A stretch of DNA of 64,000 bases from Anaerocolumna cellulosilytica (GTDB lineage Bacteria > Bacillota > Clostridia > Lachnospirales > Lachnospiraceae), in NCBI RefSeq assembly GCF_014218335.1, contig NZ_AP023367.1, forward strand, positions 697,001 to 761,000. The letters run 5' to 3'. The notes beneath the pieces were generated by a model that made no database searches, was not told where the DNA came from, and saw only the letters and a list, made by a program, of their open reading frames with translations. Of this stretch, positions 1 through 64,000 are shown in pieces; the stretch's first letter is position 1, and every line of letters starts with the position of its first letter. Position numbers and translations under genes: made by a program.

Positions 1-1
1 T

Positions 2-751
2 GATGATAAAAATGGAATAAAGAGGGGATTTTTGGATTATCTGTATCTTGGTGTAGATAAGTTCTGTACTGGGGCGATATTAAGCGCACCTATGGGCTTA
101 CCAGATACTTTACCGCTTATAGGAAAACTTTTGGGAGTGGCTACAACCAGTTTCGTTTATCAGTTGGTAGACAAGAAACTGGATTCAAAATTTGGAAGAG
201 ACTATTATGATGAAGATTCCAATATGGCTCTAAACATTGCATTTGATGTTTTTTTTGCTGGTTTAGGAACTAAAATTACAGATGGTCTCAAAAAGTTATT
301 TGAAAAAGGATTAAAATCATTATCTGTTTTAAAACTCTCTAAGGCGGATACAAAAACCATAACAAAAATATGGAATCACATTCCATTTTTAAAAAAATTG
401 TCAATTAGTGGGGCGGATGTGAACGTAAACAAACATTATATTCGTGAAGTACTTACTAAAAAATTGCCTGAGAAATTGGGAAAATCTAAAATAATTTGGT
501 ACTTAATATTAGGAGGAAAAGAGATAACCGATACAAAACTAGTTAAACCAGGTGCCGATCTACCGACTTCAGTATTCACAGATAGTGATTTGAATCCACT
601 CTTTGGTAAACCGATAGAATGGATAGAAGATTTATTTAAAGGTGAATCGGAGTACGATGCATCTTATACTGACTATTCAGTATTAGTTAAAGAAGATGGT
701 GATATAAAATGGATTGATATTGATGAAAAAGGTAATCTTATTTATGAATAA
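2..751 (+). CDS. VgrG-like polymorphic toxin, C-terminal part (5' end outside window)
   Basis: The frame is open from the first bases of the window, and its first residues (DDKNGIKRGFLDYLYLG) match the junction after the hydrophobic region in the two fuller paralogues at 2158 and 7479. This is therefore the last ~250 residues of a third, upstream copy rather than a gene starting at the TTG at 32. It covers the C-terminal variable domain, with the shared FGRDYYDEDSNM block, a GADVNVNKHYIREVL block and an acidic end. The immunity-like gene at 803 follows after 51 bases. The biochemical activity of this domain is not recognised; a hydrophobic lead-in and membrane immunity partners suggest a membrane-acting toxin (inference). 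Confidence 0.8.
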   Translation, partial: DDKNGIKRGFLDYLYLGVDKFCTGAILSAPMGLPDTLPLIGKLLGVATTSFVYQLVDKKLDSKFGRDYYDEDSNMALNIAFDVFFAGLGTKITDGLKKLFEKGLKSLSVLKLSKADTKTITKIWNHIPFLKKLSISGADVNVNKHYIREVLTKKLPEKLGKSKIIWYLILGGKEITDTKLVKPGADLPTSVFTDSDLNPLFGKPIEWIEDLFKGESEYDASYTDYSVLVKEDGDIKWIDIDEKGNLIYE

Positions 752-802
752 TTAAAAATTTTATTAAATCAGTATACATTAAATGAAAGGGAAATTTTTG
801 AT

Positions 803-1300
803 TTGAAAAGTATAGAGACCAAAAATCATAATGAAAATAAGATAAAAGAATTAAAGGGGCAAGAAAGGCTGATAACAAAGGCTGAGAGGGAGTATATAGA
901 ATATTGTGTAGATTTAAAAAATCATAAGAAAGTTGGCGTGATTATTTTTGTTGCCTTATACATCACTGTATTCATATTAAGTGCCTTGCTTTACTATTTG
1001 ACTTCATCATTAAGGAGTGGAATTATAACATTTATTGTAGTAAATCTATACATGGTTGCTTTTATGTTGCCTGCAAGATATCACATAGTTAAATTGCTTA
1101 AACAAGAAGAAATATGGGTAAGAGAAGCTTACTTGAAAGTTATGAACAAATACCATCTAGCTTGGTTTGAAATTAATGATAATGGAAAAGAGGAGGTTTT
1201 ACTTATAAAGGCTAATTTAAATGAAAAAATATATAGACATGATAAAGTAATAATAGTTAAAGTACATAAAACAGCTTATGTATATAAGGCAAGAGACTAG
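803..1300 (+). CDS. Two-helix membrane protein, probable immunity protein (copy 1)
   Basis: A 165-residue protein with a charged N-terminus (EKAERE-type segment RLITKAEREYIE), two hydrophobic helices at roughly residues 45-68 and 72-92, then a basic segment (ARYHIVKLLKQEEIWVREA) and a small beta-rich C-terminal domain ending in KARD. The TTG start at 803 follows an AAAGGG Shine-Dalgarno about ten bases upstream. Three more intact paralogues lie in the window (6135, 9787, 11002), two of which directly follow toxin genes. Position after a toxin gene and membrane topology suggest immunity against a membrane-acting toxin; that role is inferred, since I recognise no characterised family. Confidence 0.75.
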   Translation: MKSIETKNHNENKIKELKGQERLITKAEREYIEYCVDLKNHKKVGVIIFVALYITVFILSALLYYLTSSLRSGIITFIVVNLYMVAFMLPARYHIVKLLKQEEIWVREAYLKVMNKYHLAWFEINDNGKEEVLLIKANLNEKIYRHDKVIIVKVHKTAYVYKARD

Positions 1301-1429
1301 TAACCATATTTTTTCTATTGTGTCATGTTTGTGTTTACTTAATAGATTTAATAAATTGTGGACTTGTGTCTGTGCCATTTATAAAGGTTTATCTGTAATT
1401 GGTTATAGATTAGTGACAGTACTAAGATG

Positions 1430-1499
1430 AAGTTGGAAAAAATAGAAAATGAAGGATGCCGTAAAGTAAAGTATCTCGATTGTAGAGTTCGACATCCTC
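1430..1499 (-). terminator. Rho-independent terminator of the xre gene (copy 1)
   Basis: A hairpin is formed by GGATGCC at 1454 and GACATCC at 1491, with a second short stem inside. Read on the minus strand it is followed by a T-rich tail (TTCATTTTCTATTTTTT). It lies just downstream of the minus-strand xre gene. The same block recurs at 6779-6819 and, without its gene, at 11553-11595. Confidence 0.6.
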
Positions 1500-1517
1500 G
1501 CACTATGATGAAATATA

Positions 1518-1727
1518 TTATTCTTTGCTATCTTGTACATATTTAATGATATCTTGAATTTCACAATCCAAGATATTACATAATTCATTAATAGTATTTA
1601 ATGTAACGCTACGATTATGTTTTAAATTGTCCAAGGTGCCTCTGCTCAGTTTATGATTTTTTATTAAGTAATAGGTTGTTATTTTCTTTCTTTTTAGAGT
1701 ATCCCATAATGGGTCAAATACTATCAT
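1518..1727 (-). CDS. XRE-family HTH transcriptional regulator (copy 1)
   Basis: A 69-residue protein consisting almost entirely of a Cro/C1-type helix-turn-helix: the segment TTYYLIKNHKLSRGTLDNLKH and the following TLNTINELCNILDCEIQDIIKY match the short XRE repressors related to phage and toxin-antitoxin regulators. The ATG at 1727 has an AGGTGG site five bases upstream on the minus strand. It is divergent from the SymE-like gene at 1830, and the region between carries symmetric sequences over both promoters. It probably represses itself and the SymE-like gene (inference). A nearly identical copy lies at 6839. Confidence 0.85.
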   Translation of the reverse strand: MIVFDPLWDTLKRKKITTYYLIKNHKLSRGTLDNLKHNRSVTLNTINELCNILDCEIQDIIKYVQDSKE

Positions 1728-1744
1728 TTCAAACCACCTTTTAT

Positions 1745-1826
1745 TTTTATTATATTGCCAAATATATGGGTTGAAAATTGCCGTATATTTGGGTATAATA
1801 TGGACTATAATAAAAATGGAGGTGGG
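1745..1826. promoter_or_regulatory. Divergent promoter/operator between xre and symE-like gene (copy 1)
   Basis: On the plus strand TTGAAA (1771) and TATAAT (1794) are separated by 17 bases, followed by a GGAGGTGG ribosome site at 1818. On the minus strand TTTTCA and TATAAT are also separated by 17 bases. Two near-palindromic elements, CCAAATATATGG (about 1758) and CCGTATATTTGG (about 1781), are nearly reverse complements of each other and overlap both promoters, as expected for operators of the adjacent XRE protein (inference). Confidence 0.7.
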
Positions 1827-1829
1827 GTC

Positions 1830-2003
1830 ATGTCGAGTACCGATCGAAAATTAAAAGTTTACCAATCGTATAATGCAAAAAATCAACATATACCAGAGAT
1901 AAGGTTTAAAGGAAAATGGCTGGAAGAGAATGGTTTTTATATAGGTTTGAATATTGAAATAGAAATACATGACAATATGCTGATAATAAAGCAAAAGGTA
2001 TAA
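1830..2003 (+). CDS. SymE-like small protein (type I toxin family) (copy 1)
   Basis: A 57-residue protein starting at the ATG at 1830, placed eight bases after GGAGGTGG. The central block IPEIRFKGKWLEENGF, followed by an I-E-I-E-I strand and a LIIK ending, matches the SymE toxin family (typically P-x-L-x-L-x-G-x-W-L-x-x-x-G-F), whose fold resembles AbrB. In E. coli SymE is SOS-induced and controlled by an antisense RNA; here a divergent XRE gene appears to take over control. The gene stops about 50 bases before the reading frame of the VgrG-like toxin, so the two may be co-transcribed. Confidence 0.75.
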   Translation: MSSTDRKLKVYQSYNAKNQHIPEIRFKGKWLEENGFYIGLNIEIEIHDNMLIIKQKV

Positions 2004-2157
2004 AAATCAATCTTTATTATTTTAAAAATTATCTAAAGTAGTACAAAATCTTTAAGATGATATTATTATAAAAGGAATAGCTGATATACAGCAAGTCTTA
2101 AATATAACGATAACAGAAAAGCCAAATGAGCATGCAAGAGCGTCTATTGAAACCATC

Positions 2158-4458
2158 TTGGACGCTGATTCGCCAAGTATATTCGACAAACGTGGTCTGT
2201 GCAATATAGAAATTATTGAAAAAAAGACAAGTGCTATACTATTTAGCGGATATTCGGAAACTATAAAGTACATAGTGAACAACGGATTACATAAAGCACA
2301 AATACATCTAATATCATATAGTGCCAGGTTTGACTGTAAGTTATCCAGCCGTTCCTTTCAGGATGTCAGCGGTTCTCTTCAGAAAATAGCGTCTTTCGTA
2401 GCGGGTGAATATACGGGAGCTTCCGTTGTATTTCGAGAACAGGGAAGCAAAGCAATTGGATACCCCATTTTTCAATATGACGAAACAGATTGGGAGTTTT
2501 TAAAAAGAATAGCCAGTAGGTGTCATCAGGTATTAATTGCGGATTCAAGTTCAAGTAATCCATCTGTTTATATTGGTGCAGATACAGGAAGTGCTTATGA
2601 TTTGCAATGTGCCGCTTATGAATACAGTGTTGCTGATGCATTTTATAAAATGGGAAGAGTGAGCAGCAACTATTCACAAGAACAATTTAAATGCCACAAA
2701 ATACGATATTATAAAAATCTACCACTAGGAAAACTTGTCAGAATAAAAGAGGGAACTTACTATATCATAGAAAAGCATGCATCTATGAACCATAGTGAGG
2801 TAGTATTTGAATATACACTGGGTTCAAAATCAATGCTGTCAACGGACGTTGTTTATAACCAAAACCTATGTGGTCTGCAATTACAGGGTACGGTCACAGC
2901 GGTAATGGAAGACAAAGTAAAAGTTAAGCTTGCTATTGACAAAAAGGAATCCGGAGCCTACGCGTTCGATTGGTATCCAGAGGTGTCCAATATTATGTAT
3001 TGTATGCCTGAGATAGGGGAACGGGTAAATTTGTACTTATATGATGGTAAGGGTGGCGGTGCGGCTGTAGTAAATTGTTTAAGAAGTAATGGCAGTACAT
3101 GTGCCAATACGTCAAATCCTGCCCACAAGATATTTGAGTATAAAAATAAAAGTTATAAGATGCTTCCGGAGGATATGACTTTTGAAATAGCGGATGGTGA
3201 TGGAAGCCAGCAGTTATTAGCGTTAAAGGATATGGAAGGAATTGTAGAAGATATTCTGAAGACAAGTAAGCTATCTGCGAAAAAGAAAATTAATTTAAAT
3301 ACACCAAATGGAAAAATTAACATACAAGCCCCTAGCCAAATTGAAATAAGGCAATCGGATTCGACGGGAGCTACGCTTTCTATTAACCAGACGATTGAGT
3401 GCGATGGAAAAACTGTGGATGTACAGGCTTCTTTAAGAATAGAATATCCGGCGTTTGATGATGCACCTGTAGCAGTTAAAAAAAGTTTGAAAAAAATATT
3501 ATTTAAGATACTGGCAGCTGTAGTTATCGTAGCGGCTGTGGCTTTGGTTGCAGCTGGAATAGCCGCGCTTACTGTAGCGACGGGAGGAATGGCAGTTGCA
3601 ATAGGAGCAGCTGCAATAAAAGCAGCAGTATTTGTGGTAAGCACAGCTTTAATTGGAGGAGCAGTTACCGCTGGTATTAGTATAGGAGTACAGTGGAGTA
3701 GTGATAAAAAAAATGGAATAAAGAGAGGATTCTTAGATTACCTGTATCTTGGTGTAGATAAGTTTTGTACTGGTGCAATTATAAGTGCTCCTATGGGATT
3801 ACCTAATATACCTTTATTACCATTAGTTGCTAAACTTGCGGGTGTTGCAGGAGCTAGCTATGCTTATCAGAAGGTTGATAATATACTGGATGCAAAATTT
3901 GGCAGGGATTATTATGATGAAGATTCTAATATGACCTTAAATATTGCATTTGATATTTTTTTTGCTGGATTAGGGGAAGGAATTACATCGGCACTTAAAA
4001 CGTTATTTGGTAAGGGATTACAAACATTATCAAATTTGAAATTATCTAAAGCAGATACAAAAGCATTAACTAAGTTATGGAATACTATTCCGTTTGTTAA
4101 GAAATTATCAACTAGTGGGGCCGATGTAAACATAAACAAACATTATATCCGTGAAGTACTTACCAAGATATTGCCACAAAAATTGGATGATTCTAATATA
4201 ATTTGGTATTTAATATTAGGAGGAAGGGAGGCAACAGAAACAACATCAGCGATACCAGGTGCAGATATCCCTACTTCATTATTCACAGATAGTGATGTAA
4301 ATCCTCTTTTTGGTAAGCCAGTAGAATGGATAGAAGATATATTTAAAGATGAATCAGAGTACGATTCATCTTATACCGACTATTCAGTCTTAATGAAAAA
4401 TGATGAAGACATAAAATGGATTGACATAGATGAGAATGGTAATTTAGTGTTTGAGTAA
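2158..4458 (+). CDS. VgrG/late-control-D-like polymorphic toxin (copy 2)
   Basis: At least 766 residues. Residues 1 to ~430 resemble the VgrG/phage gpD spike family found in contractile injection systems: SFQDVSGSLQKIA, a DETDWEFLKRIASR block, an OB-like GTVTAVMEDKVKVKL segment and a beta-helix-like GKINIQAPSQIEIRQ part. A hydrophobic alanine/valine/glycine region follows at ~447-510, then a C-terminal domain at ~520-766 shared with the other copies. The TTG at 2158 is only the first standard start in this frame. Family-like sequence (NEHARASIE) continues upstream to a stop at 2053 with no ATG/GTG/TTG, so the true start is unresolved. The immunity gene behind it is decayed. Confidence 0.8.
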   Translation: MDADSPSIFDKRGLCNIEIIEKKTSAILFSGYSETIKYIVNNGLHKAQIHLISYSARFDCKLSSRSFQDVSGSLQKIASFVAGEYTGASVVFREQGSKAIGYPIFQYDETDWEFLKRIASRCHQVLIADSSSSNPSVYIGADTGSAYDLQCAAYEYSVADAFYKMGRVSSNYSQEQFKCHKIRYYKNLPLGKLVRIKEGTYYIIEKHASMNHSEVVFEYTLGSKSMLSTDVVYNQNLCGLQLQGTVTAVMEDKVKVKLAIDKKESGAYAFDWYPEVSNIMYCMPEIGERVNLYLYDGKGGGAAVVNCLRSNGSTCANTSNPAHKIFEYKNKSYKMLPEDMTFEIADGDGSQQLLALKDMEGIVEDILKTSKLSAKKKINLNTPNGKINIQAPSQIEIRQSDSTGATLSINQTIECDGKTVDVQASLRIEYPAFDDAPVAVKKSLKKILFKILAAVVIVAAVALVAAGIAALTVATGGMAVAIGAAAIKAAVFVVSTALIGGAVTAGISIGVQWSSDKKNGIKRGFLDYLYLGVDKFCTGAIISAPMGLPNIPLLPLVAKLAGVAGASYAYQKVDNILDAKFGRDYYDEDSNMTLNIAFDIFFAGLGEGITSALKTLFGKGLQTLSNLKLSKADTKALTKLWNTIPFVKKLSTSGADVNINKHYIREVLTKILPQKLDDSNIIWYLILGGREATETTSAIPGADIPTSLFTDSDVNPLFGKPVEWIEDIFKDESEYDSSYTDYSVLMKNDEDIKWIDIDENGNLVFE

Positions 4459-4462
4459 GTAG

Positions 4463-4772
4463 TTATTAATTATTGATACTCTACACTGTATTTTACTACT
4501 TTATGATTCGATAAAAACTGCAATTATTACAGTTGTGGGTGTGAAGTTACTAATGATATTTACAGTATTATTTGTCAGGTATCAAATGGTAATGTTATTT
4601 AAAAGGGAATATATGTATGAAAAGTGATTTTTACCCTAATTTATCACTATATGTTTAATAGTACGGAAAAAAGATGTACATATGTGAATGTTATACAAAA
4701 AAATTTAATAAAGACAAAGTAAGTATAGTTAAATACTTAGCTTTAGAGGTATTTTTCTTACGCAAGAATAAA
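4463..4772 (+). pseudogene. Decayed immunity-like gene behind toxin copy 2
   Basis: One frame from 4463 to the stop at 4625 reads LLLYDSIKTAIITVV and then RYQMVMLFKRE, matching the second helix and basic segment of the intact immunity-like proteins. Farther on, FNKDKVSIVKY followed by a LRKN-type end (about 4707-4772) matches their IYKGDKVIIVKV C-terminus in another frame. The start and N-terminus are missing. The remnant lies exactly where the partner of toxin copy 2 is expected, next to the IS3 element. Confidence 0.65.
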
Positions 4773-4875
4773 CAGTTGCAGAAAATGATGGTCATAATTT
4801 TAACATAAATAAAGCTGTGAACTATAGTCAAGTAAGTAGACACGATTATTAGAAAAAACTTTCTGGAAACAGTTA

Positions 4876-5781
4876 CTAAGCTTGATTCCAGAAGAGTTCC
4901 TCCTTTTCATTGGGTGTTAGCATTCCAAGAGAACTGTGTGGTCTTCTGGAGTTATAGAAACCTTCAATATACTCAAATACAGATAGCTGCAGCTCCTGTA
5001 AAGAGTAATAGGTTTTTCGGTTGGTTTCTTCTTTTTTCAAATATTTGAAGAAACATTCACAGCAGGCATTGTCGAAGGGATAACCTTTCTTAGAAAATGA
5101 CTGCACTACATTAAGAGAATCCAATAACTGTCTGAATGAAAATGCAGTATATTGAGATCCCCGATCAGAGTGGAACATGAGGCCTGTAGGGTATTTCCTT
5201 TTATCATAAGCTTTTTTGAATGCAGTCATTACCAAAGTGACATCAGGTCTTGCTGAAATGTTCCAGGAAATGATTTTGCGAGAAAATAGATCCATTACAA
5301 TACAGAGATAATACCATTTCCCAGAAACTTTGATATAAGTGAAATCACTTGCCCAGACAATGTCAGGGGATTTCTGGTTGAACTCCTGATGGAGATGATT
5401 GGTGCAATTGCCAGTATCTTTATGCCGATAGTTACGATATGGCTTCACCGTTGACATTCGTGGTAATTGAAGTGTTTTCATCAGGCGGTACACTCGTCCA
5501 ACACTGATGTGAATGCCATGATCACGCTGGAGGACATAAGTAATCTTATATGCACCAAGACGCTTGTTATAATCGGCGTAGATATGGAGAATCCGTTTGG
5601 CTATCTCCTGATTTTCCTTGGTGCGTTCAGCAGGTACTGAGTGAAAATGCTTATAATAGGTACTTCTGTTTACACCTAATACATTGCAAAGAATCTTTAT
5701 GTCATGCTGAAAACGAAGCTTATGAACAGCATCTAATCGTTGCTGGAGTGTGGCGTGAAGATGGCAATCGCTTTTTTTAGT
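4876..5781 (-). CDS. IS3-family transposase OrfB (DDE integrase core), copy A
   Basis: This frame carries the rve integrase core: WASDFTYIKVSGKWYYL and the first Asp, FHSDRGSQYT with the second, and the Glu in the CECFFKYLK block, then the typical FYNSRRPHSSLG end. Reading back from the first ATG at 5493, the frame stays open through an HTH_21-like segment (RLDAVHKLRFQHDIKILC) into orfA. OrfB is therefore most likely made as an OrfAB fusion by -1 frameshifting on the A7 run (plus-strand positions 5772-5778). The 5' limit given is the approximate shift site, not a start codon. Confidence 0.85.
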   Translation of the reverse strand, partial: TKKSDCHLHATLQQRLDAVHKLRFQHDIKILCNVLGVNRSTYYKHFHSVPAERTKENQEIAKRILHIYADYNKRLGAYKITYVLQRDHGIHISVGRVYRLMKTLQLPRMSTVKPYRNYRHKDTGNCTNHLHQEFNQKSPDIVWASDFTYIKVSGKWYYLCIVMDLFSRKIISWNISARPDVTLVMTAFKKAYDKRKYPTGLMFHSDRGSQYTAFSFRQLLDSLNVVQSFSKKGYPFDNACCECFFKYLKKEETNRKTYYSLQELQLSVFEYIEGFYNSRRPHSSLGMLTPNEKEELFWNQA

Positions 5782-6026
5782 ATGAGGAGTTCCTCCTCAA
5801 GCTGAGCATTGCGTTTTTGAAGATCCTTCACTTGTTTGGCGGTCAAGACCTCGCCATCATCCGTTTTGACGGTTGAGTATTGCTTGATCCAACGGGTAAG
5901 AGCGGTTAGGGAAACACCGTATTCTTTACAGAGAGCAGCCTGTGTTTTACCGCCAGATTGATAAAGGTTAACGAGAGTACGTTTGAAGTCCTCGTCATAC
6001 CGTGTTCCAGTTTTACTTGTGGACAT
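5733..6026 (-). CDS. IS3-family transposase OrfA (HTH), copy A
   Basis: A 97-residue helix-turn-helix protein (HTH_8/transposase_8 type): RYDEDFKRTLVNLYQSGGK is the first helix pair, CKEYGVSLTALTRWIKQY the recognition part, and a C-terminal leucine-zipper-like coiled coil (LQKRNAQLEEELLILKKA) the oligomerisation part. It starts at an ATG preceded by an AAGGAGGT-like site. The last codons before the coiled-coil end contain an A7 run that matches the A-AAA-AAG slippage signal of IS3 elements, which would fuse it to OrfB. Confidence 0.9.
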   Translation of the reverse strand: MSTSKTGTRYDEDFKRTLVNLYQSGGKTQAALCKEYGVSLTALTRWIKQYSTVKTDDGEVLTAKQVKDLQKRNAQLEEELLILKKAIAIFTPHSSND

Positions 6027-6134
6027 GAGTAGATACCTCCTTTTTTTGTCTACTTAATTGTAATATATGGTTACTTATCGTGTCCACTTTTATAATATAG
6101 ATCCAAAACACTAAATGAAAGGGAAATTTTTAAT

Positions 6135-6629
6135 TTGAAAAGTATAGAGACTAAAAATCATGCAGATAAAATAAAAGAATTAATGGGGCAAGAAAGGCTG
6201 ATTACAAAAGCAGAGAGGGAGTACATAGAAGACTGTATATATTTTAAAAATAATAAGAAAGTAATAGTGTTTATTTTCGTTGCTTTTTATATCATTGTAT
6301 TTATACTAAGTGCTTTATTTTACTATTTGAGTTCATCATTAAAGAGCGGAATTATAGCATTTATTGTAGTAAATCTATATATGTTTGCTTGTATGTTGCC
6401 TACAAGATATCACATGGTTAAAACGTTTAAACAAGAAGAAATATGGGTAAGAGAAGCTTATTTGAAAGTTATGAACAAATACCATCTAGGGTGGTTTGAA
6501 ATTAATGATAATGGAAAAGAGGAGGTTTTACTCATTAAGGCTACTGTAAGTGAAAAAATATATAGATATGATAAAGTAATAATAGTTAAAGTACATAAAA
6601 CAGCTTATATATATAAAGCAAGAGACTAG
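6135..6629 (+). CDS. Two-helix membrane protein, probable immunity protein (copy 2)
   Basis: A 164-residue close paralogue of the protein at 803, with the same TTG start and GAAAGGG leader, two transmembrane helices at about residues 43-90 and the same C-terminal domain (SEKIYRYDKVIIVKVHKTAY). Its 5' leader begins directly after the IS3 right end at 6105, so the toxin gene that should precede it is absent; most likely the IS-associated rearrangement removed it. The protein itself is intact and may give immunity against the remaining toxins (inference). Confidence 0.75.
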   Translation: MKSIETKNHADKIKELMGQERLITKAEREYIEDCIYFKNNKKVIVFIFVAFYIIVFILSALFYYLSSSLKSGIIAFIVVNLYMFACMLPTRYHMVKTFKQEEIWVREAYLKVMNKYHLGWFEINDNGKEEVLLIKATVSEKIYRYDKVIIVKVHKTAYIYKARD

Positions 6630-6778
6630 TAATTATATTTTTCTATTGTGTCATACTTGCATTTACTTAATAATTTAATAAATAGCGGACTTATGTCTGT
6701 GCCATTTATAAAGGTTTATCTGTAATTGGTTATAGATTAGTGACATACTAAGATGAAGTTGGAAAAAATAGCAAATGA

Positions 6779-6819
6779 AGGATGCCGGAAAGTATCTCGA
6801 TTGTAGAGTACGACATCCT
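6779..6819 (-). terminator. Rho-independent terminator of the xre gene (copy 2)
   Basis: GGATGCC (about 6780) pairs with GACATCC (6812). The minus-strand continuation is T-rich. It is a shorter version of the hairpin at 1430-1499, in the same position behind the second xre gene. Confidence 0.55.
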
Positions 6820-6838
6820 CGCACTATGATGAAATATG

Positions 6839-7048
6839 TTATTCTTTGCTATCTTGTACATATTTAATGATATCTTGAATTTCACAATCTAAGATACTAC
6901 ATAATTCATTAATAGTATTTAATGTAACGCTACGATTATGTTTTAGATTGTCCAAGGTACCTCTGCTCAGTTTATAGTTTTTTATTAAGTAATAGGTTGT
7001 TATTTTCTTTCTTTTTAGAGTATCCCATAACGGGTCAAATACTATCAT
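6839..7048 (-). CDS. XRE-family HTH transcriptional regulator (copy 2)
   Basis: A 69-residue protein differing from the copy at 1518 at only two residues (KNYKLSRG for KNHKLSRG, LCSILDC for LCNILDC). The helix-turn-helix, the ATG with its AGGTGG site and the divergent arrangement with the SymE-like gene are all conserved. Its near-identity with copy 1 means the whole xre-symE-toxin block was duplicated recently or is kept uniform by gene conversion. Confidence 0.85.
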   Translation of the reverse strand: MIVFDPLWDTLKRKKITTYYLIKNYKLSRGTLDNLKHNRSVTLNTINELCSILDCEIQDIIKYVQDSKE

Positions 7049-7065
7049 TTCAAACCACCTTTTAT

Positions 7066-7147
7066 TTTTATTATATTGCCAAATATATGGGTTGAAAATT
7101 GCCGTATATTTGGGTATAATATGGACTATAATAAAAATGGAGGTGGG
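7066..7147. promoter_or_regulatory. Divergent promoter/operator between xre and symE-like gene (copy 2)
   Basis: This region matches the one at 1745-1826: TTGAAA-17-TATAAT facing the SymE-like gene, a TATAAT facing xre, and the paired CCAAATATATGG / CCGTATATTTGG elements over both promoters. Confidence 0.7.
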
Positions 7148-7150
7148 GTC

Positions 7151-7324
7151 ATGTCGAGTACCGATCGAAAATTAAAAGTTTACCAATCGTATAATGCAAA
7201 AAATCAACATGTACCAGAGATAAGGTTTAAAGGAAAATGGCTGGAAGAGAATGGTTTTTATATAGGTTTGAATATTGAAATAGAAATACATGACAATATG
7301 CTGATAATAAAGCAAAAGGTATAA
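7151..7324 (+). CDS. SymE-like small protein (type I toxin family) (copy 2)
   Basis: A 57-residue SymE-family protein that differs from the copy at 1830 at one residue (Val for Ile in the HVPEIRFKGKWLEENGF block). It has the same ATG and GGAGGTGG ribosome site. It again sits between the xre gene and the VgrG-like reading frame, so the order immunity - xre - symE - toxin is a repeated unit rather than a chance association. Confidence 0.75.
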   Translation: MSSTDRKLKVYQSYNAKNQHVPEIRFKGKWLEENGFYIGLNIEIEIHDNMLIIKQKV

Positions 7325-7478
7325 AAATCAATCTTTATTATTTTAAAAATTATCTAAAGTAGTACAAAATCTTTAAGATGATATTATTATAAAAGGAATA
7401 GCTGATATACAGCAAGTCTTAAATATAACGATAACAGAAAAGCCAAATGAGCATGCAAGAGCGTGTATTGAAGCCATC

Positions 7479-9746
7479 TTGGACACTGATTCGCCAAGTA
7501 TATTCGACAAACGTGGTCTGTGCAATATAGAAATTGTTGAAAAAGAGACAAGTGCTATACTATTTAGGGGATATTCGGAAAATATAAAGTACATAGTGAA
7601 CAACGGATTACACAAAGCACAAATACATCTAATATCATATAGTGCCAGGTTTGATTGTAAGTTATCCAGCCGTTCCTTTCAGGATGTCAGCGGTTCTCTT
7701 CAGAAAATAGCGTCTTTAGTAGCTGGTGAATATGCAGGAGCTTCCGTTGTATTTCGAGAACAGGGAAGCAAAGCAATTGGATACCCCATTTTTCAATATG
7801 ACGAAACAGATTGGGAGTTTTTAAAAAGAATAGCCAGTAGGTGTCATCTGGTATTGATTGCGGACTCAGGTTCTAGTAATCCATCTGTTTATATTGGTAC
7901 AGATACAGGAAGTGCTTATGATTTGCAATGTGCTGCTTATGAATACAGTGTTGCTGATGCATTTTATAAAATGGGAAGAGTGAGCAGCAACTATTCACAA
8001 GAACAATTTAAATGCCACAAAATTCGATATTATAAAAATCTACCCCTAGGAAAACTTGTCAGAATAAAAGAAGGAACTTACTATATCATAGAAAAGCATG
8101 CATCTATGAACCATAGTGAGGTAGTATTTGAATATACACTGGGTTCAAAATCAATGCTGTCTACGGATGTTGTTTATAACCAAAACCTATGTGGTCTGCA
8201 ATTACAGGGTACGGTCACAGCGGTAATGGAAGACAAAGTAAAAGTTAAGCTTGATATGGACAAAAAGGAAGCAGGAGCCTACGCGTTCGATTGGTATCCA
8301 GAGGTGTCCAATATTATGTATTGTATGCCTGAGATAGGGGAACGGGTAAATTTGTACTTATATGATGGTAAGGGTGGCGGTGCGGCTGTAGTAAATTGTT
8401 TAAGAAGTAATGGCAGTACATGTGCCAATACGTCAAATCCTGCCCACAAGATATTTGAGTATAAAAATAAAAGTTATAAGATGCTTCCGGAGAATATGAC
8501 TTTTGAAATAGCAGACGTTAATGGAAGCCAGCAGTTATTAGCGTTAAAGGATATGGAAGGAATCGTAGAAGATATTCTGAAGACAAGTAAGCTATCTGCG
8601 AAAAAGAAAATTAATTTAAATACACCAAATGGAAAAATTAACATACAAGCCCCTAGCCAAATTGAAATAAGGCAATCGGATTCGACGGGAGCTACGCTTT
8701 CTATTAATCAGACGATTGAGTGCGATGGAAAAACTGTGGATGTACAGGCTTCTTTAAGAATAGAATACCCGGCGTTTGATGATGCACCTGTAGCAGTTAA
8801 GAAACATTGGGGGAAATTATTGTTAAAAGTGCTGGCGGCTGTAGTTATCGTGGCGGTTGTGGCTTTGGTGGCAGGTTTAACTTTTGGTACAGGTGGATTA
8901 GCAGGTGCACTTATAGTTGCTAAGTTAGTTGCAGGCACTGCACTAATTGGGGGAGCAGTAGCTGCTGGTATTAGTATGAAAGTACAGTGGAGTAGTGATA
9001 AAAAAAATGGAATAAAAAGAGATTTTTTAGATTATCTATATTTGGGAGTGGATAAGTTTTGCACTGGAGCGATTATATCTGCACCTATGGGAATTCCAGG
9101 AGCTATGCCAATAATTTTGAAACTAGTAGCAGTAGCGGGAAGCAGTTATGGCTATCAAAGGGTTGATAATTGGCTTGATTCGAAATTCGGTCGAGATTAT
9201 TATGATGAAGATTCCAATATGGCTCTAAATATTGTTTTTGATGTTTTTTTTGCTGGTTTAGGCGAAGGAATTACCGCAGGACTTAACCATTTATTTAGAA
9301 AGGGATTAGGAGCGTTATCGAATTTAAAATTGTCCAAGGCGGATACAAAAACATTAACTAAATTATGGAATGCAATTCCATTTGTTAAAAAACTATCAAC
9401 CCAGGGGGCAGATGTAAACGTAAACAAACATTATATTCGTGAAGTACTTACTAAGGTATTGCCTGAGAAGTTGGAAAACTCAAAAATAATTTGGTATTTG
9501 ATACTAGGAGGGAAAGAGGGAACAGGATTAGAGTCAGATAAACTGGGTGCAGATATTCCCACTTCATTATTTACAGATAGTGATTTCAATGGGCTTTTCG
9601 GTAAGCCTATAGGTTGGATAGAAGCTTTATTTAAAGATGAATCAGAATATGATGAGTCTTATTCTAAATATTCAGTTTTAAATAAGGAAAATGGAAATAT
9701 GAAATGGATTGATATTGACGAAAATGGAAATCTTGTGTTTGATTAA
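7479..9746 (+). CDS. VgrG/late-control-D-like polymorphic toxin (copy 3)
   Basis: At least 755 residues, nearly identical to the copy at 2158 over the first ~440 residues (VgrG/gpD-like spike part), with clear divergence starting after DAPVAVKK. The hydrophobic region (~445-499) is shorter and different in sequence. The C-terminal domain (~510-755) keeps the FGRDYYDEDSNMALN, LSKADTKTLTKLWN and NKHYIREVLTK blocks but varies elsewhere. As in copy 2, the frame continues upstream past TTG 7479 without another standard start. The immunity-like gene at 9787 follows after 40 bases. Conserved trunk plus variable tip is typical of polymorphic toxins; delivery by a contractile machine is an inference, and no such machine is in the window. 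Confidence 0.8.
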   Translation: MDTDSPSIFDKRGLCNIEIVEKETSAILFRGYSENIKYIVNNGLHKAQIHLISYSARFDCKLSSRSFQDVSGSLQKIASLVAGEYAGASVVFREQGSKAIGYPIFQYDETDWEFLKRIASRCHLVLIADSGSSNPSVYIGTDTGSAYDLQCAAYEYSVADAFYKMGRVSSNYSQEQFKCHKIRYYKNLPLGKLVRIKEGTYYIIEKHASMNHSEVVFEYTLGSKSMLSTDVVYNQNLCGLQLQGTVTAVMEDKVKVKLDMDKKEAGAYAFDWYPEVSNIMYCMPEIGERVNLYLYDGKGGGAAVVNCLRSNGSTCANTSNPAHKIFEYKNKSYKMLPENMTFEIADVNGSQQLLALKDMEGIVEDILKTSKLSAKKKINLNTPNGKINIQAPSQIEIRQSDSTGATLSINQTIECDGKTVDVQASLRIEYPAFDDAPVAVKKHWGKLLLKVLAAVVIVAVVALVAGLTFGTGGLAGALIVAKLVAGTALIGGAVAAGISMKVQWSSDKKNGIKRDFLDYLYLGVDKFCTGAIISAPMGIPGAMPIILKLVAVAGSSYGYQRVDNWLDSKFGRDYYDEDSNMALNIVFDVFFAGLGEGITAGLNHLFRKGLGALSNLKLSKADTKTLTKLWNAIPFVKKLSTQGADVNVNKHYIREVLTKVLPEKLENSKIIWYLILGGKEGTGLESDKLGADIPTSLFTDSDFNGLFGKPIGWIEALFKDESEYDESYSKYSVLNKENGNMKWIDIDENGNLVFD

Positions 9747-9786
9747 GGTATCGAAATATGTACTTAGTAGGAAGGAAAATGGTAAT

Positions 9787-10284
9787 GTGAGAAATAAAAC
9801 TGGTATACACTATATTGAAAATAAGGAAGTACAATTATTAGAGCAAAAAAGGCTTATAACAAAAACTGAGAGGGAGTATATAAAAAAAAATTTAGATTTG
9901 AAAAAGCATAAGAAAGAAGTAATTGTTTTGTTGTTTATGTATTTTATTAGTGTATTATCATTAAGTACTTTGTTTTACTTTATAGATTCAATAAAGGGGG
10001 CAGTCTTAACATTTACTATAGTTAATTTATATACTGCTTTAGCAGTGGTGCCTGCAAGATATAAAATAATTAAGCTAATTAAGCATGAACAAATTTTTGT
10101 CAGAGAAGCTATTTTTTATTCTATAAATAGATACCATCATGCGTGTTTTGAGATTGTTAATGATGGAAAAAGAAAGTTTGTACATATGAGAGCGGACCTA
10201 CATGATCCAATATATAAAGGCGATAAAGTAATACTTATAAAGATTAGACGTAATAGTTCCATTGTTTATCTTGCAAGAGAATAG
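9787..10284 (+). CDS. Two-helix membrane protein, probable immunity protein (copy 3)
   Basis: A 165-residue paralogue of the proteins at 803, 6135 and 11002, more divergent in sequence. It keeps RLITKTEREYIKKNLDLKK, two hydrophobic helices (about residues 43-90), the ARYKIIKLIKHEQIFVREA block and the YKGDKVILIKI C-terminus. The frame is open farther upstream into the toxin gene, but the GTG at 9787 with AGGAAGGAAAA upstream matches the start of the copy at 11002. Close spacing to toxin copy 3 makes it that toxin's likely partner. Confidence 0.75.
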   Translation: MRNKTGIHYIENKEVQLLEQKRLITKTEREYIKKNLDLKKHKKEVIVLLFMYFISVLSLSTLFYFIDSIKGAVLTFTIVNLYTALAVVPARYKIIKLIKHEQIFVREAIFYSINRYHHACFEIVNDGKRKFVHMRADLHDPIYKGDKVILIKIRRNSSIVYLARE

Positions 10285-10448
10285 AGGTAATAGGCGTAAT
10301 ATTGAATAAAATGAATTATGCCTATATCTAAATAAAATGTATCGTAAAATGATTCTTTGTTTACAACAAAGTGAAGTATCCGTTCTGATATATTTTAAAT
10401 ACGCTCCAGTAGTCCGATGTGGATATACGAAGCAAATGATATTCCTAG

Positions 10449-10502
10449 GATATAATAGTTAAAGTACATAAAACAGCTTATGTATATAAGGCAAGAGGCT
10501 AA
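10449..10502 (+). pseudogene. 3' remnant of an immunity-like gene
   Basis: These bases encode IIVKVHKTAYVYKARG and a stop, almost exactly the C-terminus of the protein at 803. The similarity runs on into the 3' flank (TTTTTCTATTGTGTCATG to about 10530). The rest of the gene is missing, so this marks a deletion breakpoint in the array. Confidence 0.7.
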
Positions 10503-10551
10503 TAACCATATTTTTCTATTGTGTCATGGTAGATATAGAGTACAATCTTTT

Positions 10552-10588
10552 AAAAAGGCTCTTAAGCTATGTAGTTAAGAGCCTTTTT
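10552..10588. terminator. Bidirectional Rho-independent terminator
   Basis: AAAAAGGCTCTTAA and TTAAGAGCCTTTTT form a 14-bp perfect stem around a nine-base loop. The A run on one side and T run on the other allow termination in both directions, between the toxin array (+) and the convergent small gene at 10599 (-). Confidence 0.85.
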
Positions 10589-10598
10589 GAAAGATAGA

Positions 10599-10895
10599 TT
10601 AATAATCTTTGTCCTCATTATCTAGTAACTGCTTCATTAATCGAGCACCAGTTTTCATACCAATGTTAAAGTATATTTCATTTAGCTCAGAAGTGTATTC
10701 ATTAATATAAGTCTCGATTTGATAAAATCTTTTGTAATCTAATAATTTTCTTAGATTCTGAATCAAAGTGTGATAAGCAATTTCTTCCCTTTTAGTAAAT
10801 GTATTGTGTGTAACATTTGAAGCTTTAGAGTCTCTAATCAATCGAGACAAATGATGTAATGATGATGAATTTAAGATATCTTTATAAGTATTCAT
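10599..10895 (-). CDS. Small helical protein, DUF6809-like (tentative)
   Basis: A 98-residue, mostly helical cytoplasmic protein beginning at an ATG with GGTGGG seven bases upstream. The end FNIGMKTGARLMKQLL resembles the FxxGFxxGxRLxxE motif of small Firmicute proteins of the DUF6809 type; this assignment is tentative. It lies on the strand opposite to the immunity-like genes on each side and has its own terminator. No function can be given. Confidence 0.55.
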   Translation of the reverse strand: MNTYKDILNSSSLHHLSRLIRDSKASNVTHNTFTKREEIAYHTLIQNLRKLLDYKRFYQIETYINEYTSELNEIYFNIGMKTGARLMKQLLDNEDKDY

Positions 10896-11001
10896 ATCCC
10901 ACCCCGTTTTCTTTATGTAATAGAAAGTATATTAATATTGATTCAGTTGCAGTGCGTATATTTCTTCTATTTCATATTAACAAAGAAAGGAAAATTGTAA
11001 T

Positions 11002-11493
11002 GTGAAAAAAAAATCTTCTAAATCAGATAAAAATGATGAAATTCAACTATTAACTCAAGAAAGATTAATAACAAAAGCAGAGCGGAATTACATAGAGGAT
11101 AGATTAGATTTAAAAAAGTACAAAAAGATAGTATGTATTTGTTTAGCTCTATATTTTATTCTTATATTAGTATTATGCTCTTTTTTCTACTTTTTGGATT
11201 CCATTAAAAGTGCTTTCATGGTGTTTATAATTGTAAATTTATGTTTTGCACTAGCAGTGATACCTCCAAGATATCAAATGATTAAGTTATTTAAGCAGAA
11301 GGAAATTTGGGTTAGAGAAGCAGTTTATATTGGTATGAATAAATACCATAATATTTGGGTCGAAATTAATTATAATGGTTTAATAAAACAAGTATCTATG
11401 AGTGCTTCATTGCAAGAAAGGATATATAAGGGCGATAAAGTTATTATTATTACAACACGTAGTTTTAGAGGAATTTTTCTAGCAAGAGAATAG
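11002..11493 (+). CDS. Two-helix membrane protein, probable orphan immunity protein (copy 4)
   Basis: A 163-residue paralogue with the same design: RLITKAERNYIEDRLDLKK, two helices at about residues 43-90, a PRYQMIKLFKQKEIWVREA block and YKGDKVIIITTRS near the end. The GTG at 11002 follows AAGAAAGGAAAA. No toxin gene precedes it, so it is an orphan. Orphan immunity genes at the edge of polymorphic-toxin arrays are common and may protect against toxins of related strains (inference from the family pattern). Confidence 0.7.
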   Translation: MKKKSSKSDKNDEIQLLTQERLITKAERNYIEDRLDLKKYKKIVCICLALYFILILVLCSFFYFLDSIKSAFMVFIIVNLCFALAVIPPRYQMIKLFKQKEIWVREAVYIGMNKYHNIWVEINYNGLIKQVSMSASLQERIYKGDKVIIITTRSFRGIFLARE

Positions 11494-11552
11494 TGGAGGC
11501 TTTTTCATATAATTTGAAAGGCTGTAGTAATTTAGCAAAAGATGATAAAAGA

Positions 11553-11595
11553 AAGGGTGTCGAAAAGTATCTCGATTGTAGAGTACGACATCCTT
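11553..11595 (-). repeat. Third copy of the xre-terminator hairpin, without its gene
   Basis: GGGTGTCG ... GTATCTCGATTGTAGAGTAC ... CGACATCC is the same hairpin block as at 1430-1499 and 6779-6819. The xre and symE-like genes that follow the other two copies are missing, so this marks the edge of the degraded array. Confidence 0.65.
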
Positions 11596-11747
11596 GTACT
11601 ATGATGATATATGTTTTCTTTGTTATTTCGTAGATATTTTGACAGTATTTACATAAAATGTTATAATATGTATCACTATTTAACAATAGGTATAAAATTC
11701 ATATACTATTAAACAAACAACATGTAAACATACCAGGAGCGTAACTT

Positions 11748-13154
11748 ATGATAAAAAAACGGTATACCATCAGTGCATTTGTTTTTACAATTCTTATCTT
11801 AATCTGTGTTAAATTTACAAATCAATTGATTACGATATCTGCGTCAACGAAATCTACTACTATCGCATTAAATATGACAAGTACATACCTGACAAAAGGA
11901 GAATCCACAACATTAAAAATAACAGGAACCCCTAAGAAAATCATCTGGACTTCTACAAATAAAAATATTGCAGTAGTTACAAGTGCCGGAAAAGTTACAG
12001 CAGTCGGATATGGAAATGCTTATATAAATGCTACTGTAAATAATAAAGATTATAAATGTAAAATTACTGTCGTAAATCCTGCAAAAATAACGTTTCAACC
12101 TACTTATACTACTGTATTTGTTAATGGAGATGAAATCAGTTTAAATCCGGTATCAAACCTTTATAGTGCATCTGATATAAAAAAGATGGGAATCAGCTAT
12201 AAAGTTACCGGTAATACCACTGTTAAAATTAATAATACTGGAATGGTAACAGCGGACTCAGCCGGAGATTTCAAAGTTGTGGCCTCGGTACACGGTAAAA
12301 AGATTAAGACCATTGATATGAAGGCAGTTACTTATGATGGTTTTGTCGTTCCGGATTTGTGGCTTGAAACAAATATTGAAGAATATGTGGGTTTTGCAAA
12401 AGATATTCTGCCGCTAATGAAGGATGTTGAGATTATTTCAACAAACAATGAGATTGCTGTTGCGGAAAAAAGCTATCATATAGACTTAAACAGTAATTAT
12501 AAGCGGTGTGAAGGCATCTATGTAAAAGGTATAAAAGAAGGAACCTGCTATATTAAAGTAACGGTAGCAGGTATCACAAAAGAATTAAAAGTAGTTGTTG
12601 GAGACGGATATGAAAAACTGGATCCTGTCGGTGCAGTCAAAAGCAATGATTTAAGTGGTTATACAGGTAAAGCACTGGATACGCTGACGGCAGTTAGGAA
12701 GTTTTTAGATGATAATAACTTATTTTCTTCAACCCTAAGCGACAAAGAAAAAGTTACCTTAATACAGACTTATCTGAATTCAACGTATAGCGGCAAATTT
12801 GTTGATGATACCTATAAAGATCTTATATCTGGGGTGATAATGACTGGTAGCGGGGTGTGTGCATCTTATGCAGAAACTTTTAGTTTTCTATGTGATATCA
12901 TTGGAATAGAAGTATACTATTGTATTGGAAGTGCGGACAATGGAAGTGGATACGGATTTGCTGGACATGCCTGGAATAAGGCAAAGATTGATGGAACTTG
13001 GTATTATATAGATACTTATTGGAATGCAGGACTTAAAAGTTTTAAATACTTCTTATCAGAAAAACTTTGGGCTGATCATAGATTAATTGAAGAAGGATAC
13101 TTTTTTGTAATTATGAATAGTGGTGTACCACCATATAGTAATTCATTGGAATAG
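11748..13154 (+). CDS. Secreted Big_2 / transglutaminase-like protein
   Basis: 468 residues. A signal peptide or anchor helix covers residues ~6-30. A Big_2-type immunoglobulin-like domain follows at ~36-115 (KIIWTSTNKNIAVVTSAGKV, then TAVGYGNAYINATV), and probably a second, weaker one. The C-terminal ~120 residues form a transglutaminase-like cysteine domain with a complete Cys371 (GSGVCASYAETF), His407 (GHAWNKAK) and Asp422 (YYIDTYWN) triad. The ATG at 11748 has an AGGAGC site. Such proteins act outside the cell as wall- or matrix-modifying enzymes, peptidases or cross-linkers; the substrate is unknown. No LPXTG-like anchor is visible. Confidence 0.85.
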   Translation: MIKKRYTISAFVFTILILICVKFTNQLITISASTKSTTIALNMTSTYLTKGESTTLKITGTPKKIIWTSTNKNIAVVTSAGKVTAVGYGNAYINATVNNKDYKCKITVVNPAKITFQPTYTTVFVNGDEISLNPVSNLYSASDIKKMGISYKVTGNTTVKINNTGMVTADSAGDFKVVASVHGKKIKTIDMKAVTYDGFVVPDLWLETNIEEYVGFAKDILPLMKDVEIISTNNEIAVAEKSYHIDLNSNYKRCEGIYVKGIKEGTCYIKVTVAGITKELKVVVGDGYEKLDPVGAVKSNDLSGYTGKALDTLTAVRKFLDDNNLFSSTLSDKEKVTLIQTYLNSTYSGKFVDDTYKDLISGVIMTGSGVCASYAETFSFLCDIIGIEVYYCIGSADNGSGYGFAGHAWNKAKIDGTWYYIDTYWNAGLKSFKYFLSEKLWADHRLIEEGYFFVIMNSGVPPYSNSLE

Positions 13155-13263
13155 TTAAACTGGTAAAAATGATTACAAAGGCCCTAATTGATTTACCCAA
13201 AAGTTAGACAAATAAATACGAGGCAATATAAAAAATGACTGTTATAACTTGACTATCAATAAC

Positions 13264-13306
13264 ATCCCACTATTACACAGAAGGTTCTACTGGGTAATAG
13301 CGGGAT
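13264..13306 (+). terminator. Probable terminator hairpin after the transglutaminase-like gene
   Basis: ATCCCACTATTA pairs with TAATAGCGGGAT with one mismatch. No long T run follows directly. The rest of 13155-13482 shows nothing recognisable. Confidence 0.45.
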
Positions 13307-13482
13307 GATTCATAACTTCATAAAAAAGTTTAAGAATTATCTTTTCCATACTAACGTAACGTTGTATTGAATCTTACAATGTATAGGTTAGAATGGACAT
13401 AAGTTTTATTAATACTTTTAGACTTGATTAAACTTCTGAAAGTAAGCATTTTGCAGAATTTACTCAATCTGCTAATATGGAT

Positions 13483-14178
13483 TCATTCTATCAAATTTTT
13501 ATTAAAGAGATAAGCTGTTATAATATATCTTTTAGGTGCGGGACCTATAAAATCAAAGGGGGAGCAGGTTGTCAGTGTTAACGTGGCACCAGGCTTAGGC
13601 ACAATAACGGTTCTATCATCTTCATCAACTATACGAAATTTCTTGATCTTATAAAAAAATTCGCCTGCATAGGTATTGATAATTAACAAATCCCCTTTTT
13701 CCAGAGATTCAAGATTTCTGAATACAGTATCTCTATGCCCAGATAATACAGAATTATCATTCTCTCCAGGTAATACGCTGTCAGCATAATGACCTACACC
13801 CCTTTTTAACTCATTATCTTCTGTTCCTTCGTATACAGGCAAAGTAATTTTTAGTTTTGGAATACTAAGCTCACCTATTTTTTCACCTAATTCTGGTCTT
13901 ACAGGATATAAGTTGTCCAAAGAGTTACTCTTTTCCTGGAGCTTAATATCTAACACATTCATTCGTTCTAAAATATAAGAAGAAAGGTTTTTATTTTCTG
14001 GAATTTCAGACCCGATTCTGTAATGCCAAAAGATATCTGCTGTGAAATCCTGTTGGCTATAGGATATTGTAGTATCGTCCGGTGTCAAGTTACCCATAGG
14101 ATTTGTCTTGATAGGAATTGCAGCAAAATAACCGAGTATTATAGTCTTACGATGCAGTATAATTATATAATAATACAA
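13483..14178 (-). CDS. Class D-type sortase
   Basis: 231 residues with the sortase signature: His148 in LSGHRDTVFRNL, Cys205 in TLTTCSPF and Arg217 in PKRYI. The SGHRDT and TLTTCSPF forms fit clostridial class D sortases. The N-terminus is unusual: translation would have to begin at a TTG at 14178 with no ribosome site, and only a short hydrophobic stretch (YYYIIILHRKTII) stands in for the usual anchor helix. A second frame starting at an ATG near 14224 behind AAGGAAT encodes a hydrophobic stretch, so an N-terminal frameshift is possible. It lies 105 bases behind the sigma factor gene on the same strand. Its substrates are not visible in the window. Confidence 0.8.
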   Translation of the reverse strand: MYYYIIILHRKTIILGYFAAIPIKTNPMGNLTPDDTTISYSQQDFTADIFWHYRIGSEIPENKNLSSYILERMNVLDIKLQEKSNSLDNLYPVRPELGEKIGELSIPKLKITLPVYEGTEDNELKRGVGHYADSVLPGENDNSVLSGHRDTVFRNLESLEKGDLLIINTYAGEFFYKIKKFRIVDEDDRTVIVPKPGATLTLTTCSPFDFIGPAPKRYIITAYLFNKNLIE

Positions 14179-14283
14179 TTCTTAAAACTACAGGTTTTTG
14201 GTACTATAAATGGGATAAAAATCATATTCCTTATGAAATTATGTATATAGCAATACATACACGTGTCATTTTGTTATAAAAAA

Positions 14284-15222
14284 CTAAAAACAAATTTCTT
14301 TGATAGTATCGGTTATTACTGAATTGTTACTTTCAGAAAAAAGGTGAATCTGAATGTCATTTATAATTTTTCTATTATAACGATTTGTATAATCCCCAAA
14401 CTCTTTTCTCATCTCAGGCTGTCTCCTTAGTTTTTGGAGTCCTTGCTGGTAGAGTTGCTTAACCTGCTCAACAGGCAAATTAACCTGTTTTGCAATTGCT
14501 TTATAAGTCTGTTTTTCTATTGAAAAGCCTATTTTAAGAAGAATAATTTTCCGCTCTATTTGTGGGAGACAGAGTAAAGCATCATGTATTATTCTATTCT
14601 GTTCATTAATAATATAATGAGTCTCAGGTGATTTTTCATTTTGGGTTAAACAGGATTCCAAATAATCATCTGACTCATAATGCAATATATTTGTGCGGTT
14701 AATTAAATCAAGTATTCTGCATACAGATTCTATACTAAAGCCTGTCAATACGGATATTTCATGCTCCGTATATTGAATACCTTTCTTTTCTAATTCTGAT
14801 ATAGAATTTTTAACTTTATTTATTTGTGCCGCATAGTACGGAGATACGGTACTTTTATAATTACTAACGTAATCAGTAAGTTCATGAACGATATAACTAT
14901 AAAAGTAGGTAGTAGGTTTACTGAGGGCAGGATCATATGTCTGCAAAGCATTTAATATACCTAATACACCTTGCTGCATAAGTTCTTCCCAGTCACTTTT
15001 ATAACTGGCATAACGGGTGTTTATGATATAGCTAATAAATTTTGTATAATCATTTATAATTTCTGCCGTTCCAGCTTCACGAATTTCGGAATTCGAGGAA
15101 TGATACCTGTACATCTGCTCAGTGATATCGTTCTTGGGCAAATCTTTTCCCATGTTAATTGTTTCATCAGCTATAATGTTTACACATTCTCTCAACGATT
15201 CGTCATAAGTATTAATTTGCAT
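14284..15222 (-). CDS. Sigma-70 family RNA polymerase sigma factor
   Basis: 312 residues. A region-2-like part lies at ~60-130 (FISYIINTRYASYKSDWEELMQQGVLGILNAL, then YDPALSKPTTYFYSYI), a region-3-like segment in the middle (ELEKKGIQYTEHEISVLTGFS), and a region-4 HTH toward the end (LPQIERKIILLKIGF, then TYKAIAKQVNLPVEQVKQLYQQGLQKLRR). The ATG at 15222 has a GGAGGG site. The region 2.4 sequence is atypical, so an alternative sigma factor rather than the housekeeping one is likely. The co-oriented sortase gene behind it is probably in the same transcript. What it controls is unknown; the neighbouring envelope genes are candidates (inference). Confidence 0.85.
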   Translation of the reverse strand: MQINTYDESLRECVNIIADETINMGKDLPKNDITEQMYRYHSSNSEIREAGTAEIINDYTKFISYIINTRYASYKSDWEELMQQGVLGILNALQTYDPALSKPTTYFYSYIVHELTDYVSNYKSTVSPYYAAQINKVKNSISELEKKGIQYTEHEISVLTGFSIESVCRILDLINRTNILHYESDDYLESCLTQNEKSPETHYIINEQNRIIHDALLCLPQIERKIILLKIGFSIEKQTYKAIAKQVNLPVEQVKQLYQQGLQKLRRQPEMRKEFGDYTNRYNRKIINDIQIHLFSESNNSVITDTIKEICF

Positions 15223-15239
15223 ATATAGACCCTCCTAGA

Positions 15240-15825
15240 TGGATAACTTTTGATAATTACTTAAGATAGATTAGATTCAAACCGCAATTGGGTTCAATCT
15301 ATTTTAGTAATTGATAGAATATTTTTGACATGTTACTAAGAATTGAAATGGAATAAAAGATGCTGTGATTTAAAACCAGGGTATAACCTATCTCCTAGCA
15401 TTACTAGTGATGAACATTGTAAGGGTAATAGTTAGAATATAAAATTATTTTTTATACTTAACATAATGCTACCAGGCTATATTGATTTTTGTTTTCATGA
15501 TTATGGTACTACGACATAGCTTAAGAATGGTACAACGTGTTATTTAGTATTTTTTATATTTAATATGATAAAAAAGAAAAAATAGATTCTTTCTATACAA
15601 GTTTTTCAGAAAGTATAGCTTTCCATATAAGAGATATGGAAACTCCACTTATAGATAGTTCTTACTATTAAATCAGTCTTTATCAAACATTCATGACAAT
15701 GGAATAAGCTTGTACAGAAAAAGTTTTTTGGTGTCTTTTAGTCATACTACTATTGTTCAATCATCAGGGTAAAGAGATCTACTATAAGTACTTGTCTAAT
15801 TCTGATTTATCTGAAAGGAGATTTT
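15240..15825. other. Long intergenic region between divergent genes
   Basis: About 585 A+T-rich bases between the sigma factor gene (-) and the membrane protein gene (+). It must hold both promoters, but I see no convincing operator, RNA gene or terminator. Confidence 0.4.
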
Positions 15826-16869
15826 ATGATGAAAAATAAGATTCTAAAAGCTTTTTGTAGTATGACTCTTCTTTGGGCAGCTATATTACTGCCGGCTTTC
15901 GTTAGCTTTTGGCAAACCATAGGAATTGTTATTGCGTTAGCTGGTCTGGAAGGAGCGGTATTCTTAGGAAAAAGGAAGTCCGGTAACTGGGTGATAGTCA
16001 CATATATCGCATCTATATTGGCCTTAGTATTCATAAAAACTTATGAATTAACATTACTTGGGGCTGTTATTTTAGGCGGAATCCTTAGTTTATTCCTAGT
16101 TATTTCCTATATAATAAAATTAATATTTAGGAAGCGGATACGTAATAAAATAGTTCTTAATATAATTCCTCTGGTAGCTCTTATATGTTCAGGATGTGTG
16201 AGTTTTATCCTATTCCAACATGAATACGCAAAGTATAATACAACTACATTTAATCCGGATGTAATTATGTTCTTAGAAGGTAAGGAGGTGGCTTTTGGTG
16301 AGTTTCTTTTATATGCTACAAATGTATACCAAAATTATAATGCTGCATATGGAACGAATATTTGGTCACAGCTAGTTACTGATGAAGAAGGAAATGAATT
16401 TACATTTGAGGAACAGACAAAGCAAGTAATCATTGAACAAATAAGGTTAACGAAGTTGTTGTATATAAAAAAGGACGAATATCTGATTAGCTTAAGTCAA
16501 GATGAGTTAAAACTATTAAAAGCTGATGCAAATGAGTATTTCAAAGGGTTAGCTTCTTCTGGTATTACAGCTGATATAGTGTCTGAAAAAAATGTTGAAG
16601 CATTTTACATAGAAAATGCGATTTCTCAAAAAGTATATAATAAGATTATTGAGAATATAGATGTTAGCAAAATGTCAGAAGAGGAAGCTGAAAATGCTCG
16701 TATAGACGCTTTTACAGTAGAATATGATATGATAACCCGAGAATTGAATCCTAATTGGGATTACAAAAAAGACGTTAATATGGAGGCATTGATTCAAATA
16801 TCTTTTGCTGAGCTGGCTGGCAGTAATCCTTTAAGTACACAAGAAACCACGACTAACTATTCCAATTAG
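15826..16869 (+). CDS. Polytopic membrane protein with SurA/PrsA-N-like chaperone domain
   Basis: 347 residues (start at the first of two ATGs, GAAAGGAG upstream). Residues ~5-130 contain four or five hydrophobic helices. Residues ~140-335 resemble the N-terminal helical chaperone domain of SurA/PrsA/PpiD foldases: the domain opens with the strand IMFLEGKEVAFGEFLLYA and the YNAAYGTNIWSQ block, and continues with EEQTKQVIIEQIRLTKLLY and LSQDELKLLKADANEYF. No parvulin domain is present. It probably binds unfolded exported proteins at the outer membrane face without isomerase activity (inference). The large secreted proteins nearby are possible clients. Confidence 0.7.
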   Translation: MMKNKILKAFCSMTLLWAAILLPAFVSFWQTIGIVIALAGLEGAVFLGKRKSGNWVIVTYIASILALVFIKTYELTLLGAVILGGILSLFLVISYIIKLIFRKRIRNKIVLNIIPLVALICSGCVSFILFQHEYAKYNTTTFNPDVIMFLEGKEVAFGEFLLYATNVYQNYNAAYGTNIWSQLVTDEEGNEFTFEEQTKQVIIEQIRLTKLLYIKKDEYLISLSQDELKLLKADANEYFKGLASSGITADIVSEKNVEAFYIENAISQKVYNKIIENIDVSKMSEEEAENARIDAFTVEYDMITRELNPNWDYKKDVNMEALIQISFAELAGSNPLSTQETTTNYSN

Positions 16870-16967
16870 TTAGCTTGATTATAACAGAAGAAATAAAAAA
16901 TGACAACCCTATTATTGGAAAAAGTAGAAAATACACATTACTGTTAAAGATAGGAATTTTAATACTT

Positions 16968-17177
16968 ATGAGAGATTTAATTTTTTATATAACTATAGTA
17001 TTGTTATTTAGTGTAACTATAGTTTTAGTATTACAGTTATTAAGTGTTGCATTAAAAAATAAACGTATTTTTTCCTACAGGAGTAATAAGATATTAAAGG
17101 GAAAGGAGCGTTTGTTGCCTGCCTTGTTATTTTTGGCTGCTTTACTGTGGGCATTACTTTATTTGATTATTACATAG
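16968..17177 (+). CDS. Small two-helix membrane protein
   Basis: 69 residues from the ATG at 16968, with two hydrophobic helices (IFYITIVLLFSVTIVLVLQL and LLPALLFLAALLWALLYLII) joined by a basic loop. The frame is open back to a TTG at 16875, but that start has no ribosome site. It follows the chaperone-like gene within 100 bases on the same strand. The family is not recognised. Confidence 0.4.
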   Translation: MRDLIFYITIVLLFSVTIVLVLQLLSVALKNKRIFSYRSNKILKGKERLLPALLFLAALLWALLYLIIT

Positions 17178-17404
17178 ATAAAGAGATTATAAAGCAATTA
17201 AAGCTGAGCGGAAAAAAGCTCTATAAATTTCCTTCATACACTCATATAAAACATTTTACAAGTTGTATGTGCAACAATAGCAGCAATAGTGTATATTGTT
17301 GCATAAAACTGGTAACATGTCTTTCAGGCAGTGTATAACAGAAAATAATAGAGCTTTTTCTGCATTCACTATTCTTGTAACCCTCTTTATTAGTAAAATT
17401 GAGA

Positions 17405-17686
17405 TTAACTCACCTCTATATCTGATTTCGGAACAATCTTAAAGTCATCGTTTAGACACAATACCATTTTAGAGATAACATTATATGATAAGTCCAAATC
17501 CATAGTTTCCGGACTTATCATTATATTTTCATACCAAGTAGTATCTTCATCATTTTTCGTACAGATACTTAGAAACATAGGCAGTTTTTCAAGTATACAG
17601 AGTTTTTGTAGTTCCTGAACCTTCTGTTTTATTGTATCATTATACGTTGCTTGCTTATCAAAAGACGTTTTCATATTATAAGTCAT
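17405..17686 (-). CDS. Hypothetical protein
   Basis: A 93-residue soluble protein from the ATG at 17686 (a second in-frame ATG at 17674 fits the GGAAAGGAT site better). It has an N-terminal helical segment (DTIKQKVQELQKLCILEKLP) and a beta-rich middle (FLSICTKNDEDTTWYENI). I recognise no family. It is co-oriented with the two hypothetical genes at 17765 and 18190. Confidence 0.45.
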   Translation of the reverse strand: MTYNMKTSFDKQATYNDTIKQKVQELQKLCILEKLPMFLSICTKNDEDTTWYENIMISPETMDLDLSYNVISKMVLCLNDDFKIVPKSDIEVS

Positions 17687-17764
17687 ATCCTTTCCGGTAC
17701 CTGCAATCTTAGATTACAGTACCTTATAATATAAATTTAATGTGCTCCATGTAAGAACTATTAT

Positions 17765-18031
17765 TTATTCAATTATTTGAATTGTATTTTTGATTATATT
17801 ATTTATTTCTATTTTGATACTTTGTGCCTCTTTGGAAGATGGAAAGTTAGCAGTTTCATAAATCCAAATTAGAAAATCTACGTATGTAGCAGGATCATAT
17901 TTTACAATATGATTTAAGTCATCCAGAGTGGGATACCAATCACCAGCTTTGCATTCAGCAGTATCAGCTATTTCGTATAAAGTATTCATCTCTTCAAAGG
18001 TCATTATTAAGACATTATCTAATCTTTTCAT
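17765..18031 (-). CDS. Hypothetical protein
   Basis: An 88-residue acidic, mainly helical protein (LDNVLIMTFEEMNTLYEIAD ... PATYVDFLIWIYETANF) starting at an ATG at 18031 with no strong ribosome site. No recognised family. It lies 78 bases upstream of the hypothetical gene at 17405 on the same strand, possibly in one transcript. Confidence 0.45.
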   Translation of the reverse strand: MKRLDNVLIMTFEEMNTLYEIADTAECKAGDWYPTLDDLNHIVKYDPATYVDFLIWIYETANFPSSKEAQSIKIEINNIIKNTIQIIE

Positions 18032-18189
18032 ATTATAGTCGCTTCAATAGAAACATATCCTTTCTATATAATATAGTTTTTACAACGCAATCCATTAATT
18101 TGTTATCTTTAGGCTTGTTTAAAATAAACGTACTTTTTTAAATGCTTAGAAATAAGCAAAAAGTCAAGAGTAGCAGATGTGTAATACTT

Positions 18190-19002
18190 TTAGAATATAA
18201 AATTAAATACACGAGATTTAACTTTAAGGCGATATAATCGATAATAATAGAAGAATTTAGAATCGTTGTATTCATCATCACACGAAGCCTGTTTTCCAGT
18301 TCTTTTTTTCAATAAAGTAATCTTAGGAATCATTTTTCCAATGGTATTTTTATACTTATAGTAATGATAAAAAAAGTTGCTTTTTTGCTCGTCCGGTAAA
18401 GAGGTATGTAAAAATTCTAATGGGCTTTCATAGAATGCAGTACAAATAGACATTAAATGATATTTTCTGAGCGTATGAATTCCTTTTGAACCCGCAAAAT
18501 GTTCATATAGTTCCTTAATGGTTGAAAAATCGGAGTTTTGTTCTAACATATATAAGAAGCAAATATTTGATTTCAATATGCCATCAGTATTGGATAGAAA
18601 GCTTTTGGGAAAACGTTTTAATCTACGTTCTAGTATATCTTTGTATATTTGGAGAACTAAATTTCTCGCGTCATATTTAACTTGTTCCGGATAAAGTAAA
18701 TGGGCTAAATATTTTATCTGTAAGGTACTGTCTAGTTCAATAGGAAAATTTATGTAGGCTAGTATTTCATTTAATTTGAGTGATTTCAAGAGAGAGAGAG
18801 AAATCTTTGATTCGACCTCCTGTGGACTCCAACCCAAATAGGTTTTAAAGGAGTACCGAATAACATCTAAAGCCAATTGTTCATTGGTATAGGAATCCCA
18901 GTTGAAAAAAAATTTTGATATATTTATTTTTTGATTAAGCAATATGGCTTCATATTCAATTATTACATTTTTGCTTATTGGTTTCATTTTTTTAATGCAC
19001 AT
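18190..19002 (-). CDS. Hypothetical helical protein
   Basis: About 270 residues from the ATG at 19002, chosen because an AGGAG site lies 11 bases upstream; the frame opens farther back to a TTG at 19053. The protein is helical and soluble, with an YLGWSPQEVESKIS block near residue 60, a QIKYLAHLLYPEQVKYDAR block in the middle and a very basic C-terminus rich in Lys, Arg and Tyr. No recognised family. It could bind nucleic acid given its basic end, but that is a guess. Confidence 0.5.
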   Translation of the reverse strand: MCIKKMKPISKNVIIEYEAILLNQKINISKFFFNWDSYTNEQLALDVIRYSFKTYLGWSPQEVESKISLSLLKSLKLNEILAYINFPIELDSTLQIKYLAHLLYPEQVKYDARNLVLQIYKDILERRLKRFPKSFLSNTDGILKSNICFLYMLEQNSDFSTIKELYEHFAGSKGIHTLRKYHLMSICTAFYESPLEFLHTSLPDEQKSNFFYHYYKYKNTIGKMIPKITLLKKRTGKQASCDDEYNDSKFFYYYRLYRLKVKSRVFNFIF

Positions 19003-19329
19003 TTCAGGCATTACTCCTCTCAATTTATTCAGTAATATAATGAAAGATTTCAATAGATTTTTTTTCTCTATACAACATTTTACGAGTACATATCAGTTTT
19101 TATCATACAGGATATCTAATTTATAGAGTATTTTTGAGATATTTATTCTAGGGATATTCTGTTTTCGGGTTCTAATTCTTAGTGTATATTCAGAAGAAGC
19201 TAAAAGAACCTACAGGTTATGAATATATAGTTATTATATCTGTATAGAATTTTTAATGTGAACCTACTTTAAGCTTCATTTTTATCATACTAAAGTATAT
19301 TTGTAATTATTAATTTGTGGAGGATACGG

Positions 19330-19746
19330 ATGATTAAAGAGATAGTGAAAGATCAGGAGAAACTCAAAGCTCCATGTAAAAAAGCAACAAAGAATGACTT
19401 AGGGTTGATAAAAGATTTAATTGATACAGCAGAGTTTCATAAAGAAAGATGTCTAGGGTTGGCAGCCAATCAATTAGGCTATGACAAATGTATAATTATA
19501 GTAGCAGATATGGAAGGAAAGTGGATTTCAATGGTTAATCCAATAATAATTCATAAATCAACGGAACAATACAGTCATGAGGAAAGCTGTTTATCACTGG
19601 ATGGATACCGAAAAGTGACTCGCTTTAAAAGTGTGGATGTTATTTATTTTGATAAGAAAATGAAAATCCAGAAGATGAGATACTTTGGAAGATTGGCAGC
19701 AGAGATTCAACATGAGATAGATCATTTAAATGGTATATTGATTTAG
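19330..19746 (+). CDS. Peptide deformylase-like protein
   Basis: 138 residues from the ATG at 19330, seven bases behind GGAGG. All three deformylase motifs are present: GLAANQ (Gln48, from GxGxAAxQ), ESCLS (Cys87; usually EGCLS) and HEIDH (His128, Glu129, His132). The metal ligands Cys87, His128 and His132 and the catalytic Glu129 are kept. The Gly-to-Ser change next to the ligand Cys and the short length (usually 150-190 residues) make it a divergent secondary deformylase. It would remove formyl groups from nascent chains or modified peptides. It stands alone between noncoding flanks. Confidence 0.8.
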   Translation: MIKEIVKDQEKLKAPCKKATKNDLGLIKDLIDTAEFHKERCLGLAANQLGYDKCIIIVADMEGKWISMVNPIIIHKSTEQYSHEESCLSLDGYRKVTRFKSVDVIYFDKKMKIQKMRYFGRLAAEIQHEIDHLNGILI

Positions 19747-19789
19747 CTATTTCGTATAATTGAAATTTAAAGGGTATTTTCTATTAGCA

Positions 19790-20014
19790 ATAAATCATAT
19801 ATGTAAATTACTACAAAATAATAATTTACAATTTATTGTAAAATTTGATAAATAGTGGTATTATTAGAGGGTAGCATATAGAAAATAATTTTCTTACCTA
19901 GACTAGAAAGATATATGCTAATTTCTAATGGCTGAGTAATATATTTAACAATGTATTTAGGCTATACTTCGGTTACATAAGGGTATGAAAAAATAAATGC
20001 AAAGAAGGGATGAA
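19790..20014 (+). promoter_or_regulatory. Conserved leader of DUF6273-like gene (copy 1)
   Basis: This leader is nearly the same as 24885-25085 before the paralogue. Shared parts are a TTTATTGTAAAAT run, GTAGCATATAGAAAAT, ACTAGAAAGATATATGCTAATTTCTAATGG and the AAGAAGGGATGAA ribosome site. TAGCATATA and TATATGCTA can pair around about 30 bases. No known riboswitch consensus was recognised. Confidence 0.55.
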
Positions 20015-21523
20015 ATGATTGTGAGTGGGTTAAAAAGAGTAGTAAAAGCGTTATTATGTATAATTTTATTAGTTGGTGTTGTAATTATAGGAGCAGAAAA
20101 CTTTACAACAGTTAGTGCAGAAGTAAAACCGACTGCAAGTGTTACAAAGAAAACACTGTATGTAAAAGGTAGTCCATATACCATAAAGGTAAACAATGCT
20201 TCAGCAAAGGCGGTTATTACTTATTCATCTAGTAATAAAGCAGTTGCCACTGTTAGCAAATCAGGTGTGATTACGCCTGTAAAGACAGGGACTGCTACTG
20301 TAACTGTAAAAGTAGTTCAAAATGGAAGTACCTATAATTCTAAGATAGCAGTGGCTGTGAAGGAATCAAAAGTAATCAGTTATTTACAATATGGAACCAA
20401 AGAAGTGACAGAATGTTATGATAACGAAGATTATAATTTAGGAGTATATTTTCCTGATTTGGAAAACTATAAGTACTCCTATACTTTAAGTGACAGTGCT
20501 ATCATTGATATTACTAAAAGTCATGAAAATGATGGAATCTACAAAATTTACTTTAAAACATTAAAACTTGGTAGTGTTACCATTACCGTGAAAGAAAATT
20601 TTACGGGTTTATCTTACAGTAAAAAAATTAATGTAGTAAATTCGGACTCGGATGTAGAGTATAAAGGAGAAATGATAACGTTCGGATGCTATCCCCAATC
20701 AGAAGTAGTGGGAATAGAGCTGACGGATGAAATCGTGAATGCAGATTATAATGACAATGAGGCTACCATAAATGGTGTTAAATATCTTAGAATTACTTAT
20801 CGAGATGTCAAATACACAATGAATAGCTCTTATAAGTGGAATTGGGAACAAGAAAGAACCGAAGTTCCGTATCACTATTTCAGATATGAACCGATTGCTT
20901 GGCGTGTATTAAATGATGATAATGGGACATTATTGTTAGTATCAGATAAAATTTTATATAATGAAAACTATAATAATGCAAGTGAAGCAATAACTTGGGA
21001 GAAAGCCTCTATAAGAAATGAATTAAACACCATGTTTTTGCATCAGGCTTTTAGCGAAAATGAACAAAAAAGCATTTTGACGACAACAGTAGAGAATAAA
21101 GACACAAAAACAGTTTTTCGCTATGATGAAGAAAAGAATAAGATAATTGAGGATACCAGTAATGGTAAGGGGGGTAAAGGTGGGAAAAGTACGAAGGATA
21201 AAGTGTTTTTATTGTCATTGGAGGAGACATTGAATCCACAGTATTGGACTGGTATTAAGAAAAATTCCAATATGCTACAGCGTGCTGAATTTTTAAATAG
21301 CAGAATGGCGTATTGTAGTGACTACGCATTGTTTTCCGGTTGTATAGCAAATTCTAAATCTCGTAGCAGCCAATGGATGCTTCGGTCTCCGGCCGAAAGC
21401 AATTATTTTGTATCTGGAGTTTCATTTTTAGGAGACGTCAGCAGCTATGGAGCTGACTCGTGGACGGCTTATTTTGGCATTCGACCTGCAATTAAAATTA
21501 AAAGAAGTGAATTAAATAGATAA
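20015..21523 (+). CDS. Secreted Big_2 / DUF6273-like protein (copy 1)
   Basis: 502 residues from the ATG at 20015; an earlier in-frame ATG at 19997 is rejected because the paralogue at 25086 has a stop there. A signal peptide spans ~5-32, a Big_2 domain ~36-105 (ITYSSSNKAVATVSKSGVIT, then PVKTGTATVTVKV), and a middle beta domain ~110-210. The C-terminal DUF6273-like domain starts at FGCYPQSEV and includes YEPIAWRVLN, ASEAITWEKASIRNEL, KDKVFLLSLEE, SSQWMLRSPAES and FGIRPAIKI. This domain has a C-type-lectin/FGE-like appearance and probably binds a surface ligand (inference). No wall-sorting signal is visible. Confidence 0.85.
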   Translation: MIVSGLKRVVKALLCIILLVGVVIIGAENFTTVSAEVKPTASVTKKTLYVKGSPYTIKVNNASAKAVITYSSSNKAVATVSKSGVITPVKTGTATVTVKVVQNGSTYNSKIAVAVKESKVISYLQYGTKEVTECYDNEDYNLGVYFPDLENYKYSYTLSDSAIIDITKSHENDGIYKIYFKTLKLGSVTITVKENFTGLSYSKKINVVNSDSDVEYKGEMITFGCYPQSEVVGIELTDEIVNADYNDNEATINGVKYLRITYRDVKYTMNSSYKWNWEQERTEVPYHYFRYEPIAWRVLNDDNGTLLLVSDKILYNENYNNASEAITWEKASIRNELNTMFLHQAFSENEQKSILTTTVENKDTKTVFRYDEEKNKIIEDTSNGKGGKGGKSTKDKVFLLSLEETLNPQYWTGIKKNSNMLQRAEFLNSRMAYCSDYALFSGCIANSKSRSSQWMLRSPAESNYFVSGVSFLGDVSSYGADSWTAYFGIRPAIKIKRSELNR

Positions 21524-21633
21524 TTGAATTGAAAGAGGGTGTACGGCAATACCAAACTTTGGATTACGTTAACTTTGAACTATAGTCAAGTAAGTAGACA
21601 CGATTATTAGAAAAAACTTTCTGGAAACAGTTA

Positions 21634-22539
21634 CTAAGCTTGATTCCAGAAGAGTTCCTCCTTTTCATTGGGTGTTAGCATTCCAAGAGAACTGTGTGGT
21701 CTTCTGGAGTTATAGAAACCTTCAATATACTCAAATACAGATAGCTGCAGCTCCTGTAAAGAGTAATAGGTTTTTCGGTTGGTTTCTTCTTTTTTCAAAT
21801 ATTTGAAGAAACATTCACAGCAGGCATTGTCGAAGGGATAACCTTTCTTAGAAAATGACTGCACTACATTAAGAGAATCCAATAACTGTCTGAATGAAAA
21901 TGCAGTATATTGAGATCCCCGATCAGAGTGGAACATGAGGCCTGTAGGGTATTTCCTTTTATCATAAGCTTTTTTGAATGCAGTCATTACCAAAGTGACA
22001 TCAGGTCTTGCTGAAATGTTCCAGGAAATGATTTTGCGAGAAAATAGATCCATTACAATACAGAGATAATACCATTTCCCAGAAACTTTGATATAAGTGA
22101 AATCACTTGCCCAGACAATGTCAGGGGATTTCTGGTTGAACTCCTGATGGAGATGATTGGTGCAATTGCCAGTATCTTTATGCCGATAGTTACGATATGG
22201 CTTCACCGTTGACATTCGTGGTAATTGAAGTGTTTTCATCAGGCGGTACACTCGTCCAACACTGATGTGAATGCCATGATCACGCTGGAGGACATAAGTA
22301 ATCTTATATGCACCAAGACGCTTGTTATAATCGGCGTAGATATGGAGAATCCGTTTGGCTATCTCCTGATTTTCCTTGGTGCGTTCAGCAGGTACTGAGT
22401 GAAAATGCTTATAATAGGTACTTCTGTTTACACCTAATACATTGCAAAGAATCTTTATGTCATGCTGAAAACGAAGCTTATGAACAGCATCTAATCGTTG
22501 CTGGAGTGTGGCGTGAAGATGGCAATCGCTTTTTTTAGT
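21634..22539 (-). CDS. IS3-family transposase OrfB (DDE integrase core), copy B
   Basis: The protein is the same as OrfB of copy A, with the WASDFTYIKV, FHSDRGSQYT and Glu-bearing CECFFKYLK parts of the DDE site and the PHSSLGMLTP end. It probably continues from OrfA through -1 frameshifting on the A7 run near 22530-22536. The 5' limit is the approximate shift site. Confidence 0.85.
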   Translation of the reverse strand, partial: TKKSDCHLHATLQQRLDAVHKLRFQHDIKILCNVLGVNRSTYYKHFHSVPAERTKENQEIAKRILHIYADYNKRLGAYKITYVLQRDHGIHISVGRVYRLMKTLQLPRMSTVKPYRNYRHKDTGNCTNHLHQEFNQKSPDIVWASDFTYIKVSGKWYYLCIVMDLFSRKIISWNISARPDVTLVMTAFKKAYDKRKYPTGLMFHSDRGSQYTAFSFRQLLDSLNVVQSFSKKGYPFDNACCECFFKYLKKEETNRKTYYSLQELQLSVFEYIEGFYNSRRPHSSLGMLTPNEKEELFWNQA

Positions 22540-22784
22540 ATGAGGAGTTCCTCCTCAAGCTGAGCATTGCGTTTTTGAAGATCCTTCACTTGTTTGGCGG
22601 TCAAGACCTCGCCATCATCCGTTTTGACGGTTGAGTATTGCTTGATCCAACGGGTAAGAGCGGTTAGGGAAACACCGTATTCTTTACAGAGAGCAGCCTG
22701 TGTTTTACCGCCAGATTGATAAAGGTTAACGAGAGTACGTTTGAAGTCCTCGTCATACCGTGTTCCAGTTTTACTTGTGGACAT
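22491..22784 (-). CDS. IS3-family transposase OrfA (HTH), copy B
   Basis: A 97-residue helix-turn-helix protein with the same residues as OrfA of copy A, including CKEYGVSLTALTRWIKQY and the zipper-like tail. Full identity of both proteins in the two copies implies very recent transposition or recombination. Confidence 0.9.
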   Translation of the reverse strand: MSTSKTGTRYDEDFKRTLVNLYQSGGKTQAALCKEYGVSLTALTRWIKQYSTVKTDDGEVLTAKQVKDLQKRNAQLEEELLILKKAIAIFTPHSSND

Positions 22785-22863
22785 GAGTAGATACCTCCTT
22801 TTTTTGTCTACTTAATTGTAATATATGGTTACTTATCGTGTCCACTTTTATAATATAGATCCA

Positions 22864-23645
22864 GCTGATTATTATGGAAATATTGCAAGTGTAGATGGTG
22901 TTAAATATTTAAGAGTTACTTATAAGGATGTTTATTATAGGATTAATAATTCATATAAATGGAATTGGGAAAAGGAAAAAGAAGAAGTTCCATATCATTA
23001 TTTTAGATATGAACCAATTTCTTGGCGTGTATTGAATGAAGAAAACGGAATATTGTTGTTAGTTTCAGATAGAGTTTTATACTCTGATAACTATAATAAT
23101 GCAAGTGAAGCAATAACTTGGGAAAAATCCTCTATAAGGAATGAATTGAATACCGTTTTTTGGAACAGGCCTTTAGTGATAGTGAACAAAAGGATATTTT
23201 AACGGCGACATTAGAGAATAAAGATACAAAAACTGTTTTTCGCTTTGATAATGAAAATAAAAAAATAGTAGAAGATATTAGTAATGGTAAGGGAGGAAAA
23301 GGAGGAAAAACGACAAAAGACAAGGTGTTTTTATTGTCTTTGGATGAAGCATTAAATCCACAGTATTGGTCAGGTATTAAGACGAATTATGATTTGTTTC
23401 AACGCGCTAACTCTTTAAATGATAGAATTGCTTATTGTACAGATTACGCCCTATTTTCAGGTTGTACTATAGATTCAAAGATATTAAGTAGTGATTGGAT
23501 GTTGAGGTCACCGGCTGAGAGCAATTATTTTGTGTCAGGAGTTTCATTCTTAGGAAATGTCAGTAGCTATGGAGCCGATTCGTGGACTACTTATTTCGGA
23601 ATTCGTCCTGCAATCAAAATCAAAAGAAGTGAGTTGTATAAGTAA
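22864..23645 (+). pseudogene. DUF6273-like protein gene, 5'-truncated and frameshifted
   Basis: The coding similarity begins directly after the IS3 right end (ADYYGNIASVDGVKYLRVTY, matching the middle of the 20015 protein) and runs to the same C-terminus (FGIRPAIKIKRSELYK). The signal peptide and Big_2 domain are gone. Near 23155 the frame changes: a T6 run replaces the expected T7, so NTVF is followed by an out-of-frame reading until EQAFSDSEQKD resumes in the next frame. Both lesions make it nonfunctional. It still shares the WMLRSPAES and GADSWTTYFGIRP core. Confidence 0.85.
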
Positions 23646-23917
23646 TTGAATTTTTTGAAAGAGGTGTAGACAATACATCTATTCTAAGTTATTCGTAAAT
23701 CTTATCATCTAGCTATGGTCTTTCAGGAACCTGCAAACTGTGGAATGCGTAACCTTATAAAAATAATTTTTAATTATGCTGTATGCGTTTGCAAATAATA
23801 ATTAATCACATGAATGATATTTTTGATAAGTGGCAGAATCGTATTTTACAAGAGTCATCTAGGGAGAAACACCATTCATCTACATGATTGGGCTTAAATC
23901 ACTATTGTCGGTTAGTC

Positions 23918-24844
23918 AAACATATGTTACAGCATTCCCTTAAGACATTAATGAGAGTAGTTCTAGGAGTCCAGCATAGAGGTCTCATCGGAAAGTTGTT
24001 ATAATCACTTTGGTTATATATATTTTAGCTGTTTTGAAAAGTCATCAAAAGAAAAGAAACAATGTGTAGCATAAAAATGTTCATTGTCCTTGTGATGGCT
24101 ACGCTCTACTTTACCATTATGCCTTGGTGTAGATGGACAGATTATTTTATGTCTTATCCCTAAATATTGCAACTTCTTTTCAAACAGGGATGAAATCTGT
24201 TGTGGCTACTAAATCTTTGTGTAGATTTATCCATTATCTGTTTTAAATAAACTCAATAGACATAGGAAAGGCATTAACTAGATGCTTCAGGAATTGAGTA
24301 GAAGTATAGATGCTAGCTTCATTTAAGATTCTACAAAACGAAATCTAGAGTACTTATCAATTGCAGTATATTGATAGAATTTTTGCCCTTTTGCAATCAC
24401 CAACAGCACAAACAGCCAGAGCATACTTTACGTCGACTTTATTGCGCTGTCTCGGGTACTTTATCCGCTCATAAGATTTTGGAATATATTCAGGGTTAGC
24501 TGGTTTAATAGACATTAATTTTCCTTTTCTAAGAAAGCAGTATTAGCTAGGGATAGATTTTTGATGTCCGCGTAGGATAAGTTTCACCTAGAAAACAACA
24601 AGGTCTCGTTGGATTACGTCATTGCATAACATGAATAGTTTTATTTCACTTCTGAATGTTGGTATGGGTATTAATGAGGTCTACTGGATAGTTATCGTTA
24701 TGATTCGATAGAGACATCAAAGCGACGTTTCCAGCGATAAATGTATTACCGGTTAGTTTTGTATTTGATAGTAGCTTTGGTTACACCAAATTTCTCAGCA
24801 TATTTAATTAAAGAGGATCTCATATCCTGTGTTATACTAGCCAT
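23918..24844 (-). pseudogene. Decayed IS481-like transposase
   Basis: On the minus strand an ATG at 24844 begins MASITQDMRSSLIKYAEKFG, then frameshifts and stops intervene. Recognisable integrase-core parts follow: PKSYERIKYPRQRNKVDVKY, a run encoding KILSIYCN in place of the usual FYQYTAID, and near the end GIRHKIICPSTPRHNGKVER with SHHKDNEHFYATH. These are typical of IS481/ISCpe-type DDE transposases. No intact frame is left. Confidence 0.75.
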
Positions 24845-24884
24845 ATGGAAACACTCCATTTTGCAACCTTACAATTATTGCAAA

Positions 24885-25085
24885 TACTAATTGACATTTT
24901 ATTGTAAAATATGGTAAATGGTGGTATTATTAATAGGTATAGAGAGTAGCATATAGAAAATTTTTATCTTACTTAGACTAGAAAGATATATGCTAATTTC
25001 TAATGGCTGTATATACATTTAACAATGTATATAGGCTATATTTCGGTTCACAGGGTATATATTATTTAAACAAAGAAGGGATGAA
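24885..25085 (+). promoter_or_regulatory. Conserved leader of DUF6273-like gene (copy 2)
   Basis: Nearly the same sequence as 19790-20014, including the GTAGCATATAGAAAAT ... ATATATGCTAATTTCTAATGGCTG pairing partners and the ribosome site. Conservation outside the coding region implies a shared transcriptional or post-transcriptional control, or simply recent duplication. Confidence 0.55.
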
Positions 25086-26594
25086 ATGATTGTGAGTGGG
25101 TTAAAAAGTGTAGTAAAAACGTTATTATGTATAATTTTATTAGTTGGTGTTGTAATTATAGGAGCAGAGAACTTTACAACAGTTAGTGCAGAAGTAAAAC
25201 CGACTGCAAGTGTTACAAAGAAAACACTGTATGTAAAAGGTAGTCCATATACCATAAAGGTAAACAATGCTTTAGCAAAGGCGGTTATTACTTATTCATC
25301 TAGTAATAAAGCAGTTGCCACTGTTAGCAAATCAGGTGTGGTTACGCCTGTAAAGACAGGGTCTACTACTGTAACTGTAAAAGTAGTTCAGAATGGAAGT
25401 ACCTATAACTCGTGTATAGATATTAATGTAAAGGAAATGAATATCATAAATTATATTGAACATGGTAACAAAAAAGTAACTACATGTTATAATAACGAAG
25501 AATATATGTACGCATTCATTATTCCTGATTTAAACAAGTATAGTTATTCCTATAAATTAGACAAAGACGATGTCATTAAAGTAACAGATAATTGGGAAGA
25601 AGCGGGGTATCTAAAAATTCTATTCAAGACATTGAAACAAGGTAAAGTTAGCATTACTGTTAAAGAAAGGACTACAGGAATAACTTATAAGAAAGTAATC
25701 AATATAGTTAATTCAGATGAAGAAATAAAATATAATGGTGAAATTGTGTACTTTGGATCATATCCACAATCAGAAGTTGATGAAGAAAACTTGACAGATG
25801 ATATTATTAATGCAGATTATAATAATAATGAAGCTGAAGTAGATGGTGTTAAGTATCTTAGGCTTACCTATAAAGATGTTTATTTTGAAATGAATAATTC
25901 ATATCAATGGGATTGGGATATCGAGAAAAATGAGGTTCCATATCATTATTTTAAGTATGAGCCAATATCCTGGAGGGTGTTATCGGATTCAAAAGGAGAT
26001 CTAATGTTATTATCAGATCGTATACTATTCTGTGAAAATTATAACAACAGTAATGAACTTGTGACGTGGGAAAAAGCAAATATTAGAGAGGAATTGAATT
26101 CAAGCTTTTTTGAAATGGCATTTAATGATATTGAGCAAGATAATATATTAATAACTTCAGTTAAAAATGAAGATACCAAATTAGTTTTTCGTTATGATTC
26201 TAAAAAGAGTAAAGTTGTGGAGGAAACCAGCAACGGAATAGGAGGAAAGGGAGGGGAGGCAACAAAAGATAAAGTGTTTTTATTATCATTGGAGGATGCA
26301 TTAAATCCCAAATATTGGATTGGGATTAAAGAAAATCTTAGTATATTGCAACGTGCAAATCCATTACCAGATAGAATGGCTTATTGTTCGACATATGCTT
26401 TATTTTCAGGATGTATAATAAATTCTAAGACACTTAGTAGCCAATGGATGCTGAGATCCCCTGCTGAAAACAATTACTTTGTTTCTGGACTTACAAATAA
26501 TGGGGCAGTTTCGAGTTATGGAGCAAATGTTTGGACAGCTTATTTAGGAATCCGCCCAGCAATTAGAATAAAGAGAAGTAGTTTGAATAATTAA
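25086..26594 (+). CDS. Secreted Big_2 / DUF6273-like protein (copy 2)
   Basis: 502 residues, the same length as the paralogue at 20015. The signal peptide and Big_2 domain (~1-105) are nearly identical in the two proteins, while the middle domain (~110-210) is strongly diverged. The DUF6273-like domain (~215-500) is moderately diverged but keeps FGSYPQSEV, YEPISWRVL, TWEKANIREELN, KDKVFLLSLED, WMLRSPAEN and LGIRPAIRI. The start ATG at 25086 is fixed by an in-frame stop just upstream. The N-terminus was probably homogenised by recombination while the ligand-facing part diversified (inference). Confidence 0.85.
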   Translation: MIVSGLKSVVKTLLCIILLVGVVIIGAENFTTVSAEVKPTASVTKKTLYVKGSPYTIKVNNALAKAVITYSSSNKAVATVSKSGVVTPVKTGSTTVTVKVVQNGSTYNSCIDINVKEMNIINYIEHGNKKVTTCYNNEEYMYAFIIPDLNKYSYSYKLDKDDVIKVTDNWEEAGYLKILFKTLKQGKVSITVKERTTGITYKKVINIVNSDEEIKYNGEIVYFGSYPQSEVDEENLTDDIINADYNNNEAEVDGVKYLRLTYKDVYFEMNNSYQWDWDIEKNEVPYHYFKYEPISWRVLSDSKGDLMLLSDRILFCENYNNSNELVTWEKANIREELNSSFFEMAFNDIEQDNILITSVKNEDTKLVFRYDSKKSKVVEETSNGIGGKGGEATKDKVFLLSLEDALNPKYWIGIKENLSILQRANPLPDRMAYCSTYALFSGCIINSKTLSSQWMLRSPAENNYFVSGLTNNGAVSSYGANVWTAYLGIRPAIRIKRSSLNN

Positions 26595-26949
26595 TATAAA
26601 ACTTGGAGCGCGGATAGATTTATGAATTTCATCCTTGAATTTTATAATATTTGAAATAAAGTGAAACACTCGAATTGAGTGAAGCCTTACAATCTCTTGT
26701 CTATTATGTTATCTTTTTAAAACTTGGTACGGATTTTTAGAGTGATTAAGCCGTCAATCGTGTGTGTGAAGAAAAGTCTGTAAATACTGGTCTTAAATGA
26801 TAATAGCTGGCCTAAAGGATTTGCGATATGCTTTTAGACCTTGCTATATAACAGTATATGTGATACATGTCAATAGCAGGCGAATAAAACCGCCTGTATA
26901 AAAATGATATATATGAGTAACTTATTGAGGTAGACGTCCCTCATACATG

Positions 26950-27939
26950 ATACTGAGTTCCCCATATTCCTGTCCCCAGTTCCTAAGCGACAAGTTCCAT
27001 TTCTTAGTTACCTCAAAGGTAGATAAATACAGATTTCAGAAGTGCTGTATCACTAGGATTATACACTTCTTAGCCGATTCGACTCCAGATAGGTTGCATT
27101 TAAACTTTCAAACACATTTGTTGCATAAATAACTTTTTGCATCTCAGCTGAAAATTTGAAAATGGGGGGAAAGCATCCCAGTTCTGCTTCCAGCTTTTCA
27201 TGGAGTTTGGATACTTTTCATCCCATTTATCGGTAACTCTCTCTAGGGCTTCAAAAGCTTTTTCCTCTTTTGTTGCCTAATAATTAGTCTTTAAATCTGC
27301 ACAAAATGGCTTCCATCCTTGTCAGCCACATATTTCATTGCATTCCGTACCTGATGAACATATGGGGGATATAGCTTCCCTAATACCAGTTAAAAAACCA
27401 TCCGCACAGATAAACAAAATGTCTTTTACACCATTCTATAATTGAGAACTGTAAGACAGTACTTGGGACTTTCATTTTCGCCAACCTCAATGGTCAATAC
27501 TTCCTTGTATCCGTCATTGTTAATGTTAAGAATAATATATGCTGCAAGCTTTCGGATAATCCCGTTATCACGAACGGAATAATGGATTGCATCGATGCAG
27601 GGCATTGGATATACCTTGAAAGTGGCCTGTTTTTCCAGTCTTCAATCTATGGCATGATTTTATCCGTAACATCTGAAACAAAACCCCCAGAAGCTTCACA
27701 CTTGTAATTGTCCTCAAGAGTATCAGAGATTTGTCTGTGGAATACCTATGCATACATGGACAAAATTTTTATGGTCAATATCTGATATATCTTTCTAACG
27801 CTTTTTGAATACCTGTGATTCGGAGGTAGACTTGCGGTCCTGTGGGTCCTGAATATCCATACTCCCATATCAGCTGCTGGATAATGTTCCGTTTTCCATT
27901 TGTTTGCATCTTGTGTACTGGTTTCTTTTCTCTTGCCAT
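26950..27939 (-). pseudogene. Decayed IS256-family transposase
   Basis: On the minus strand an ATG at 27939 behind AGGAGG starts MAREKKPVHKMQTNGKRNII. Frameshifted blocks follow that match the IS256 mutator-type transposase: a CIDAIHYSVRDNGIIRKLAA segment, LTIEVGENESPKYWLT and VRNAMKYVADKDG. Several stops and shifts interrupt it. Imperfect copies of a ~45-base sequence (ACTCG...GTGAAGC...TCTTGTCTATTATG) flank it at 26668 and 28015. Confidence 0.75.
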
Positions 27940-28337
27940 AATAAAAGACCTCCTAATGCTTATATTTTATAATAGAAGACCTTATAAATCTTATTTATAG
28001 AAAAGCTTTCGCAGACTCGGGTGAAGCATTGCGCTTTCTTGTCTATTATGCTAAATCAAAATGCCAGGACTTGTGCACGCAATATTTAATCTCCATTATT
28101 TCCTTATTCAAATCTCATTCAGGCAGAAAAATAGTTTCTATGATAAGTTTTCTATATTTAAACTAATTATTCTATTATACTTATCTTCATATAATGAGTG
28201 GGAGTAGTGTTTATTAGCCTCATTCTTTAATATATGTTCTTTTCATTTGATACCAGTTGCCCAGTCCATATGAATAATACTAATTGAATTACTCCAATCT
28301 ATCTTTCATTTTGAATGCTTGGTATATCAGAGCATTT

Positions 28338-28368
28338 ATAAGGGAATTACACTGATAAAATCCCTTTT
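28338..28368 (+). terminator. Hairpin with T-tract ahead of the giant gene
   Basis: AAGGGAATT and AATCCCTTTTT can form a stem followed by T residues, about 70 bases before the giant gene. It could end upstream readthrough or act as an attenuator. The remaining bases between 28051 and 28436 show nothing recognisable. Confidence 0.35.
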
Positions 28369-28436
28369 TATGTATATAGAACATTTAATTTATCATAAAA
28401 TCATCATATTAATTTATAAATTAAAGGAGGAAAGTA

Positions 28437-31400
28437 ATGTATATACTTTTACAGAAAGCCAATGCTAAAAAGAAAGTGTTGATTTTTTTAACTGTTATGT
28501 TTCTAATACTTTTATATTTTGTACAGTTTCATTCTTCGAAAGTAACTTCGGCGTATACAATGTCAGAAGATACGGTAGTTCCCAAACCTGTAAAGTATGA
28601 TTCAACTGGTGCTACCACTTGGCCATGGGAGTATATGGCATATATGGTACAACCATATACATTAGGCATTTATGAAGGGAGAAATGGTTGGGATAAATTA
28701 TATGATGAAATCAAATGGTTAACTCCGGGTTATGATAACATTTCAAATTCTTCGCTGACTATTATCCCACATGATTTATGGAGGTCGGTACTCAAAAATC
28801 GGGATAATTACGTAGTTCAATTTGTACTTGGAAGTACAAAAATATTAAAGAGTAGCGAAAAAAAAGATTCAGTTCTATATATGAAAGGAATTAATACAGC
28901 GAATGAAACGTCTTCAAGTGTGAAAAATGGTGTATTTTACGATAAATTAAAAGATTTAAGTGATAAACAAATACTTGAAGTATATAAATCTTTAGCTCAG
29001 AATAAGACTAATAGAGATCTTTCAGAAGGAGTATGGTATTATTTTACTACTCCCCAAAATGGAAAATATACTATTGGTACAAAGATTGATGAGTATTTAC
29101 AAATAGAAAAGTTAGGAATAGATAAAAATGACATGGAAAAAGCATCTGATTTAAAATTAAAAGAATTATTTTATAGATATATTGATTTAATGTTAACATT
29201 ATATTCTCAAATAGCAAGTACAGATTCTATAGCTAAAAAGGCATGGGAAAGTGCAATAGAAAATTATATAACTTCAGAACCTATAGGTTCCAATAGTTCA
29301 AATGATAGAAGTGAAACCAATAGTCATATCTGTATTACAAATGCTATTGTAGGTTATACAAAAATAGAGAAGGCTGAAGGTGCATATATATTTTCTGCAC
29401 AAGATTACATAGAACGAATTTATAATATTCAAAAAGAAAAAAGTCTTACTTTTAAAGCAAATAAAGTTTTTGATATTGAGAAAGAAGACAAGTATTCAAT
29501 TTATGGTAAAGAATATTATCTTCGGTTGGAGGAAGTTATAAAGTCGAGTATAAAACAATACAAAGATGATAAGGTCTTAGAAAAACAAACCTATCCTTAT
29601 GAAGTGAGCGCCACAGCTTGGGGGACAGCCATTGTTTCAAGACTGTTACATAAATTACCATCAATTAATAAAAAAACTGCAACAATGGAATGGAAAACGG
29701 TGCACAATGATTTTAACTTTCAAGAGTATCTGTTATTAAGTAATGATTCTAAAAACTATGGAGTTATATTAGTACCAGCCTACTATACACAATCTCCTAT
29801 TAATCCTAAATACGATGCAAATCTATCAATCCGTACTACCTTAAAACCAACCAAATACATAGCTATTGCTGAAACTGGAACCAGTTCCAAAGTGGATTTT
29901 AAAGCTATTAAACGTACTGGTTCTATAGAGGAGAACAAATCCATTGGGGATACGCCAGAATTAATACTTAAATTAAACGGAAAAAAGACCGATGATGATT
30001 GGAAAGATTGGGAGAAATTAATTGATCGTTATGATAAGTTCGATTTAAAAATAAATATCACTAGAAGTGTGAAAGAAACATCAACAATAAAAGCAAAAAA
30101 AATAACCCTTAATCCAACTACCTATGTTATTAATAAGAAAGGTATTACGAAAGAAACATTAAAAACGTATTTAACAAATAAAGAAAATGTGGAACTTAAA
30201 TGGAGAGACACATCTATAGCTAATGTTATATTAGACCATGAAGAAGACATAAATTTTTATGATTATAAAGCGGATGTAACTATTTGGTATTATAAACAAA
30301 GTGAAGGAGTAGATGATAAGCAGAAGGTAGAAGCATCAACTAATAAAGTTGATATTACCTATACCAAAAAGACAGAAGTTATTCAGGATGGCACTTATGC
30401 TTCAAGTCCGGAGGCTTTCAGTGAGTTAAAGGACGGTACCATTTACCAGGAAGTTTTTGAAGCAATGGCAGGCGTTCCCTCAACCAGACCTTTATACTTT
30501 TCTGTGGGTGGCTCAGAATTTATTGCAGAACTACGGGTAGAGTATGCAGAGAATCAAACGGCCACAAGAACCTATAAAACCATTTTTGCAGGTACAGATT
30601 GTGAGTTTAAGAAAAATGATGCCTTAAAAGGAGGAGCCGGAACCTACAGTCATACGGAAACCTTTGTGGCAGATAATACCGGAAAGACAAATAGTAAAAG
30701 TGTGTTAGCGGAAAATTCGAATATCAAGACCCCGGACGGCAATCCATCAGCTAATTTTACAGTAAGCGGACATAACGCTTCAACGACCTTAACTGCTAAA
30801 TGGACAGGAAACATTAGCAATTCAACATCAGAGCCTTCGGATGCTGGTTTATTTAATGAAGGACAGGAAGGAAGTCAATGTGCAGGGAATGCTTTTCAAC
30901 CGGGAACCTTAAGAACAAAAGTGAAACCTTCCACGAACTGGGATGTAAATAGTTATAATACAGCACTTGAACAGGCAATAAGCTGGGCAGCAGGTATGGA
31001 AGCAACCAATGGAACTTATACTGTTCAAAGAATTGCTGACAGTGATGGGCAGATACGTCAGTACAAGGTAGGAGAGGCAGTGATAACAGTAGAGCTTTCA
31101 GGTGGTTCTAACAACCATACCAACACGGTTGTTAGAACTTACAGTGGCGGAATTTATACCTCCTCATCTGCCGCTGATGCAAGGCTTACTAATACAGATG
31201 AAGGAAAGCTTGGCAGCGGCTGGGGGTGGAGTGAAGGTAAGTTAGGGTATGGAACGGGGTATGTGGCAGGTTGTGGGCATGGTTGTACCAAGGAATGGGA
31301 TACGCCTCCTTCTAAAGATAATCCGGGCAAATCGCATTCCCATAACCATGTATGCGGTTCCTTTGTACCAGCAGTGGACTTAACGCAGGCAGCTTCGGGA

Positions 31401-34400
31401 ACCATTGGGTATACTATTATTGTAACCTTTAAAAATGGTAAAGTTATAAGTGGAGGCAATTATGATGGTGCTTTGGCCTTAACTGCGTCGGAAGTTAATG
31501 TTGGTGGTTCTTTGCCTGCTCATGCTCTGTGTGGTCCATGCTGTCAGCATGAATTGCCTTCAGTGGAGGATAACTGGTCCCAGGCGGTTACTTTTAATAC
31601 GCTACGAATTACGGATGTACATGTATGGAAAATAGAAAAGGGCTATGTAGGCGGTATGACGAAGATTCGAAGTGATGCTGCTGAATATGCAGATGCTATC
31701 ATACATCAGGGAAACCCAAATATTTTTTATAATATAGCAGCATCCTATAGTGGAAATGAGAATTCCACTATGTCCGGTCGAATTCGCTATTCTTTACAAA
31801 GAGAGCAAGGTGATTCTGTTGTTTGGAATGAAATGGTAGATGGTATGACTACAAGAAGTAAAAAATGCAATGGGCTGGCAGGTACCATAAGTGGTAGTAA
31901 TCCAATTAAAATAGCAGCGAATCAAGGACATAACAATAAATGGGCTTCCGGAATCTTATATACAAATCCTGCATCCTCTACGACGGTTGACTATCATAAA
32001 GAGAAAGCGGATGCAATTGATAAAAAAACGATAGAGTATGAAAGATTCAATATGAGGCGTAACTTAAAAAATACTGTTACGGTTGTTGCAGATATGTTAA
32101 TTTTACAAACCTCTAGTGGAGACCAGAGCTTATTGTACTATGCAGATAAGCAAACTAAGACAACGCAGCAGCAGTATGATGAGATAAAAACATCTTTTGA
32201 CAAGATGTGGACGGAAAATCCCAATGCAGCAAAGTATAATGGCAAGGACTTAGTAATAAATATCGGTTCTTATAATGGACAATATTATAATACATCAACA
32301 AAATATAAAGGAAGCGGTAAAGGGGAAAAAATAGATACCATTTATGATGCGGATTTAATATCAGCGGTAGTAAATGACAATACAGAGGCCGGAGAAACCA
32401 TAGGCCTTGCCAATACAGGTATGATGAGGATAGCCCAGTCATTTACGAAAGCGTCCGATGCTAACAAGTCAAGTCCCTCCCATAACCAGACAAGAATGCC
32501 AAGGGAAAAAGATTTACGTATCTATAATCCGGTAATTCAAAATCCAATCAATCCAAATGGGGAGTATGTCACGGGGCAGTCTTATACGTATTATAAGGAG
32601 CTGTTGATGTATGACTCCAGCGAATATCTAGACCCTATACACAAAAGTGAAAAAGATACAGTGTTGAATAGATATGGAATAACTTTGAAAAGCCGATATA
32701 GGGTTACAGATGAATCAGGCAAATGTAATGATATTGTGGTGCATGACCCGGTATCTGCAAGTGATGCAGTTATTGTGGCGAAACCACGTGAAGCAGATCA
32801 AAGAATTCAAAAATCTGCGTCATCTGCTCAGAGTTTGTTAAAGGAAATGGCGGAACTGGAAATCTGCCCCGGTACAGCAGCTCTTTGTGGCTTCCGTTAC
32901 TTAAACTGTCAGTTTGAAAAGGAAAGTTCTCTGGCAAGCTTTGATTTCGAAGTGGTGGATACATATCGGGATGAATCAGAATCTGCCACCGGAACGCCGA
33001 CGGGTTCAGAGGATGACAGAACAATTATAAGAAATATAATCAAATCAGGCAGCTCTTACAGGGATTATCCGTTAGGAGCAGGATTCGCCTTTTATAGAGA
33101 AGCAGGCAGCTTTCATGGATTTGGTTCAGGGAGATTTTTATCTGTGGATGGGATACGTACACAAATACCATTACAAGACTTTGGATTTTCGGGAAAAAGT
33201 TTAGAGCGTATCCGTGTGGAATGTAACCTATATATTCCATCTATATCTAATCGTGATCGAATGTTGTTTTCCTTTTCAGGGTATGGGTTTTATATTCCCG
33301 CAGGAAAGACCTATGGAGTTATTACTACGGGAAATGGAGAAGAACGTATAATGAGCGGAAACTTAATCGGCAGTCCTTTAAAATTTGGTCTAGTCATGAG
33401 CATGGGTTCAGTTACGGATTGTAATCTATACATGAATGATGTGCTACAGAGTGCCAGGACTAGTAGAAGTTCTAAGAATATTACAGATTCCTTAGTAGGT
33501 GATTTTTTAAACATCGGATGTTGGGAGTCTAATTCAGATTTTGCAACGGGATTTTATCTGGATAATTTAAAAATTATCCGTATGCCTGGTACCACTGAGC
33601 ATACAGATGCCTGTTATGTAACTACAACTATCCATGAAGCAACTCTCCAATATCTGCAAAAGGCATATGTGGTAAAAGATTTTGCCTATACCGGAACCGT
33701 TCAATCTTTTACTGCACCAGTAAGCGGGAATTATAAACTTGAAGTATGGGGGGCCAGTGGTGGTGATGGAATTAAGAATGACCAAGCCATAGGAAGCCAT
33801 GGAGGTCTTGGAGGATATTCCAGTGGTATGATATCTTTAAAGAAAGGGCAGACAGTTTTAATAAATGTAGGTGGTGCAGGTACCATGAGTACCGGACTAG
33901 GTACAGGTGGCGGCTATAACGGTGGAGGAAATGGAGGTAACTATGGATATGGAGGAGGAGGTGCAACAGATATCCGAGCAATAGATTCTCCTGTAACGAT
34001 AGCTTCTCTGGATTATTTCGAAGATAACGGCACCTTATCTGGTTCCGGACAACAGGTAAATGGATGGAATGATAGTGGTGAAGATAAAATAACATCTTAT
34101 GATACAGATACAGTTACTGTTAAGAAGATATGGTCTGATGGCTGGCTAACTCCGATGGGTGATAATCCCTTACTTAATGTAGATAGTAAATACATTGATA
34201 CGATAGAAATAAGGTTGAAAAATAATACAAATGGTTCCTTTATGCAGATTCATTATGCCATTAACGGTGAATGGCATAATGAACCGGAGTGTATTTATCT
34301 GGACGGTTCCAACATAATTAGTAAAAATGGTGATGGATTTGCGACCTACAGGGTTAAGATTACAGATAAAAACACTTCGTGGGGAAGTGGCAAAATAACA

Positions 34401-37400
34401 GGGCTGCGTCTAGATTTATGTAATAGCCCTTTAGGAACCAAATCAGGTAGCTACGTTCTTGATTATATCCGGTTTATTAATTCAACCGGAACCATAGGTA
34501 ATAATATTATCGCCAAAAACAGCAGTACTTCCATAGGAAAATTTTATGACGAAGCTGCATATGATGCCAATGTCTCAAGGCTAACTTTAAATAACGGTGA
34601 GCATGCTATTAAAGTAGCAAAAGGGGCCTATCATCAGGCAGCCTCTCTTCCTAATGTATTTACAGCGGGTCATCAGTATATGGTAGTTTTTGATGCCTGG
34701 TCAACAGAAGAGGGTGATGTGCTTCATATAGATGCGCATCCTGATACCTTGCCTGAAAAAATATTTGGATTGACAACAGAAAGAACCACATATTCCTTCT
34801 CAGTAACTTCTGACTTAGCGCAGATGAACAATGCTGCATTACGGTTCTTTGACAGTGGAGAGACACCAGAAGGGGATATGTATGTTACAAATATAAGAGT
34901 TTATGATGTAACAGCTGATTTTAGGAATCGCATTCTGGTAGCTGGAGGTGGAGGCGGAGCTGATGATTCCACCGGAGAAGCAGTTGGAGCGGTTAATGAT
35001 GGTTCAGGAGGTGCAGGTGGTGGTTTTAAAGGTGGCAATGCCTTCGCAGATGGTGTGAGAACCGCAGGAAAAGGAATTACTATTCCAGGCAGTGTAGAGG
35101 TCGGAAAAGAGTTTCCATATGATTATAGTGGTACCTCAAAGGCAGTGATTCTATCAGCGGGAAAATATAGGCTGGAGGTTTATGGAGCTCAAGGTGGTTC
35201 CGGTAATCGGGGTATCGGAGGCCTTGGAGGATATGCATCCGGTGAGATAACATTAACTACAGAAACAGAGGTAGTAATCAATATTGGTGGTATAGGGGAG
35301 GGCAGACAGCAGTCGGGATTTTATTCCAATGGTCCTAATGCAGGAGGTTATAATGGAGGTGGTGCGTCGGGAAGAGATACCGATTATAACGATAACGGTG
35401 TAAATGAATTAGGTGGAGGTGGTGGAGGTTATACCACAATTAAGATAAATGAAACAGCTATTGTAACCGGTGGCGGTGGTGGTGGGAATACCTATACTAA
35501 CAGTCCGGGAAGCAGAGGGACTGGAGGAGCCGGTGGTGGAAGTTATAACAGCCCTGGCACATCAGGTATACTGGCAGACTCCGGAGGCATCCCTATTGGT
35601 GGTGTATTTGCCAGAGAGTCAGAACTCTATAAAGCGACGGGTTATGTGAATGGAAGTTTGGCTGTTAATGGTAGTGTTCAGGAAGGGGTGCGGACAGGCA
35701 ATGGTTTTGCACTTATTACCTGCATTGGTACAGCAGAGGTAAATAATGGTGACCTAGATGCTGGTTTAGGTGGCACACAAATAAAAGGATATCAGACAGG
35801 TATTGGTGAAAGTGCCACTACAGATACGGATACCGGCGGAGGAGGAGGAGGCTATTATGGCGGTTATGCTACAAATTTCTATAACGGAGGAGCCGGAGGC
35901 GGTTCTGGTTATATTGGTGGTGTGACTGAAGGGATTACCATAGATGGAGATAGTGTCATACCATCCGTTTCTGGAGGTATAGGAACCGGACATATTGGGA
36001 ATGGATATGCCAGGATAACCTATTATGCAGCAGGCAGTGTAAAAGCTGACTGGCCATATGAGGTGTCTGAGAATAATATCCATATACCAACTATCAACTG
36101 CCTAACCGGAAGTTCCAAAGCGTTTACATTAAGCCTGACGGCCATGAATGGCGGAAACCTAACCGGAATGAAACAGTTACTGGGAGATACTCTGTGGAAT
36201 CAATTTGCGGCATACTTTGGAATCAAAAGTGGTATGACAGCGAATGTAACAAATGCAAGTGCTCTGTCATTTCTTAGAAACCACATGGAGGAAATTCCTT
36301 ATACTATTGGCGGCTTCATAAATCCTATTTGGGATTGCGACGGACTCTATAATGCACATGTTTGCACCGATAATTGTCGCACGGAAAGGGATCTTGACTG
36401 CCAGGAACCACACCATTACGGGCACCATTATGATTATAGCAATGAACTATGCTATAGTCCCTGTAATAATGATCATAATCATAAAAGCGGTCTGCATACG
36501 GTAAAGGATAAAACAGGCAGTGGTACCATTGCTATGGGAGACTATATCAACATTGACAACTATTTCCAGGTCTATTTTCCAAACCGTGGTGACTTTTATG
36601 AAACTACGGCATTCGGAATCCCAAGTACGATAAAAGAAAAAGGAAAAGGATATACAAACCGTATGGACACTACAGAATGGACCAGGGAGAAGTGGATACG
36701 TTTTGAGTTCTCTGTGCTATATAACCGGAACGGAACCTGGGAAGAGTATCTTACAGGTGAGTGGATTCCGTTGGAGGTAAGAGATTCTGAGGGTAGTATC
36801 ATTGAGTACTATGATTTTTACTGCTTATTAAGTAATGTGGAAGTACCTGCTGCAAGAGTTGATTTTCTTGTAGAAGCCATTAACAATAACCCATCCCCTG
36901 GTGGGCAGACCAACATATACCTGAGAGATAATGTAGTACGAAGTGATCTTCCCTCCTGGACTAATGAGTTTGTTAGAAACTTTATGAGAATAGGTAGTAA
37001 AAAGGCAGCTTACCACACAGCCTATAAATATACAGTAGTAGATTTGGTTGGGCGTATCGGTAACTTAATCGGAGAGGATACTGAAGATTTAAGGTTCAGC
37101 AATCTATTTAAAAGTACGGCAAAAACGCAGGGCTGGCTTATTGAAGGGATTCTAAAAAATGTCAATGCAGAGGTTTCGGATAAGTATTTATCCTGGCATT
37201 ATCATAATGGGACTTATGGAATGGATGTTAGGGGCAATACGGTGTCTAAGAAGAATGGAATGTATAATACCTATGGAACCCAGGGTTGGACTCAGAATGC
37301 AGGTGCAGTTCCTTTTCCTTTATCAGGAGATAAGAACACAGTGGCTGTTTTGAAAAATGAGAATCTAAAGCTTGGCTATAATTTGCTTATGGACATAACT

Positions 37401-38264
37401 ACCATAGGTAATTATGATGATGGAAAAGTTCAGGTTATTCCTTACTTTTATGCATTGAATACTAGTACAAATGCAATATACCCGGTGGATGCCTATCTAT
37501 TTCATGACAACAACTATGAGCCTATCAATTATTTTGGGTTGATGTCAGAGTATTATGATGAAAACCGAAACTTGACAGGAGAATATCAAATCTTAAAAGA
37601 TACTCTATATCCTTATATGATGAAGCTTAACTGGGTTAAGGAAAAGGGGAGGAGAAACTATTCCGCAGAAGAAGCAACTATAACAGAAAAATTGGCGGAA
37701 ACTAACTATGAATACGTTAGAGATGAGGATTACAACGTAATTGGAACAAAGCTATTAACAATACCCTATGGAGAAGATTATGCTCTTGGAACCATTCAAA
37801 ATCTATTAATCGGTGCAAGAGGCAGGACCTTTGTGGGAAGCAGCAAGGTAACTGCCATAGATATAAATGGGGGAACGGAGACAGATATCATGAAGTACTT
37901 TGACCCGATGTACTTTTGGCAAAGGGGCCAGAGGTGGCATATGACAGCAGGTCTTCCGACTTCTGCAAGATTTGTAGTATACAGAAATGGCAAGCACATA
38001 AATCCGATAGAAAAAATAAGTGCAGGAGGTACTACCATAAATGCAGTAGAGGAGGTAAACGGTAATGAATATGTAATCCTTATGACAGCCAAAATTATAG
38101 CTTATGGAGACACTTGGACGCTGGAATATAACCAGGGAAAAGACAACGGAGGAGTAGTTATTGGAGGTAAGACCTTTCAGTTTGGCTCTGATATACCTAA
38201 CTTGTTAGCTGTATATGACACGACCGGTAATACCATTGATGTAGATATTATTGGCACTCATTAG
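28437..38264 (+). CDS. Giant secreted surface protein (LamG-like and glycine-rich modules)
   Basis: 3,275 residues from an ATG behind AAAGGAGG. A signal peptide spans ~12-40. The first ~640 residues are unassigned. A Cys/His cluster lies at ~940-1040 (GCGHGCTKEW, SHSHNHVCG, CGPCCQHE). A LamG/concanavalin-like domain at ~1553-1715 is followed by a glycine-rich module (~1751-1849), an inserted carbohydrate-binding-like domain (~1850-2160) and more glycine-rich modules (~2164-2533; GGLGGYASG, GGGGGYTTI). A second Cys/His cluster sits at ~2640-2685. The C-terminus has no LPXTG motif, wall-binding repeats or anchor helix. It is probably an adhesin or matrix protein. The pilus-type machine downstream may display or export it (inference). 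Confidence 0.85.
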   Translation: MYILLQKANAKKKVLIFLTVMFLILLYFVQFHSSKVTSAYTMSEDTVVPKPVKYDSTGATTWPWEYMAYMVQPYTLGIYEGRNGWDKLYDEIKWLTPGYDNISNSSLTIIPHDLWRSVLKNRDNYVVQFVLGSTKILKSSEKKDSVLYMKGINTANETSSSVKNGVFYDKLKDLSDKQILEVYKSLAQNKTNRDLSEGVWYYFTTPQNGKYTIGTKIDEYLQIEKLGIDKNDMEKASDLKLKELFYRYIDLMLTLYSQIASTDSIAKKAWESAIENYITSEPIGSNSSNDRSETNSHICITNAIVGYTKIEKAEGAYIFSAQDYIERIYNIQKEKSLTFKANKVFDIEKEDKYSIYGKEYYLRLEEVIKSSIKQYKDDKVLEKQTYPYEVSATAWGTAIVSRLLHKLPSINKKTATMEWKTVHNDFNFQEYLLLSNDSKNYGVILVPAYYTQSPINPKYDANLSIRTTLKPTKYIAIAETGTSSKVDFKAIKRTGSIEENKSIGDTPELILKLNGKKTDDDWKDWEKLIDRYDKFDLKINITRSVKETSTIKAKKITLNPTTYVINKKGITKETLKTYLTNKENVELKWRDTSIANVILDHEEDINFYDYKADVTIWYYKQSEGVDDKQKVEASTNKVDITYTKKTEVIQDGTYASSPEAFSELKDGTIYQEVFEAMAGVPSTRPLYFSVGGSEFIAELRVEYAENQTATRTYKTIFAGTDCEFKKNDALKGGAGTYSHTETFVADNTGKTNSKSVLAENSNIKTPDGNPSANFTVSGHNASTTLTAKWTGNISNSTSEPSDAGLFNEGQEGSQCAGNAFQPGTLRTKVKPSTNWDVNSYNTALEQAISWAAGMEATNGTYTVQRIADSDGQIRQYKVGEAVITVELSGGSNNHTNTVVRTYSGGIYTSSSAADARLTNTDEGKLGSGWGWSEGKLGYGTGYVAGCGHGCTKEWDTPPSKDNPGKSHSHNHVCGSFVPAVDLTQAASGTIGYTIIVTFKNGKVISGGNYDGALALTASEVNVGGSLPAHALCGPCCQHELPSVEDNWSQAVTFNTLRITDVHVWKIEKGYVGGMTKIRSDAAEYADAIIHQGNPNIFYNIAASYSGNENSTMSGRIRYSLQREQGDSVVWNEMVDGMTTRSKKCNGLAGTISGSNPIKIAANQGHNNKWASGILYTNPASSTTVDYHKEKADAIDKKTIEYERFNMRRNLKNTVTVVADMLILQTSSGDQSLLYYADKQTKTTQQQYDEIKTSFDKMWTENPNAAKYNGKDLVINIGSYNGQYYNTSTKYKGSGKGEKIDTIYDADLISAVVNDNTEAGETIGLANTGMMRIAQSFTKASDANKSSPSHNQTRMPREKDLRIYNPVIQNPINPNGEYVTGQSYTYYKELLMYDSSEYLDPIHKSEKDTVLNRYGITLKSRYRVTDESGKCNDIVVHDPVSASDAVIVAKPREADQRIQKSASSAQSLLKEMAELEICPGTAALCGFRYLNCQFEKESSLASFDFEVVDTYRDESESATGTPTGSEDDRTIIRNIIKSGSSYRDYPLGAGFAFYREAGSFHGFGSGRFLSVDGIRTQIPLQDFGFSGKSLERIRVECNLYIPSISNRDRMLFSFSGYGFYIPAGKTYGVITTGNGEERIMSGNLIGSPLKFGLVMSMGSVTDCNLYMNDVLQSARTSRSSKNITDSLVGDFLNIGCWESNSDFATGFYLDNLKIIRMPGTTEHTDACYVTTTIHEATLQYLQKAYVVKDFAYTGTVQSFTAPVSGNYKLEVWGASGGDGIKNDQAIGSHGGLGGYSSGMISLKKGQTVLINVGGAGTMSTGLGTGGGYNGGGNGGNYGYGGGGATDIRAIDSPVTIASLDYFEDNGTLSGSGQQVNGWNDSGEDKITSYDTDTVTVKKIWSDGWLTPMGDNPLLNVDSKYIDTIEIRLKNNTNGSFMQIHYAINGEWHNEPECIYLDGSNIISKNGDGFATYRVKITDKNTSWGSGKITGLRLDLCNSPLGTKSGSYVLDYIRFINSTGTIGNNIIAKNSSTSIGKFYDEAAYDANVSRLTLNNGEHAIKVAKGAYHQAASLPNVFTAGHQYMVVFDAWSTEEGDVLHIDAHPDTLPEKIFGLTTERTTYSFSVTSDLAQMNNAALRFFDSGETPEGDMYVTNIRVYDVTADFRNRILVAGGGGGADDSTGEAVGAVNDGSGGAGGGFKGGNAFADGVRTAGKGITIPGSVEVGKEFPYDYSGTSKAVILSAGKYRLEVYGAQGGSGNRGIGGLGGYASGEITLTTETEVVINIGGIGEGRQQSGFYSNGPNAGGYNGGGASGRDTDYNDNGVNELGGGGGGYTTIKINETAIVTGGGGGGNTYTNSPGSRGTGGAGGGSYNSPGTSGILADSGGIPIGGVFARESELYKATGYVNGSLAVNGSVQEGVRTGNGFALITCIGTAEVNNGDLDAGLGGTQIKGYQTGIGESATTDTDTGGGGGGYYGGYATNFYNGGAGGGSGYIGGVTEGITIDGDSVIPSVSGGIGTGHIGNGYARITYYAAGSVKADWPYEVSENNIHIPTINCLTGSSKAFTLSLTAMNGGNLTGMKQLLGDTLWNQFAAYFGIKSGMTANVTNASALSFLRNHMEEIPYTIGGFINPIWDCDGLYNAHVCTDNCRTERDLDCQEPHHYGHHYDYSNELCYSPCNNDHNHKSGLHTVKDKTGSGTIAMGDYINIDNYFQVYFPNRGDFYETTAFGIPSTIKEKGKGYTNRMDTTEWTREKWIRFEFSVLYNRNGTWEEYLTGEWIPLEVRDSEGSIIEYYDFYCLLSNVEVPAARVDFLVEAINNNPSPGGQTNIYLRDNVVRSDLPSWTNEFVRNFMRIGSKKAAYHTAYKYTVVDLVGRIGNLIGEDTEDLRFSNLFKSTAKTQGWLIEGILKNVNAEVSDKYLSWHYHNGTYGMDVRGNTVSKKNGMYNTYGTQGWTQNAGAVPFPLSGDKNTVAVLKNENLKLGYNLLMDITTIGNYDDGKVQVIPYFYALNTSTNAIYPVDAYLFHDNNYEPINYFGLMSEYYDENRNLTGEYQILKDTLYPYMMKLNWVKEKGRRNYSAEEATITEKLAETNYEYVRDEDYNVIGTKLLTIPYGEDYALGTIQNLLIGARGRTFVGSSKVTAIDINGGTETDIMKYFDPMYFWQRGQRWHMTAGLPTSARFVVYRNGKHINPIEKISAGGTTINAVEEVNGNEYVILMTAKIIAYGDTWTLEYNQGKDNGGVVIGGKTFQFGSDIPNLLAVYDTTGNTIDVDIIGTH

Positions 38265-38351
38265 AAGAAGAACTGTGTATAAAAGAGGTTAAATCTAGAG
38301 AAATATAAAAAAGTTAAAGTGGTACTGAATGTAAAGCCGCGCAATGACAGA

Positions 38352-38428
38352 AGCTCCATGACGTTTTTTACACTGGATAAAAAATCAATTAAGACCAGAG
38401 TAAAAATCTGTTATGGAGCTTTTGCTTT
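38352..38428 (+). terminator. Large hairpin terminator after the giant gene
   Basis: AGCTCCATGACGTTTTTTAC and GTAAAAATCTGTTATGGAGC pair over about 20 bases with few mismatches around a ~28-base loop, followed by TTTTGCTTTATT. It lies 90 bases after the giant gene and separates it from the pilus operon. The rest of 38265-38585 shows only A+T-rich DNA. Confidence 0.6.
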
Positions 38429-38585
38429 ATTAATCATAGGTTCTCTAAAATAAAGCCCACGGATAAAGTCCATGAGTATTTAAAAGAATTGTATAGAAAC
38501 AAAAATTATTTACAAGAGTAATCATACTGTAATTAATTATATTACAGAGATATAGAGTGAAGAATCTTAAAAAGAAGGTGAGAAT

Positions 38586-39668
38586 TTGAGGCATATTAAA
38601 AAAGTACTATACAGTATCCCTTTTCTGGCATTGGTGTTATTATACATAACGCTGCCTGTTTCTGCAGCGACAACAGATGATTTAAGAGAATTAATAGGCA
38701 GCAGTAGAATAACGGACGAAGCTTATATTAAAGAAATGAAGCAAATTATATATTATTATAATTCAATGGAAAGAAAAGAACAGTTATTTGAATTAATGAA
38801 AGGACTGGGCAATGAAAAAGAAGCAAATGATTATGAGGAGTTATTAAAGAAAACGTCGGTAGCAGTGGATAAGCTTATAAAAGATTTTAAAGCTGCAAAA
38901 TCACAAGAGGTATTATTGGAAGATTATAATGATATTTATACTCTGTTAAAAAAAATAGATGCCGTGTCAGTAGCAAATACGATATCCCCGGCAATCTATA
39001 CAACAAATATAAAGGAGATAGAAGATTTATTTCGTTATGCTTTAAGTGTTAAAAATAGTATGGATGATAATACAGAGATAGGAATAATTGGTGAAGAGTT
39101 GTTACCCCCTTCCGGTAAGGATTTTCAGATACTGCGCTCTTTTGGTGAAAACAAAATTATACTAAGTAAACCAACTATAGAGACAAGTAATGGAATTACT
39201 ATGTCTGTACAAATGAATTCGCAAGTTTATTCTCAATTTAATGGTGTAGTTGAGAGTGTCCAAAAAACAGAAGATGGTTACAGGGTTGTAGTAACAACCG
39301 GAAAGTCCATTGAATGTACGTATAGTACTATAAGGAATGTAAAGGTAAAAAGTGGATCAAAAGTGAATCAATATGATGTAATAGGGACTGCAAGTAACAA
39401 TAATCTTTTGTTTAGTATTCAATTGAATACGGTATTCATAAATCCTTTATATTTATATGGCACAAAAGGAATAACAGCATATGAAAAATGGATGGCTGCA
39501 AATCCTGAAATGGTTGTCACTAGAGCGGATTTTTCCTATGTATTAAAAGATATTGCAGAAGAATTGGAATCTCAGCAGATATCATCAAGTATAGTGAATG
39601 ATGAAGGTGAGATATCAGAGATAATTTGGGAGGAAGGTTATGAAGCACCTAAAATGCCTGACAATTAA
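38586..39668 (+). CDS. Secreted protein with degenerate M23/LytM-like domain
   Basis: 360 residues from a TTG behind AAGGTG. A signal peptide spans ~8-27, then a helical region at ~30-170. A beta-rich domain at ~195-290 has the M23 peptidase pattern (VYSQFNGVVESVQ, then GYRVVVTTGKSIECTYS, VKVKSGSKVNQYDVIGTA and FINPLYLYG), but the HxxxD and HxH zinc ligands are missing. It is therefore probably a non-catalytic scaffold or wall-binding protein, like the inactive LytM regulators of other systems. It overlaps the next gene by 29 bases, so the two are translationally coupled. It opens the pilus operon. Confidence 0.7.
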   Translation: MRHIKKVLYSIPFLALVLLYITLPVSAATTDDLRELIGSSRITDEAYIKEMKQIIYYYNSMERKEQLFELMKGLGNEKEANDYEELLKKTSVAVDKLIKDFKAAKSQEVLLEDYNDIYTLLKKIDAVSVANTISPAIYTTNIKEIEDLFRYALSVKNSMDDNTEIGIIGEELLPPSGKDFQILRSFGENKIILSKPTIETSNGITMSVQMNSQVYSQFNGVVESVQKTEDGYRVVVTTGKSIECTYSTIRNVKVKSGSKVNQYDVIGTASNNNLLFSIQLNTVFINPLYLYGTKGITAYEKWMAANPEMVVTRADFSYVLKDIAEELESQQISSSIVNDEGEISEIIWEEGYEAPKMPDN

Positions 39669-40251
39669 GCCTAAAATAGTAATTGCAGTGATAAGTTTAT
39701 CCATCCTTTCTTTTATAGGTATAGCAAGTTTAAAATATGGTCTTTGGAAAGGAAAGAATGCACAGGAGAATAAGGGGTTAGATAATAACACTCAATTTGA
39801 AAATTATATAGTAGTTAAACGAGTAACTGAAAAAAATAAAAAGCAAAGTAATATATGGGAGTGGAGGCAGGATATTATTACAAAAAAAATTGGTTTCTAT
39901 TACAATGATGAACTTACAGAAATTATAAATAGTACCTATCTTCGAGAGGAAATTATGCAGACAATTATTCCAGAAGAGTCTGAACGCAGTTCATTGGAGG
40001 AATATAAAAGTAAAGATATACCTATTTTATATACTTGCGATAACTATATTACTTTTGAGTATATCTCTTATCTACAATATAATGGTTGGAAACTGAGACG
40101 GTGTATCGAACTGGAAAAATCAATAGAAATCTATTTAGACAATGGGAAAACATTCTTGCGATTTTTTGTGTTTCGAGATGGTACCATGTTTGATGAATTG
40201 GATGAGACAGCAGAACTTACAGATATAACAGCAGAATTATCAATAAAATAG
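39640..40251 (+). CDS. Membrane-anchored protein of the pilus locus, unknown function
   Basis: 203 residues from the ATG at 39640, which lies inside the preceding gene behind GGGAGGAAGG. One anchor helix spans ~12-30 (IVIAVISLSILSFIGIASL), then an extracellular soluble domain of mixed structure that includes KKIGFYYNDELTEIIN and FLRFFVFRDGTMFDELDE. No family is recognised. Its overlap with the M23-like gene and distance from other genes tie it to that protein. Confidence 0.55.
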   Translation: MKHLKCLTIKPKIVIAVISLSILSFIGIASLKYGLWKGKNAQENKGLDNNTQFENYIVVKRVTEKNKKQSNIWEWRQDIITKKIGFYYNDELTEIINSTYLREEIMQTIIPEESERSSLEEYKSKDIPILYTCDNYITFEYISYLQYNGWKLRRCIELEKSIEIYLDNGKTFLRFFVFRDGTMFDELDETAELTDITAELSIK

Positions 40252-40519
40252 TAAATGGAAAAGAAACGAATATACACCATGTTTGAGGCTTATCATAGTT
40301 ATGAGTTTTATATATAACGAACGGGCTAATGGTGTAGTAAAAAATAACTGTATAGAACCTATAAAAATATATGAATGATTCATTTTTAGTAAGAATCATT
40401 CATCATATTATACATAGTGATTTTTAAATAGGTAATAGGGAAATTATTTTTGAATTACATTCGTTGAAGATATTGTTTCCCAATTGTATAACATTTTTTT
40501 AGAGAAAGGAGCTATCCTT

Positions 40520-41437
40520 ATGTATTCGAAAAGAAGGTATATAATTTATGTAATAATCTGTATGGTTATACTTGGTGTATTTGGTATTAGTGTTTTGATG
40601 ATTCAAAAACATTATAATGAAAAGATTAGAGAGGCAGAGGAAGAAATACGCGTTTTAAGTACGGAACTTGAAGCAATTGGGCCTATGGGAGTTATGTATC
40701 AGTTAGATATGGATGTTAAAGCTGGTAATGAAGCAAATGATTATGACCTAATTGAAGTTGCAGTACCGGAAGCAGCGATCCCTGAAGAAGCAGCGTTACC
40801 TGAGGATTTGGAGGGAAAAAGTTATAAAATTGATTTGAAGGCTGGTTTTTATCTTACCAAGGATATGTTGCTTGATTATGATTTGACAGATGATATGAGA
40901 AAGTTAGATGTTGTTTTTAACGAAATACCCATTGGATTAGAAGTAGGAGATTACATAGATGTAAGAATTTCGATGCCCTTGGGACAGGATTTTTGTGCCA
41001 TGCCTCATAAAAAGGTGGTAGCTATCAATGGTTCAACTATTAAGTTAATTGTTACTGAAAAAGATTGTTACACTTATGAATCAATGAAGACAGATTTATC
41101 TATTTACTCCGCTACAAAGATATATGCAACCCAGTATGTAGAAGCCGGCATACAAGAGGCCTCGATTGCCTATTATCCAGTTACACTTGAAGTGCTTGAA
41201 ACTCTTATAAAAGACCCTAATATTGACACAGCAGATTATAGTGATGTTCTTATTAGACGTGAATTGCTTGAAACGCAGCTTATGAATTCGGATAAAGTTG
41301 ATATTGAAGAAAAAGTAACAAGAGGGAAACAAAATATAAGTGATAAATTTGCTGATGCCAAGAAGAATTATGATCAGATGCAACTGGATAAAGAAAAAGA
41401 AGCTGCGAAAGCAGAAGCAAGGGAATCTACAAAATAA
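40520..41437 (+). CDS. CpaB/RcpC-like SAF-domain pilus assembly protein
   Basis: 305 residues from the ATG at 40520 with AAAGGAGC upstream (an earlier TTG at 40484 is disfavoured). An N-terminal anchor helix (~8-28) is followed by a coiled-coil stretch (EKIREAEEEIRVLSTELEAI) and a SAF-like beta domain: YKIDLKAGFYLTKDMLLDYD is the typical 'K.G..lt.dmL' hinge, and LEVGDYIDVRISMPLG matches the 'l..GD.VDv..' strand of CpaB/RcpC. The C-terminal ~50 residues are charged and helical. In Tad systems CpaB works in the periplasm or at the wall; this Gram-positive form stays membrane-anchored. Confidence 0.75.
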   Translation: MYSKRRYIIYVIICMVILGVFGISVLMIQKHYNEKIREAEEEIRVLSTELEAIGPMGVMYQLDMDVKAGNEANDYDLIEVAVPEAAIPEEAALPEDLEGKSYKIDLKAGFYLTKDMLLDYDLTDDMRKLDVVFNEIPIGLEVGDYIDVRISMPLGQDFCAMPHKKVVAINGSTIKLIVTEKDCYTYESMKTDLSIYSATKIYATQYVEAGIQEASIAYYPVTLEVLETLIKDPNIDTADYSDVLIRRELLETQLMNSDKVDIEEKVTRGKQNISDKFADAKKNYDQMQLDKEKEAAKAEARESTK

Positions 41438-41504
41438 GTCAGATAATTTCTATATATGTTGCTGACACTTAAATGCAAAGAAATTTAGAGGAGTGGAGAT
41501 AAAT

Positions 41505-42128
41505 ATGGCGAATTTATTAATAGCAGGGAAAATGGATAAAAAGATGTTAGTGTATCCTCTTCTCAGAGTATTATCCATAGAGGGAGATGTCCTTTTTATC
41601 ACGGATGATATCTCCTTTAACCGTCTATTTGACGGAACTCAGTCTGGGAAACACCAGAACATCACATTGTACGTTGGAAATGCCGTACCTTCTGGGAGAA
41701 ATGAATCGGAATTGTATAAGAATGTATTAGTGGTCTCGGAAAAAATAAATTCGGAAGAATTAAAAAGATACGATGCAGCACTAATTGTATATGGGCCAGA
41801 TTACTCCTTTTATGGACAGGACTTAATCGAAGTTATGGAGAAAATAAATGATTTAAATAATGCAGGACATGTCAGGGCAGTGTTACAAAGTATTTATCCG
41901 TTAAAAGCAGCAGGAAATATAATGATAAGAAAACCGGAGCATTACTTTTATATAAGCAAAGTAGAGGAGATGAAAGAACTTTTACCATGTAAGGATATCT
42001 GTGTTGAAAAGCTTCTGATAAATACATTTGCTGATGCGCTAAATATTAAGCCAAAGCAGTTTGCCAATCTGCTTAGGTTAAAGCCCTATGATGTTTCAAA
42101 GAAAGTAATAGCTAAAAGCTTTTTATGA
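41505..42128 (+). CDS. Unknown protein upstream of CpaE-like gene, possible receiver-like domain
   Basis: 207 residues from the ATG at 41505 behind GGAGTGGAG. A Rossmann-like alternating pattern is visible: NLLIAGKMDKKML, GDVLFITDDISFN, ALIVYGPDYSFYG and HVRAVLQSIYPLKAAG. Its position directly before the ParA/CpaE-like gene suggests the separated N-terminal atypical receiver part of a CpaE/TadZ protein (inference). It is not clear from the sequence alone. Confidence 0.5.
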   Translation: MANLLIAGKMDKKMLVYPLLRVLSIEGDVLFITDDISFNRLFDGTQSGKHQNITLYVGNAVPSGRNESELYKNVLVVSEKINSEELKRYDAALIVYGPDYSFYGQDLIEVMEKINDLNNAGHVRAVLQSIYPLKAAGNIMIRKPEHYFYISKVEEMKELLPCKDICVEKLLINTFADALNIKPKQFANLLRLKPYDVSKKVIAKSFL

Positions 42129-42233
42129 ATGAATGTTTGCGCTGCATAAGCGGCAGCATGAGAGGATGGTTGAATAAAAGATACAACCCCTTGATTAGTA
42201 TGCGACAAAAGTTCGCAGATGGGAGCTATAAAA

Positions 42234-43055
42234 ATGAATATTGCAATAATTTCCCCGCATACGTGCCAAAACGGAAATACAACAATAGCTTCTCTTGTGG
42301 CATATTCTTTAGCTTATAAGAATAATAAGGTATGCATCTCTCATTCCGAAACATATTCAGATGCATTTATGAAATACTTTGGAGTAGAAGTCATGATAGA
42401 AGAAAAGTCCAAATCACTACAATTTATGAATTTAATTCAAAGCGGAGGCTTATGTAAAGAAGATATTAGTGATTATTGTTACAGTTTAAGTGACAAACTT
42501 GAACTATTTACACTAAATATAAAAGATTTAAAAAGAGATGAATTTTTTGACTTTAATAAATATATATCTACTATATCTTTTATAAGTACAAATTTCCCAC
42601 ATGACTATGTAATTTTCGATGTAGATGACAATTGTCTGGAGTCTCCGGTTAATAGGGAAATACTATCTCATGCAGATTTAGTAATTTATGTACTTACCCA
42701 GTCCAGTACAGAGCTACATAAATTCTCCGATGAGAAAAAAACATATTTTAAGGCGGTTGGCAGTATACCATGTCTTGTAATTGTCAATAAATTCTGCAAT
42801 ATGATAGGTGATATTGATGATACGGCGAAAGAACTGGGTATCAGAAAGCCAAAGAAATGGTATAAAGTTAGGTATAATCCATGGATTATGTATGCTCATA
42901 ACAATGGTGTACTTCCTATGCTTATGAAACGAATGAATGAAAGAGATTACAGAGTGCTTGATATAGATTCAGATATCCAACAGGTGGTTTCGGGAATATT
43001 AAGTGTAAAGCGAGCGAAGACCCAGATACAGATTGATAAAAGGAAGGCAAGGTGA
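42234..43055 (+). CDS. CpaE/TadZ-like ParA-family protein with deviant Walker A
   Basis: 273 residues from the ATG at 42234 behind GGGAGC. The N-terminus IAIISPHTCQNGNTTIASLV has the place and spacing of a ParA/MinD P-loop, but the GKGGxGKT lysine is replaced (NGNTT). The FPHDYVIFDVDDNCLES segment occupies the Walker B position and LVIYVLTQSSTELH the following strand. The C-terminal half keeps the MinD-like LVIVNKFCN block. In Tad systems TadZ/CpaE localises the machine to a pole; here it may do so with weak or no ATPase activity (inference). The end overlaps the ATPase gene by one base. Confidence 0.7.
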   Translation: MNIAIISPHTCQNGNTTIASLVAYSLAYKNNKVCISHSETYSDAFMKYFGVEVMIEEKSKSLQFMNLIQSGGLCKEDISDYCYSLSDKLELFTLNIKDLKRDEFFDFNKYISTISFISTNFPHDYVIFDVDDNCLESPVNREILSHADLVIYVLTQSSTELHKFSDEKKTYFKAVGSIPCLVIVNKFCNMIGDIDDTAKELGIRKPKKWYKVRYNPWIMYAHNNGVLPMLMKRMNERDYRVLDIDSDIQQVVSGILSVKRAKTQIQIDKRKAR

Positions 43056-45070
43056 TGAACATGGATAACCTGAAATTAATATTCATATCTTTGATTTGCA
43101 TCTTTACTCTTGTGTTCCTTTTATACTTGTATGCCAGAGGGAAAAAACAAGTAGTTGTAACAGAAGAATTATCCACATTTGAAGATGTTCTTGCAGCAAT
43201 TAAGTTATATATGGTAGATCTGGTGAAAGAAGATAATATTCAGGTAAAAACTCTTGAGGAATATCTTAAAATAAAGAAAATTAGAGCAAAAAATAAAGAT
43301 GCCTTAAAAAAAGCGGTATACGGAATCATCGGTGCCAAAGGCATGGTTCAGAGTTTAATCAGAGATTTTTTAAGACCTCGTCTTACACCGGAGCAAATAA
43401 GGCATATTCTTGGAATTGACGGAGAAAGTGATCCCGAAAAACATATAAAATTTGAAATAATTATGTTCCGTTACAAACAACTATATGATGTGGATGCGTT
43501 GGCAAAGTGGATACTCAAAAATAACTATCATCTACCAAAGCAAGCTCTTGGTCCGTCAGCAAAAAATACAACGGCCTACTACATAACAAAGGCAGATTTA
43601 GCAGATAGTTACTACAAAGAAAATATTACATTAAATGATAATGAAGTGTATGATTTATTTGCTATTCTTCTATTTCAAAAATATGTGGGCTGGGGTGATA
43701 TAGATACGATTACGGAGATGAATGTCAACGGTTATAATCTTGGGGTTTCGGGTTCTGTTATGAATGCAGTTAGTATCAGGCCTTCTATGGGGAAAAGTAA
43801 GCGAATTGACGGGTTCGGAGAAAGTGATGCACTAAATTCATTTTGGTTGTTTTTTCGTGGAGTATATATCCATTTTTTATTTCTTGAATTTAGCTCAGAG
43901 GATGAAATTAGGAGAATTATTCAATTGCTGGTTCGATACAATTCTCCAGGACCATTATCAGCAAAAAGAGGATACATTGTTAATTCTATGTACGATAAAT
44001 CCCGTATTTTAGCAATCAGACCGCCTGCGGGTGAATTCTGGGCGGCCTTTGTTAGAAAGTTCACTTTGGATAAGAATACTCCAATTGATCTTATCATAAA
44101 GCCTGGAATCCATAATGGTGAACTTCCGGTTAAATTCACTGAATTTTTAATGAAAGGAAAAGTTACTGCTGCAATCACAGGACGTCAGGGTACCGGTAAG
44201 ACCACATTTTTAAAAGCAATTGTTACCTATATAGATCCGAAATTAAATCTGCGTGTATTGGAAATGGCTCCGGAGATGTATTTAAGAGAGTTGTTTCCGG
44301 ACAGAAATATATTCTCTGTACATGAGATTAACACAGTATCCTTGGAAGAATGGCAGGATGCCTTTAAAAAATCCGATGCGGGAGTAACAATTATAGGTGA
44401 AATTGCTACAGATCCGGTGGCTGCAAGAGCAATACAACTTGCTATGACAGGATCTATCTTTACTATTTTTACACATCACGCAAATGAAGCAAAAGATCTG
44501 GTACTTACTCTTAGAAATTCTCTTGTAAATGCCGCTGGATTTGATAATATGACTACGGCGGAGCGTCAAGTGACAGAAGTACTAAAAATGAATATTCATT
44601 TTGATATAACACCTGACGGAAAACGTTATATTAAACGAATTACAGAAATTATTCAGATGGAAGAAAGCATTCCGTATCCTGAAATAGATCCATGCAATGT
44701 GGAATTAAGTCTTGCAAATGCTACGATTGAGCATTACCAGAGAACAACGGATCGTATATCCTTTGAAACGAGAGACTTACTTATATATGACCTGGAGAGT
44801 GATACCTATAGAGCAAAGGACCTGCCGAGTGATTACATGATACATAAAATTATGGAGGGGTTGCATAAGGAGGAGCGAAGCGAATTTAGTAAATTCTTAG
44901 ATTATTACTGGAAAGGTGTTTCAGCAGGGGGGTATACCGGAATCCATTATGATTACGAAACGGAACATAATAGTATGTTAACAGAAGATGATGTTTCAGA
45001 GGATGAAGCTTTAGAAAATATAAGTGCTTATTTAAGAAATAGATTTAATTTTGGAGATGATGAGGAGTAA
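43055..45070 (+). CDS. CpaF/TadA-type pilus assembly ATPase
   Basis: 671 residues. An N-terminal hydrophobic helix (~3-25, LKLIFISLICIFTLVFLLYL) is unusual for this family, which is normally cytosolic throughout. The core has the secretion ATPase motifs: Walker A GRQGTGKTT with Lys382, an Asp box region (LEMAPEMYLREL), Walker B GVTIIGEI and the His box FTHHANEAKDL near residue 470. This matches the TadA/VirB11-like ATPases that power type IV pilus and type II secretion. It is the motor of the locus. The start overlaps the CpaE-like gene by one base, so the two are coupled. Confidence 0.85.
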   Translation: MNMDNLKLIFISLICIFTLVFLLYLYARGKKQVVVTEELSTFEDVLAAIKLYMVDLVKEDNIQVKTLEEYLKIKKIRAKNKDALKKAVYGIIGAKGMVQSLIRDFLRPRLTPEQIRHILGIDGESDPEKHIKFEIIMFRYKQLYDVDALAKWILKNNYHLPKQALGPSAKNTTAYYITKADLADSYYKENITLNDNEVYDLFAILLFQKYVGWGDIDTITEMNVNGYNLGVSGSVMNAVSIRPSMGKSKRIDGFGESDALNSFWLFFRGVYIHFLFLEFSSEDEIRRIIQLLVRYNSPGPLSAKRGYIVNSMYDKSRILAIRPPAGEFWAAFVRKFTLDKNTPIDLIIKPGIHNGELPVKFTEFLMKGKVTAAITGRQGTGKTTFLKAIVTYIDPKLNLRVLEMAPEMYLRELFPDRNIFSVHEINTVSLEEWQDAFKKSDAGVTIIGEIATDPVAARAIQLAMTGSIFTIFTHHANEAKDLVLTLRNSLVNAAGFDNMTTAERQVTEVLKMNIHFDITPDGKRYIKRITEIIQMEESIPYPEIDPCNVELSLANATIEHYQRTTDRISFETRDLLIYDLESDTYRAKDLPSDYMIHKIMEGLHKEERSEFSKFLDYYWKGVSAGGYTGIHYDYETEHNSMLTEDDVSEDEALENISAYLRNRFNFGDDEE

Positions 45071-45147
45071 ATTTCAATTTGGGCAGTATTGCAAATTTGT
45101 ACCTGCGGTTGAAAACTTGCAGGCATCGGAAAGGGCATGAGTATTAA

Positions 45148-47148
45148 ATGAAAGAAATATTAATATATTTAACTCCCAATTCTATAATACTGTTACTTGC
45201 CTTGGTATTACTAATGGGGGCGGGTCTATTTTTAATGAAGGGCCCAAAAAATAGGAAGAGTTATCGTAAGACAGGGATATTTACAGCAATATACGATGAA
45301 TTGACAAAGCTTCCTATTGTAAAAAATTATGTAAAAAAGAAAACAATGCAGTTATCAGCTATGTCTGTTTATTCAAAAGAGGAAATAAAAAGCAAAGCCT
45401 CTCTCTATTTCATTATATCTTTTCTCACATTTGTGGTATCTTTGCTTGTTGGGATATTTATATATGATGATTATGTAAGCGTAGCGTTGGTAGGTGTAGG
45501 CGGGTATATAATCCCAACAATAGTGATAGAAAAAAATATAAAAAGGATGCATGGGATTGTAAGTTATCAGCTTAAATATGCAATCGAATCTTTAAGACTT
45601 GAATATCTAAAATGTAATGATGTTATTGAAGCACTTGAACATGTTGACTATGGCAAGAGGCTTACAAAAGCATTTTCTTCCTTGCATGAAATACTGACTT
45701 CTGCGGGTTCCGATACAAAAATAAAAGAATATAATGAATCAATCCCATTTATACATATGCAGACTCTTGCTCAAGTTTGTTACCATGTTAATAATACAGG
45801 AGATACATTTGATGAAAATGGATATTCATCCTTTGTTAATGCATTATTAATCATGATGAAAGATTTGAATGATGAAATCGGACGATTAACCTATCAAAAA
45901 ACAAAGTTCGGAAAGTTAGAATATCTGTGTCTGGTTGCTATTCCCGCCACAAAAGTAATGGAAGTATTCTTGTTATCCAGTATGCCCGGAACGGCTATTA
46001 TTTTAAAAGGCATATTAGGATATATATTTAAAATTATTATCATTGTTATAAGTTTGACAAGCTATACTTATGTAGCTAGGGCAAATAGTATGTCTTTTTT
46101 TAAAAATGATGACAGGAATATGATTTTAAATAGATTATTAAAAAGACGTCTAGTATTTTCCTTCGCAAAACAGATATCACCAAAAAATATGGTACGAGTT
46201 CAATTTGAACAAAAACTAAATGATGCGTTTTCTAAAAAATCTGTAGAAGAGTTCTATCTAGGAAAGGCTGTTTTATCATCAGCGATTTTTGTTTTCTCTA
46301 TGATATGTGTACTTAGCAGCATAAATATTGGAAGAGACTATATGAGAAACAATTCCGACTCCTTGTCTTTAATTAAAGAAAATCCCACTTATGAGTATGA
46401 CCATGATGATATTATTTCTATGGATAATTATTATATGCGCATGAGGGATAAAGGGTATATTTTTGAAAATGAAGAAATTAGAGTCCTAATAACAGATACA
46501 ATAACAGGTATAACTGATATGGATATAGAATCTCAAATATCCAGAATGAAAACAAAGTATGATTATTTAAGCAATCTCTATTTTAGATGGTGGTTTATCC
46601 CTATTTGTTTCTTACTCTCAATTGGAGTTTGGTTTATACCGAATAGGCGACTAAAGAAAAGAATTGAAATATTAAATATAGCTGCTGAAGAGGAATTCCT
46701 ACAGATTCAAACAATTACTACCATTTTAATGAGTATAAATTGTGACACCATGGAAGCAATCGGTTATCTGAGTGAATTAGTTACTATTCATAAAGATATG
46801 TTTCTTTATTGCTATTTGGGCTATGCATCAGATCCTGAAAAAGAATTAGATATCATGGAAATTAAAACACCTATTCAGGATTTTAAACGGTATATAAGAA
46901 AATTAAAGCTGACTATTAATGAATTATCTATGGAAGATGCATTTGCAGATTTAAAAATTGACCGGGAACATATCAGTCGTATGCGTGATGAAAAACTTCG
47001 AGATAATATCGACAGAAAACGAAATGAATGCGGTCTAATTACCAAAATAGGTTTATCTGCTGCAATTGTCCTCCTATTTGTATTTCCACTAATGTATATA
47101 GGTTATACCAACATGATGGATGGACTTAAAACCCTTCAAGGCTTATAA
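45148..47148 (+). CDS. TadB/TadC-like inner membrane platform protein (fused)
   Basis: 666 residues with hydrophobic helices near ~8-30, ~85-125, ~250-310, ~370-390, ~475-495 and ~630-655. Two homologous-looking halves, each with helices separated by a helical cytoplasmic stretch, fit the T2SSF fold twice over: ~1-330 as TadB and ~340-666 as TadC, which are usually two genes. It is 78 bases behind the ATPase. In Tad systems the pair forms the platform that the ATPase turns. Alternatively it is a single duplicated platform protein; the arrangement remains an inference. Confidence 0.7.
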   Translation: MKEILIYLTPNSIILLLALVLLMGAGLFLMKGPKNRKSYRKTGIFTAIYDELTKLPIVKNYVKKKTMQLSAMSVYSKEEIKSKASLYFIISFLTFVVSLLVGIFIYDDYVSVALVGVGGYIIPTIVIEKNIKRMHGIVSYQLKYAIESLRLEYLKCNDVIEALEHVDYGKRLTKAFSSLHEILTSAGSDTKIKEYNESIPFIHMQTLAQVCYHVNNTGDTFDENGYSSFVNALLIMMKDLNDEIGRLTYQKTKFGKLEYLCLVAIPATKVMEVFLLSSMPGTAIILKGILGYIFKIIIIVISLTSYTYVARANSMSFFKNDDRNMILNRLLKRRLVFSFAKQISPKNMVRVQFEQKLNDAFSKKSVEEFYLGKAVLSSAIFVFSMICVLSSINIGRDYMRNNSDSLSLIKENPTYEYDHDDIISMDNYYMRMRDKGYIFENEEIRVLITDTITGITDMDIESQISRMKTKYDYLSNLYFRWWFIPICFLLSIGVWFIPNRRLKKRIEILNIAAEEEFLQIQTITTILMSINCDTMEAIGYLSELVTIHKDMFLYCYLGYASDPEKELDIMEIKTPIQDFKRYIRKLKLTINELSMEDAFADLKIDREHISRMRDEKLRDNIDRKRNECGLITKIGLSAAIVLLFVFPLMYIGYTNMMDGLKTLQGL

Positions 47149-47339
47149 ATAAAGGGTTTAGCAGAAATATTATATTAAAAATATCTGTACAGAAATGATT
47201 AAGGAAGTGTGGTTAAATCACAAAAAACTTATATTATTTAACATAATAGTTTTGTAGGAGAAATTAAACGTATTTAGTTGTTTAAGTTCTCAACCCAAAA
47301 AATAAAATCCGTTAAACGGTGAAAAGGAGTGTGAAATCT

Positions 47340-47990
47340 ATGGCAGGTATCGGTGATGAAGGCATTGAGACATCGAAACTTGGAGCTGCGTTGTTCGCAT
47401 TTGGATTTTTTTTAGCTATCGCTATTATTATTTTCACAACTGGAAAAACGATTGCAAACAACGGTAGTGACAAAGTACAAAAGCAGTTGGAGATTCTCCA
47501 ATTGTCTGAGTTTACAGATTATGACCAGGCAGTAGTGTTAGGGAATAAGCTAAGGGCAGCATATGATGCTTTTGAAGGTAAGCCATATGCTGTAATCGTT
47601 GGGACTAGGAACCTTATCGATTGCCAAAGCATTAGCGGTATTGAATTTACCGGTGATAGTGATGATTTGGATATGCTGATTGAGACGGACATAACTACAA
47701 CAAATTCAGAGGGTAAAACCAATGCAACAGTTTATGGAATGAATTACAATGCATTACTTCCAAAAGATACAGAACTGGAAATGAAAAATGGAAGTTTCAT
47801 TACGACTTCTTCCTTTGCAGTTGATGACAAAACAGGTGCAATTAAGTTTAATAACGATATTGCCAATACCAAAAAGCAGGGTCGTACCGAATATATTGCC
47901 TCTGGAGCCAAATTCCAGTCAAATCTGATTAAAGATACTACAGGTGAAATTGTAGGTGTTTTTTTCTATCAGGTAGCATCCAACAATTAA
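47340..47990 (+). CDS. Pilin-like protein, probable major subunit
   Basis: 216 residues from the ATG at 47340 behind AAAAGGAG. The N-terminus MAGIGDEGIETSKLG followed by one hydrophobic helix (AALFAFGFFLAIAIIIFTTG) fits a short type-IV-pilin-like leader with G at position 5 and E at +5. A soluble C-terminal domain of ~170 residues follows. A terminator directly behind it (48006) and 190 bases of noncoding DNA ahead suggest separate, strong expression, as expected for a major pilin (inference). Confidence 0.65.
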   Translation: MAGIGDEGIETSKLGAALFAFGFFLAIAIIIFTTGKTIANNGSDKVQKQLEILQLSEFTDYDQAVVLGNKLRAAYDAFEGKPYAVIVGTRNLIDCQSISGIEFTGDSDDLDMLIETDITTTNSEGKTNATVYGMNYNALLPKDTELEMKNGSFITTSSFAVDDKTGAIKFNNDIANTKKQGRTEYIASGAKFQSNLIKDTTGEIVGVFFYQVASNN

Positions 47991-48005
47991 AAAGCCCCAA
48001 AGATT

Positions 48006-48035
48006 AAAAAGTAGCAGTCTCTACTGCTGCTTTTT
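48006..48035 (+). terminator. Rho-independent terminator after the first pilin-like gene
   Basis: AAAAAGTAGCAGT and ACTGCTGCTTTTT form a stem with one G-T pair around CTCT, followed by a T run. It ends the transcript of the 47340 gene or lowers transcription of the genes beyond it. Confidence 0.8.
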
Positions 48036-48243
48036 GTCGTATCACAAAGCGATCCATAAAAGCTAACTTTTAAAATGTTTGTATAGAACAATAAATAGGA
48101 TAATAGAGGTACACTGTAATTTATCATACTATAATTACAGTTATTAATTTGAATTATTAATTAAGTTTTTGATTGGAGTTTTTGAGATTAGGTTACAAAT
48201 AAATAATAAATCGAACTAGTATATACAGAGAAGGATTAGAACT

Positions 48244-48756
48244 ATGGATAATGAAAATGTACAAGATATATTCGGGATAGCAATACAATTCATATTAATC
48301 GGTCTTTTTTTAACATTTTGCATATTTGCCTTCCACATAAGGTCTTCCTTTGCTGTTACAAGAAATGAACAGATAGATAGTACCAGAAAAATCCGAGAGG
48401 CCAGGCAATTCAGCAAATTCAAGCAGAATGAATGTACAGGACATTTATGTGATGGACATGTTTATGGTGATGATATCATAGAGTTGCTTCGGGAACATGC
48501 AGCAGGTGATTTAGAAATTTATATAAATAAAGTCTCTGAAACTGGTATAAGCCTTCGGCTTAATAGTGAAACATCAGTAAGAGAGGCCAATCTGTTTACC
48601 ACTAGTTCATTAAATACTCTTCTTAATACACAGTCAGAATTTCACCCCTATTTAATATATGATGGCGGAGATGTAACAAATTCAATCTATTATAATAAAA
48701 ATTCAACAGGACAAGTAACTGGTGTTGCATTTGTGTGGATATCAGATAATAAATAG
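48244..48756 (+). CDS. Pilin-like protein (2)
   Basis: 170 residues from an ATG behind GAAGGATT. MDNENVQDIFGIAIQFILIG leads into one hydrophobic helix, then a soluble domain with a VSETGISLRLNS strand and VYGDDIIELLREHAAGDL. The leader lacks the G|xxxxE pattern but keeps an Asp just ahead of the helix. It is probably a minor pilin or pseudopilin. It forms a transcription group with the next two genes, ended by the terminator at 49697. Confidence 0.6.
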   Translation: MDNENVQDIFGIAIQFILIGLFLTFCIFAFHIRSSFAVTRNEQIDSTRKIREARQFSKFKQNECTGHLCDGHVYGDDIIELLREHAAGDLEIYINKVSETGISLRLNSETSVREANLFTTSSLNTLLNTQSEFHPYLIYDGGDVTNSIYYNKNSTGQVTGVAFVWISDNK

Positions 48757-48766
48757 GAGAATTATC

Positions 48767-49225
48767 ATGAGATCGAATGAAGTTACGGATACATTGTCTT
48801 TAGGCAGTGAATTGATTCTTTTTACGTTGCTTTGTACCTTCCTTGCAATAGTTTCAATACAAGCTGGTAATATACGAAGTGCCAAGGAGCTGAAAGAAAA
48901 TACAATGATATCTGTCAGGGAAAAAAGTGAGTTGTATTATTATAAATATGCAGAACATGTTTCCGGTTCTGATATTGTAGAACTTATTATAAAAAACAAC
49001 AGTAAATACGATTACTATATCAAGTTATCTACTATAAATACCAATATAGAAATTACAAAAAGCAGAGCAAAAAAATTAATGGAGAAGGGTGAAAATAGTG
49101 AAATACTCTGGACCCAATCGTATCTTACTAACAATATTTTCGTTGAGCATATATATTCCTCCTATGATGTACGAATGCAAGAAGATAAGAATGGGGCTCT
49201 TTCCTTTTATTTTACAGAAAGGTGA
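48767..49225 (+). CDS. Pilin-like protein (3)
   Basis: 152 residues from the ATG at 48767 behind TAGGAG, ten bases after the previous gene ends. MRSNEVTDTLSLGSELILFT and one helix at ~13-33 begin the protein. The soluble part contains YAEHVSGSDIVELIIKNNS, which resembles the VYGDDIIELLREH block of pilin-like protein 2, so the two are paralogues. It overlaps the next gene by one base. Confidence 0.6.
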   Translation: MRSNEVTDTLSLGSELILFTLLCTFLAIVSIQAGNIRSAKELKENTMISVREKSELYYYKYAEHVSGSDIVELIIKNNSKYDYYIKLSTINTNIEITKSRAKKLMEKGENSEILWTQSYLTNNIFVEHIYSSYDVRMQEDKNGALSFYFTER

Positions 49226-49629
49226 TGAATGTGAATAAAGCAGGCGATACAGCAATGGATATGCTGAAGTTAGCGGTTGGTATTATATTTTTTGCAGCCA
49301 TGTTAGTCTTGGTAGTAAAATCAGCAAATGTTGGAACCGGAATGTTTCACACCAGCTACAATAAGCTTGATGAAGCCCAGTTAAAAGCAGATACCTGTAA
49401 TTTAGCTTCTTTAAAAAATACTACTATCAATATCCCAGGTGGTTCTGTATATGCCCTACTCGTATATAATGAAAAGAATATTGGTGAAATTATAAGCTAT
49501 CTTTACCCTGATAATGGTAAAAAGTATACTGTAAACGATAATCTTTTGGCTTTATTGAAAGGAGATATTAACATAACCGTGACCTTAAATAGCAATACAG
49601 GACTATATGATATAGTTCTTAAAAAATAA
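49225..49629 (+). CDS. Pilin-like protein (4)
   Basis: 134 residues. The N-terminus NKAGDTAMDMLKLAVG resembles IGDEGIETSKLG of the 47340 protein: G, then D, then an acidic residue at +5, ahead of one hydrophobic helix (IIFFAAMLVLVVKSA). The short soluble domain includes GGSVYALLVYNEKNIGEIIS. The ATG at 49225 overlaps the stop of the previous gene; a GTG at 49231 is an alternative with better spacing from GAAAGG. Confidence 0.6.
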   Translation: MNVNKAGDTAMDMLKLAVGIIFFAAMLVLVVKSANVGTGMFHTSYNKLDEAQLKADTCNLASLKNTTINIPGGSVYALLVYNEKNIGEIISYLYPDNGKKYTVNDNLLALLKGDINITVTLNSNTGLYDIVLKK

Positions 49630-49696
49630 GGAACGTATGAAAAAATCTTAGCTGACAAAATACGTTAGATAAGTATCTCTATCATTTCACACAGGA

Positions 49697-49724
49697 AGAA
49701 CCCCAAAGTGTTAGGGTTCTTTAT
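49697..49724 (+). terminator. Rho-independent terminator after pilin-like genes 2-4
   Basis: AGAACCC and GGGTTCT form a stem around a ten-base loop, followed by TTTAT. It separates genes 48244-49629 from the group beginning at 49844. Confidence 0.65.
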
Positions 49725-49843
49725 CCTATAGTTTGTGCATACGGTGACATGTTTGGAGGGAGGAAAACAAAAGCATTTTTTAAAATCCTGGTATGTACGT
49801 GAGCAAGTACAGATAGCACTAGAGCACATAGATTGGAGTTGCT

Positions 49844-50251
49844 ATGAAAAAAACAATCATTGAAATGTTAGATTTGGCACTTTTAACAGTAGTAATCAGT
49901 ATTATACTAATAAATGGATTATCTGTCTTATATCAATGTAATAGACAAGCTATAAACGCTTCAATCACAATAGCGGATAAAAATACGAATAAAAAGAACG
50001 GATTTGGGATCACTGAGTATGGAAATTATGATAATACATTAAACAAATATGAGATAGCCCTTATAGGATACATGAAAAGTAAGGAAGAAAATAAATCCTA
50101 TCAACTGACGATAAAAGAAAAGGATGTGAATTCTATGTATGAGATATGGAATCTGATTGGTGAAGATGCAGATGCAGCAAGATATTCAATAAAATATAAG
50201 TATAGAACAAAAAAATACAATATTATAAAGGAGGCGTATGAACCAAATTGA
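49844..50251 (+). CDS. Pilin-like or TadE-like protein (5)
   Basis: 135 residues from an ATG behind TTGGAG. MKKTIIEMLDLALLTVVI leads into one hydrophobic helix (~9-28); the rest is a soluble, charged domain (IALIGYMKSKEENKSYQLTI). The size and N-terminal helix fit a TadE-like minor pilin. It overlaps the next gene by four bases, so the two are coupled. Confidence 0.55.
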   Translation: MKKTIIEMLDLALLTVVISIILINGLSVLYQCNRQAINASITIADKNTNKKNGFGITEYGNYDNTLNKYEIALIGYMKSKEENKSYQLTIKEKDVNSMYEIWNLIGEDADAARYSIKYKYRTKKYNIIKEAYEPN

Positions 50252-50697
50252 AAGATGGGTTTATAGCAAGGGTAATCAGTCTGGTATTAATTATTATTAT
50301 GTTTATTATCTGCCCATATATCTATTCATACTCCATGACAGAATGGGAAAGTCGAAGAGTATTATTAAATGATGTTAGTAGCTTCCTAGATAAAGTAACT
50401 GATAAAAGAAGTATATCTCAAGATGATTTGAATGAATTTAGTTTACAGGTGGCATCCAGTGGCAAAATACTTAATATTAAAGTTGAAAGGTTAGTAAAGG
50501 TGTACACAAAAAGAAAAGATGGAACAATAAATATTACGTACATAGTAGCAGATAATAATTCAGAATTAAATCCAAGAGATATAGTAAGAGTATCACTTAA
50601 TGAAATAACTACTTCAACATACAGTAAAATAATGTCTACATTTTTAAAATTAAATGAAGATAACTATTCACTAACCATGTCAGCAACGGTTCGTTAA
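50248..50697 (+). CDS. TadE/TadF-like minor pilin protein (6)
   Basis: 149 residues from the TTG at 50248 with AGGAGGCG ten bases upstream. One N-terminal helix (VISLVLIIIMFIICPYIYSY) is followed by TEWESRRVLLNDVSSFLDKV and a soluble domain with a DLNEFSLQVASSGKILNIKV stretch. The one-helix, ~150-residue design fits TadE/TadF-like pseudopilins; no specific motif confirms it. The last codons run into the ribosome site of the next gene. Confidence 0.55.
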   Translation: MKDGFIARVISLVLIIIMFIICPYIYSYSMTEWESRRVLLNDVSSFLDKVTDKRSISQDDLNEFSLQVASSGKILNIKVERLVKVYTKRKDGTINITYIVADNNSELNPRDIVRVSLNEITTSTYSKIMSTFLKLNEDNYSLTMSATVR

Positions 50698-50709
50698 AGG
50701 AGGAAAGTA

Positions 50710-52017
50710 ATGAAAAAAAAAATCTACATATATATTTTAGTTTGTACCTTTGTATTTAGAATTATTTCACCGGCTTATATAAGTGCAAGTACTGTTTATT
50801 ATGATGAGTATGTTACAGTATCTTATGTATCTGACATTAGTGGCACATCTTTTCCCTCTACTAAGACCAGTTATCTCTGGGAAGGGGAACATATGGTGTA
50901 CAAATTTCAGCTATCTGAGCCAACAATAATTAAAGCATATTTTAGCTGGAGTCAAAGTGATGAAGTGCCGGGAGGAATAGCCTGGTTTTCAAAAGATATG
51001 TATGGGGTTGATATAATAGGTAATACGGCAGCAATCAGTTCTAAAAATAAATACAATCTTATATTATTAGAACCTGGAACGTATTATATCAATTATTCCT
51101 TTGGAAAAAGAGGTTCTTATAAGAATGCATATAATATTGGCTTATCTATCGCAGGACAAAAGGTTAATACGAATACTTTAGTATCTGCTTCCTCCTGGGA
51201 GAATCCCAATGTAATTAGGACTGATTTTTATTATGAGGGATTTCTAAGTAACTTACAACCATCAGCACATTATCTATTTTCAGTTAGCAGTAAAAGCTAT
51301 GTGACTATTGATTATCTCTTTAAACAGGTCGATAACTTAAAAGCAGATAGTGCCAAGTGTACACTGTATTATAGAAATGGAAGGGTTATAAAATCTCAAA
51401 AATATGACACTAGAGATACTTCAAAAAATAAAATAGCTGTGCTTCTTGAACCGGGAGATTATTACATTAATCTAAGCGATGCAACGGCTCCTACCAGCCT
51501 ATATGTAATTGCAGAACCAAGAACGAATACTTTGACGCAAAGTATTAAGCGCTATACCAACAAAGATGTTACAGTTTGGTTAGATTCCTCCTATGACCAT
51601 GAGAGAGCATTAATGGTTTCTTCCAAGGTTACAGATTCTAATATCCGTTCAAATACTGTATGGAAAACAAGCAGAAATGATACTTGTCTAGTAATAGAGG
51701 AAGATTTTTTTACGGTATCGGAAAATGGATGGTATACTGTCAGAACAGAGGATGAGAATGAAAATTATGTTATGACCACAATAAATATAACGAATATCGA
51801 TAAAGTTCCACCTACTACAAATATAGTTAACAATAAAACCTACACTTCCAAATCCATAACTATAAGATTTGATGATGATGTAAGCGGTGTAAAGTCAGCA
51901 AAACTAAACGGCAAAGTAATTAATTATGGTAAAGTAGTTAAAGCGAAGGGGAAATATAAATTAGTTATTACTGACCAGGCAGGTAATGCTAAAACAGTTG
52001 TATTTACTAAAAAATAA
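50710..52017 (+). CDS. Secreted PPC-like / Ig-like protein of the pilus locus
   Basis: 435 residues from an ATG whose upstream TTAAAGGAGGAAAGTA is the same as that of the giant gene. A signal peptide spans ~3-28. Two repeats resembling pre-peptidase C-terminal (PPC) beta domains follow (IILLEPGTYYINYSFGKRGS and LLEPGDYYINLSDATAP), then an Ig-like C-terminal domain (PPTTNIVNNKTYTSKSITIR, then a VYTDQAGNA-like end). It is exported and non-enzymatic as far as can be seen. It may be a tip or wall-spanning component. Confidence 0.7.
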   Translation: MKKKIYIYILVCTFVFRIISPAYISASTVYYDEYVTVSYVSDISGTSFPSTKTSYLWEGEHMVYKFQLSEPTIIKAYFSWSQSDEVPGGIAWFSKDMYGVDIIGNTAAISSKNKYNLILLEPGTYYINYSFGKRGSYKNAYNIGLSIAGQKVNTNTLVSASSWENPNVIRTDFYYEGFLSNLQPSAHYLFSVSSKSYVTIDYLFKQVDNLKADSAKCTLYYRNGRVIKSQKYDTRDTSKNKIAVLLEPGDYYINLSDATAPTSLYVIAEPRTNTLTQSIKRYTNKDVTVWLDSSYDHERALMVSSKVTDSNIRSNTVWKTSRNDTCLVIEEDFFTVSENGWYTVRTEDENENYVMTTINITNIDKVPPTTNIVNNKTYTSKSITIRFDDDVSGVKSAKLNGKVINYGKVVKAKGKYKLVITDQAGNAKTVVFTKK

Positions 52018-52050
52018 ATCCACAATAAAACTAAGAAAAGGAGGCGGCGT

Positions 52051-52059
52051 ATGAAGTAG
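52051..52059 (+). other. Two-codon mini-ORF behind a strong ribosome site
   Basis: AAAAGGAGGCGGCGT is followed by ATG AAG TAG. The true gene starts 25 bases farther on at 52084 with no ribosome site of its own, so translation may restart after the mini-ORF or be limited by it. Confidence 0.45.
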
Positions 52060-52083
52060 AACCCATACGTAGTATTTTAATAG

Positions 52084-53082
52084 ATGAAAACATGGTATAA
52101 CGTGTTTAATTTCTTAGGTGTAGCAGCTATATTAATTATGCTGTCTACCTATTATATTCAAATGGACTCTGTTCAGAAAGAATATGATACCGCAAGGTTA
52201 AACCAATGCTTAAAATATTCAACAGAAGCCGCCTTTCTTTCGGTTTTTAGCAGAGACAATCTTAGTATAAAGTATCAAGAAATGAATGATTTAAAACTAG
52301 AGCCGGGGAGCAGTCTGGATACTTTTAAAGATATGATTTGTTTAAATTATGGAATGGCTGTAAACGAAGAAAATAGAGAGTATATAGAAAATTGTATATC
52401 AGTGGCAATGCTTGCAAGTTCGGATGGTTATTACGTAACAGAACTAACAGAGATTAACTCCACAAATGGTCTGAATGGAGATGTTTACGGGTTGGTATGG
52501 AGTTCCAAACTACCATATACACTTGATATAGAAATTGGCATTGTTGGTTTAAATCTAGTGAATGAAAAGTGGTCTAAGGTAACGAAAAGTGGCAGCTCTA
52601 TAGTAGTAAAAGAAGGAGATAGGTATACTGATTTAGAAGTAAGCGCCTATATAAATCATAACATAAAAAAAAGAAGAATAAATTCTTTATTAACAGATGC
52701 TTTAACCTTTCAAGTAAATGCTGCCAGTGAGCTTCGTGGAGAGGTTGACTACAATTTTTATTTACCGCCAGTTCAGACGTTTTCAGGAATAAATGATATA
52801 AGTAATACAAGCCTTATTATCTTACTTGGAAATGCTGATTTTTCAGGCAGGGCAGTAAGCAATAATGTAACAATTGCAGGTCTTTCTGCCATAAGAAAAA
52901 TACGTGTGATATGTTATGAGGAGGACGGAAGAAAATACTATTGCTATGAAACCCAAATACCACAAGATTCATTTGGTCTAATAAAGATGTATTATGATAC
53001 CGCTATGGAAGCAGCAAAAGCAGGTTATGCGCCGGATTATCGATATATCTTTAATAAACAAACTTTGTCTATTGATAAGTAG
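52084..53082 (+). CDS. TadG-like minor pilin or anchor protein
   Basis: 332 residues. MKTWYNVFNFLGVAAILIML starts one anchor helix (~8-27), and the remaining ~300 residues are soluble and exported, with FLSVFSRDNLSIKYQEMNDL and VYGLVWSSKLPYTLDIEIGI as typical blocks. Its size and topology suit a TadG-like component at the end of Tad operons. The ATG at 52084 directly follows a stop codon and lacks a ribosome site; the strong site upstream serves a mini-ORF instead. It ends the operon ahead of the terminator at 53148. Confidence 0.6.
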   Translation: MKTWYNVFNFLGVAAILIMLSTYYIQMDSVQKEYDTARLNQCLKYSTEAAFLSVFSRDNLSIKYQEMNDLKLEPGSSLDTFKDMICLNYGMAVNEENREYIENCISVAMLASSDGYYVTELTEINSTNGLNGDVYGLVWSSKLPYTLDIEIGIVGLNLVNEKWSKVTKSGSSIVVKEGDRYTDLEVSAYINHNIKKRRINSLLTDALTFQVNAASELRGEVDYNFYLPPVQTFSGINDISNTSLIILLGNADFSGRAVSNNVTIAGLSAIRKIRVICYEEDGRKYYCYETQIPQDSFGLIKMYYDTAMEAAKAGYAPDYRYIFNKQTLSIDK

Positions 53083-53147
53083 AAGTTAAATAAATTGCAC
53101 TGGTAATAATATACTGAAAAATAATTACATTCAATAACATAAAAAGA

Positions 53148-53198
53148 TAACCATGACTTTCTGAGATTTTATTCGGCTTAGAGGCCATGGTTTTTTAT
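53148..53198 (+). terminator. Rho-independent terminator of the pilus operon
   Basis: AACCATGACTTTCTGAG and CTTAGAGGCCATGGTT pair with few mismatches, followed by TTTTTT. It closes the pilus locus 65 bases after its last gene. Confidence 0.75.
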
Positions 53199-53357
53199 TA
53201 AAAATCTTTGTATAGAAACCTGTTTTCATATTTTATTTGTCATAATATTAGAAATTGTTGTATAGAAACTGATTGTCATGTGTGCCACTTTTTATGAAGG
53301 CAGTATAATACTGATTGTTTATACAAGAAGAATAGCGAATGGAGGGGAATGGGGTAT

Positions 53358-54668
53358 ATGTTAGACGAAGAATTTTTATTAGACTCATTGGATTTGAATG
53401 GGAATAATATTGAGGAATTTAAAGAGTTAATAAAAGAAATGGAAGATAAAACTTTATGTATGAGGGTTGACAGCGACAAGTTGTCTTTATTATCTATAAC
53501 AGGCAGTAATGGAGGGGCTATCTACTGTAATCTAATGGCACCTTATAAAATATGGATTGTTAAAGATAAGCACTATTTTTTGCAGAATTCTATGGTATCT
53601 AAAGGAAATATAATGGAAAAGGGGAATTTTAAAAATTTAATTAAGGAAGCAGAAAATAAAACAAAGTTACTCTTGGTTTATGATAATACACCTATTTTTA
53701 CTTCCGCAGAGTTTCCTTTATCTGTTTTTCAGCAAAACGATGAAACTTTGTGCTACTCAGACAAGCCAAGTCTAGGTCGTGATATTTCTATTGCAGAGCA
53801 GTTTGAAACTGGAAAGGAGGTAACAATAATATTGCGAACAATAAACTCGATCTCAAAAGTATATGCGATGAGAAGCTCCAGTTATTCGTATATTCGACAG
53901 ACGATTTTACTGGATATCATGGAAGAAATTAGGAAAAGAAAAATATTGTATTGTGAAGAAGAAAAAGAAAAAGAAGAAGAAAAAAAACAAGATAACAAAG
54001 AAAACAAAGAAAATAATCAAGAGGACAACGAGAAAGTGCCATTTGTGTGCAGAGGGTGGCATATTGATAATAAAAATTCCTGGATTGAATTAGAATTTCA
54101 AAGTATGGGACATGACATTAATAAAAGATATGATTTTAAGGATGATATCGTTCCTGGTGTTAAAATTATTACATCAGATACAGGATATAGTTCGCTTCGT
54201 ATACAGTCTATATGGAGAATCGGCAATACAGTATGTATCGAAAATGAGTTCTCAAGAAAACATACCGGTACAAAAAAGCATCGTGAGATGTCAGAAGAAT
54301 TTAGAACAGCAATTTTTGATGAGATGAATCAAGAGATTCTAACCAAGTATGAAGAATTACCCAAAAAGCTTTTTGAATTAAAAACAGTGATACTAACAGA
54401 AGGTGAAAAAGCAGCATTTTCTTATATTAGTAAAACGATGAAATATGCCTTTAAAATTGTCAAAATGACGGCTGCAATATCAAAACAACGTTCCATAAAA
54501 TTAGAAAGAATTGTTATGGAAAAGATGGATTACTCAAAAAGAATAACGGCCTATGATTTAGTAATTCAGACGATTAACGCAATAAAAGAACTGGATGATA
54601 TTCCAGTTACAGCGGTAGAAAATATGAAAAAGGCTATAACTAAATTGGTATATGTACCTTTTTCTTAG
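53358..54668 (+). CDS. Unknown cytoplasmic protein with charged linker
   Basis: 436 residues from the ATG at 53358, ten bases behind GGAGGGG (an ATG at 53349 is too close). An N-terminal mixed domain (~1-195) is joined by a very charged linker (~197-235, rich in Glu, Lys and Asn) to a C-terminal domain that begins VPFVCRGWHIDNKNSWIELE, has SDTGYSSLRIQSIWRIGN in its centre and ends in a helical part (ITAYDLVIQTINAIKELDDI). It lacks a signal peptide. I recognise no family with confidence; a distant likeness to DUF932-type phage proteins was considered but not supported. Confidence 0.55.
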   Translation: MLDEEFLLDSLDLNGNNIEEFKELIKEMEDKTLCMRVDSDKLSLLSITGSNGGAIYCNLMAPYKIWIVKDKHYFLQNSMVSKGNIMEKGNFKNLIKEAENKTKLLLVYDNTPIFTSAEFPLSVFQQNDETLCYSDKPSLGRDISIAEQFETGKEVTIILRTINSISKVYAMRSSSYSYIRQTILLDIMEEIRKRKILYCEEEKEKEEEKKQDNKENKENNQEDNEKVPFVCRGWHIDNKNSWIELEFQSMGHDINKRYDFKDDIVPGVKIITSDTGYSSLRIQSIWRIGNTVCIENEFSRKHTGTKKHREMSEEFRTAIFDEMNQEILTKYEELPKKLFELKTVILTEGEKAAFSYISKTMKYAFKIVKMTAAISKQRSIKLERIVMEKMDYSKRITAYDLVIQTINAIKELDDIPVTAVENMKKAITKLVYVPFS

Positions 54669-54901
54669 GGTGTTATGTTAATATCAAAATATAGAAAACA
54701 GTTTCTTTTAAATAAATCATTATGTAACCATACAACGGTTTTAAATAAAATATCATTTTAGGATGATAAATAATATATGAAAGATATTAAACGTAGATTT
54801 TAAAATATAATAAACGTAAATATTAAATTAAGATATTAAATCACATATTAATTAGATCATCAAATTCGCAAACTAAGAAAAAGTGAAAAGACGGAGATAC
54901 T

Positions 54902-55462
54902 ATGTGTAAACGGAACGTAATACTTCTTTTACTCTTATTTATATTTGGAATTATATTGTGTCATTTTATATTGAGTTCACAAATTAAAATTGCTAGAAAA
55001 ATATTTGTAGGTAGTGTAAGGGATAAAGAAATTACCAAACAGATAATAAAAAAAGATTTAATAAAAAACATCCAAATCAAAAAAGAAAAATTACCAATAA
55101 GCCAGGATAACTTCAATAAGTATTTTGCAAATAAAAGTAATTATACTATATTAAATGCGTCCAATCAATTTTTAAAGAATGAAGTAAACGCTGTGTTGAT
55201 TGCTATAGGTAAAAACTATGCGATTGAATTTTATGATATGGCTAGTGACAATATAGCTCTAAATATCTGTAAAAACATTATGGAAAGTAATGAATTGCCC
55301 AGTACACCAGAAAACAACAAATACATGGAGTATTATTATGAGGTTATAAAAAACGAGATGTATTTCATTTTATCAAAAGTTGATAATACAATTATTTTTA
55401 CATATGCCCCTAAGGAGTACAAGGAAGAAATTAAAACCCTTATGAATAACTTAGAATATTAA
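54902..55462 (+). CDS. Small anchored extracellular protein, unknown
   Basis: 186 residues from an ATG behind GACGGAG. An N-terminal hydrophobic helix (VILLLLLFIFGIILCHFIL) is followed by a soluble domain (YTILNASNQFLKNEVNAVLI, IALNICKNIMESNEL). No recognised family. The gap 54669-54901 before it holds only A+T-rich DNA. Confidence 0.55.
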   Translation: MCKRNVILLLLLFIFGIILCHFILSSQIKIARKIFVGSVRDKEITKQIIKKDLIKNIQIKKEKLPISQDNFNKYFANKSNYTILNASNQFLKNEVNAVLIAIGKNYAIEFYDMASDNIALNICKNIMESNELPSTPENNKYMEYYYEVIKNEMYFILSKVDNTIIFTYAPKEYKEEIKTLMNNLEY

Positions 55463-55514
55463 CTATTATAATTTAAGAGTTTTCAGATATATAAAAGCCT
55501 CTGCATGAAGGCAG

Positions 55515-56186
55515 TTATCTAACGAACCTGGGATTATCAAGTATATTTCGAAAGGCTTCCTTTTCATTTTCAGAAAGAGAAGAGTTCCAATTATCTTTTT
55601 CTAATTTAACTTTGTATTGTATATAAGCTCTATATTCTGCATTATAGGCGAAAGGATTGTAAGAAATTGGACATATATAGAACTCTATGTATTTATGATT
55701 ATTATAATCCTTAGTTTTAAAGGTTACGGTTTGATTTAAATGAATTCCGAATAACCCAAGCTGTTTTTTATAGAGAGAGGGAACACCACCTTTTTGCTTT
55801 GTAAATTCAATGTTATATATACTTCCACCAAGGGTATCTTCGTTAATATATATGCTGCTAACCTGCGTTCCGACAGGTAACGCGACTCTGACAAGGTAGA
55901 TTGGTACTGCATAATTCCCAATGGTACTATCCATGCCTTTCATTGATAGAATTGCATTATCATTCAGGGTTTTTAATTTAGGTTTTGGAAAATAAGCATC
56001 TACGAACAGGAAAGAACCCTCATCCGTGATGTCACAATCAAATACTGAGACATATGTTTTTAGAGCTTCTGTTATTGTCAAGTCACCAAGAATTCCTGAA
56101 CGACTTAACCTTAACAATACTAGGGTCGGTATTAGTAATAGCATTACAATTAGAATCCACTTTTTAAAACTTTTATTATACATCAT
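55515..56186 (-). CDS. Anchored protein with gingipain-propeptide-like fold (tentative)
   Basis: 223 residues from an ATG with AAAGGAGG upstream on the minus strand. One anchor helix (WILIVMLLLIPTLVLLRL, ~9-26) precedes a beta-rich domain with YAVPIYLVRVALPVGTQVSS and later YKKQLGLFGIHLN and YICPISYNPFAYNAEYRAYI. That last combination resembles the propeptide of C25 (gingipain-like) cysteine peptidases, where it blocks the active site. No peptidase domain is attached or nearby. An orphan propeptide-like inhibitor or a beta-sandwich display domain is possible (inference). Confidence 0.5.
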   Translation of the reverse strand: MMYNKSFKKWILIVMLLLIPTLVLLRLSRSGILGDLTITEALKTYVSVFDCDITDEGSFLFVDAYFPKPKLKTLNDNAILSMKGMDSTIGNYAVPIYLVRVALPVGTQVSSIYINEDTLGGSIYNIEFTKQKGGVPSLYKKQLGLFGIHLNQTVTFKTKDYNNHKYIEFYICPISYNPFAYNAEYRAYIQYKVKLEKDNWNSSLSENEKEAFRNILDNPRFVR

Positions 56187-56321
56187 TGGAACCTCCTTTG
56201 AAACATTCAGAAAAATTTAGCTAATTACGATATGTTAGAAGATGGAAAGAAAGAAAATAAATATAATAAATAAAAAAATAATAAAAATGACACCCAGTAC
56301 CGGGAGCTGTTAAGTAATTAT

Positions 56322-56362
56322 AACTAGAATCATTTCATTCGAAGAATGTAATGATTCTAGTT
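56322..56362. repeat. Long 41-base inverted repeat
   Basis: AACTAGAATCAT and ATGATTCTAGTT form a perfect 12-bp stem, with CATTC and GAATG pairing inside. It lies ahead of the anchored protein's promoter region and next to a tandem repeat. Confidence 0.7.
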
Positions 56363-56371
56363 ATTCGAAAA

Positions 56372-56420
56372 ATAGTTACCAAAAGATAGTTACCAAAAGA
56401 TAGTTACCAAAAGATAGTTA
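56372..56420. repeat. 14-base tandem repeat, three and a half copies
   Basis: ATAGTTACCAAAAG occurs at 56372, 56386 and 56400, with a partial fourth copy at 56414. The copies have no base differences. Confidence 0.85.
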
Positions 56421-56476
56421 TTCAAGAATTATTCAAGATAGTTTCGCAATTACCTAATTAGTATGTATAAATTTAA

Positions 56477-56895
56477 AGGAGAAGATAATATCTATATAAA
56501 GTTTTTGAAGATGAAAACTTAGGAAAGATATAAGGTTTTTCGTATTTCTTACCATTCATATTACAAGAAGTAACTTCTACATTCCCAGTTGCATTAATTT
56601 TATAATAAACAATAAACTCCTTGTTTTTCTCAGTTGCATGATAAAAAGTAATAGAGTTAGAAGTAATTATCGGGTTATTGTAATTATATTGAGGGATATC
56701 CGGTTTATTTCGTAAATCTTTTGTGATTCTGTTAATAATTATATAATTAACAAGACTAAACTGACATTATTTACCGTTAAAAGGAATGAAATCTTCCATA
56801 AAAAGGGTCGGGATGGTATTAACAGAGGATGAAATTGTATAACAAAAACAACATAAATAGCAAAGTATACAAGAATGTGAATAAAAAATAACCAG
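56477..56895 (-). pseudogene. Remnant of an anchored protein gene (tentative)
   Basis: On the minus strand one frame reads DLRNKPDIPQYNYNNP, then NKEFIVYYKINATGNVEVTS and GKKYEKPYIFPKF up to a stop near 56477. There is no start in this frame after an upstream stop codon, and the 5' flank reads like a hydrophobic helix in a shifted frame. It looks like the 3' part of a broken small exported protein gene; the support is weak. Confidence 0.35.
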
Positions 56896-56926
56896 TCAGC
56901 CATTTTAACAGCCTTCTGGTTATTTT
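56885..56926. terminator. Bidirectional terminator
   Basis: AAAATAACCAG and CTGGTTATTTT pair perfectly around a 20-base loop, with A and T runs on the two sides. It lies near the 3' end of the DUF368 gene. Confidence 0.6.
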
Positions 56927-57009
56927 ACATTAAGACACCACTATGTATTCTTTCTCTGTTTATAGACTTACAAAACATTCTGCAAACTTACCGATGACTA
57001 GACAGCATA

Positions 57010-57873
57010 CTAGTCATTTGAAAATTTAGATAATACAAGAATCGCTTTATAGCCAAGTGCAAAGATAACTAAAGATATTAATCCGGAGGGAATCCACCAG
57101 CCAAAACCTGCATTTACAGGTACGGCGGGAAGTATTTTGTCACGGAATATCTCAGAGGTGGAGCCAACTACAAAACCAATAATAATACAATAGGTCTGAT
57201 GAGGAAAACGTTTCATAGTCCATTCCAGAGGTTTTGTAACCAAAAAGACTCCAATCAGGGTAGAAAATCCTAAGATACCAATGTAAATAACATCAAATTT
57301 CGTTATTGCAAGAAGCATGGAATCATACATACCCAGTACAATCAGCATATGGGAAGTACTGATACCCGGTAAAACTAGTGCCAGTGCGATAACGACCCCG
57401 GTTACTAAAAGCATAAGGTAATGAGCTACACCCGAGCCGATACTAACATCAATATTTCCGGTAGGGATAAAACCTATGGATATAACAATGACAAGCCCTA
57501 GAAGGAAGTATAAAACAGACGATATTCTAAGGGAGGATTCCTTGGTCTTTTGGTACAAAGCAGGAATGCCACCGATTACTGCACCCAAAAAGAAAAATGA
57601 AATAAAAAATGGAAACTTATCCAATAGCCACTTAATGAGAAAGGCTAAGGAGCCAATTCCAACCCCTGCACCTATAGAAAATTTTATTAGAAATATTAAG
57701 TTGCCCTTTATATCCTTTAAAAAGTTACTGATTGCACTTATGAGATTATCATAAATACCTAACAAAATAGCCATGGTTCCACCGCTTACTCCAGGTACGC
57801 TCATTGAGGAACCAATAATAAAACCTTTTAGAATAATTAACAAATTATTCTTTACATTCTTTTGATTCTGCAT
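57010..57873 (-). CDS. DUF368 (PopT-type) polyprenyl-phosphate transporter
   Basis: 287 residues from the ATG at 57873; the frame opens back to a TTG at 57918, but the AAAGGAG site lies inside that extension, so the start is unsure. About eight hydrophobic helices are present. The hallmark motifs are FIIGSSMSVPGVSGGTMAIL near the N-terminus and its pseudo-repeat ALVLPGISTSHMLIVLGMYD later on, which are diagnostic for DUF368. Members of this family (PopT) recycle undecaprenyl phosphate across the membrane for wall polymer synthesis. It stands alone on the minus strand. Confidence 0.85.
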   Translation of the reverse strand: MQNQKNVKNNLLIILKGFIIGSSMSVPGVSGGTMAILLGIYDNLISAISNFLKDIKGNLIFLIKFSIGAGVGIGSLAFLIKWLLDKFPFFISFFFLGAVIGGIPALYQKTKESSLRISSVLYFLLGLVIVISIGFIPTGNIDVSIGSGVAHYLMLLVTGVVIALALVLPGISTSHMLIVLGMYDSMLLAITKFDVIYIGILGFSTLIGVFLVTKPLEWTMKRFPHQTYCIIIGFVVGSTSEIFRDKILPAVPVNAGFGWWIPSGLISLVIFALGYKAILVLSKFSND

Positions 57874-57918
57874 GTCTTTAGATATCTGGGTGTATGTATA
57901 TGCCCAGGCTCCTTTCAA

Positions 57919-58267
57919 AAATTAAATTAAATGATATTATAGCATAATTTTATCAGAAAGTAAAATTATCCATAAAAGAAATTCAGACAAAGAAAATAAG
58001 GATGGCGTTACAGATAATCAATAATACCTATTTTTCTATAAAAGTGACTAATTACCCATTTTATGACATTTTCAATTGTGCAATAATGAAAGCATTATTG
58101 GGCAATGGGAGCAAAAGTGTTTGGGATGAACTACATTAAAATTTGGCATGTAACATCACTACACCCCCGAAAACAGTTCCTGTTTTCAACAAAGCGGAAC
58201 TTTCATCGTGAAACAAGCAGCTTTCAGGCACGCCCTTGATTGACAGGAACAATAAGGAGTATTTAAG
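57919..58267. other. Intergenic region between divergent genes
   Basis: About 350 bases between the DUF368 gene and the membrane protein gene at 58268. CAATAATG/CATTATTG (about 58081) and GAAAACAG/CTGTTTTC (about 58168) are short hairpins. No known RNA element was recognised. Confidence 0.4.
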
Positions 58268-58792
58268 ATGTTAGAAATGGATAAAAAAAGCTTCTGGAAA
58301 ACGGAAGTGCCTAAGAATATAAAAACCGGAGTCATGAGTGCGGCCACAGCAGCGTTTATTAGTGCAGCAATTACGTTTGTGTCCGGCAGTATTATGGAAC
58401 GCCCTACATTGGCAGATGTTATAGTGTTATTGTTGCTTGGATTAGGAATCCAGTTTGCAAGAAGCCGTTTTTGTGCTATATTTATTTTGATTTATTATGT
58501 TATTTCACAGGTATTACTGTTTGCCGAGGGTTATGGCGGAAAGAACTTTATTATGTGGTTTTTATTTGTATCAATTTATGTAAAAGGTATTAAAGCTGTA
58601 TTTCAATACCATAAATTATGGAGACTATACTTATCCGGGGATTATATTTCTGAAAATACCGTTAGTATGAAAGTATATAATGACATCATATTTAATGAAC
58701 TCCACTCTAATGAAATGGAAACAAATGAGAAGGAAATAGAAAGCAATAAAAATCAAATCAATCTGGGTATGCATAACAATAGCAAGCAGTAA
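58268..58792 (+). CDS. Small polytopic membrane protein, unknown
   Basis: 174 residues from an ATG behind AAGGAG. Four hydrophobic segments lie between residues ~22 and ~120, among them AATAAFISAAITFVSGSI, VIVLLLLGLGI, IFILIYYVISQVLLF and FIMWFLFVSIYVKGI. The C-terminal ~45 residues are soluble, rich in Asn and Glu. No family is recognised. It is followed by a soluble protein gene after about 20 bases. Confidence 0.55.
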   Translation: MLEMDKKSFWKTEVPKNIKTGVMSAATAAFISAAITFVSGSIMERPTLADVIVLLLLGLGIQFARSRFCAIFILIYYVISQVLLFAEGYGGKNFIMWFLFVSIYVKGIKAVFQYHKLWRLYLSGDYISENTVSMKVYNDIIFNELHSNEMETNEKEIESNKNQINLGMHNNSKQ

Positions 58793-58816
58793 ACTTAAAA
58801 TCACTGAAAATTGGAA

Positions 58817-59290
58817 ATGGATTGGTATAATATGGTTAGTTGGTTTAAAAAGAAAAAAACGATATGGGTTGATATTGATTATGAAAACCTTACTCTGGAT
58901 GAGTTAGTAAAAAAAGCAGTAGAATGTGCTGCTGAGGCTAAAATTCCTCTGGACTATACGCCGGATAGTATCGAGAAGCTGGAGGAACTTCTAGAAAATT
59001 ATTATAAAAGTAAACTGGCAAGAAATAAAGAAGAAAATAAAATTTGGAATATGTCATTGATTTTTGGATGTTATCTTGGACAAACTTTGTTATATAACGT
59101 TTTATATGAAAAAGGATATAAGTGGAAGATTGAAAATGGAGTACCGGTATTAAGTCATGATGAGAAGAATATAATGTCTCCTGTAAGCAAGGTTTATAAG
59201 CGTCTAACAGAGGGCAGCGGCGATTCTGTTAAATCTTTTTATGATGTAGCCGTTGCAATTGCGGAAGGAAAAATCAATTTTAATAAATAA
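58817..59290 (+). CDS. Soluble protein, DUF3806-like (tentative)
   Basis: 157 residues from the ATG at 58817 (another possible start is 58832); no strong ribosome site. It is helical, with SIEKLEELLENYYKSKLARN and then SLIFGCYLGQTLLYNVLYEK, GYKWKIENGVPVLS and MSPVSKVYKRLTEG. The 'F G x x x G' helix followed by a Trp-containing strand and a P-x-x-x-V-x-K-R end recall DUF3806-type proteins, some of which occur near immunity genes. The likeness is tentative. It probably shares a transcript with the membrane protein upstream. Confidence 0.5.
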   Translation: MDWYNMVSWFKKKKTIWVDIDYENLTLDELVKKAVECAAEAKIPLDYTPDSIEKLEELLENYYKSKLARNKEENKIWNMSLIFGCYLGQTLLYNVLYEKGYKWKIENGVPVLSHDEKNIMSPVSKVYKRLTEGSGDSVKSFYDVAVAIAEGKINFNK

Positions 59291-59366
59291 GAAAAGAATA
59301 GCAGCAGTATCTTGCATAACAGAGAGTGCAGACTTTTCTCGCTGAAGGGTAAGATTGTGTTAAAAG

Positions 59367-59402
59367 AACAACCGGTATTAATATATATAATACCAGTTGT
59401 TT
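59367..59402. terminator. Bidirectional terminator between convergent genes
   Basis: AACAACCGGTATTA and TAATACCAGTTGTT pair with one mismatch. A-rich and T-rich flanks allow use from both the gene at 58817 (+) and the flippase gene (-). Confidence 0.7.
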
Positions 59403-59441
59403 TGATTTCTTTTGACAATAATATTTAAATCTTGAAGCGGA

Positions 59442-61094
59442 TTATTGAAATATTTTTAATAGCTTTAGTTTTCCGGACAGTCTTATCAGTTTGTCTCCCA
59501 AAGGAAAATGTTCAACCTCTTCTTTAGTCAGAACGCCTGTCTTAATAATTCCGATAAAATATACCAATATACCCGATACAACAGCAATCATTAAAGAAAT
59601 ACTGTTCTTTTTGAAAACTTTATTACACAACTCATACACGATGGCTGTAAGAATCCCCATAATAACAGCAATAAGTGAAGGTGTTAAAAACATTTTCATA
59701 AAAGGCAGTGTAAAATCCCTATTCAGGCTTTTTCGTATAGATATCCAGTTTAATACGCACATAGACATAGAATAAACAAAAGCAGCTATTAGTAAGCTAT
59801 ATAGTTTTAAATCTGTAAATAGCAGCAGAGGTAGTAGTATAACAGTCTGAAGTGCTAAAGAGGCTGCGGCATTTATGACAGGCAGTTTTACCTGTCCAAT
59901 TGCTTGTAAAACTGCATTTGTGATGGTGGACAAGGCATAAAATATAATAGTAAGGCTTAAGCCGCGCAGAAGACTTACAGTCAATCCAATGGATTCTGCC
60001 TGGTTAAAAAGAAGACGAACTATGGGTTTTGATAAAGCCGCTATTCCTATTGCAGAAGGGATGGCGATTAATAGGGCAGAGCGGATGGAGGCGGTTATCT
60101 TTTGCTCCGTATCTTTTAACTCACCTCTTGCAAAGCTGGCAGAAAGTTCAGGAATTATGGCAGATGACATGGCGGAAGCGATGGCAATGGGTATGTTGGC
60201 AATTACTACTGCTTTACCAGAAAATATACCATAATAAGTGGAGGCACTTTTAAAGGTGTAGTTGTGTTTTGATATCATAGACTGGATATAAAGTGATTGG
60301 TTTAAGGTGGTGTTAAAATTATAAATAAAGGTGCTTAAGATGACAGGGGTAACCATATTGATGATAATTTTTAATATGTTTCCATATGGCAATACCTGTT
60401 TGTTATCATCATGGGAGCACTCTAAGGTTTTGACGGTTGATTTACGGTTAATTAAGTAGATAAACAGCATAAATACTAAAGCGGTCAGGACCCCTGCACC
60501 GGTTCCCAAAGCACTTCCTGAGGCGCCATATACAGCCTGTACAGAGGCTCCTTTACCGGTTGCCATATCCATAAGGAAGTAGGCAGCAATCAGGCTTACT
60601 GCTGCATTAATAAGTTGTTCTAAAACCTGGGATATGGCTGTTTGCACCATGGTTCCTCTGGCCTGATAATATCCTCGAAATACGCCTAAAATACCTGAGA
60701 GAAAAATAGTAGGAGCAAAGATTCTAAGAATAGGAACTGCTTCTGTTTTTACTAGTAATCCGGCACAAAAATAGGTAAACAGACTGGCAATACTACCGGC
60801 GGCTACTACATAAAACAAGGAGCACAAAAAGATACGGCGTGCATTCTTGTACTCGCCTACAGCCAGTCTCTGAGCAATAATTTTTGAGATGGCCGACGGG
60901 ATACTATAGGAGGAAACCAGTAATATAATTGTGTAAATATTATAAGCAACGCTATAGTATCCATTACCTTCGTCGCCGATAATACCTGCTAGTGGGCTTC
61001 GATACAACGAGCCGATAAGGCGGCAGATGATACCTGCTACAGCCAGAATTCCGGCTTGCTTGATAAAGCTGTTTTGATTCTTTTTATTTGTCAT
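59442..61094 (-). CDS. SpoVB/MurJ-like MOP-superfamily lipid flippase
   Basis: 550 residues from the ATG at 61094 with AGG six bases upstream. An open TTG at 61163 lies upstream of a TATAAT-like element, so it is unlikely to be the start. The protein has about fourteen hydrophobic helices. The N-terminal AGIICRLIGSLYRSPLAGII and GYYSVAYNIYTIILLVSSYS are typical of polysaccharide biosynthesis flippases of the SpoVB/YtgP/MurJ type, and ALSTITNAVLQAIGQVKLPV is the matching second-half motif. It moves lipid-linked wall precursors or polysaccharide units across the membrane. The close size to SpoVB supports the family. Confidence 0.85.
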   Translation of the reverse strand: MTNKKNQNSFIKQAGILAVAGIICRLIGSLYRSPLAGIIGDEGNGYYSVAYNIYTIILLVSSYSIPSAISKIIAQRLAVGEYKNARRIFLCSLFYVVAAGSIASLFTYFCAGLLVKTEAVPILRIFAPTIFLSGILGVFRGYYQARGTMVQTAISQVLEQLINAAVSLIAAYFLMDMATGKGASVQAVYGASGSALGTGAGVLTALVFMLFIYLINRKSTVKTLECSHDDNKQVLPYGNILKIIINMVTPVILSTFIYNFNTTLNQSLYIQSMISKHNYTFKSASTYYGIFSGKAVVIANIPIAIASAMSSAIIPELSASFARGELKDTEQKITASIRSALLIAIPSAIGIAALSKPIVRLLFNQAESIGLTVSLLRGLSLTIIFYALSTITNAVLQAIGQVKLPVINAAASLALQTVILLPLLLFTDLKLYSLLIAAFVYSMSMCVLNWISIRKSLNRDFTLPFMKMFLTPSLIAVIMGILTAIVYELCNKVFKKNSISLMIAVVSGILVYFIGIIKTGVLTKEEVEHFPLGDKLIRLSGKLKLLKIFQ

Positions 61095-61231
61095 TTGTAA
61101 CCTCATTGTGTTAATACATTCATTTTTGTAGTGCTTTCTGCCTATTATACCAAAATTAGACAAGATTAGCTAGTGTCATATCATTTATTTAGAGCTTGCA
61201 AATCTGAGCCATATATGTTACATTGAATAAA

Positions 61232-61245
61232 ATGAAACGTTTCAA
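61232..61245. promoter_or_regulatory. LacI-type operator ahead of the regulator gene
   Basis: ATGAAACGTTTCAA contains the perfect palindrome TGAAACGTTTCA, 14 bases ahead of the regulator's start codon. It is nearly the same as the site at 62247-62260, so the regulator probably controls itself. Confidence 0.75.
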
Positions 61246-61258
61246 AAAGGTGGAGACT

Positions 61259-62188
61259 ATGGCAACTATCAAAGATGTGGCAAAGGCAGCACAGGTTTCT
61301 GTGGGAACTGTATCCAGATATTTGAATGGGGAACAGCTAAAGCAGAGAAATCAGGAAGCAATTGAACAGGCTATTATGCAGTTAGGTTATGAAGCCAATG
61401 CCATTGCACGGAGTATGAAAACCGGAAAATCCATGGCAATTGGCGTAATAGTTCCCTTTCTGGCCAATATGTTTAGTATGCGTGTTATTGAGAGTATTGA
61501 ACAAGAACTTCAAAAATATAACTACTGTGTCATAATTACAGATTGCAGTGGTGACAAAGAGAAAGAGCTAGAACGTATTGAATTCTTAAAAGGCAGACAG
61601 GTAGACGGGATAGTACTTATGCCAAGTGGATTTCAGTCTTTTGAACTTAGAAAGGCAGTGGGAGATACGCCTCTTGTTCTGATTGACAGGATTTTAGAAA
61701 AACCTGTTTTTGATTCTGTCGTAGCCGACAATGAAGGAATGACTTATGAGAGTGTTTGCCGTTTGCTTGAAACTGGAATTCGAAAAATAGGCATTATAGA
61801 AGGACCTAATTATATATCAACAGCAAGACAGCGACGCGAAGGATATATCAGGGCATTAAAAGCGTTCGGAATCAAAGAAAAGTACAGGGCAGTATGTAAG
61901 GAGTACAGTTTTAAAGAAGGCTATGAGGGTATGAAAAGGCTGGAGCAATATCAGTTAGAGGCGGTTTTTGCCAGTAACTATGAGCTTTCAGCAGGTGCTG
62001 TCAATGCCAATGACAGGGAAGATATTCGAATCTTGGGGTTTGATACCTTTGAAATCCCCGTCAGGTTTCAGGAAAATTATACTGGCATCAGGCAGCCGGT
62101 GGAAGAACTGGGAAGATTGGCTGCAAAACTCTTAGTTGAAAGGATGAATCAGCCGGATAAAGAAATCAGCAATATGGTCATAGGTTAA
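61259..62188 (+). CDS. LacI-family transcriptional regulator
   Basis: 309 residues from the ATG at 61259 behind AAGGTGGAG (the frame opens earlier, but the operator lies in that part). The N-terminal HTH is TIKDVAKAAQVSVGTVSRYL, with the hinge-helix part ANAIARSMKTGKS. A periplasmic-binding-protein-like sensor domain follows (GVIVPFLANMFSMRVIESIE, then VDGIVLMPSG and DTPLVLIDRI). Length is a little short of the usual ~335 residues, and the C-terminus ends at NMVIG. A TGAAACGTTTCA operator lies before both this gene and the dehydrogenase, so it is a repressor of the downstream operon, relieved by an unknown sugar or polyol. Confidence 0.9.
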   Translation: MATIKDVAKAAQVSVGTVSRYLNGEQLKQRNQEAIEQAIMQLGYEANAIARSMKTGKSMAIGVIVPFLANMFSMRVIESIEQELQKYNYCVIITDCSGDKEKELERIEFLKGRQVDGIVLMPSGFQSFELRKAVGDTPLVLIDRILEKPVFDSVVADNEGMTYESVCRLLETGIRKIGIIEGPNYISTARQRREGYIRALKAFGIKEKYRAVCKEYSFKEGYEGMKRLEQYQLEAVFASNYELSAGAVNANDREDIRILGFDTFEIPVRFQENYTGIRQPVEELGRLAAKLLVERMNQPDKEISNMVIG

Positions 62189-62246
62189 CAGTTTAATAGA
62201 CAGTTAACCTTGGACAAAATTTGCAGTGCTATTTTTTACTATTTAT

Positions 62247-62260
62247 TTGAAACGTTTCAA
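62247..62260. promoter_or_regulatory. LacI-type operator ahead of the dehydrogenase gene
   Basis: TTGAAACGTTTCAA is a 14-base perfect palindrome, 23 bases ahead of the dehydrogenase start codon and close to its AAGGAGGAG ribosome site. It matches the operator before the regulator gene. Confidence 0.8.
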
Positions 62261-62283
62261 CTTTGTAAGGAGGAGAAAACGAT

Positions 62284-63489
62284 ATGAAAGTAAAGGCAAC
62301 CTATTTTCAAAATGATAAGGAAAAACCTTTGGTTTATGGGGAAGTAGAGCTAATTGACCCACCTAGAAGAAGACTAAGAGGAGAAGAAGAAAAGAAGGGA
62401 ATTTTAGCAGAGAGTGTAATTGTAGGCTTTTGTGGAACTGACCATGAACTAATGAAGATGGGACAGGAGGGAAGACTTTCAAATAAGTTTCCAAAAGGGC
62501 AAGAAAGATTAATCAATGGACACGAAGGTTTAGTATGGATACCTTCTGAGGAGAGATTTGCAATTGTACTAATCCGTGGGGGCAACAGCTATGATCCCAC
62601 CAGATATACAGAAGAGGAGTCCTATTTTGAGTATGGCTGTGATGGTGCCGATGGCTTATTTTCCGATAAAAATTATTATCATCCGGATATGCTTTTAAAA
62701 ATTCCAGACGGTTTTGTAAAGAATGGAAAGATTGCATTATCTTTTGCAAAGAAGATGGTTTTTCCGGATCCTTACGCTTGTATGGTATTTCAAAGGGAGA
62801 GGATGGAGGACTTAGGAGCAGCTCATAATTTTAGAATGGAGATGGCGAAACATAAGTGCAGTGAAGCAGAGGCCAGAGAACATGCCAGAAAGCAGTTATT
62901 TGCAAGAACCGTTATCTTCGGACTTGGAACTACCGGTATGTTTATGGGAGACCTTATCAGACAGAAATATCCGGAAGCAAAGATTGTATTTGTTGGAAGA
63001 AGTGAGGAAACAGACCTTAAAGTAGTATTTGCCAAAGAGCAGACAGGAGCAGTGTATGTACAGAACCATTATAAATCGACAGAAGATTTGGCTGGTGCTG
63101 TTATTGTTGCTTTAGGAGGAAAAGCAACTGCATTTATTGGAGTCAGCGGCACCAATGTGGAGCATGAACTGGCCTTTAAACAGGAGGTTTTAGGTTGTAA
63201 TGGGGTTTATAACAGCTTTTCTTTGGGACCTCAGATACAGTTTGATACGATGCCTTTTGGGTTTAAAAACCACTTAATTATGGGTTCTATTAATTTCAGA
63301 CAAGACCATATGGAAGAAGCTATTCGTATTCTTACAGACAGTCGTTATGATGAAATCGTGGAACTAATTGAAAAAGAGGAATTTATAAGGAATCCCTTGG
63401 CTGCATATGAGAATAAAATATATGCAAAGGGAGCTCCATTAAAGACAGCCGTCGTTTGGAATCCGGATTATATTGATTTTTCCAGATAA
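62284..63489 (+). CDS. Medium-chain dehydrogenase, glucose-dehydrogenase-like
   Basis: 401 residues from an ATG behind AAGGAGGAG. The zinc-site pattern GFCGTDHEL (Cys50) and NGHEG (His80, Glu81) follows the medium-chain dehydrogenase/glucose dehydrogenase style. The Rossmann part has FGLGTTGMFMG near ~215-225 in place of GxGxxG, then a VFVGRSEE strand. The structural four-Cys zinc loop of alcohol dehydrogenases is not visible, and a ~60-residue insert (FEYGCDGADGLFSDKNYY) replaces it. It probably oxidises a sugar or sugar derivative with NAD(P). Control by the LacI-type repressor and the second dehydrogenase behind it suggest a polyol or sugar pathway. Confidence 0.8.
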   Translation: MKVKATYFQNDKEKPLVYGEVELIDPPRRRLRGEEEKKGILAESVIVGFCGTDHELMKMGQEGRLSNKFPKGQERLINGHEGLVWIPSEERFAIVLIRGGNSYDPTRYTEEESYFEYGCDGADGLFSDKNYYHPDMLLKIPDGFVKNGKIALSFAKKMVFPDPYACMVFQRERMEDLGAAHNFRMEMAKHKCSEAEAREHARKQLFARTVIFGLGTTGMFMGDLIRQKYPEAKIVFVGRSEETDLKVVFAKEQTGAVYVQNHYKSTEDLAGAVIVALGGKATAFIGVSGTNVEHELAFKQEVLGCNGVYNSFSLGPQIQFDTMPFGFKNHLIMGSINFRQDHMEEAIRILTDSRYDEIVELIEKEEFIRNPLAAYENKIYAKGAPLKTAVVWNPDYIDFSR

Positions 63490-63647
63490 ACATTACTTTG
63501 AATTGTAAGCAAGTAAAGGCCGCAGATAGGAGCAAGGTTGAAGGAAAGTATTGAAAGATAATAAGGATGTCACAAAACGATTCTTTCAACTCATAGTATT
63601 GTAGCTGTATCGCAGGCATGCCTACGATATGCATTAGGAGAGCTAAA

Positions 63648-64000
63648 ATGAAAACAGTATTGATCACAGAACCATATAAAATCCAGGTCACTGAGACTGG
63701 TATGCCAGAAATCAAAGAGGGCGAAGCACTTCTTCGTATTAAATATTGTGGAATTTGCGGAGCGGATGTATCCAGCTATACTGGTAATCAGCCTTTTACC
63801 ACATATCCTAGAATACCGGGACATGAGTTCAGTGCAGAAATTGTTGAAATTGGTACAAATAAAAAAGGTCTGAAATCAGGGGATTTCGTAACTGCCAATC
63901 CGTATTTTAATTGCGGGGAATGTTATTCCTGTAAAAGAGGATTTGTAAATTGTTGTACCGACAACCAAACCATGGGAGTACAAAGAGACGGAAGTTTCAG
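63648..64000 (+). CDS. Zinc-dependent alcohol/polyol dehydrogenase (cut by window end)
   Basis: The first ~118 residues of a medium-chain dehydrogenase, starting at the ATG at 63648 behind TAGGAGAG. KYCGICGADVSSY holds the first catalytic zinc Cys, RIPGHEFSAEIVEIG the His-Glu pair, and NCGECYSCKRGFVNCC the four structural zinc Cys residues. This is the typical sorbitol/threonine-dehydrogenase-like form. The 3' part lies outside the window. It follows the glucose-dehydrogenase-like gene by 158 bases and is probably in the same LacI-controlled unit. Confidence 0.85.
   Translation, partial: MKTVLITEPYKIQVTETGMPEIKEGEALLRIKYCGICGADVSSYTGNQPFTTYPRIPGHEFSAEIVEIGTNKKGLKSGDFVTANPYFNCGECYSCKRGFVNCCTDNQTMGVQRDGSF

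What the first reader, a model, noticed from the sequence alone, without database searches (positions are those of the whole stretch)
28437..53200. Candidate undescribed system: giant secreted protein plus atypical Tad-type machine
Seen: 3,275-residue exported protein without wall anchor, then degenerate M23-like, CpaB-like, split or deviant CpaE-like, CpaF/TadA-like, fused TadB/TadC-like, at least five pilin-like and two larger exported proteins, closed by a terminator. Known: Tad systems build Flp pili and use TadA, TadB, TadC, TadZ, RcpC/CpaB and a prepilin peptidase. Inference: a Gram-positive pilus or secretion machine whose cargo or tip is the giant protein.
Basis: partly seen in the sequence, partly recalled or inferred. 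Interest (0 to 1): 0.8.

Follow-up and report, generated by a model that had tools for sequence, protein, structure and literature searches.

The report
Leaderless Tad-like machine with giant partner
A clostridial bacterium carries a distant cousin of the Tad pilus machine whose pilin-like proteins lack the usual processing signal, together with a giant exported protein whose tail domain travels with this machine across many related bacteria, and in close relatives both sit beside a toxin-exporting system.

Summary
Window 38586-53082 holds 15 same-strand genes: dead M23-like protein, exported 203-aa protein, CpaB-like, two ParA/TadZ-like proteins, CpaF-type ATPase, platform protein, six leaderless pilin-like proteins and two larger ones; the 3,275-aa protein lies just upstream. 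The machine belongs to a large Bacillota family, also on plasmids. The giant is no chance neighbour: its last ~570 residues match the C-terminal domain (CTD) of the DUF5704-type exported proteins of other clusters, and of 299 family genomes 35 have the CTD, 37 the ATPase and 34 both. In the genus (Anaerocolumna, inferred) window-type ATPase and giant occur in the same 5 of 15 genomes. The pilin-like proteins lack the prepilin-peptidase motif, and no such peptidase was found in the clusters. In four relatives a type VII secretion locus lies 13-16 kb from the ATPase; the window's genome has none. Leaderless tad-like loci (2011) and T7SS-Tad adjacency (2024) are in print; I found no report of the giant/CTD partner in nine searches. 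Function is inferred, not shown.

The parts
28437..38264 (+). giant exported protein, 3275 aa: conserved N-terminal region (about 1-1740), variable glycine-rich middle (about 1800-2600), conserved C-terminal part (about 2600-3275) ending in ..GTH
   Evidence: (ALK_LTK_GRD 5.4e-41)
36489..38261 (+). C-terminal domain (CTD) of the giant as aligned with the DUF5704-type exported proteins of other clusters
   Evidence: hhalign 97.7%, E 2.2e-12 over 430 columns, controls, alignment
38586..39668 (+). exported M23/LytM-like protein without catalytic histidines
   Evidence: Pfam M23 1.1e-9; residue check
39640..40251 (+). exported 203-aa protein of unknown function
   Evidence: phmmer homologue only in G099; genes of similar size stand at that place in the Anaerocolumna relatives
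40484..41437 (+). CpaB/RcpC-like protein (likely start ATG 40520)
41493..42128 (+). [not shown]
   Evidence: family profile against PDB: site-determining protein 2.6e-4
42219..43055 (+). [not shown]
   Evidence: profile matches in all 44 regions
43052..45070 (+). CpaF/TadA-type ATPase
45148..47148 (+). membrane platform protein, TadB-like N half; C half only positionally TadC-like
47319..47990 (+). leaderless pilin-like protein, PilA type (likely start ATG 47340)
48244..48756 (+). leaderless pilin-like protein
   Evidence: joins the iterated PilA profile
48722..49225 (+). leaderless pilin-like protein (likely start ATG 48767)
   Evidence: joins the iterated PilA profile
49222..49629 (+). leaderless pilin-like protein
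   Evidence: joins the iterated PilA profile
49844..50251 (+). leaderless pilin-like protein
50248..50697 (+). leaderless pilin-like protein, PilC type
50710..52017 (+). exported 435-aa protein
   Evidence: homologues in G099, G620, G622 and G631; no Pfam family above cut-off
52084..53082 (+). 332-aa minor-pilin-like protein, PilD type
   Evidence: profile in 33 of 44 regions
11748..13154 (+). exported Ig-like plus transglutaminase-like protein; its homologues stand directly before a giant in G620, G621, G622 and G631, here 15 kb upstream of it
14284..15222 (-). sigma-70-like factor with homologues near giants or machine in relatives
15826..16869 (+). membrane or exported protein with homologues beside machine or giants in five relatives
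53142..53199 (+). possible terminator (imperfect inverted repeat and T run)
   Evidence: the pattern scanner does not list it

Best explanation
The locus encodes a Tad-like machine of the type IV filament superfamily, of a separate Bacillota lineage. Shown: the gene set, its conservation, the N-termini without a prepilin motif, and the tie between machine and giant. Inferred: the CpaF-type ATPase and the platform protein pull pilin-like proteins, inserted by their unprocessed N-terminal helix, into a short filament or pseudopilus, perhaps through a wall passage shaped by the CpaB-like and dead M23-like proteins. The giant leaves by Sec (signal peptide) and is caught by its C-terminal domain at the filament or its base, so that the conserved N-terminal scaffold and variable glycine-rich middle face other cells or surfaces. 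Its likeliest use is contact with target cells or a matrix; in close relatives a T7SS exporter is coded beside it, so contact for toxin delivery is the preferred, unproven purpose.
Against: The window's genome has no EssC above cut-off, so a T7SS cannot be required; the EssC association within the genus is modest (4 of 5 against 1 of 10, p 0.017), and only 3 of 80 named loci have a T7SS ATPase within their 10-kb flanks. CTD matches occur without an ATPase match in G014 (family) and in G383, G390, G571 and a degenerate G536 (class); 9 of 23 strong ATPase genomes of the class lack a CTD match. The window's giant is in the CTD profile, so its own genome counts as self. The TadC half is not shown. 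The pilin model has mean pLDDT 68, 70 of 223 residues under 50; structure of the CTD and any fold comparison could not be run. A peptidase coded elsewhere could still act. No filament has been seen.
Confidence: 0.45

Rival explanations
1. Ordinary Tad/Flp-like adhesion pilus in a diverged form, with the giant as a separate Sec-exported adhesin that merely shares regulation or habitat.
For: CpaF, CpaB and TadZ-like parts; the same genome has a canonical Tad locus with peptidases, Flp, TadE and TadF; three plasmid clusters end with an SLH or stalk-domain protein, a DUF5704 protein and a diguanylate cyclase, which fits surface attachment.
Against: CTD and machine co-occur across 299 genomes even when not on one contig; leader peptides missing and no peptidase found in the clusters.
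Confidence: 0.3
2. A secretion (pseudopilus) machine that pushes the CTD protein through the wall, like a type II secretion piston, with no long filament.
For: A large CTD protein accompanies most of the machines in the family, its C-terminal end is conserved to the last residues, several minor-pilin-like proteins and a dead M23-like protein are present.
Against: Monoderm cells have no outer membrane to cross (general knowledge); the giant already has a Sec-type signal; CTD proteins exist without an ATPase match.
Confidence: 0.15
3. A conjugation pilus: the machine serves plasmid transfer.
For: ATPase relatives on 25 plasmid records, some near relaxase-like and coupling-protein genes.
Against: Plasmid pTHECO01, whose annotation was read end to end, has its own conjugation-type genes (TcpE family protein, conjugal transfer protein, ATP-binding protein); I noticed no transfer gene among the window's genes listed, though no search was made for them.
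Confidence: 0.04

Closest known systems
Tad/Flp (type IVc) pilus system
   Same: CpaF-type ATPase, CpaB/RcpC-like, TadZ-like, TadB-like half of the platform, one-locus organisation
   Different: no Flp pilin, no class III leader peptides, no prepilin peptidase found in the locus, one platform gene instead of two, a dedicated giant CTD protein
Gram-positive tad-like loci without prepilin motif (Imam et al. 2011, PMC3244431; section 12 and passages read)
   Same: Clostridia loci with distant tad genes and no protein with an apparent prepilin motif
   Different: they report tadV in those loci, none was found here; no large exported partner is mentioned in the parts read; whether it is the same group was not tested
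T7SSg, T7SSh and T7SSf of Garrett et al. 2024 (PMC11217815; abstract, sections 10, 11, 13, 15 and passages read)
   Same: T7SS core next to Tad genes (g, h); FHA-bearing ATPase and a TadZ-like component (f)
   Different: in the relatives here the T7SS ATPase of G099 has an FHA domain and lies next to the window-type machine and giants; giants, CTD or leaderless pilins are not mentioned in the parts read, and the authors call the link unclear; the window strain has no T7SS ATPase above cut-off
Myxococcus Kil system (PMC12075869; passages read)
   Same: Tad-like pilus with exchangeable tip proteins used in contact killing beside another secretion-type apparatus
   Different: Kil tip pilins carry prepilin sites and are minor pilins; here the candidate tip is a Sec-exported giant; no killing shown
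DUF5704-containing exported proteins (PF18964)
   Same: share the C-terminal domain with the giant
   Different: the giant shows no DUF5704 domain and is about three times as long

Membership tests
Tad/Flp pilus | TadA/CpaF ATPase | tested here: met
   TIGR03819 6.5e-8 for the window protein (far below that model's cut-off); family profile hits CpaF structures first, 2.3e-21
Tad/Flp pilus | TadB and TadC platform proteins | tested here: inconclusive
   N half to TadB 81.7%, C half to TadC at most 4.5%; control TadB to TadC 93.4%; no T2SSF among the families matched by 24 members
Tad/Flp pilus | TadZ | tested here: inconclusive
   [not shown]
Tad/Flp pilus | RcpC/CpaB | tested here: met
   window protein homologous to a SAF-domain protein of pTHECO01; no direct Pfam hit
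Tad/Flp pilus | pilins with class III leader | tested here: not met
   0 of 7 window pilin-like proteins; 2 of 153 PilA
Tad/Flp pilus | TadV-type prepilin peptidase in the locus | tested here: not met
   Pfam search of the own genome: five copies, none in the window; home-made profile: none in 80 named loci and 44 regions; 28 of 29 genomes have one somewhere
Partner protein family (CTD) | conserved C-terminal domain to the last residue | tested here: met
DUF5704 family | DUF5704 domain | tested here: not met
   not among Pfam matches up to E 1
T7SS-linked Tad loci (T7SSg/h) | T7SS ATPase beside the Tad genes | tested here: not met
   window genome has only a below-cut-off match in a 962-aa frame; met in G099, G620, G622, G631
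Imam 2011 'no Flp' tad-like group iii | phylogenetic placement with the loci of C. bolteae, C. kluyveri and others | not tested
   those named loci were not identified among the genomes fetched

The most novel reading that the evidence does not exclude
A monoderm contact weapon: a filament machine that builds with unprocessed, leaderless pilins presents a giant target-binding protein, and this assembly is the cell-contact half of a toxin-delivery apparatus whose exporter is a T7SS in relatives and, in the window strain, possibly the contractile-injection-like locus just upstream.
Probability: 0.17. Interest if true: 0.88.

Novelty: new variant of a known kind. Interest (0 to 1): 0.6.

Why it matters
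The passages read treat prepilin processing as required for filament assembly; a widespread family whose pilin-like proteins lack the site would change that rule or show a way round it. The CTD gives a simple genetic handle (large exported protein plus machine) to ask what monoderm Tad-like machines carry, and the T7SS linkage in close relatives makes a question left open in the 2024 T7SS survey, whether the neighbouring Tad genes matter, testable.
Full report
What is there. The window lies at 697001-761000 of a one-contig 5.43-Mb genome. A same-genus genome, G620, has the contig length (6,817,888) and ATPase position of Anaerocolumna sp. AGMB13025 (L120, NZ_CP121445.1), so the genus is taken to be Anaerocolumna; this is an inference. 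The 3,275-codon frame is well started. It has a Sec-type N-terminus, no LPxTG near its end, and one Pfam family, the ALK/LTK glycine-rich domain (5.4e-41). From 38586 to 53082 run the 15 same-strand genes listed under parts.

Leaderless pilins. Many PilA proteins begin like MENASKALIIAGA, directly followed by the membrane helix. A class III motif (G, A or S, then E at +5 in a hydrophobic run) is met by 2 of 153 PilA, 0 of 70 PilC and 4 of 64 PilD proteins of the named loci and by none of the seven in the window, against Flp, TadE and TadF (3 of 4 tested) of the same genome's canonical Tad locus. A peptidase A24 profile trained on the five copies of this genome finds none in the 80 named loci and 44 regions; its positive control is those same copies. 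Peptidases exist somewhere in 28 of 29 genomes holding 30 of the named loci and five times in this genome, none in the window. So processing by a peptidase coded elsewhere is not excluded; the missing site is the stronger argument. The alignment-based model of the first pilin (mean pLDDT 68) has a helix 14-66 and later strands, with a poorly modelled stretch between; fold comparison was switched off.

The giant belongs to the machine. Four of the five plasmid clusters read end in an exported protein annotated with DUF5704; its homologues form a group with members in 17 regions. Profile comparison aligns giant residues 2704-3275 to the last 450 positions of that family: 97.7%, E 2.2e-12, 430 columns, 18% identity. 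Reversed giants, the first two thirds of the giant, and the s435 and M23 proteins give 5.0% or less against both halves of the family; a C-terminal piece of the giant alone gives 91%. In the alignment with 10 named proteins identity is 23-26% with many invariant residues, and the last residues match: TH in 10 of 17 family proteins, 9 of 10 full-length named ones (SH in the tenth) and 10 of 10 giant frames that reach the C-terminus. One plasmid, pCY186, codes N- and C-terminal halves as separate genes.

Co-occurrence. The CTD profile (which contains the window's own sequence) matches 35 of 299 family genomes, 34 of them among the 37 with the ATPase; G014 has only the CTD, G199, G259 and G285 only the ATPase, though G285 has a CTD-like gene by another profile. 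In 291 class genomes 18 have the CTD, 23 a strong ATPase match and 14 both; CTD-only are G383, G390, G571 and a degenerate G536, ATPase-only nine. In G571 and G383 the CTD protein lies among WXG100- and LXG-like genes (read by eye). In the genus the window-type ATPase (57-59% identity in the four relatives) and the giant are in the same 5 of 15 genomes; of the other ten, nine have only a 31-48% identical ATPase (some in fragments) and G618 none. The four relatives also have a second, 33-34% identical ATPase. Without the window's genome this is 4 of 4 against 0 of 10, one in 1001 by counting. None of these tests corrects for kinship.

Giants are modular. Eleven frames from six genomes were compared: residues about 1-1740 of the window giant align in 6-9 and 2600-3275 in 9 of 10 others, the glycine-rich 1800-2600 in 0-3. 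G631 has three giants, G622 two, G621 two (one in two frames), G620 one, 650 kb from its machine. In G622 a leucine-rich-repeat protein and a deaminase-toxin-like protein stand beside the second giant.

Linkage to type VII secretion. In G099 an EssC-like ATPase (FHA plus FtsK domains), a YukD-like protein (26.3 bits, cut-off 27), WXG100 and a kinase-LRR protein lie between giant and machine, the ATPase 16 kb from CpaF. In G620, G622 and G631 an EssC above the TIGR03928 cut-off lies 13-14 kb downstream of CpaF; in G621 it is on another contig. Among the 15 genus genomes EssC passes the cut-off in 5: four of the five with window-type machines, and G617 (p 0.017). The six window-type ATPases form one clade (support 1.0) with L122, a Vallitaleaceae genome, as sister (1.0), which also has an EssC-like gene nearby, on the other strand. 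Three arrangements of the same partners argue for a functional tie; the window genome without EssC, and only 3 of 80 named loci with one in reach, argue that it is not obligatory.

Literature. Nine searches of the open PMC library found no paper holding 'DUF5704' and, from 2024 on, only PMC11217815 holding two or more of T7SSg, T7SSh, Tad pilus and type VII secretion. PMC3244431 (section 12 and passages) describes Gram-positive tad-like loci without prepilin motifs. PMC11217815 states that T7SSg and T7SSh lie beside Tad genes and that the link is unclear. PMC12075869 (passages) gives the Kil precedent. PMC6668835 (passages) notes that a system may use a prepilin peptidase of another system. 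PMC9673590 (passages) was looked at for plasmid conjugation and gave nothing on Tad genes.

Verdict. A new variant of the Tad-like kind with a dedicated giant partner. Membership in canonical Tad fails on two tested features (leader peptides, peptidase in the locus), while 'works like a Tad-type filament machine' stands as the likeliest reading. The role in contact or toxin delivery is inference from neighbours.

Noticed in passing
G000:C1 about 672465-697000 (L116, L104) and window 1-11500: A gene set that looks like a contractile injection system: DUF4280 PAAR-like protein (7.9e-15), repeated VgrG-like proteins with variable ends (Phage_GPD 2.8e-4, under cut-off) and small two-helix membrane genes; sheath and tube readings are by eye and PHROGs did not support them.
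   Followed up: partly
window 4876-6026 and 21634-22784 (-): Two copies of the same two-gene insertion element (205 and 97 aa), identical in protein sequence as listed.
   Followed up: no
window 19997-26594: Repeated DUF6273/Ig-like exported proteins; a shorter similar one at 22825-23645 is in two frames.
   Followed up: no
G000:C1 58894-69495 (L102): A separate canonical clostridial Tad locus in the same genome, with two A24 peptidases and genes read as CpaE, CpaF, TadB, TadC, Flp, TadE and TadF.
   Followed up: partly
L245 and L254 (G622): Deaminase-toxin-like (1.3e-28) and CdiA_C-like (9.1e-17) proteins beside the second giant and in the T7SS locus.
   Followed up: partly
L123:5886-7316 and similar-sized genes before CpaB in other named loci: Ser/Thr kinase (6.1e-45) joined to what reads like a ParA domain, a possible regulator of the machine.
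   Followed up: partly
L210-L212 (G571), L213 (G383): CTD proteins among WXG100/LXG-like genes without the machine in the stretch read; the G571 one shows no N-terminal membrane helix.
   Followed up: partly
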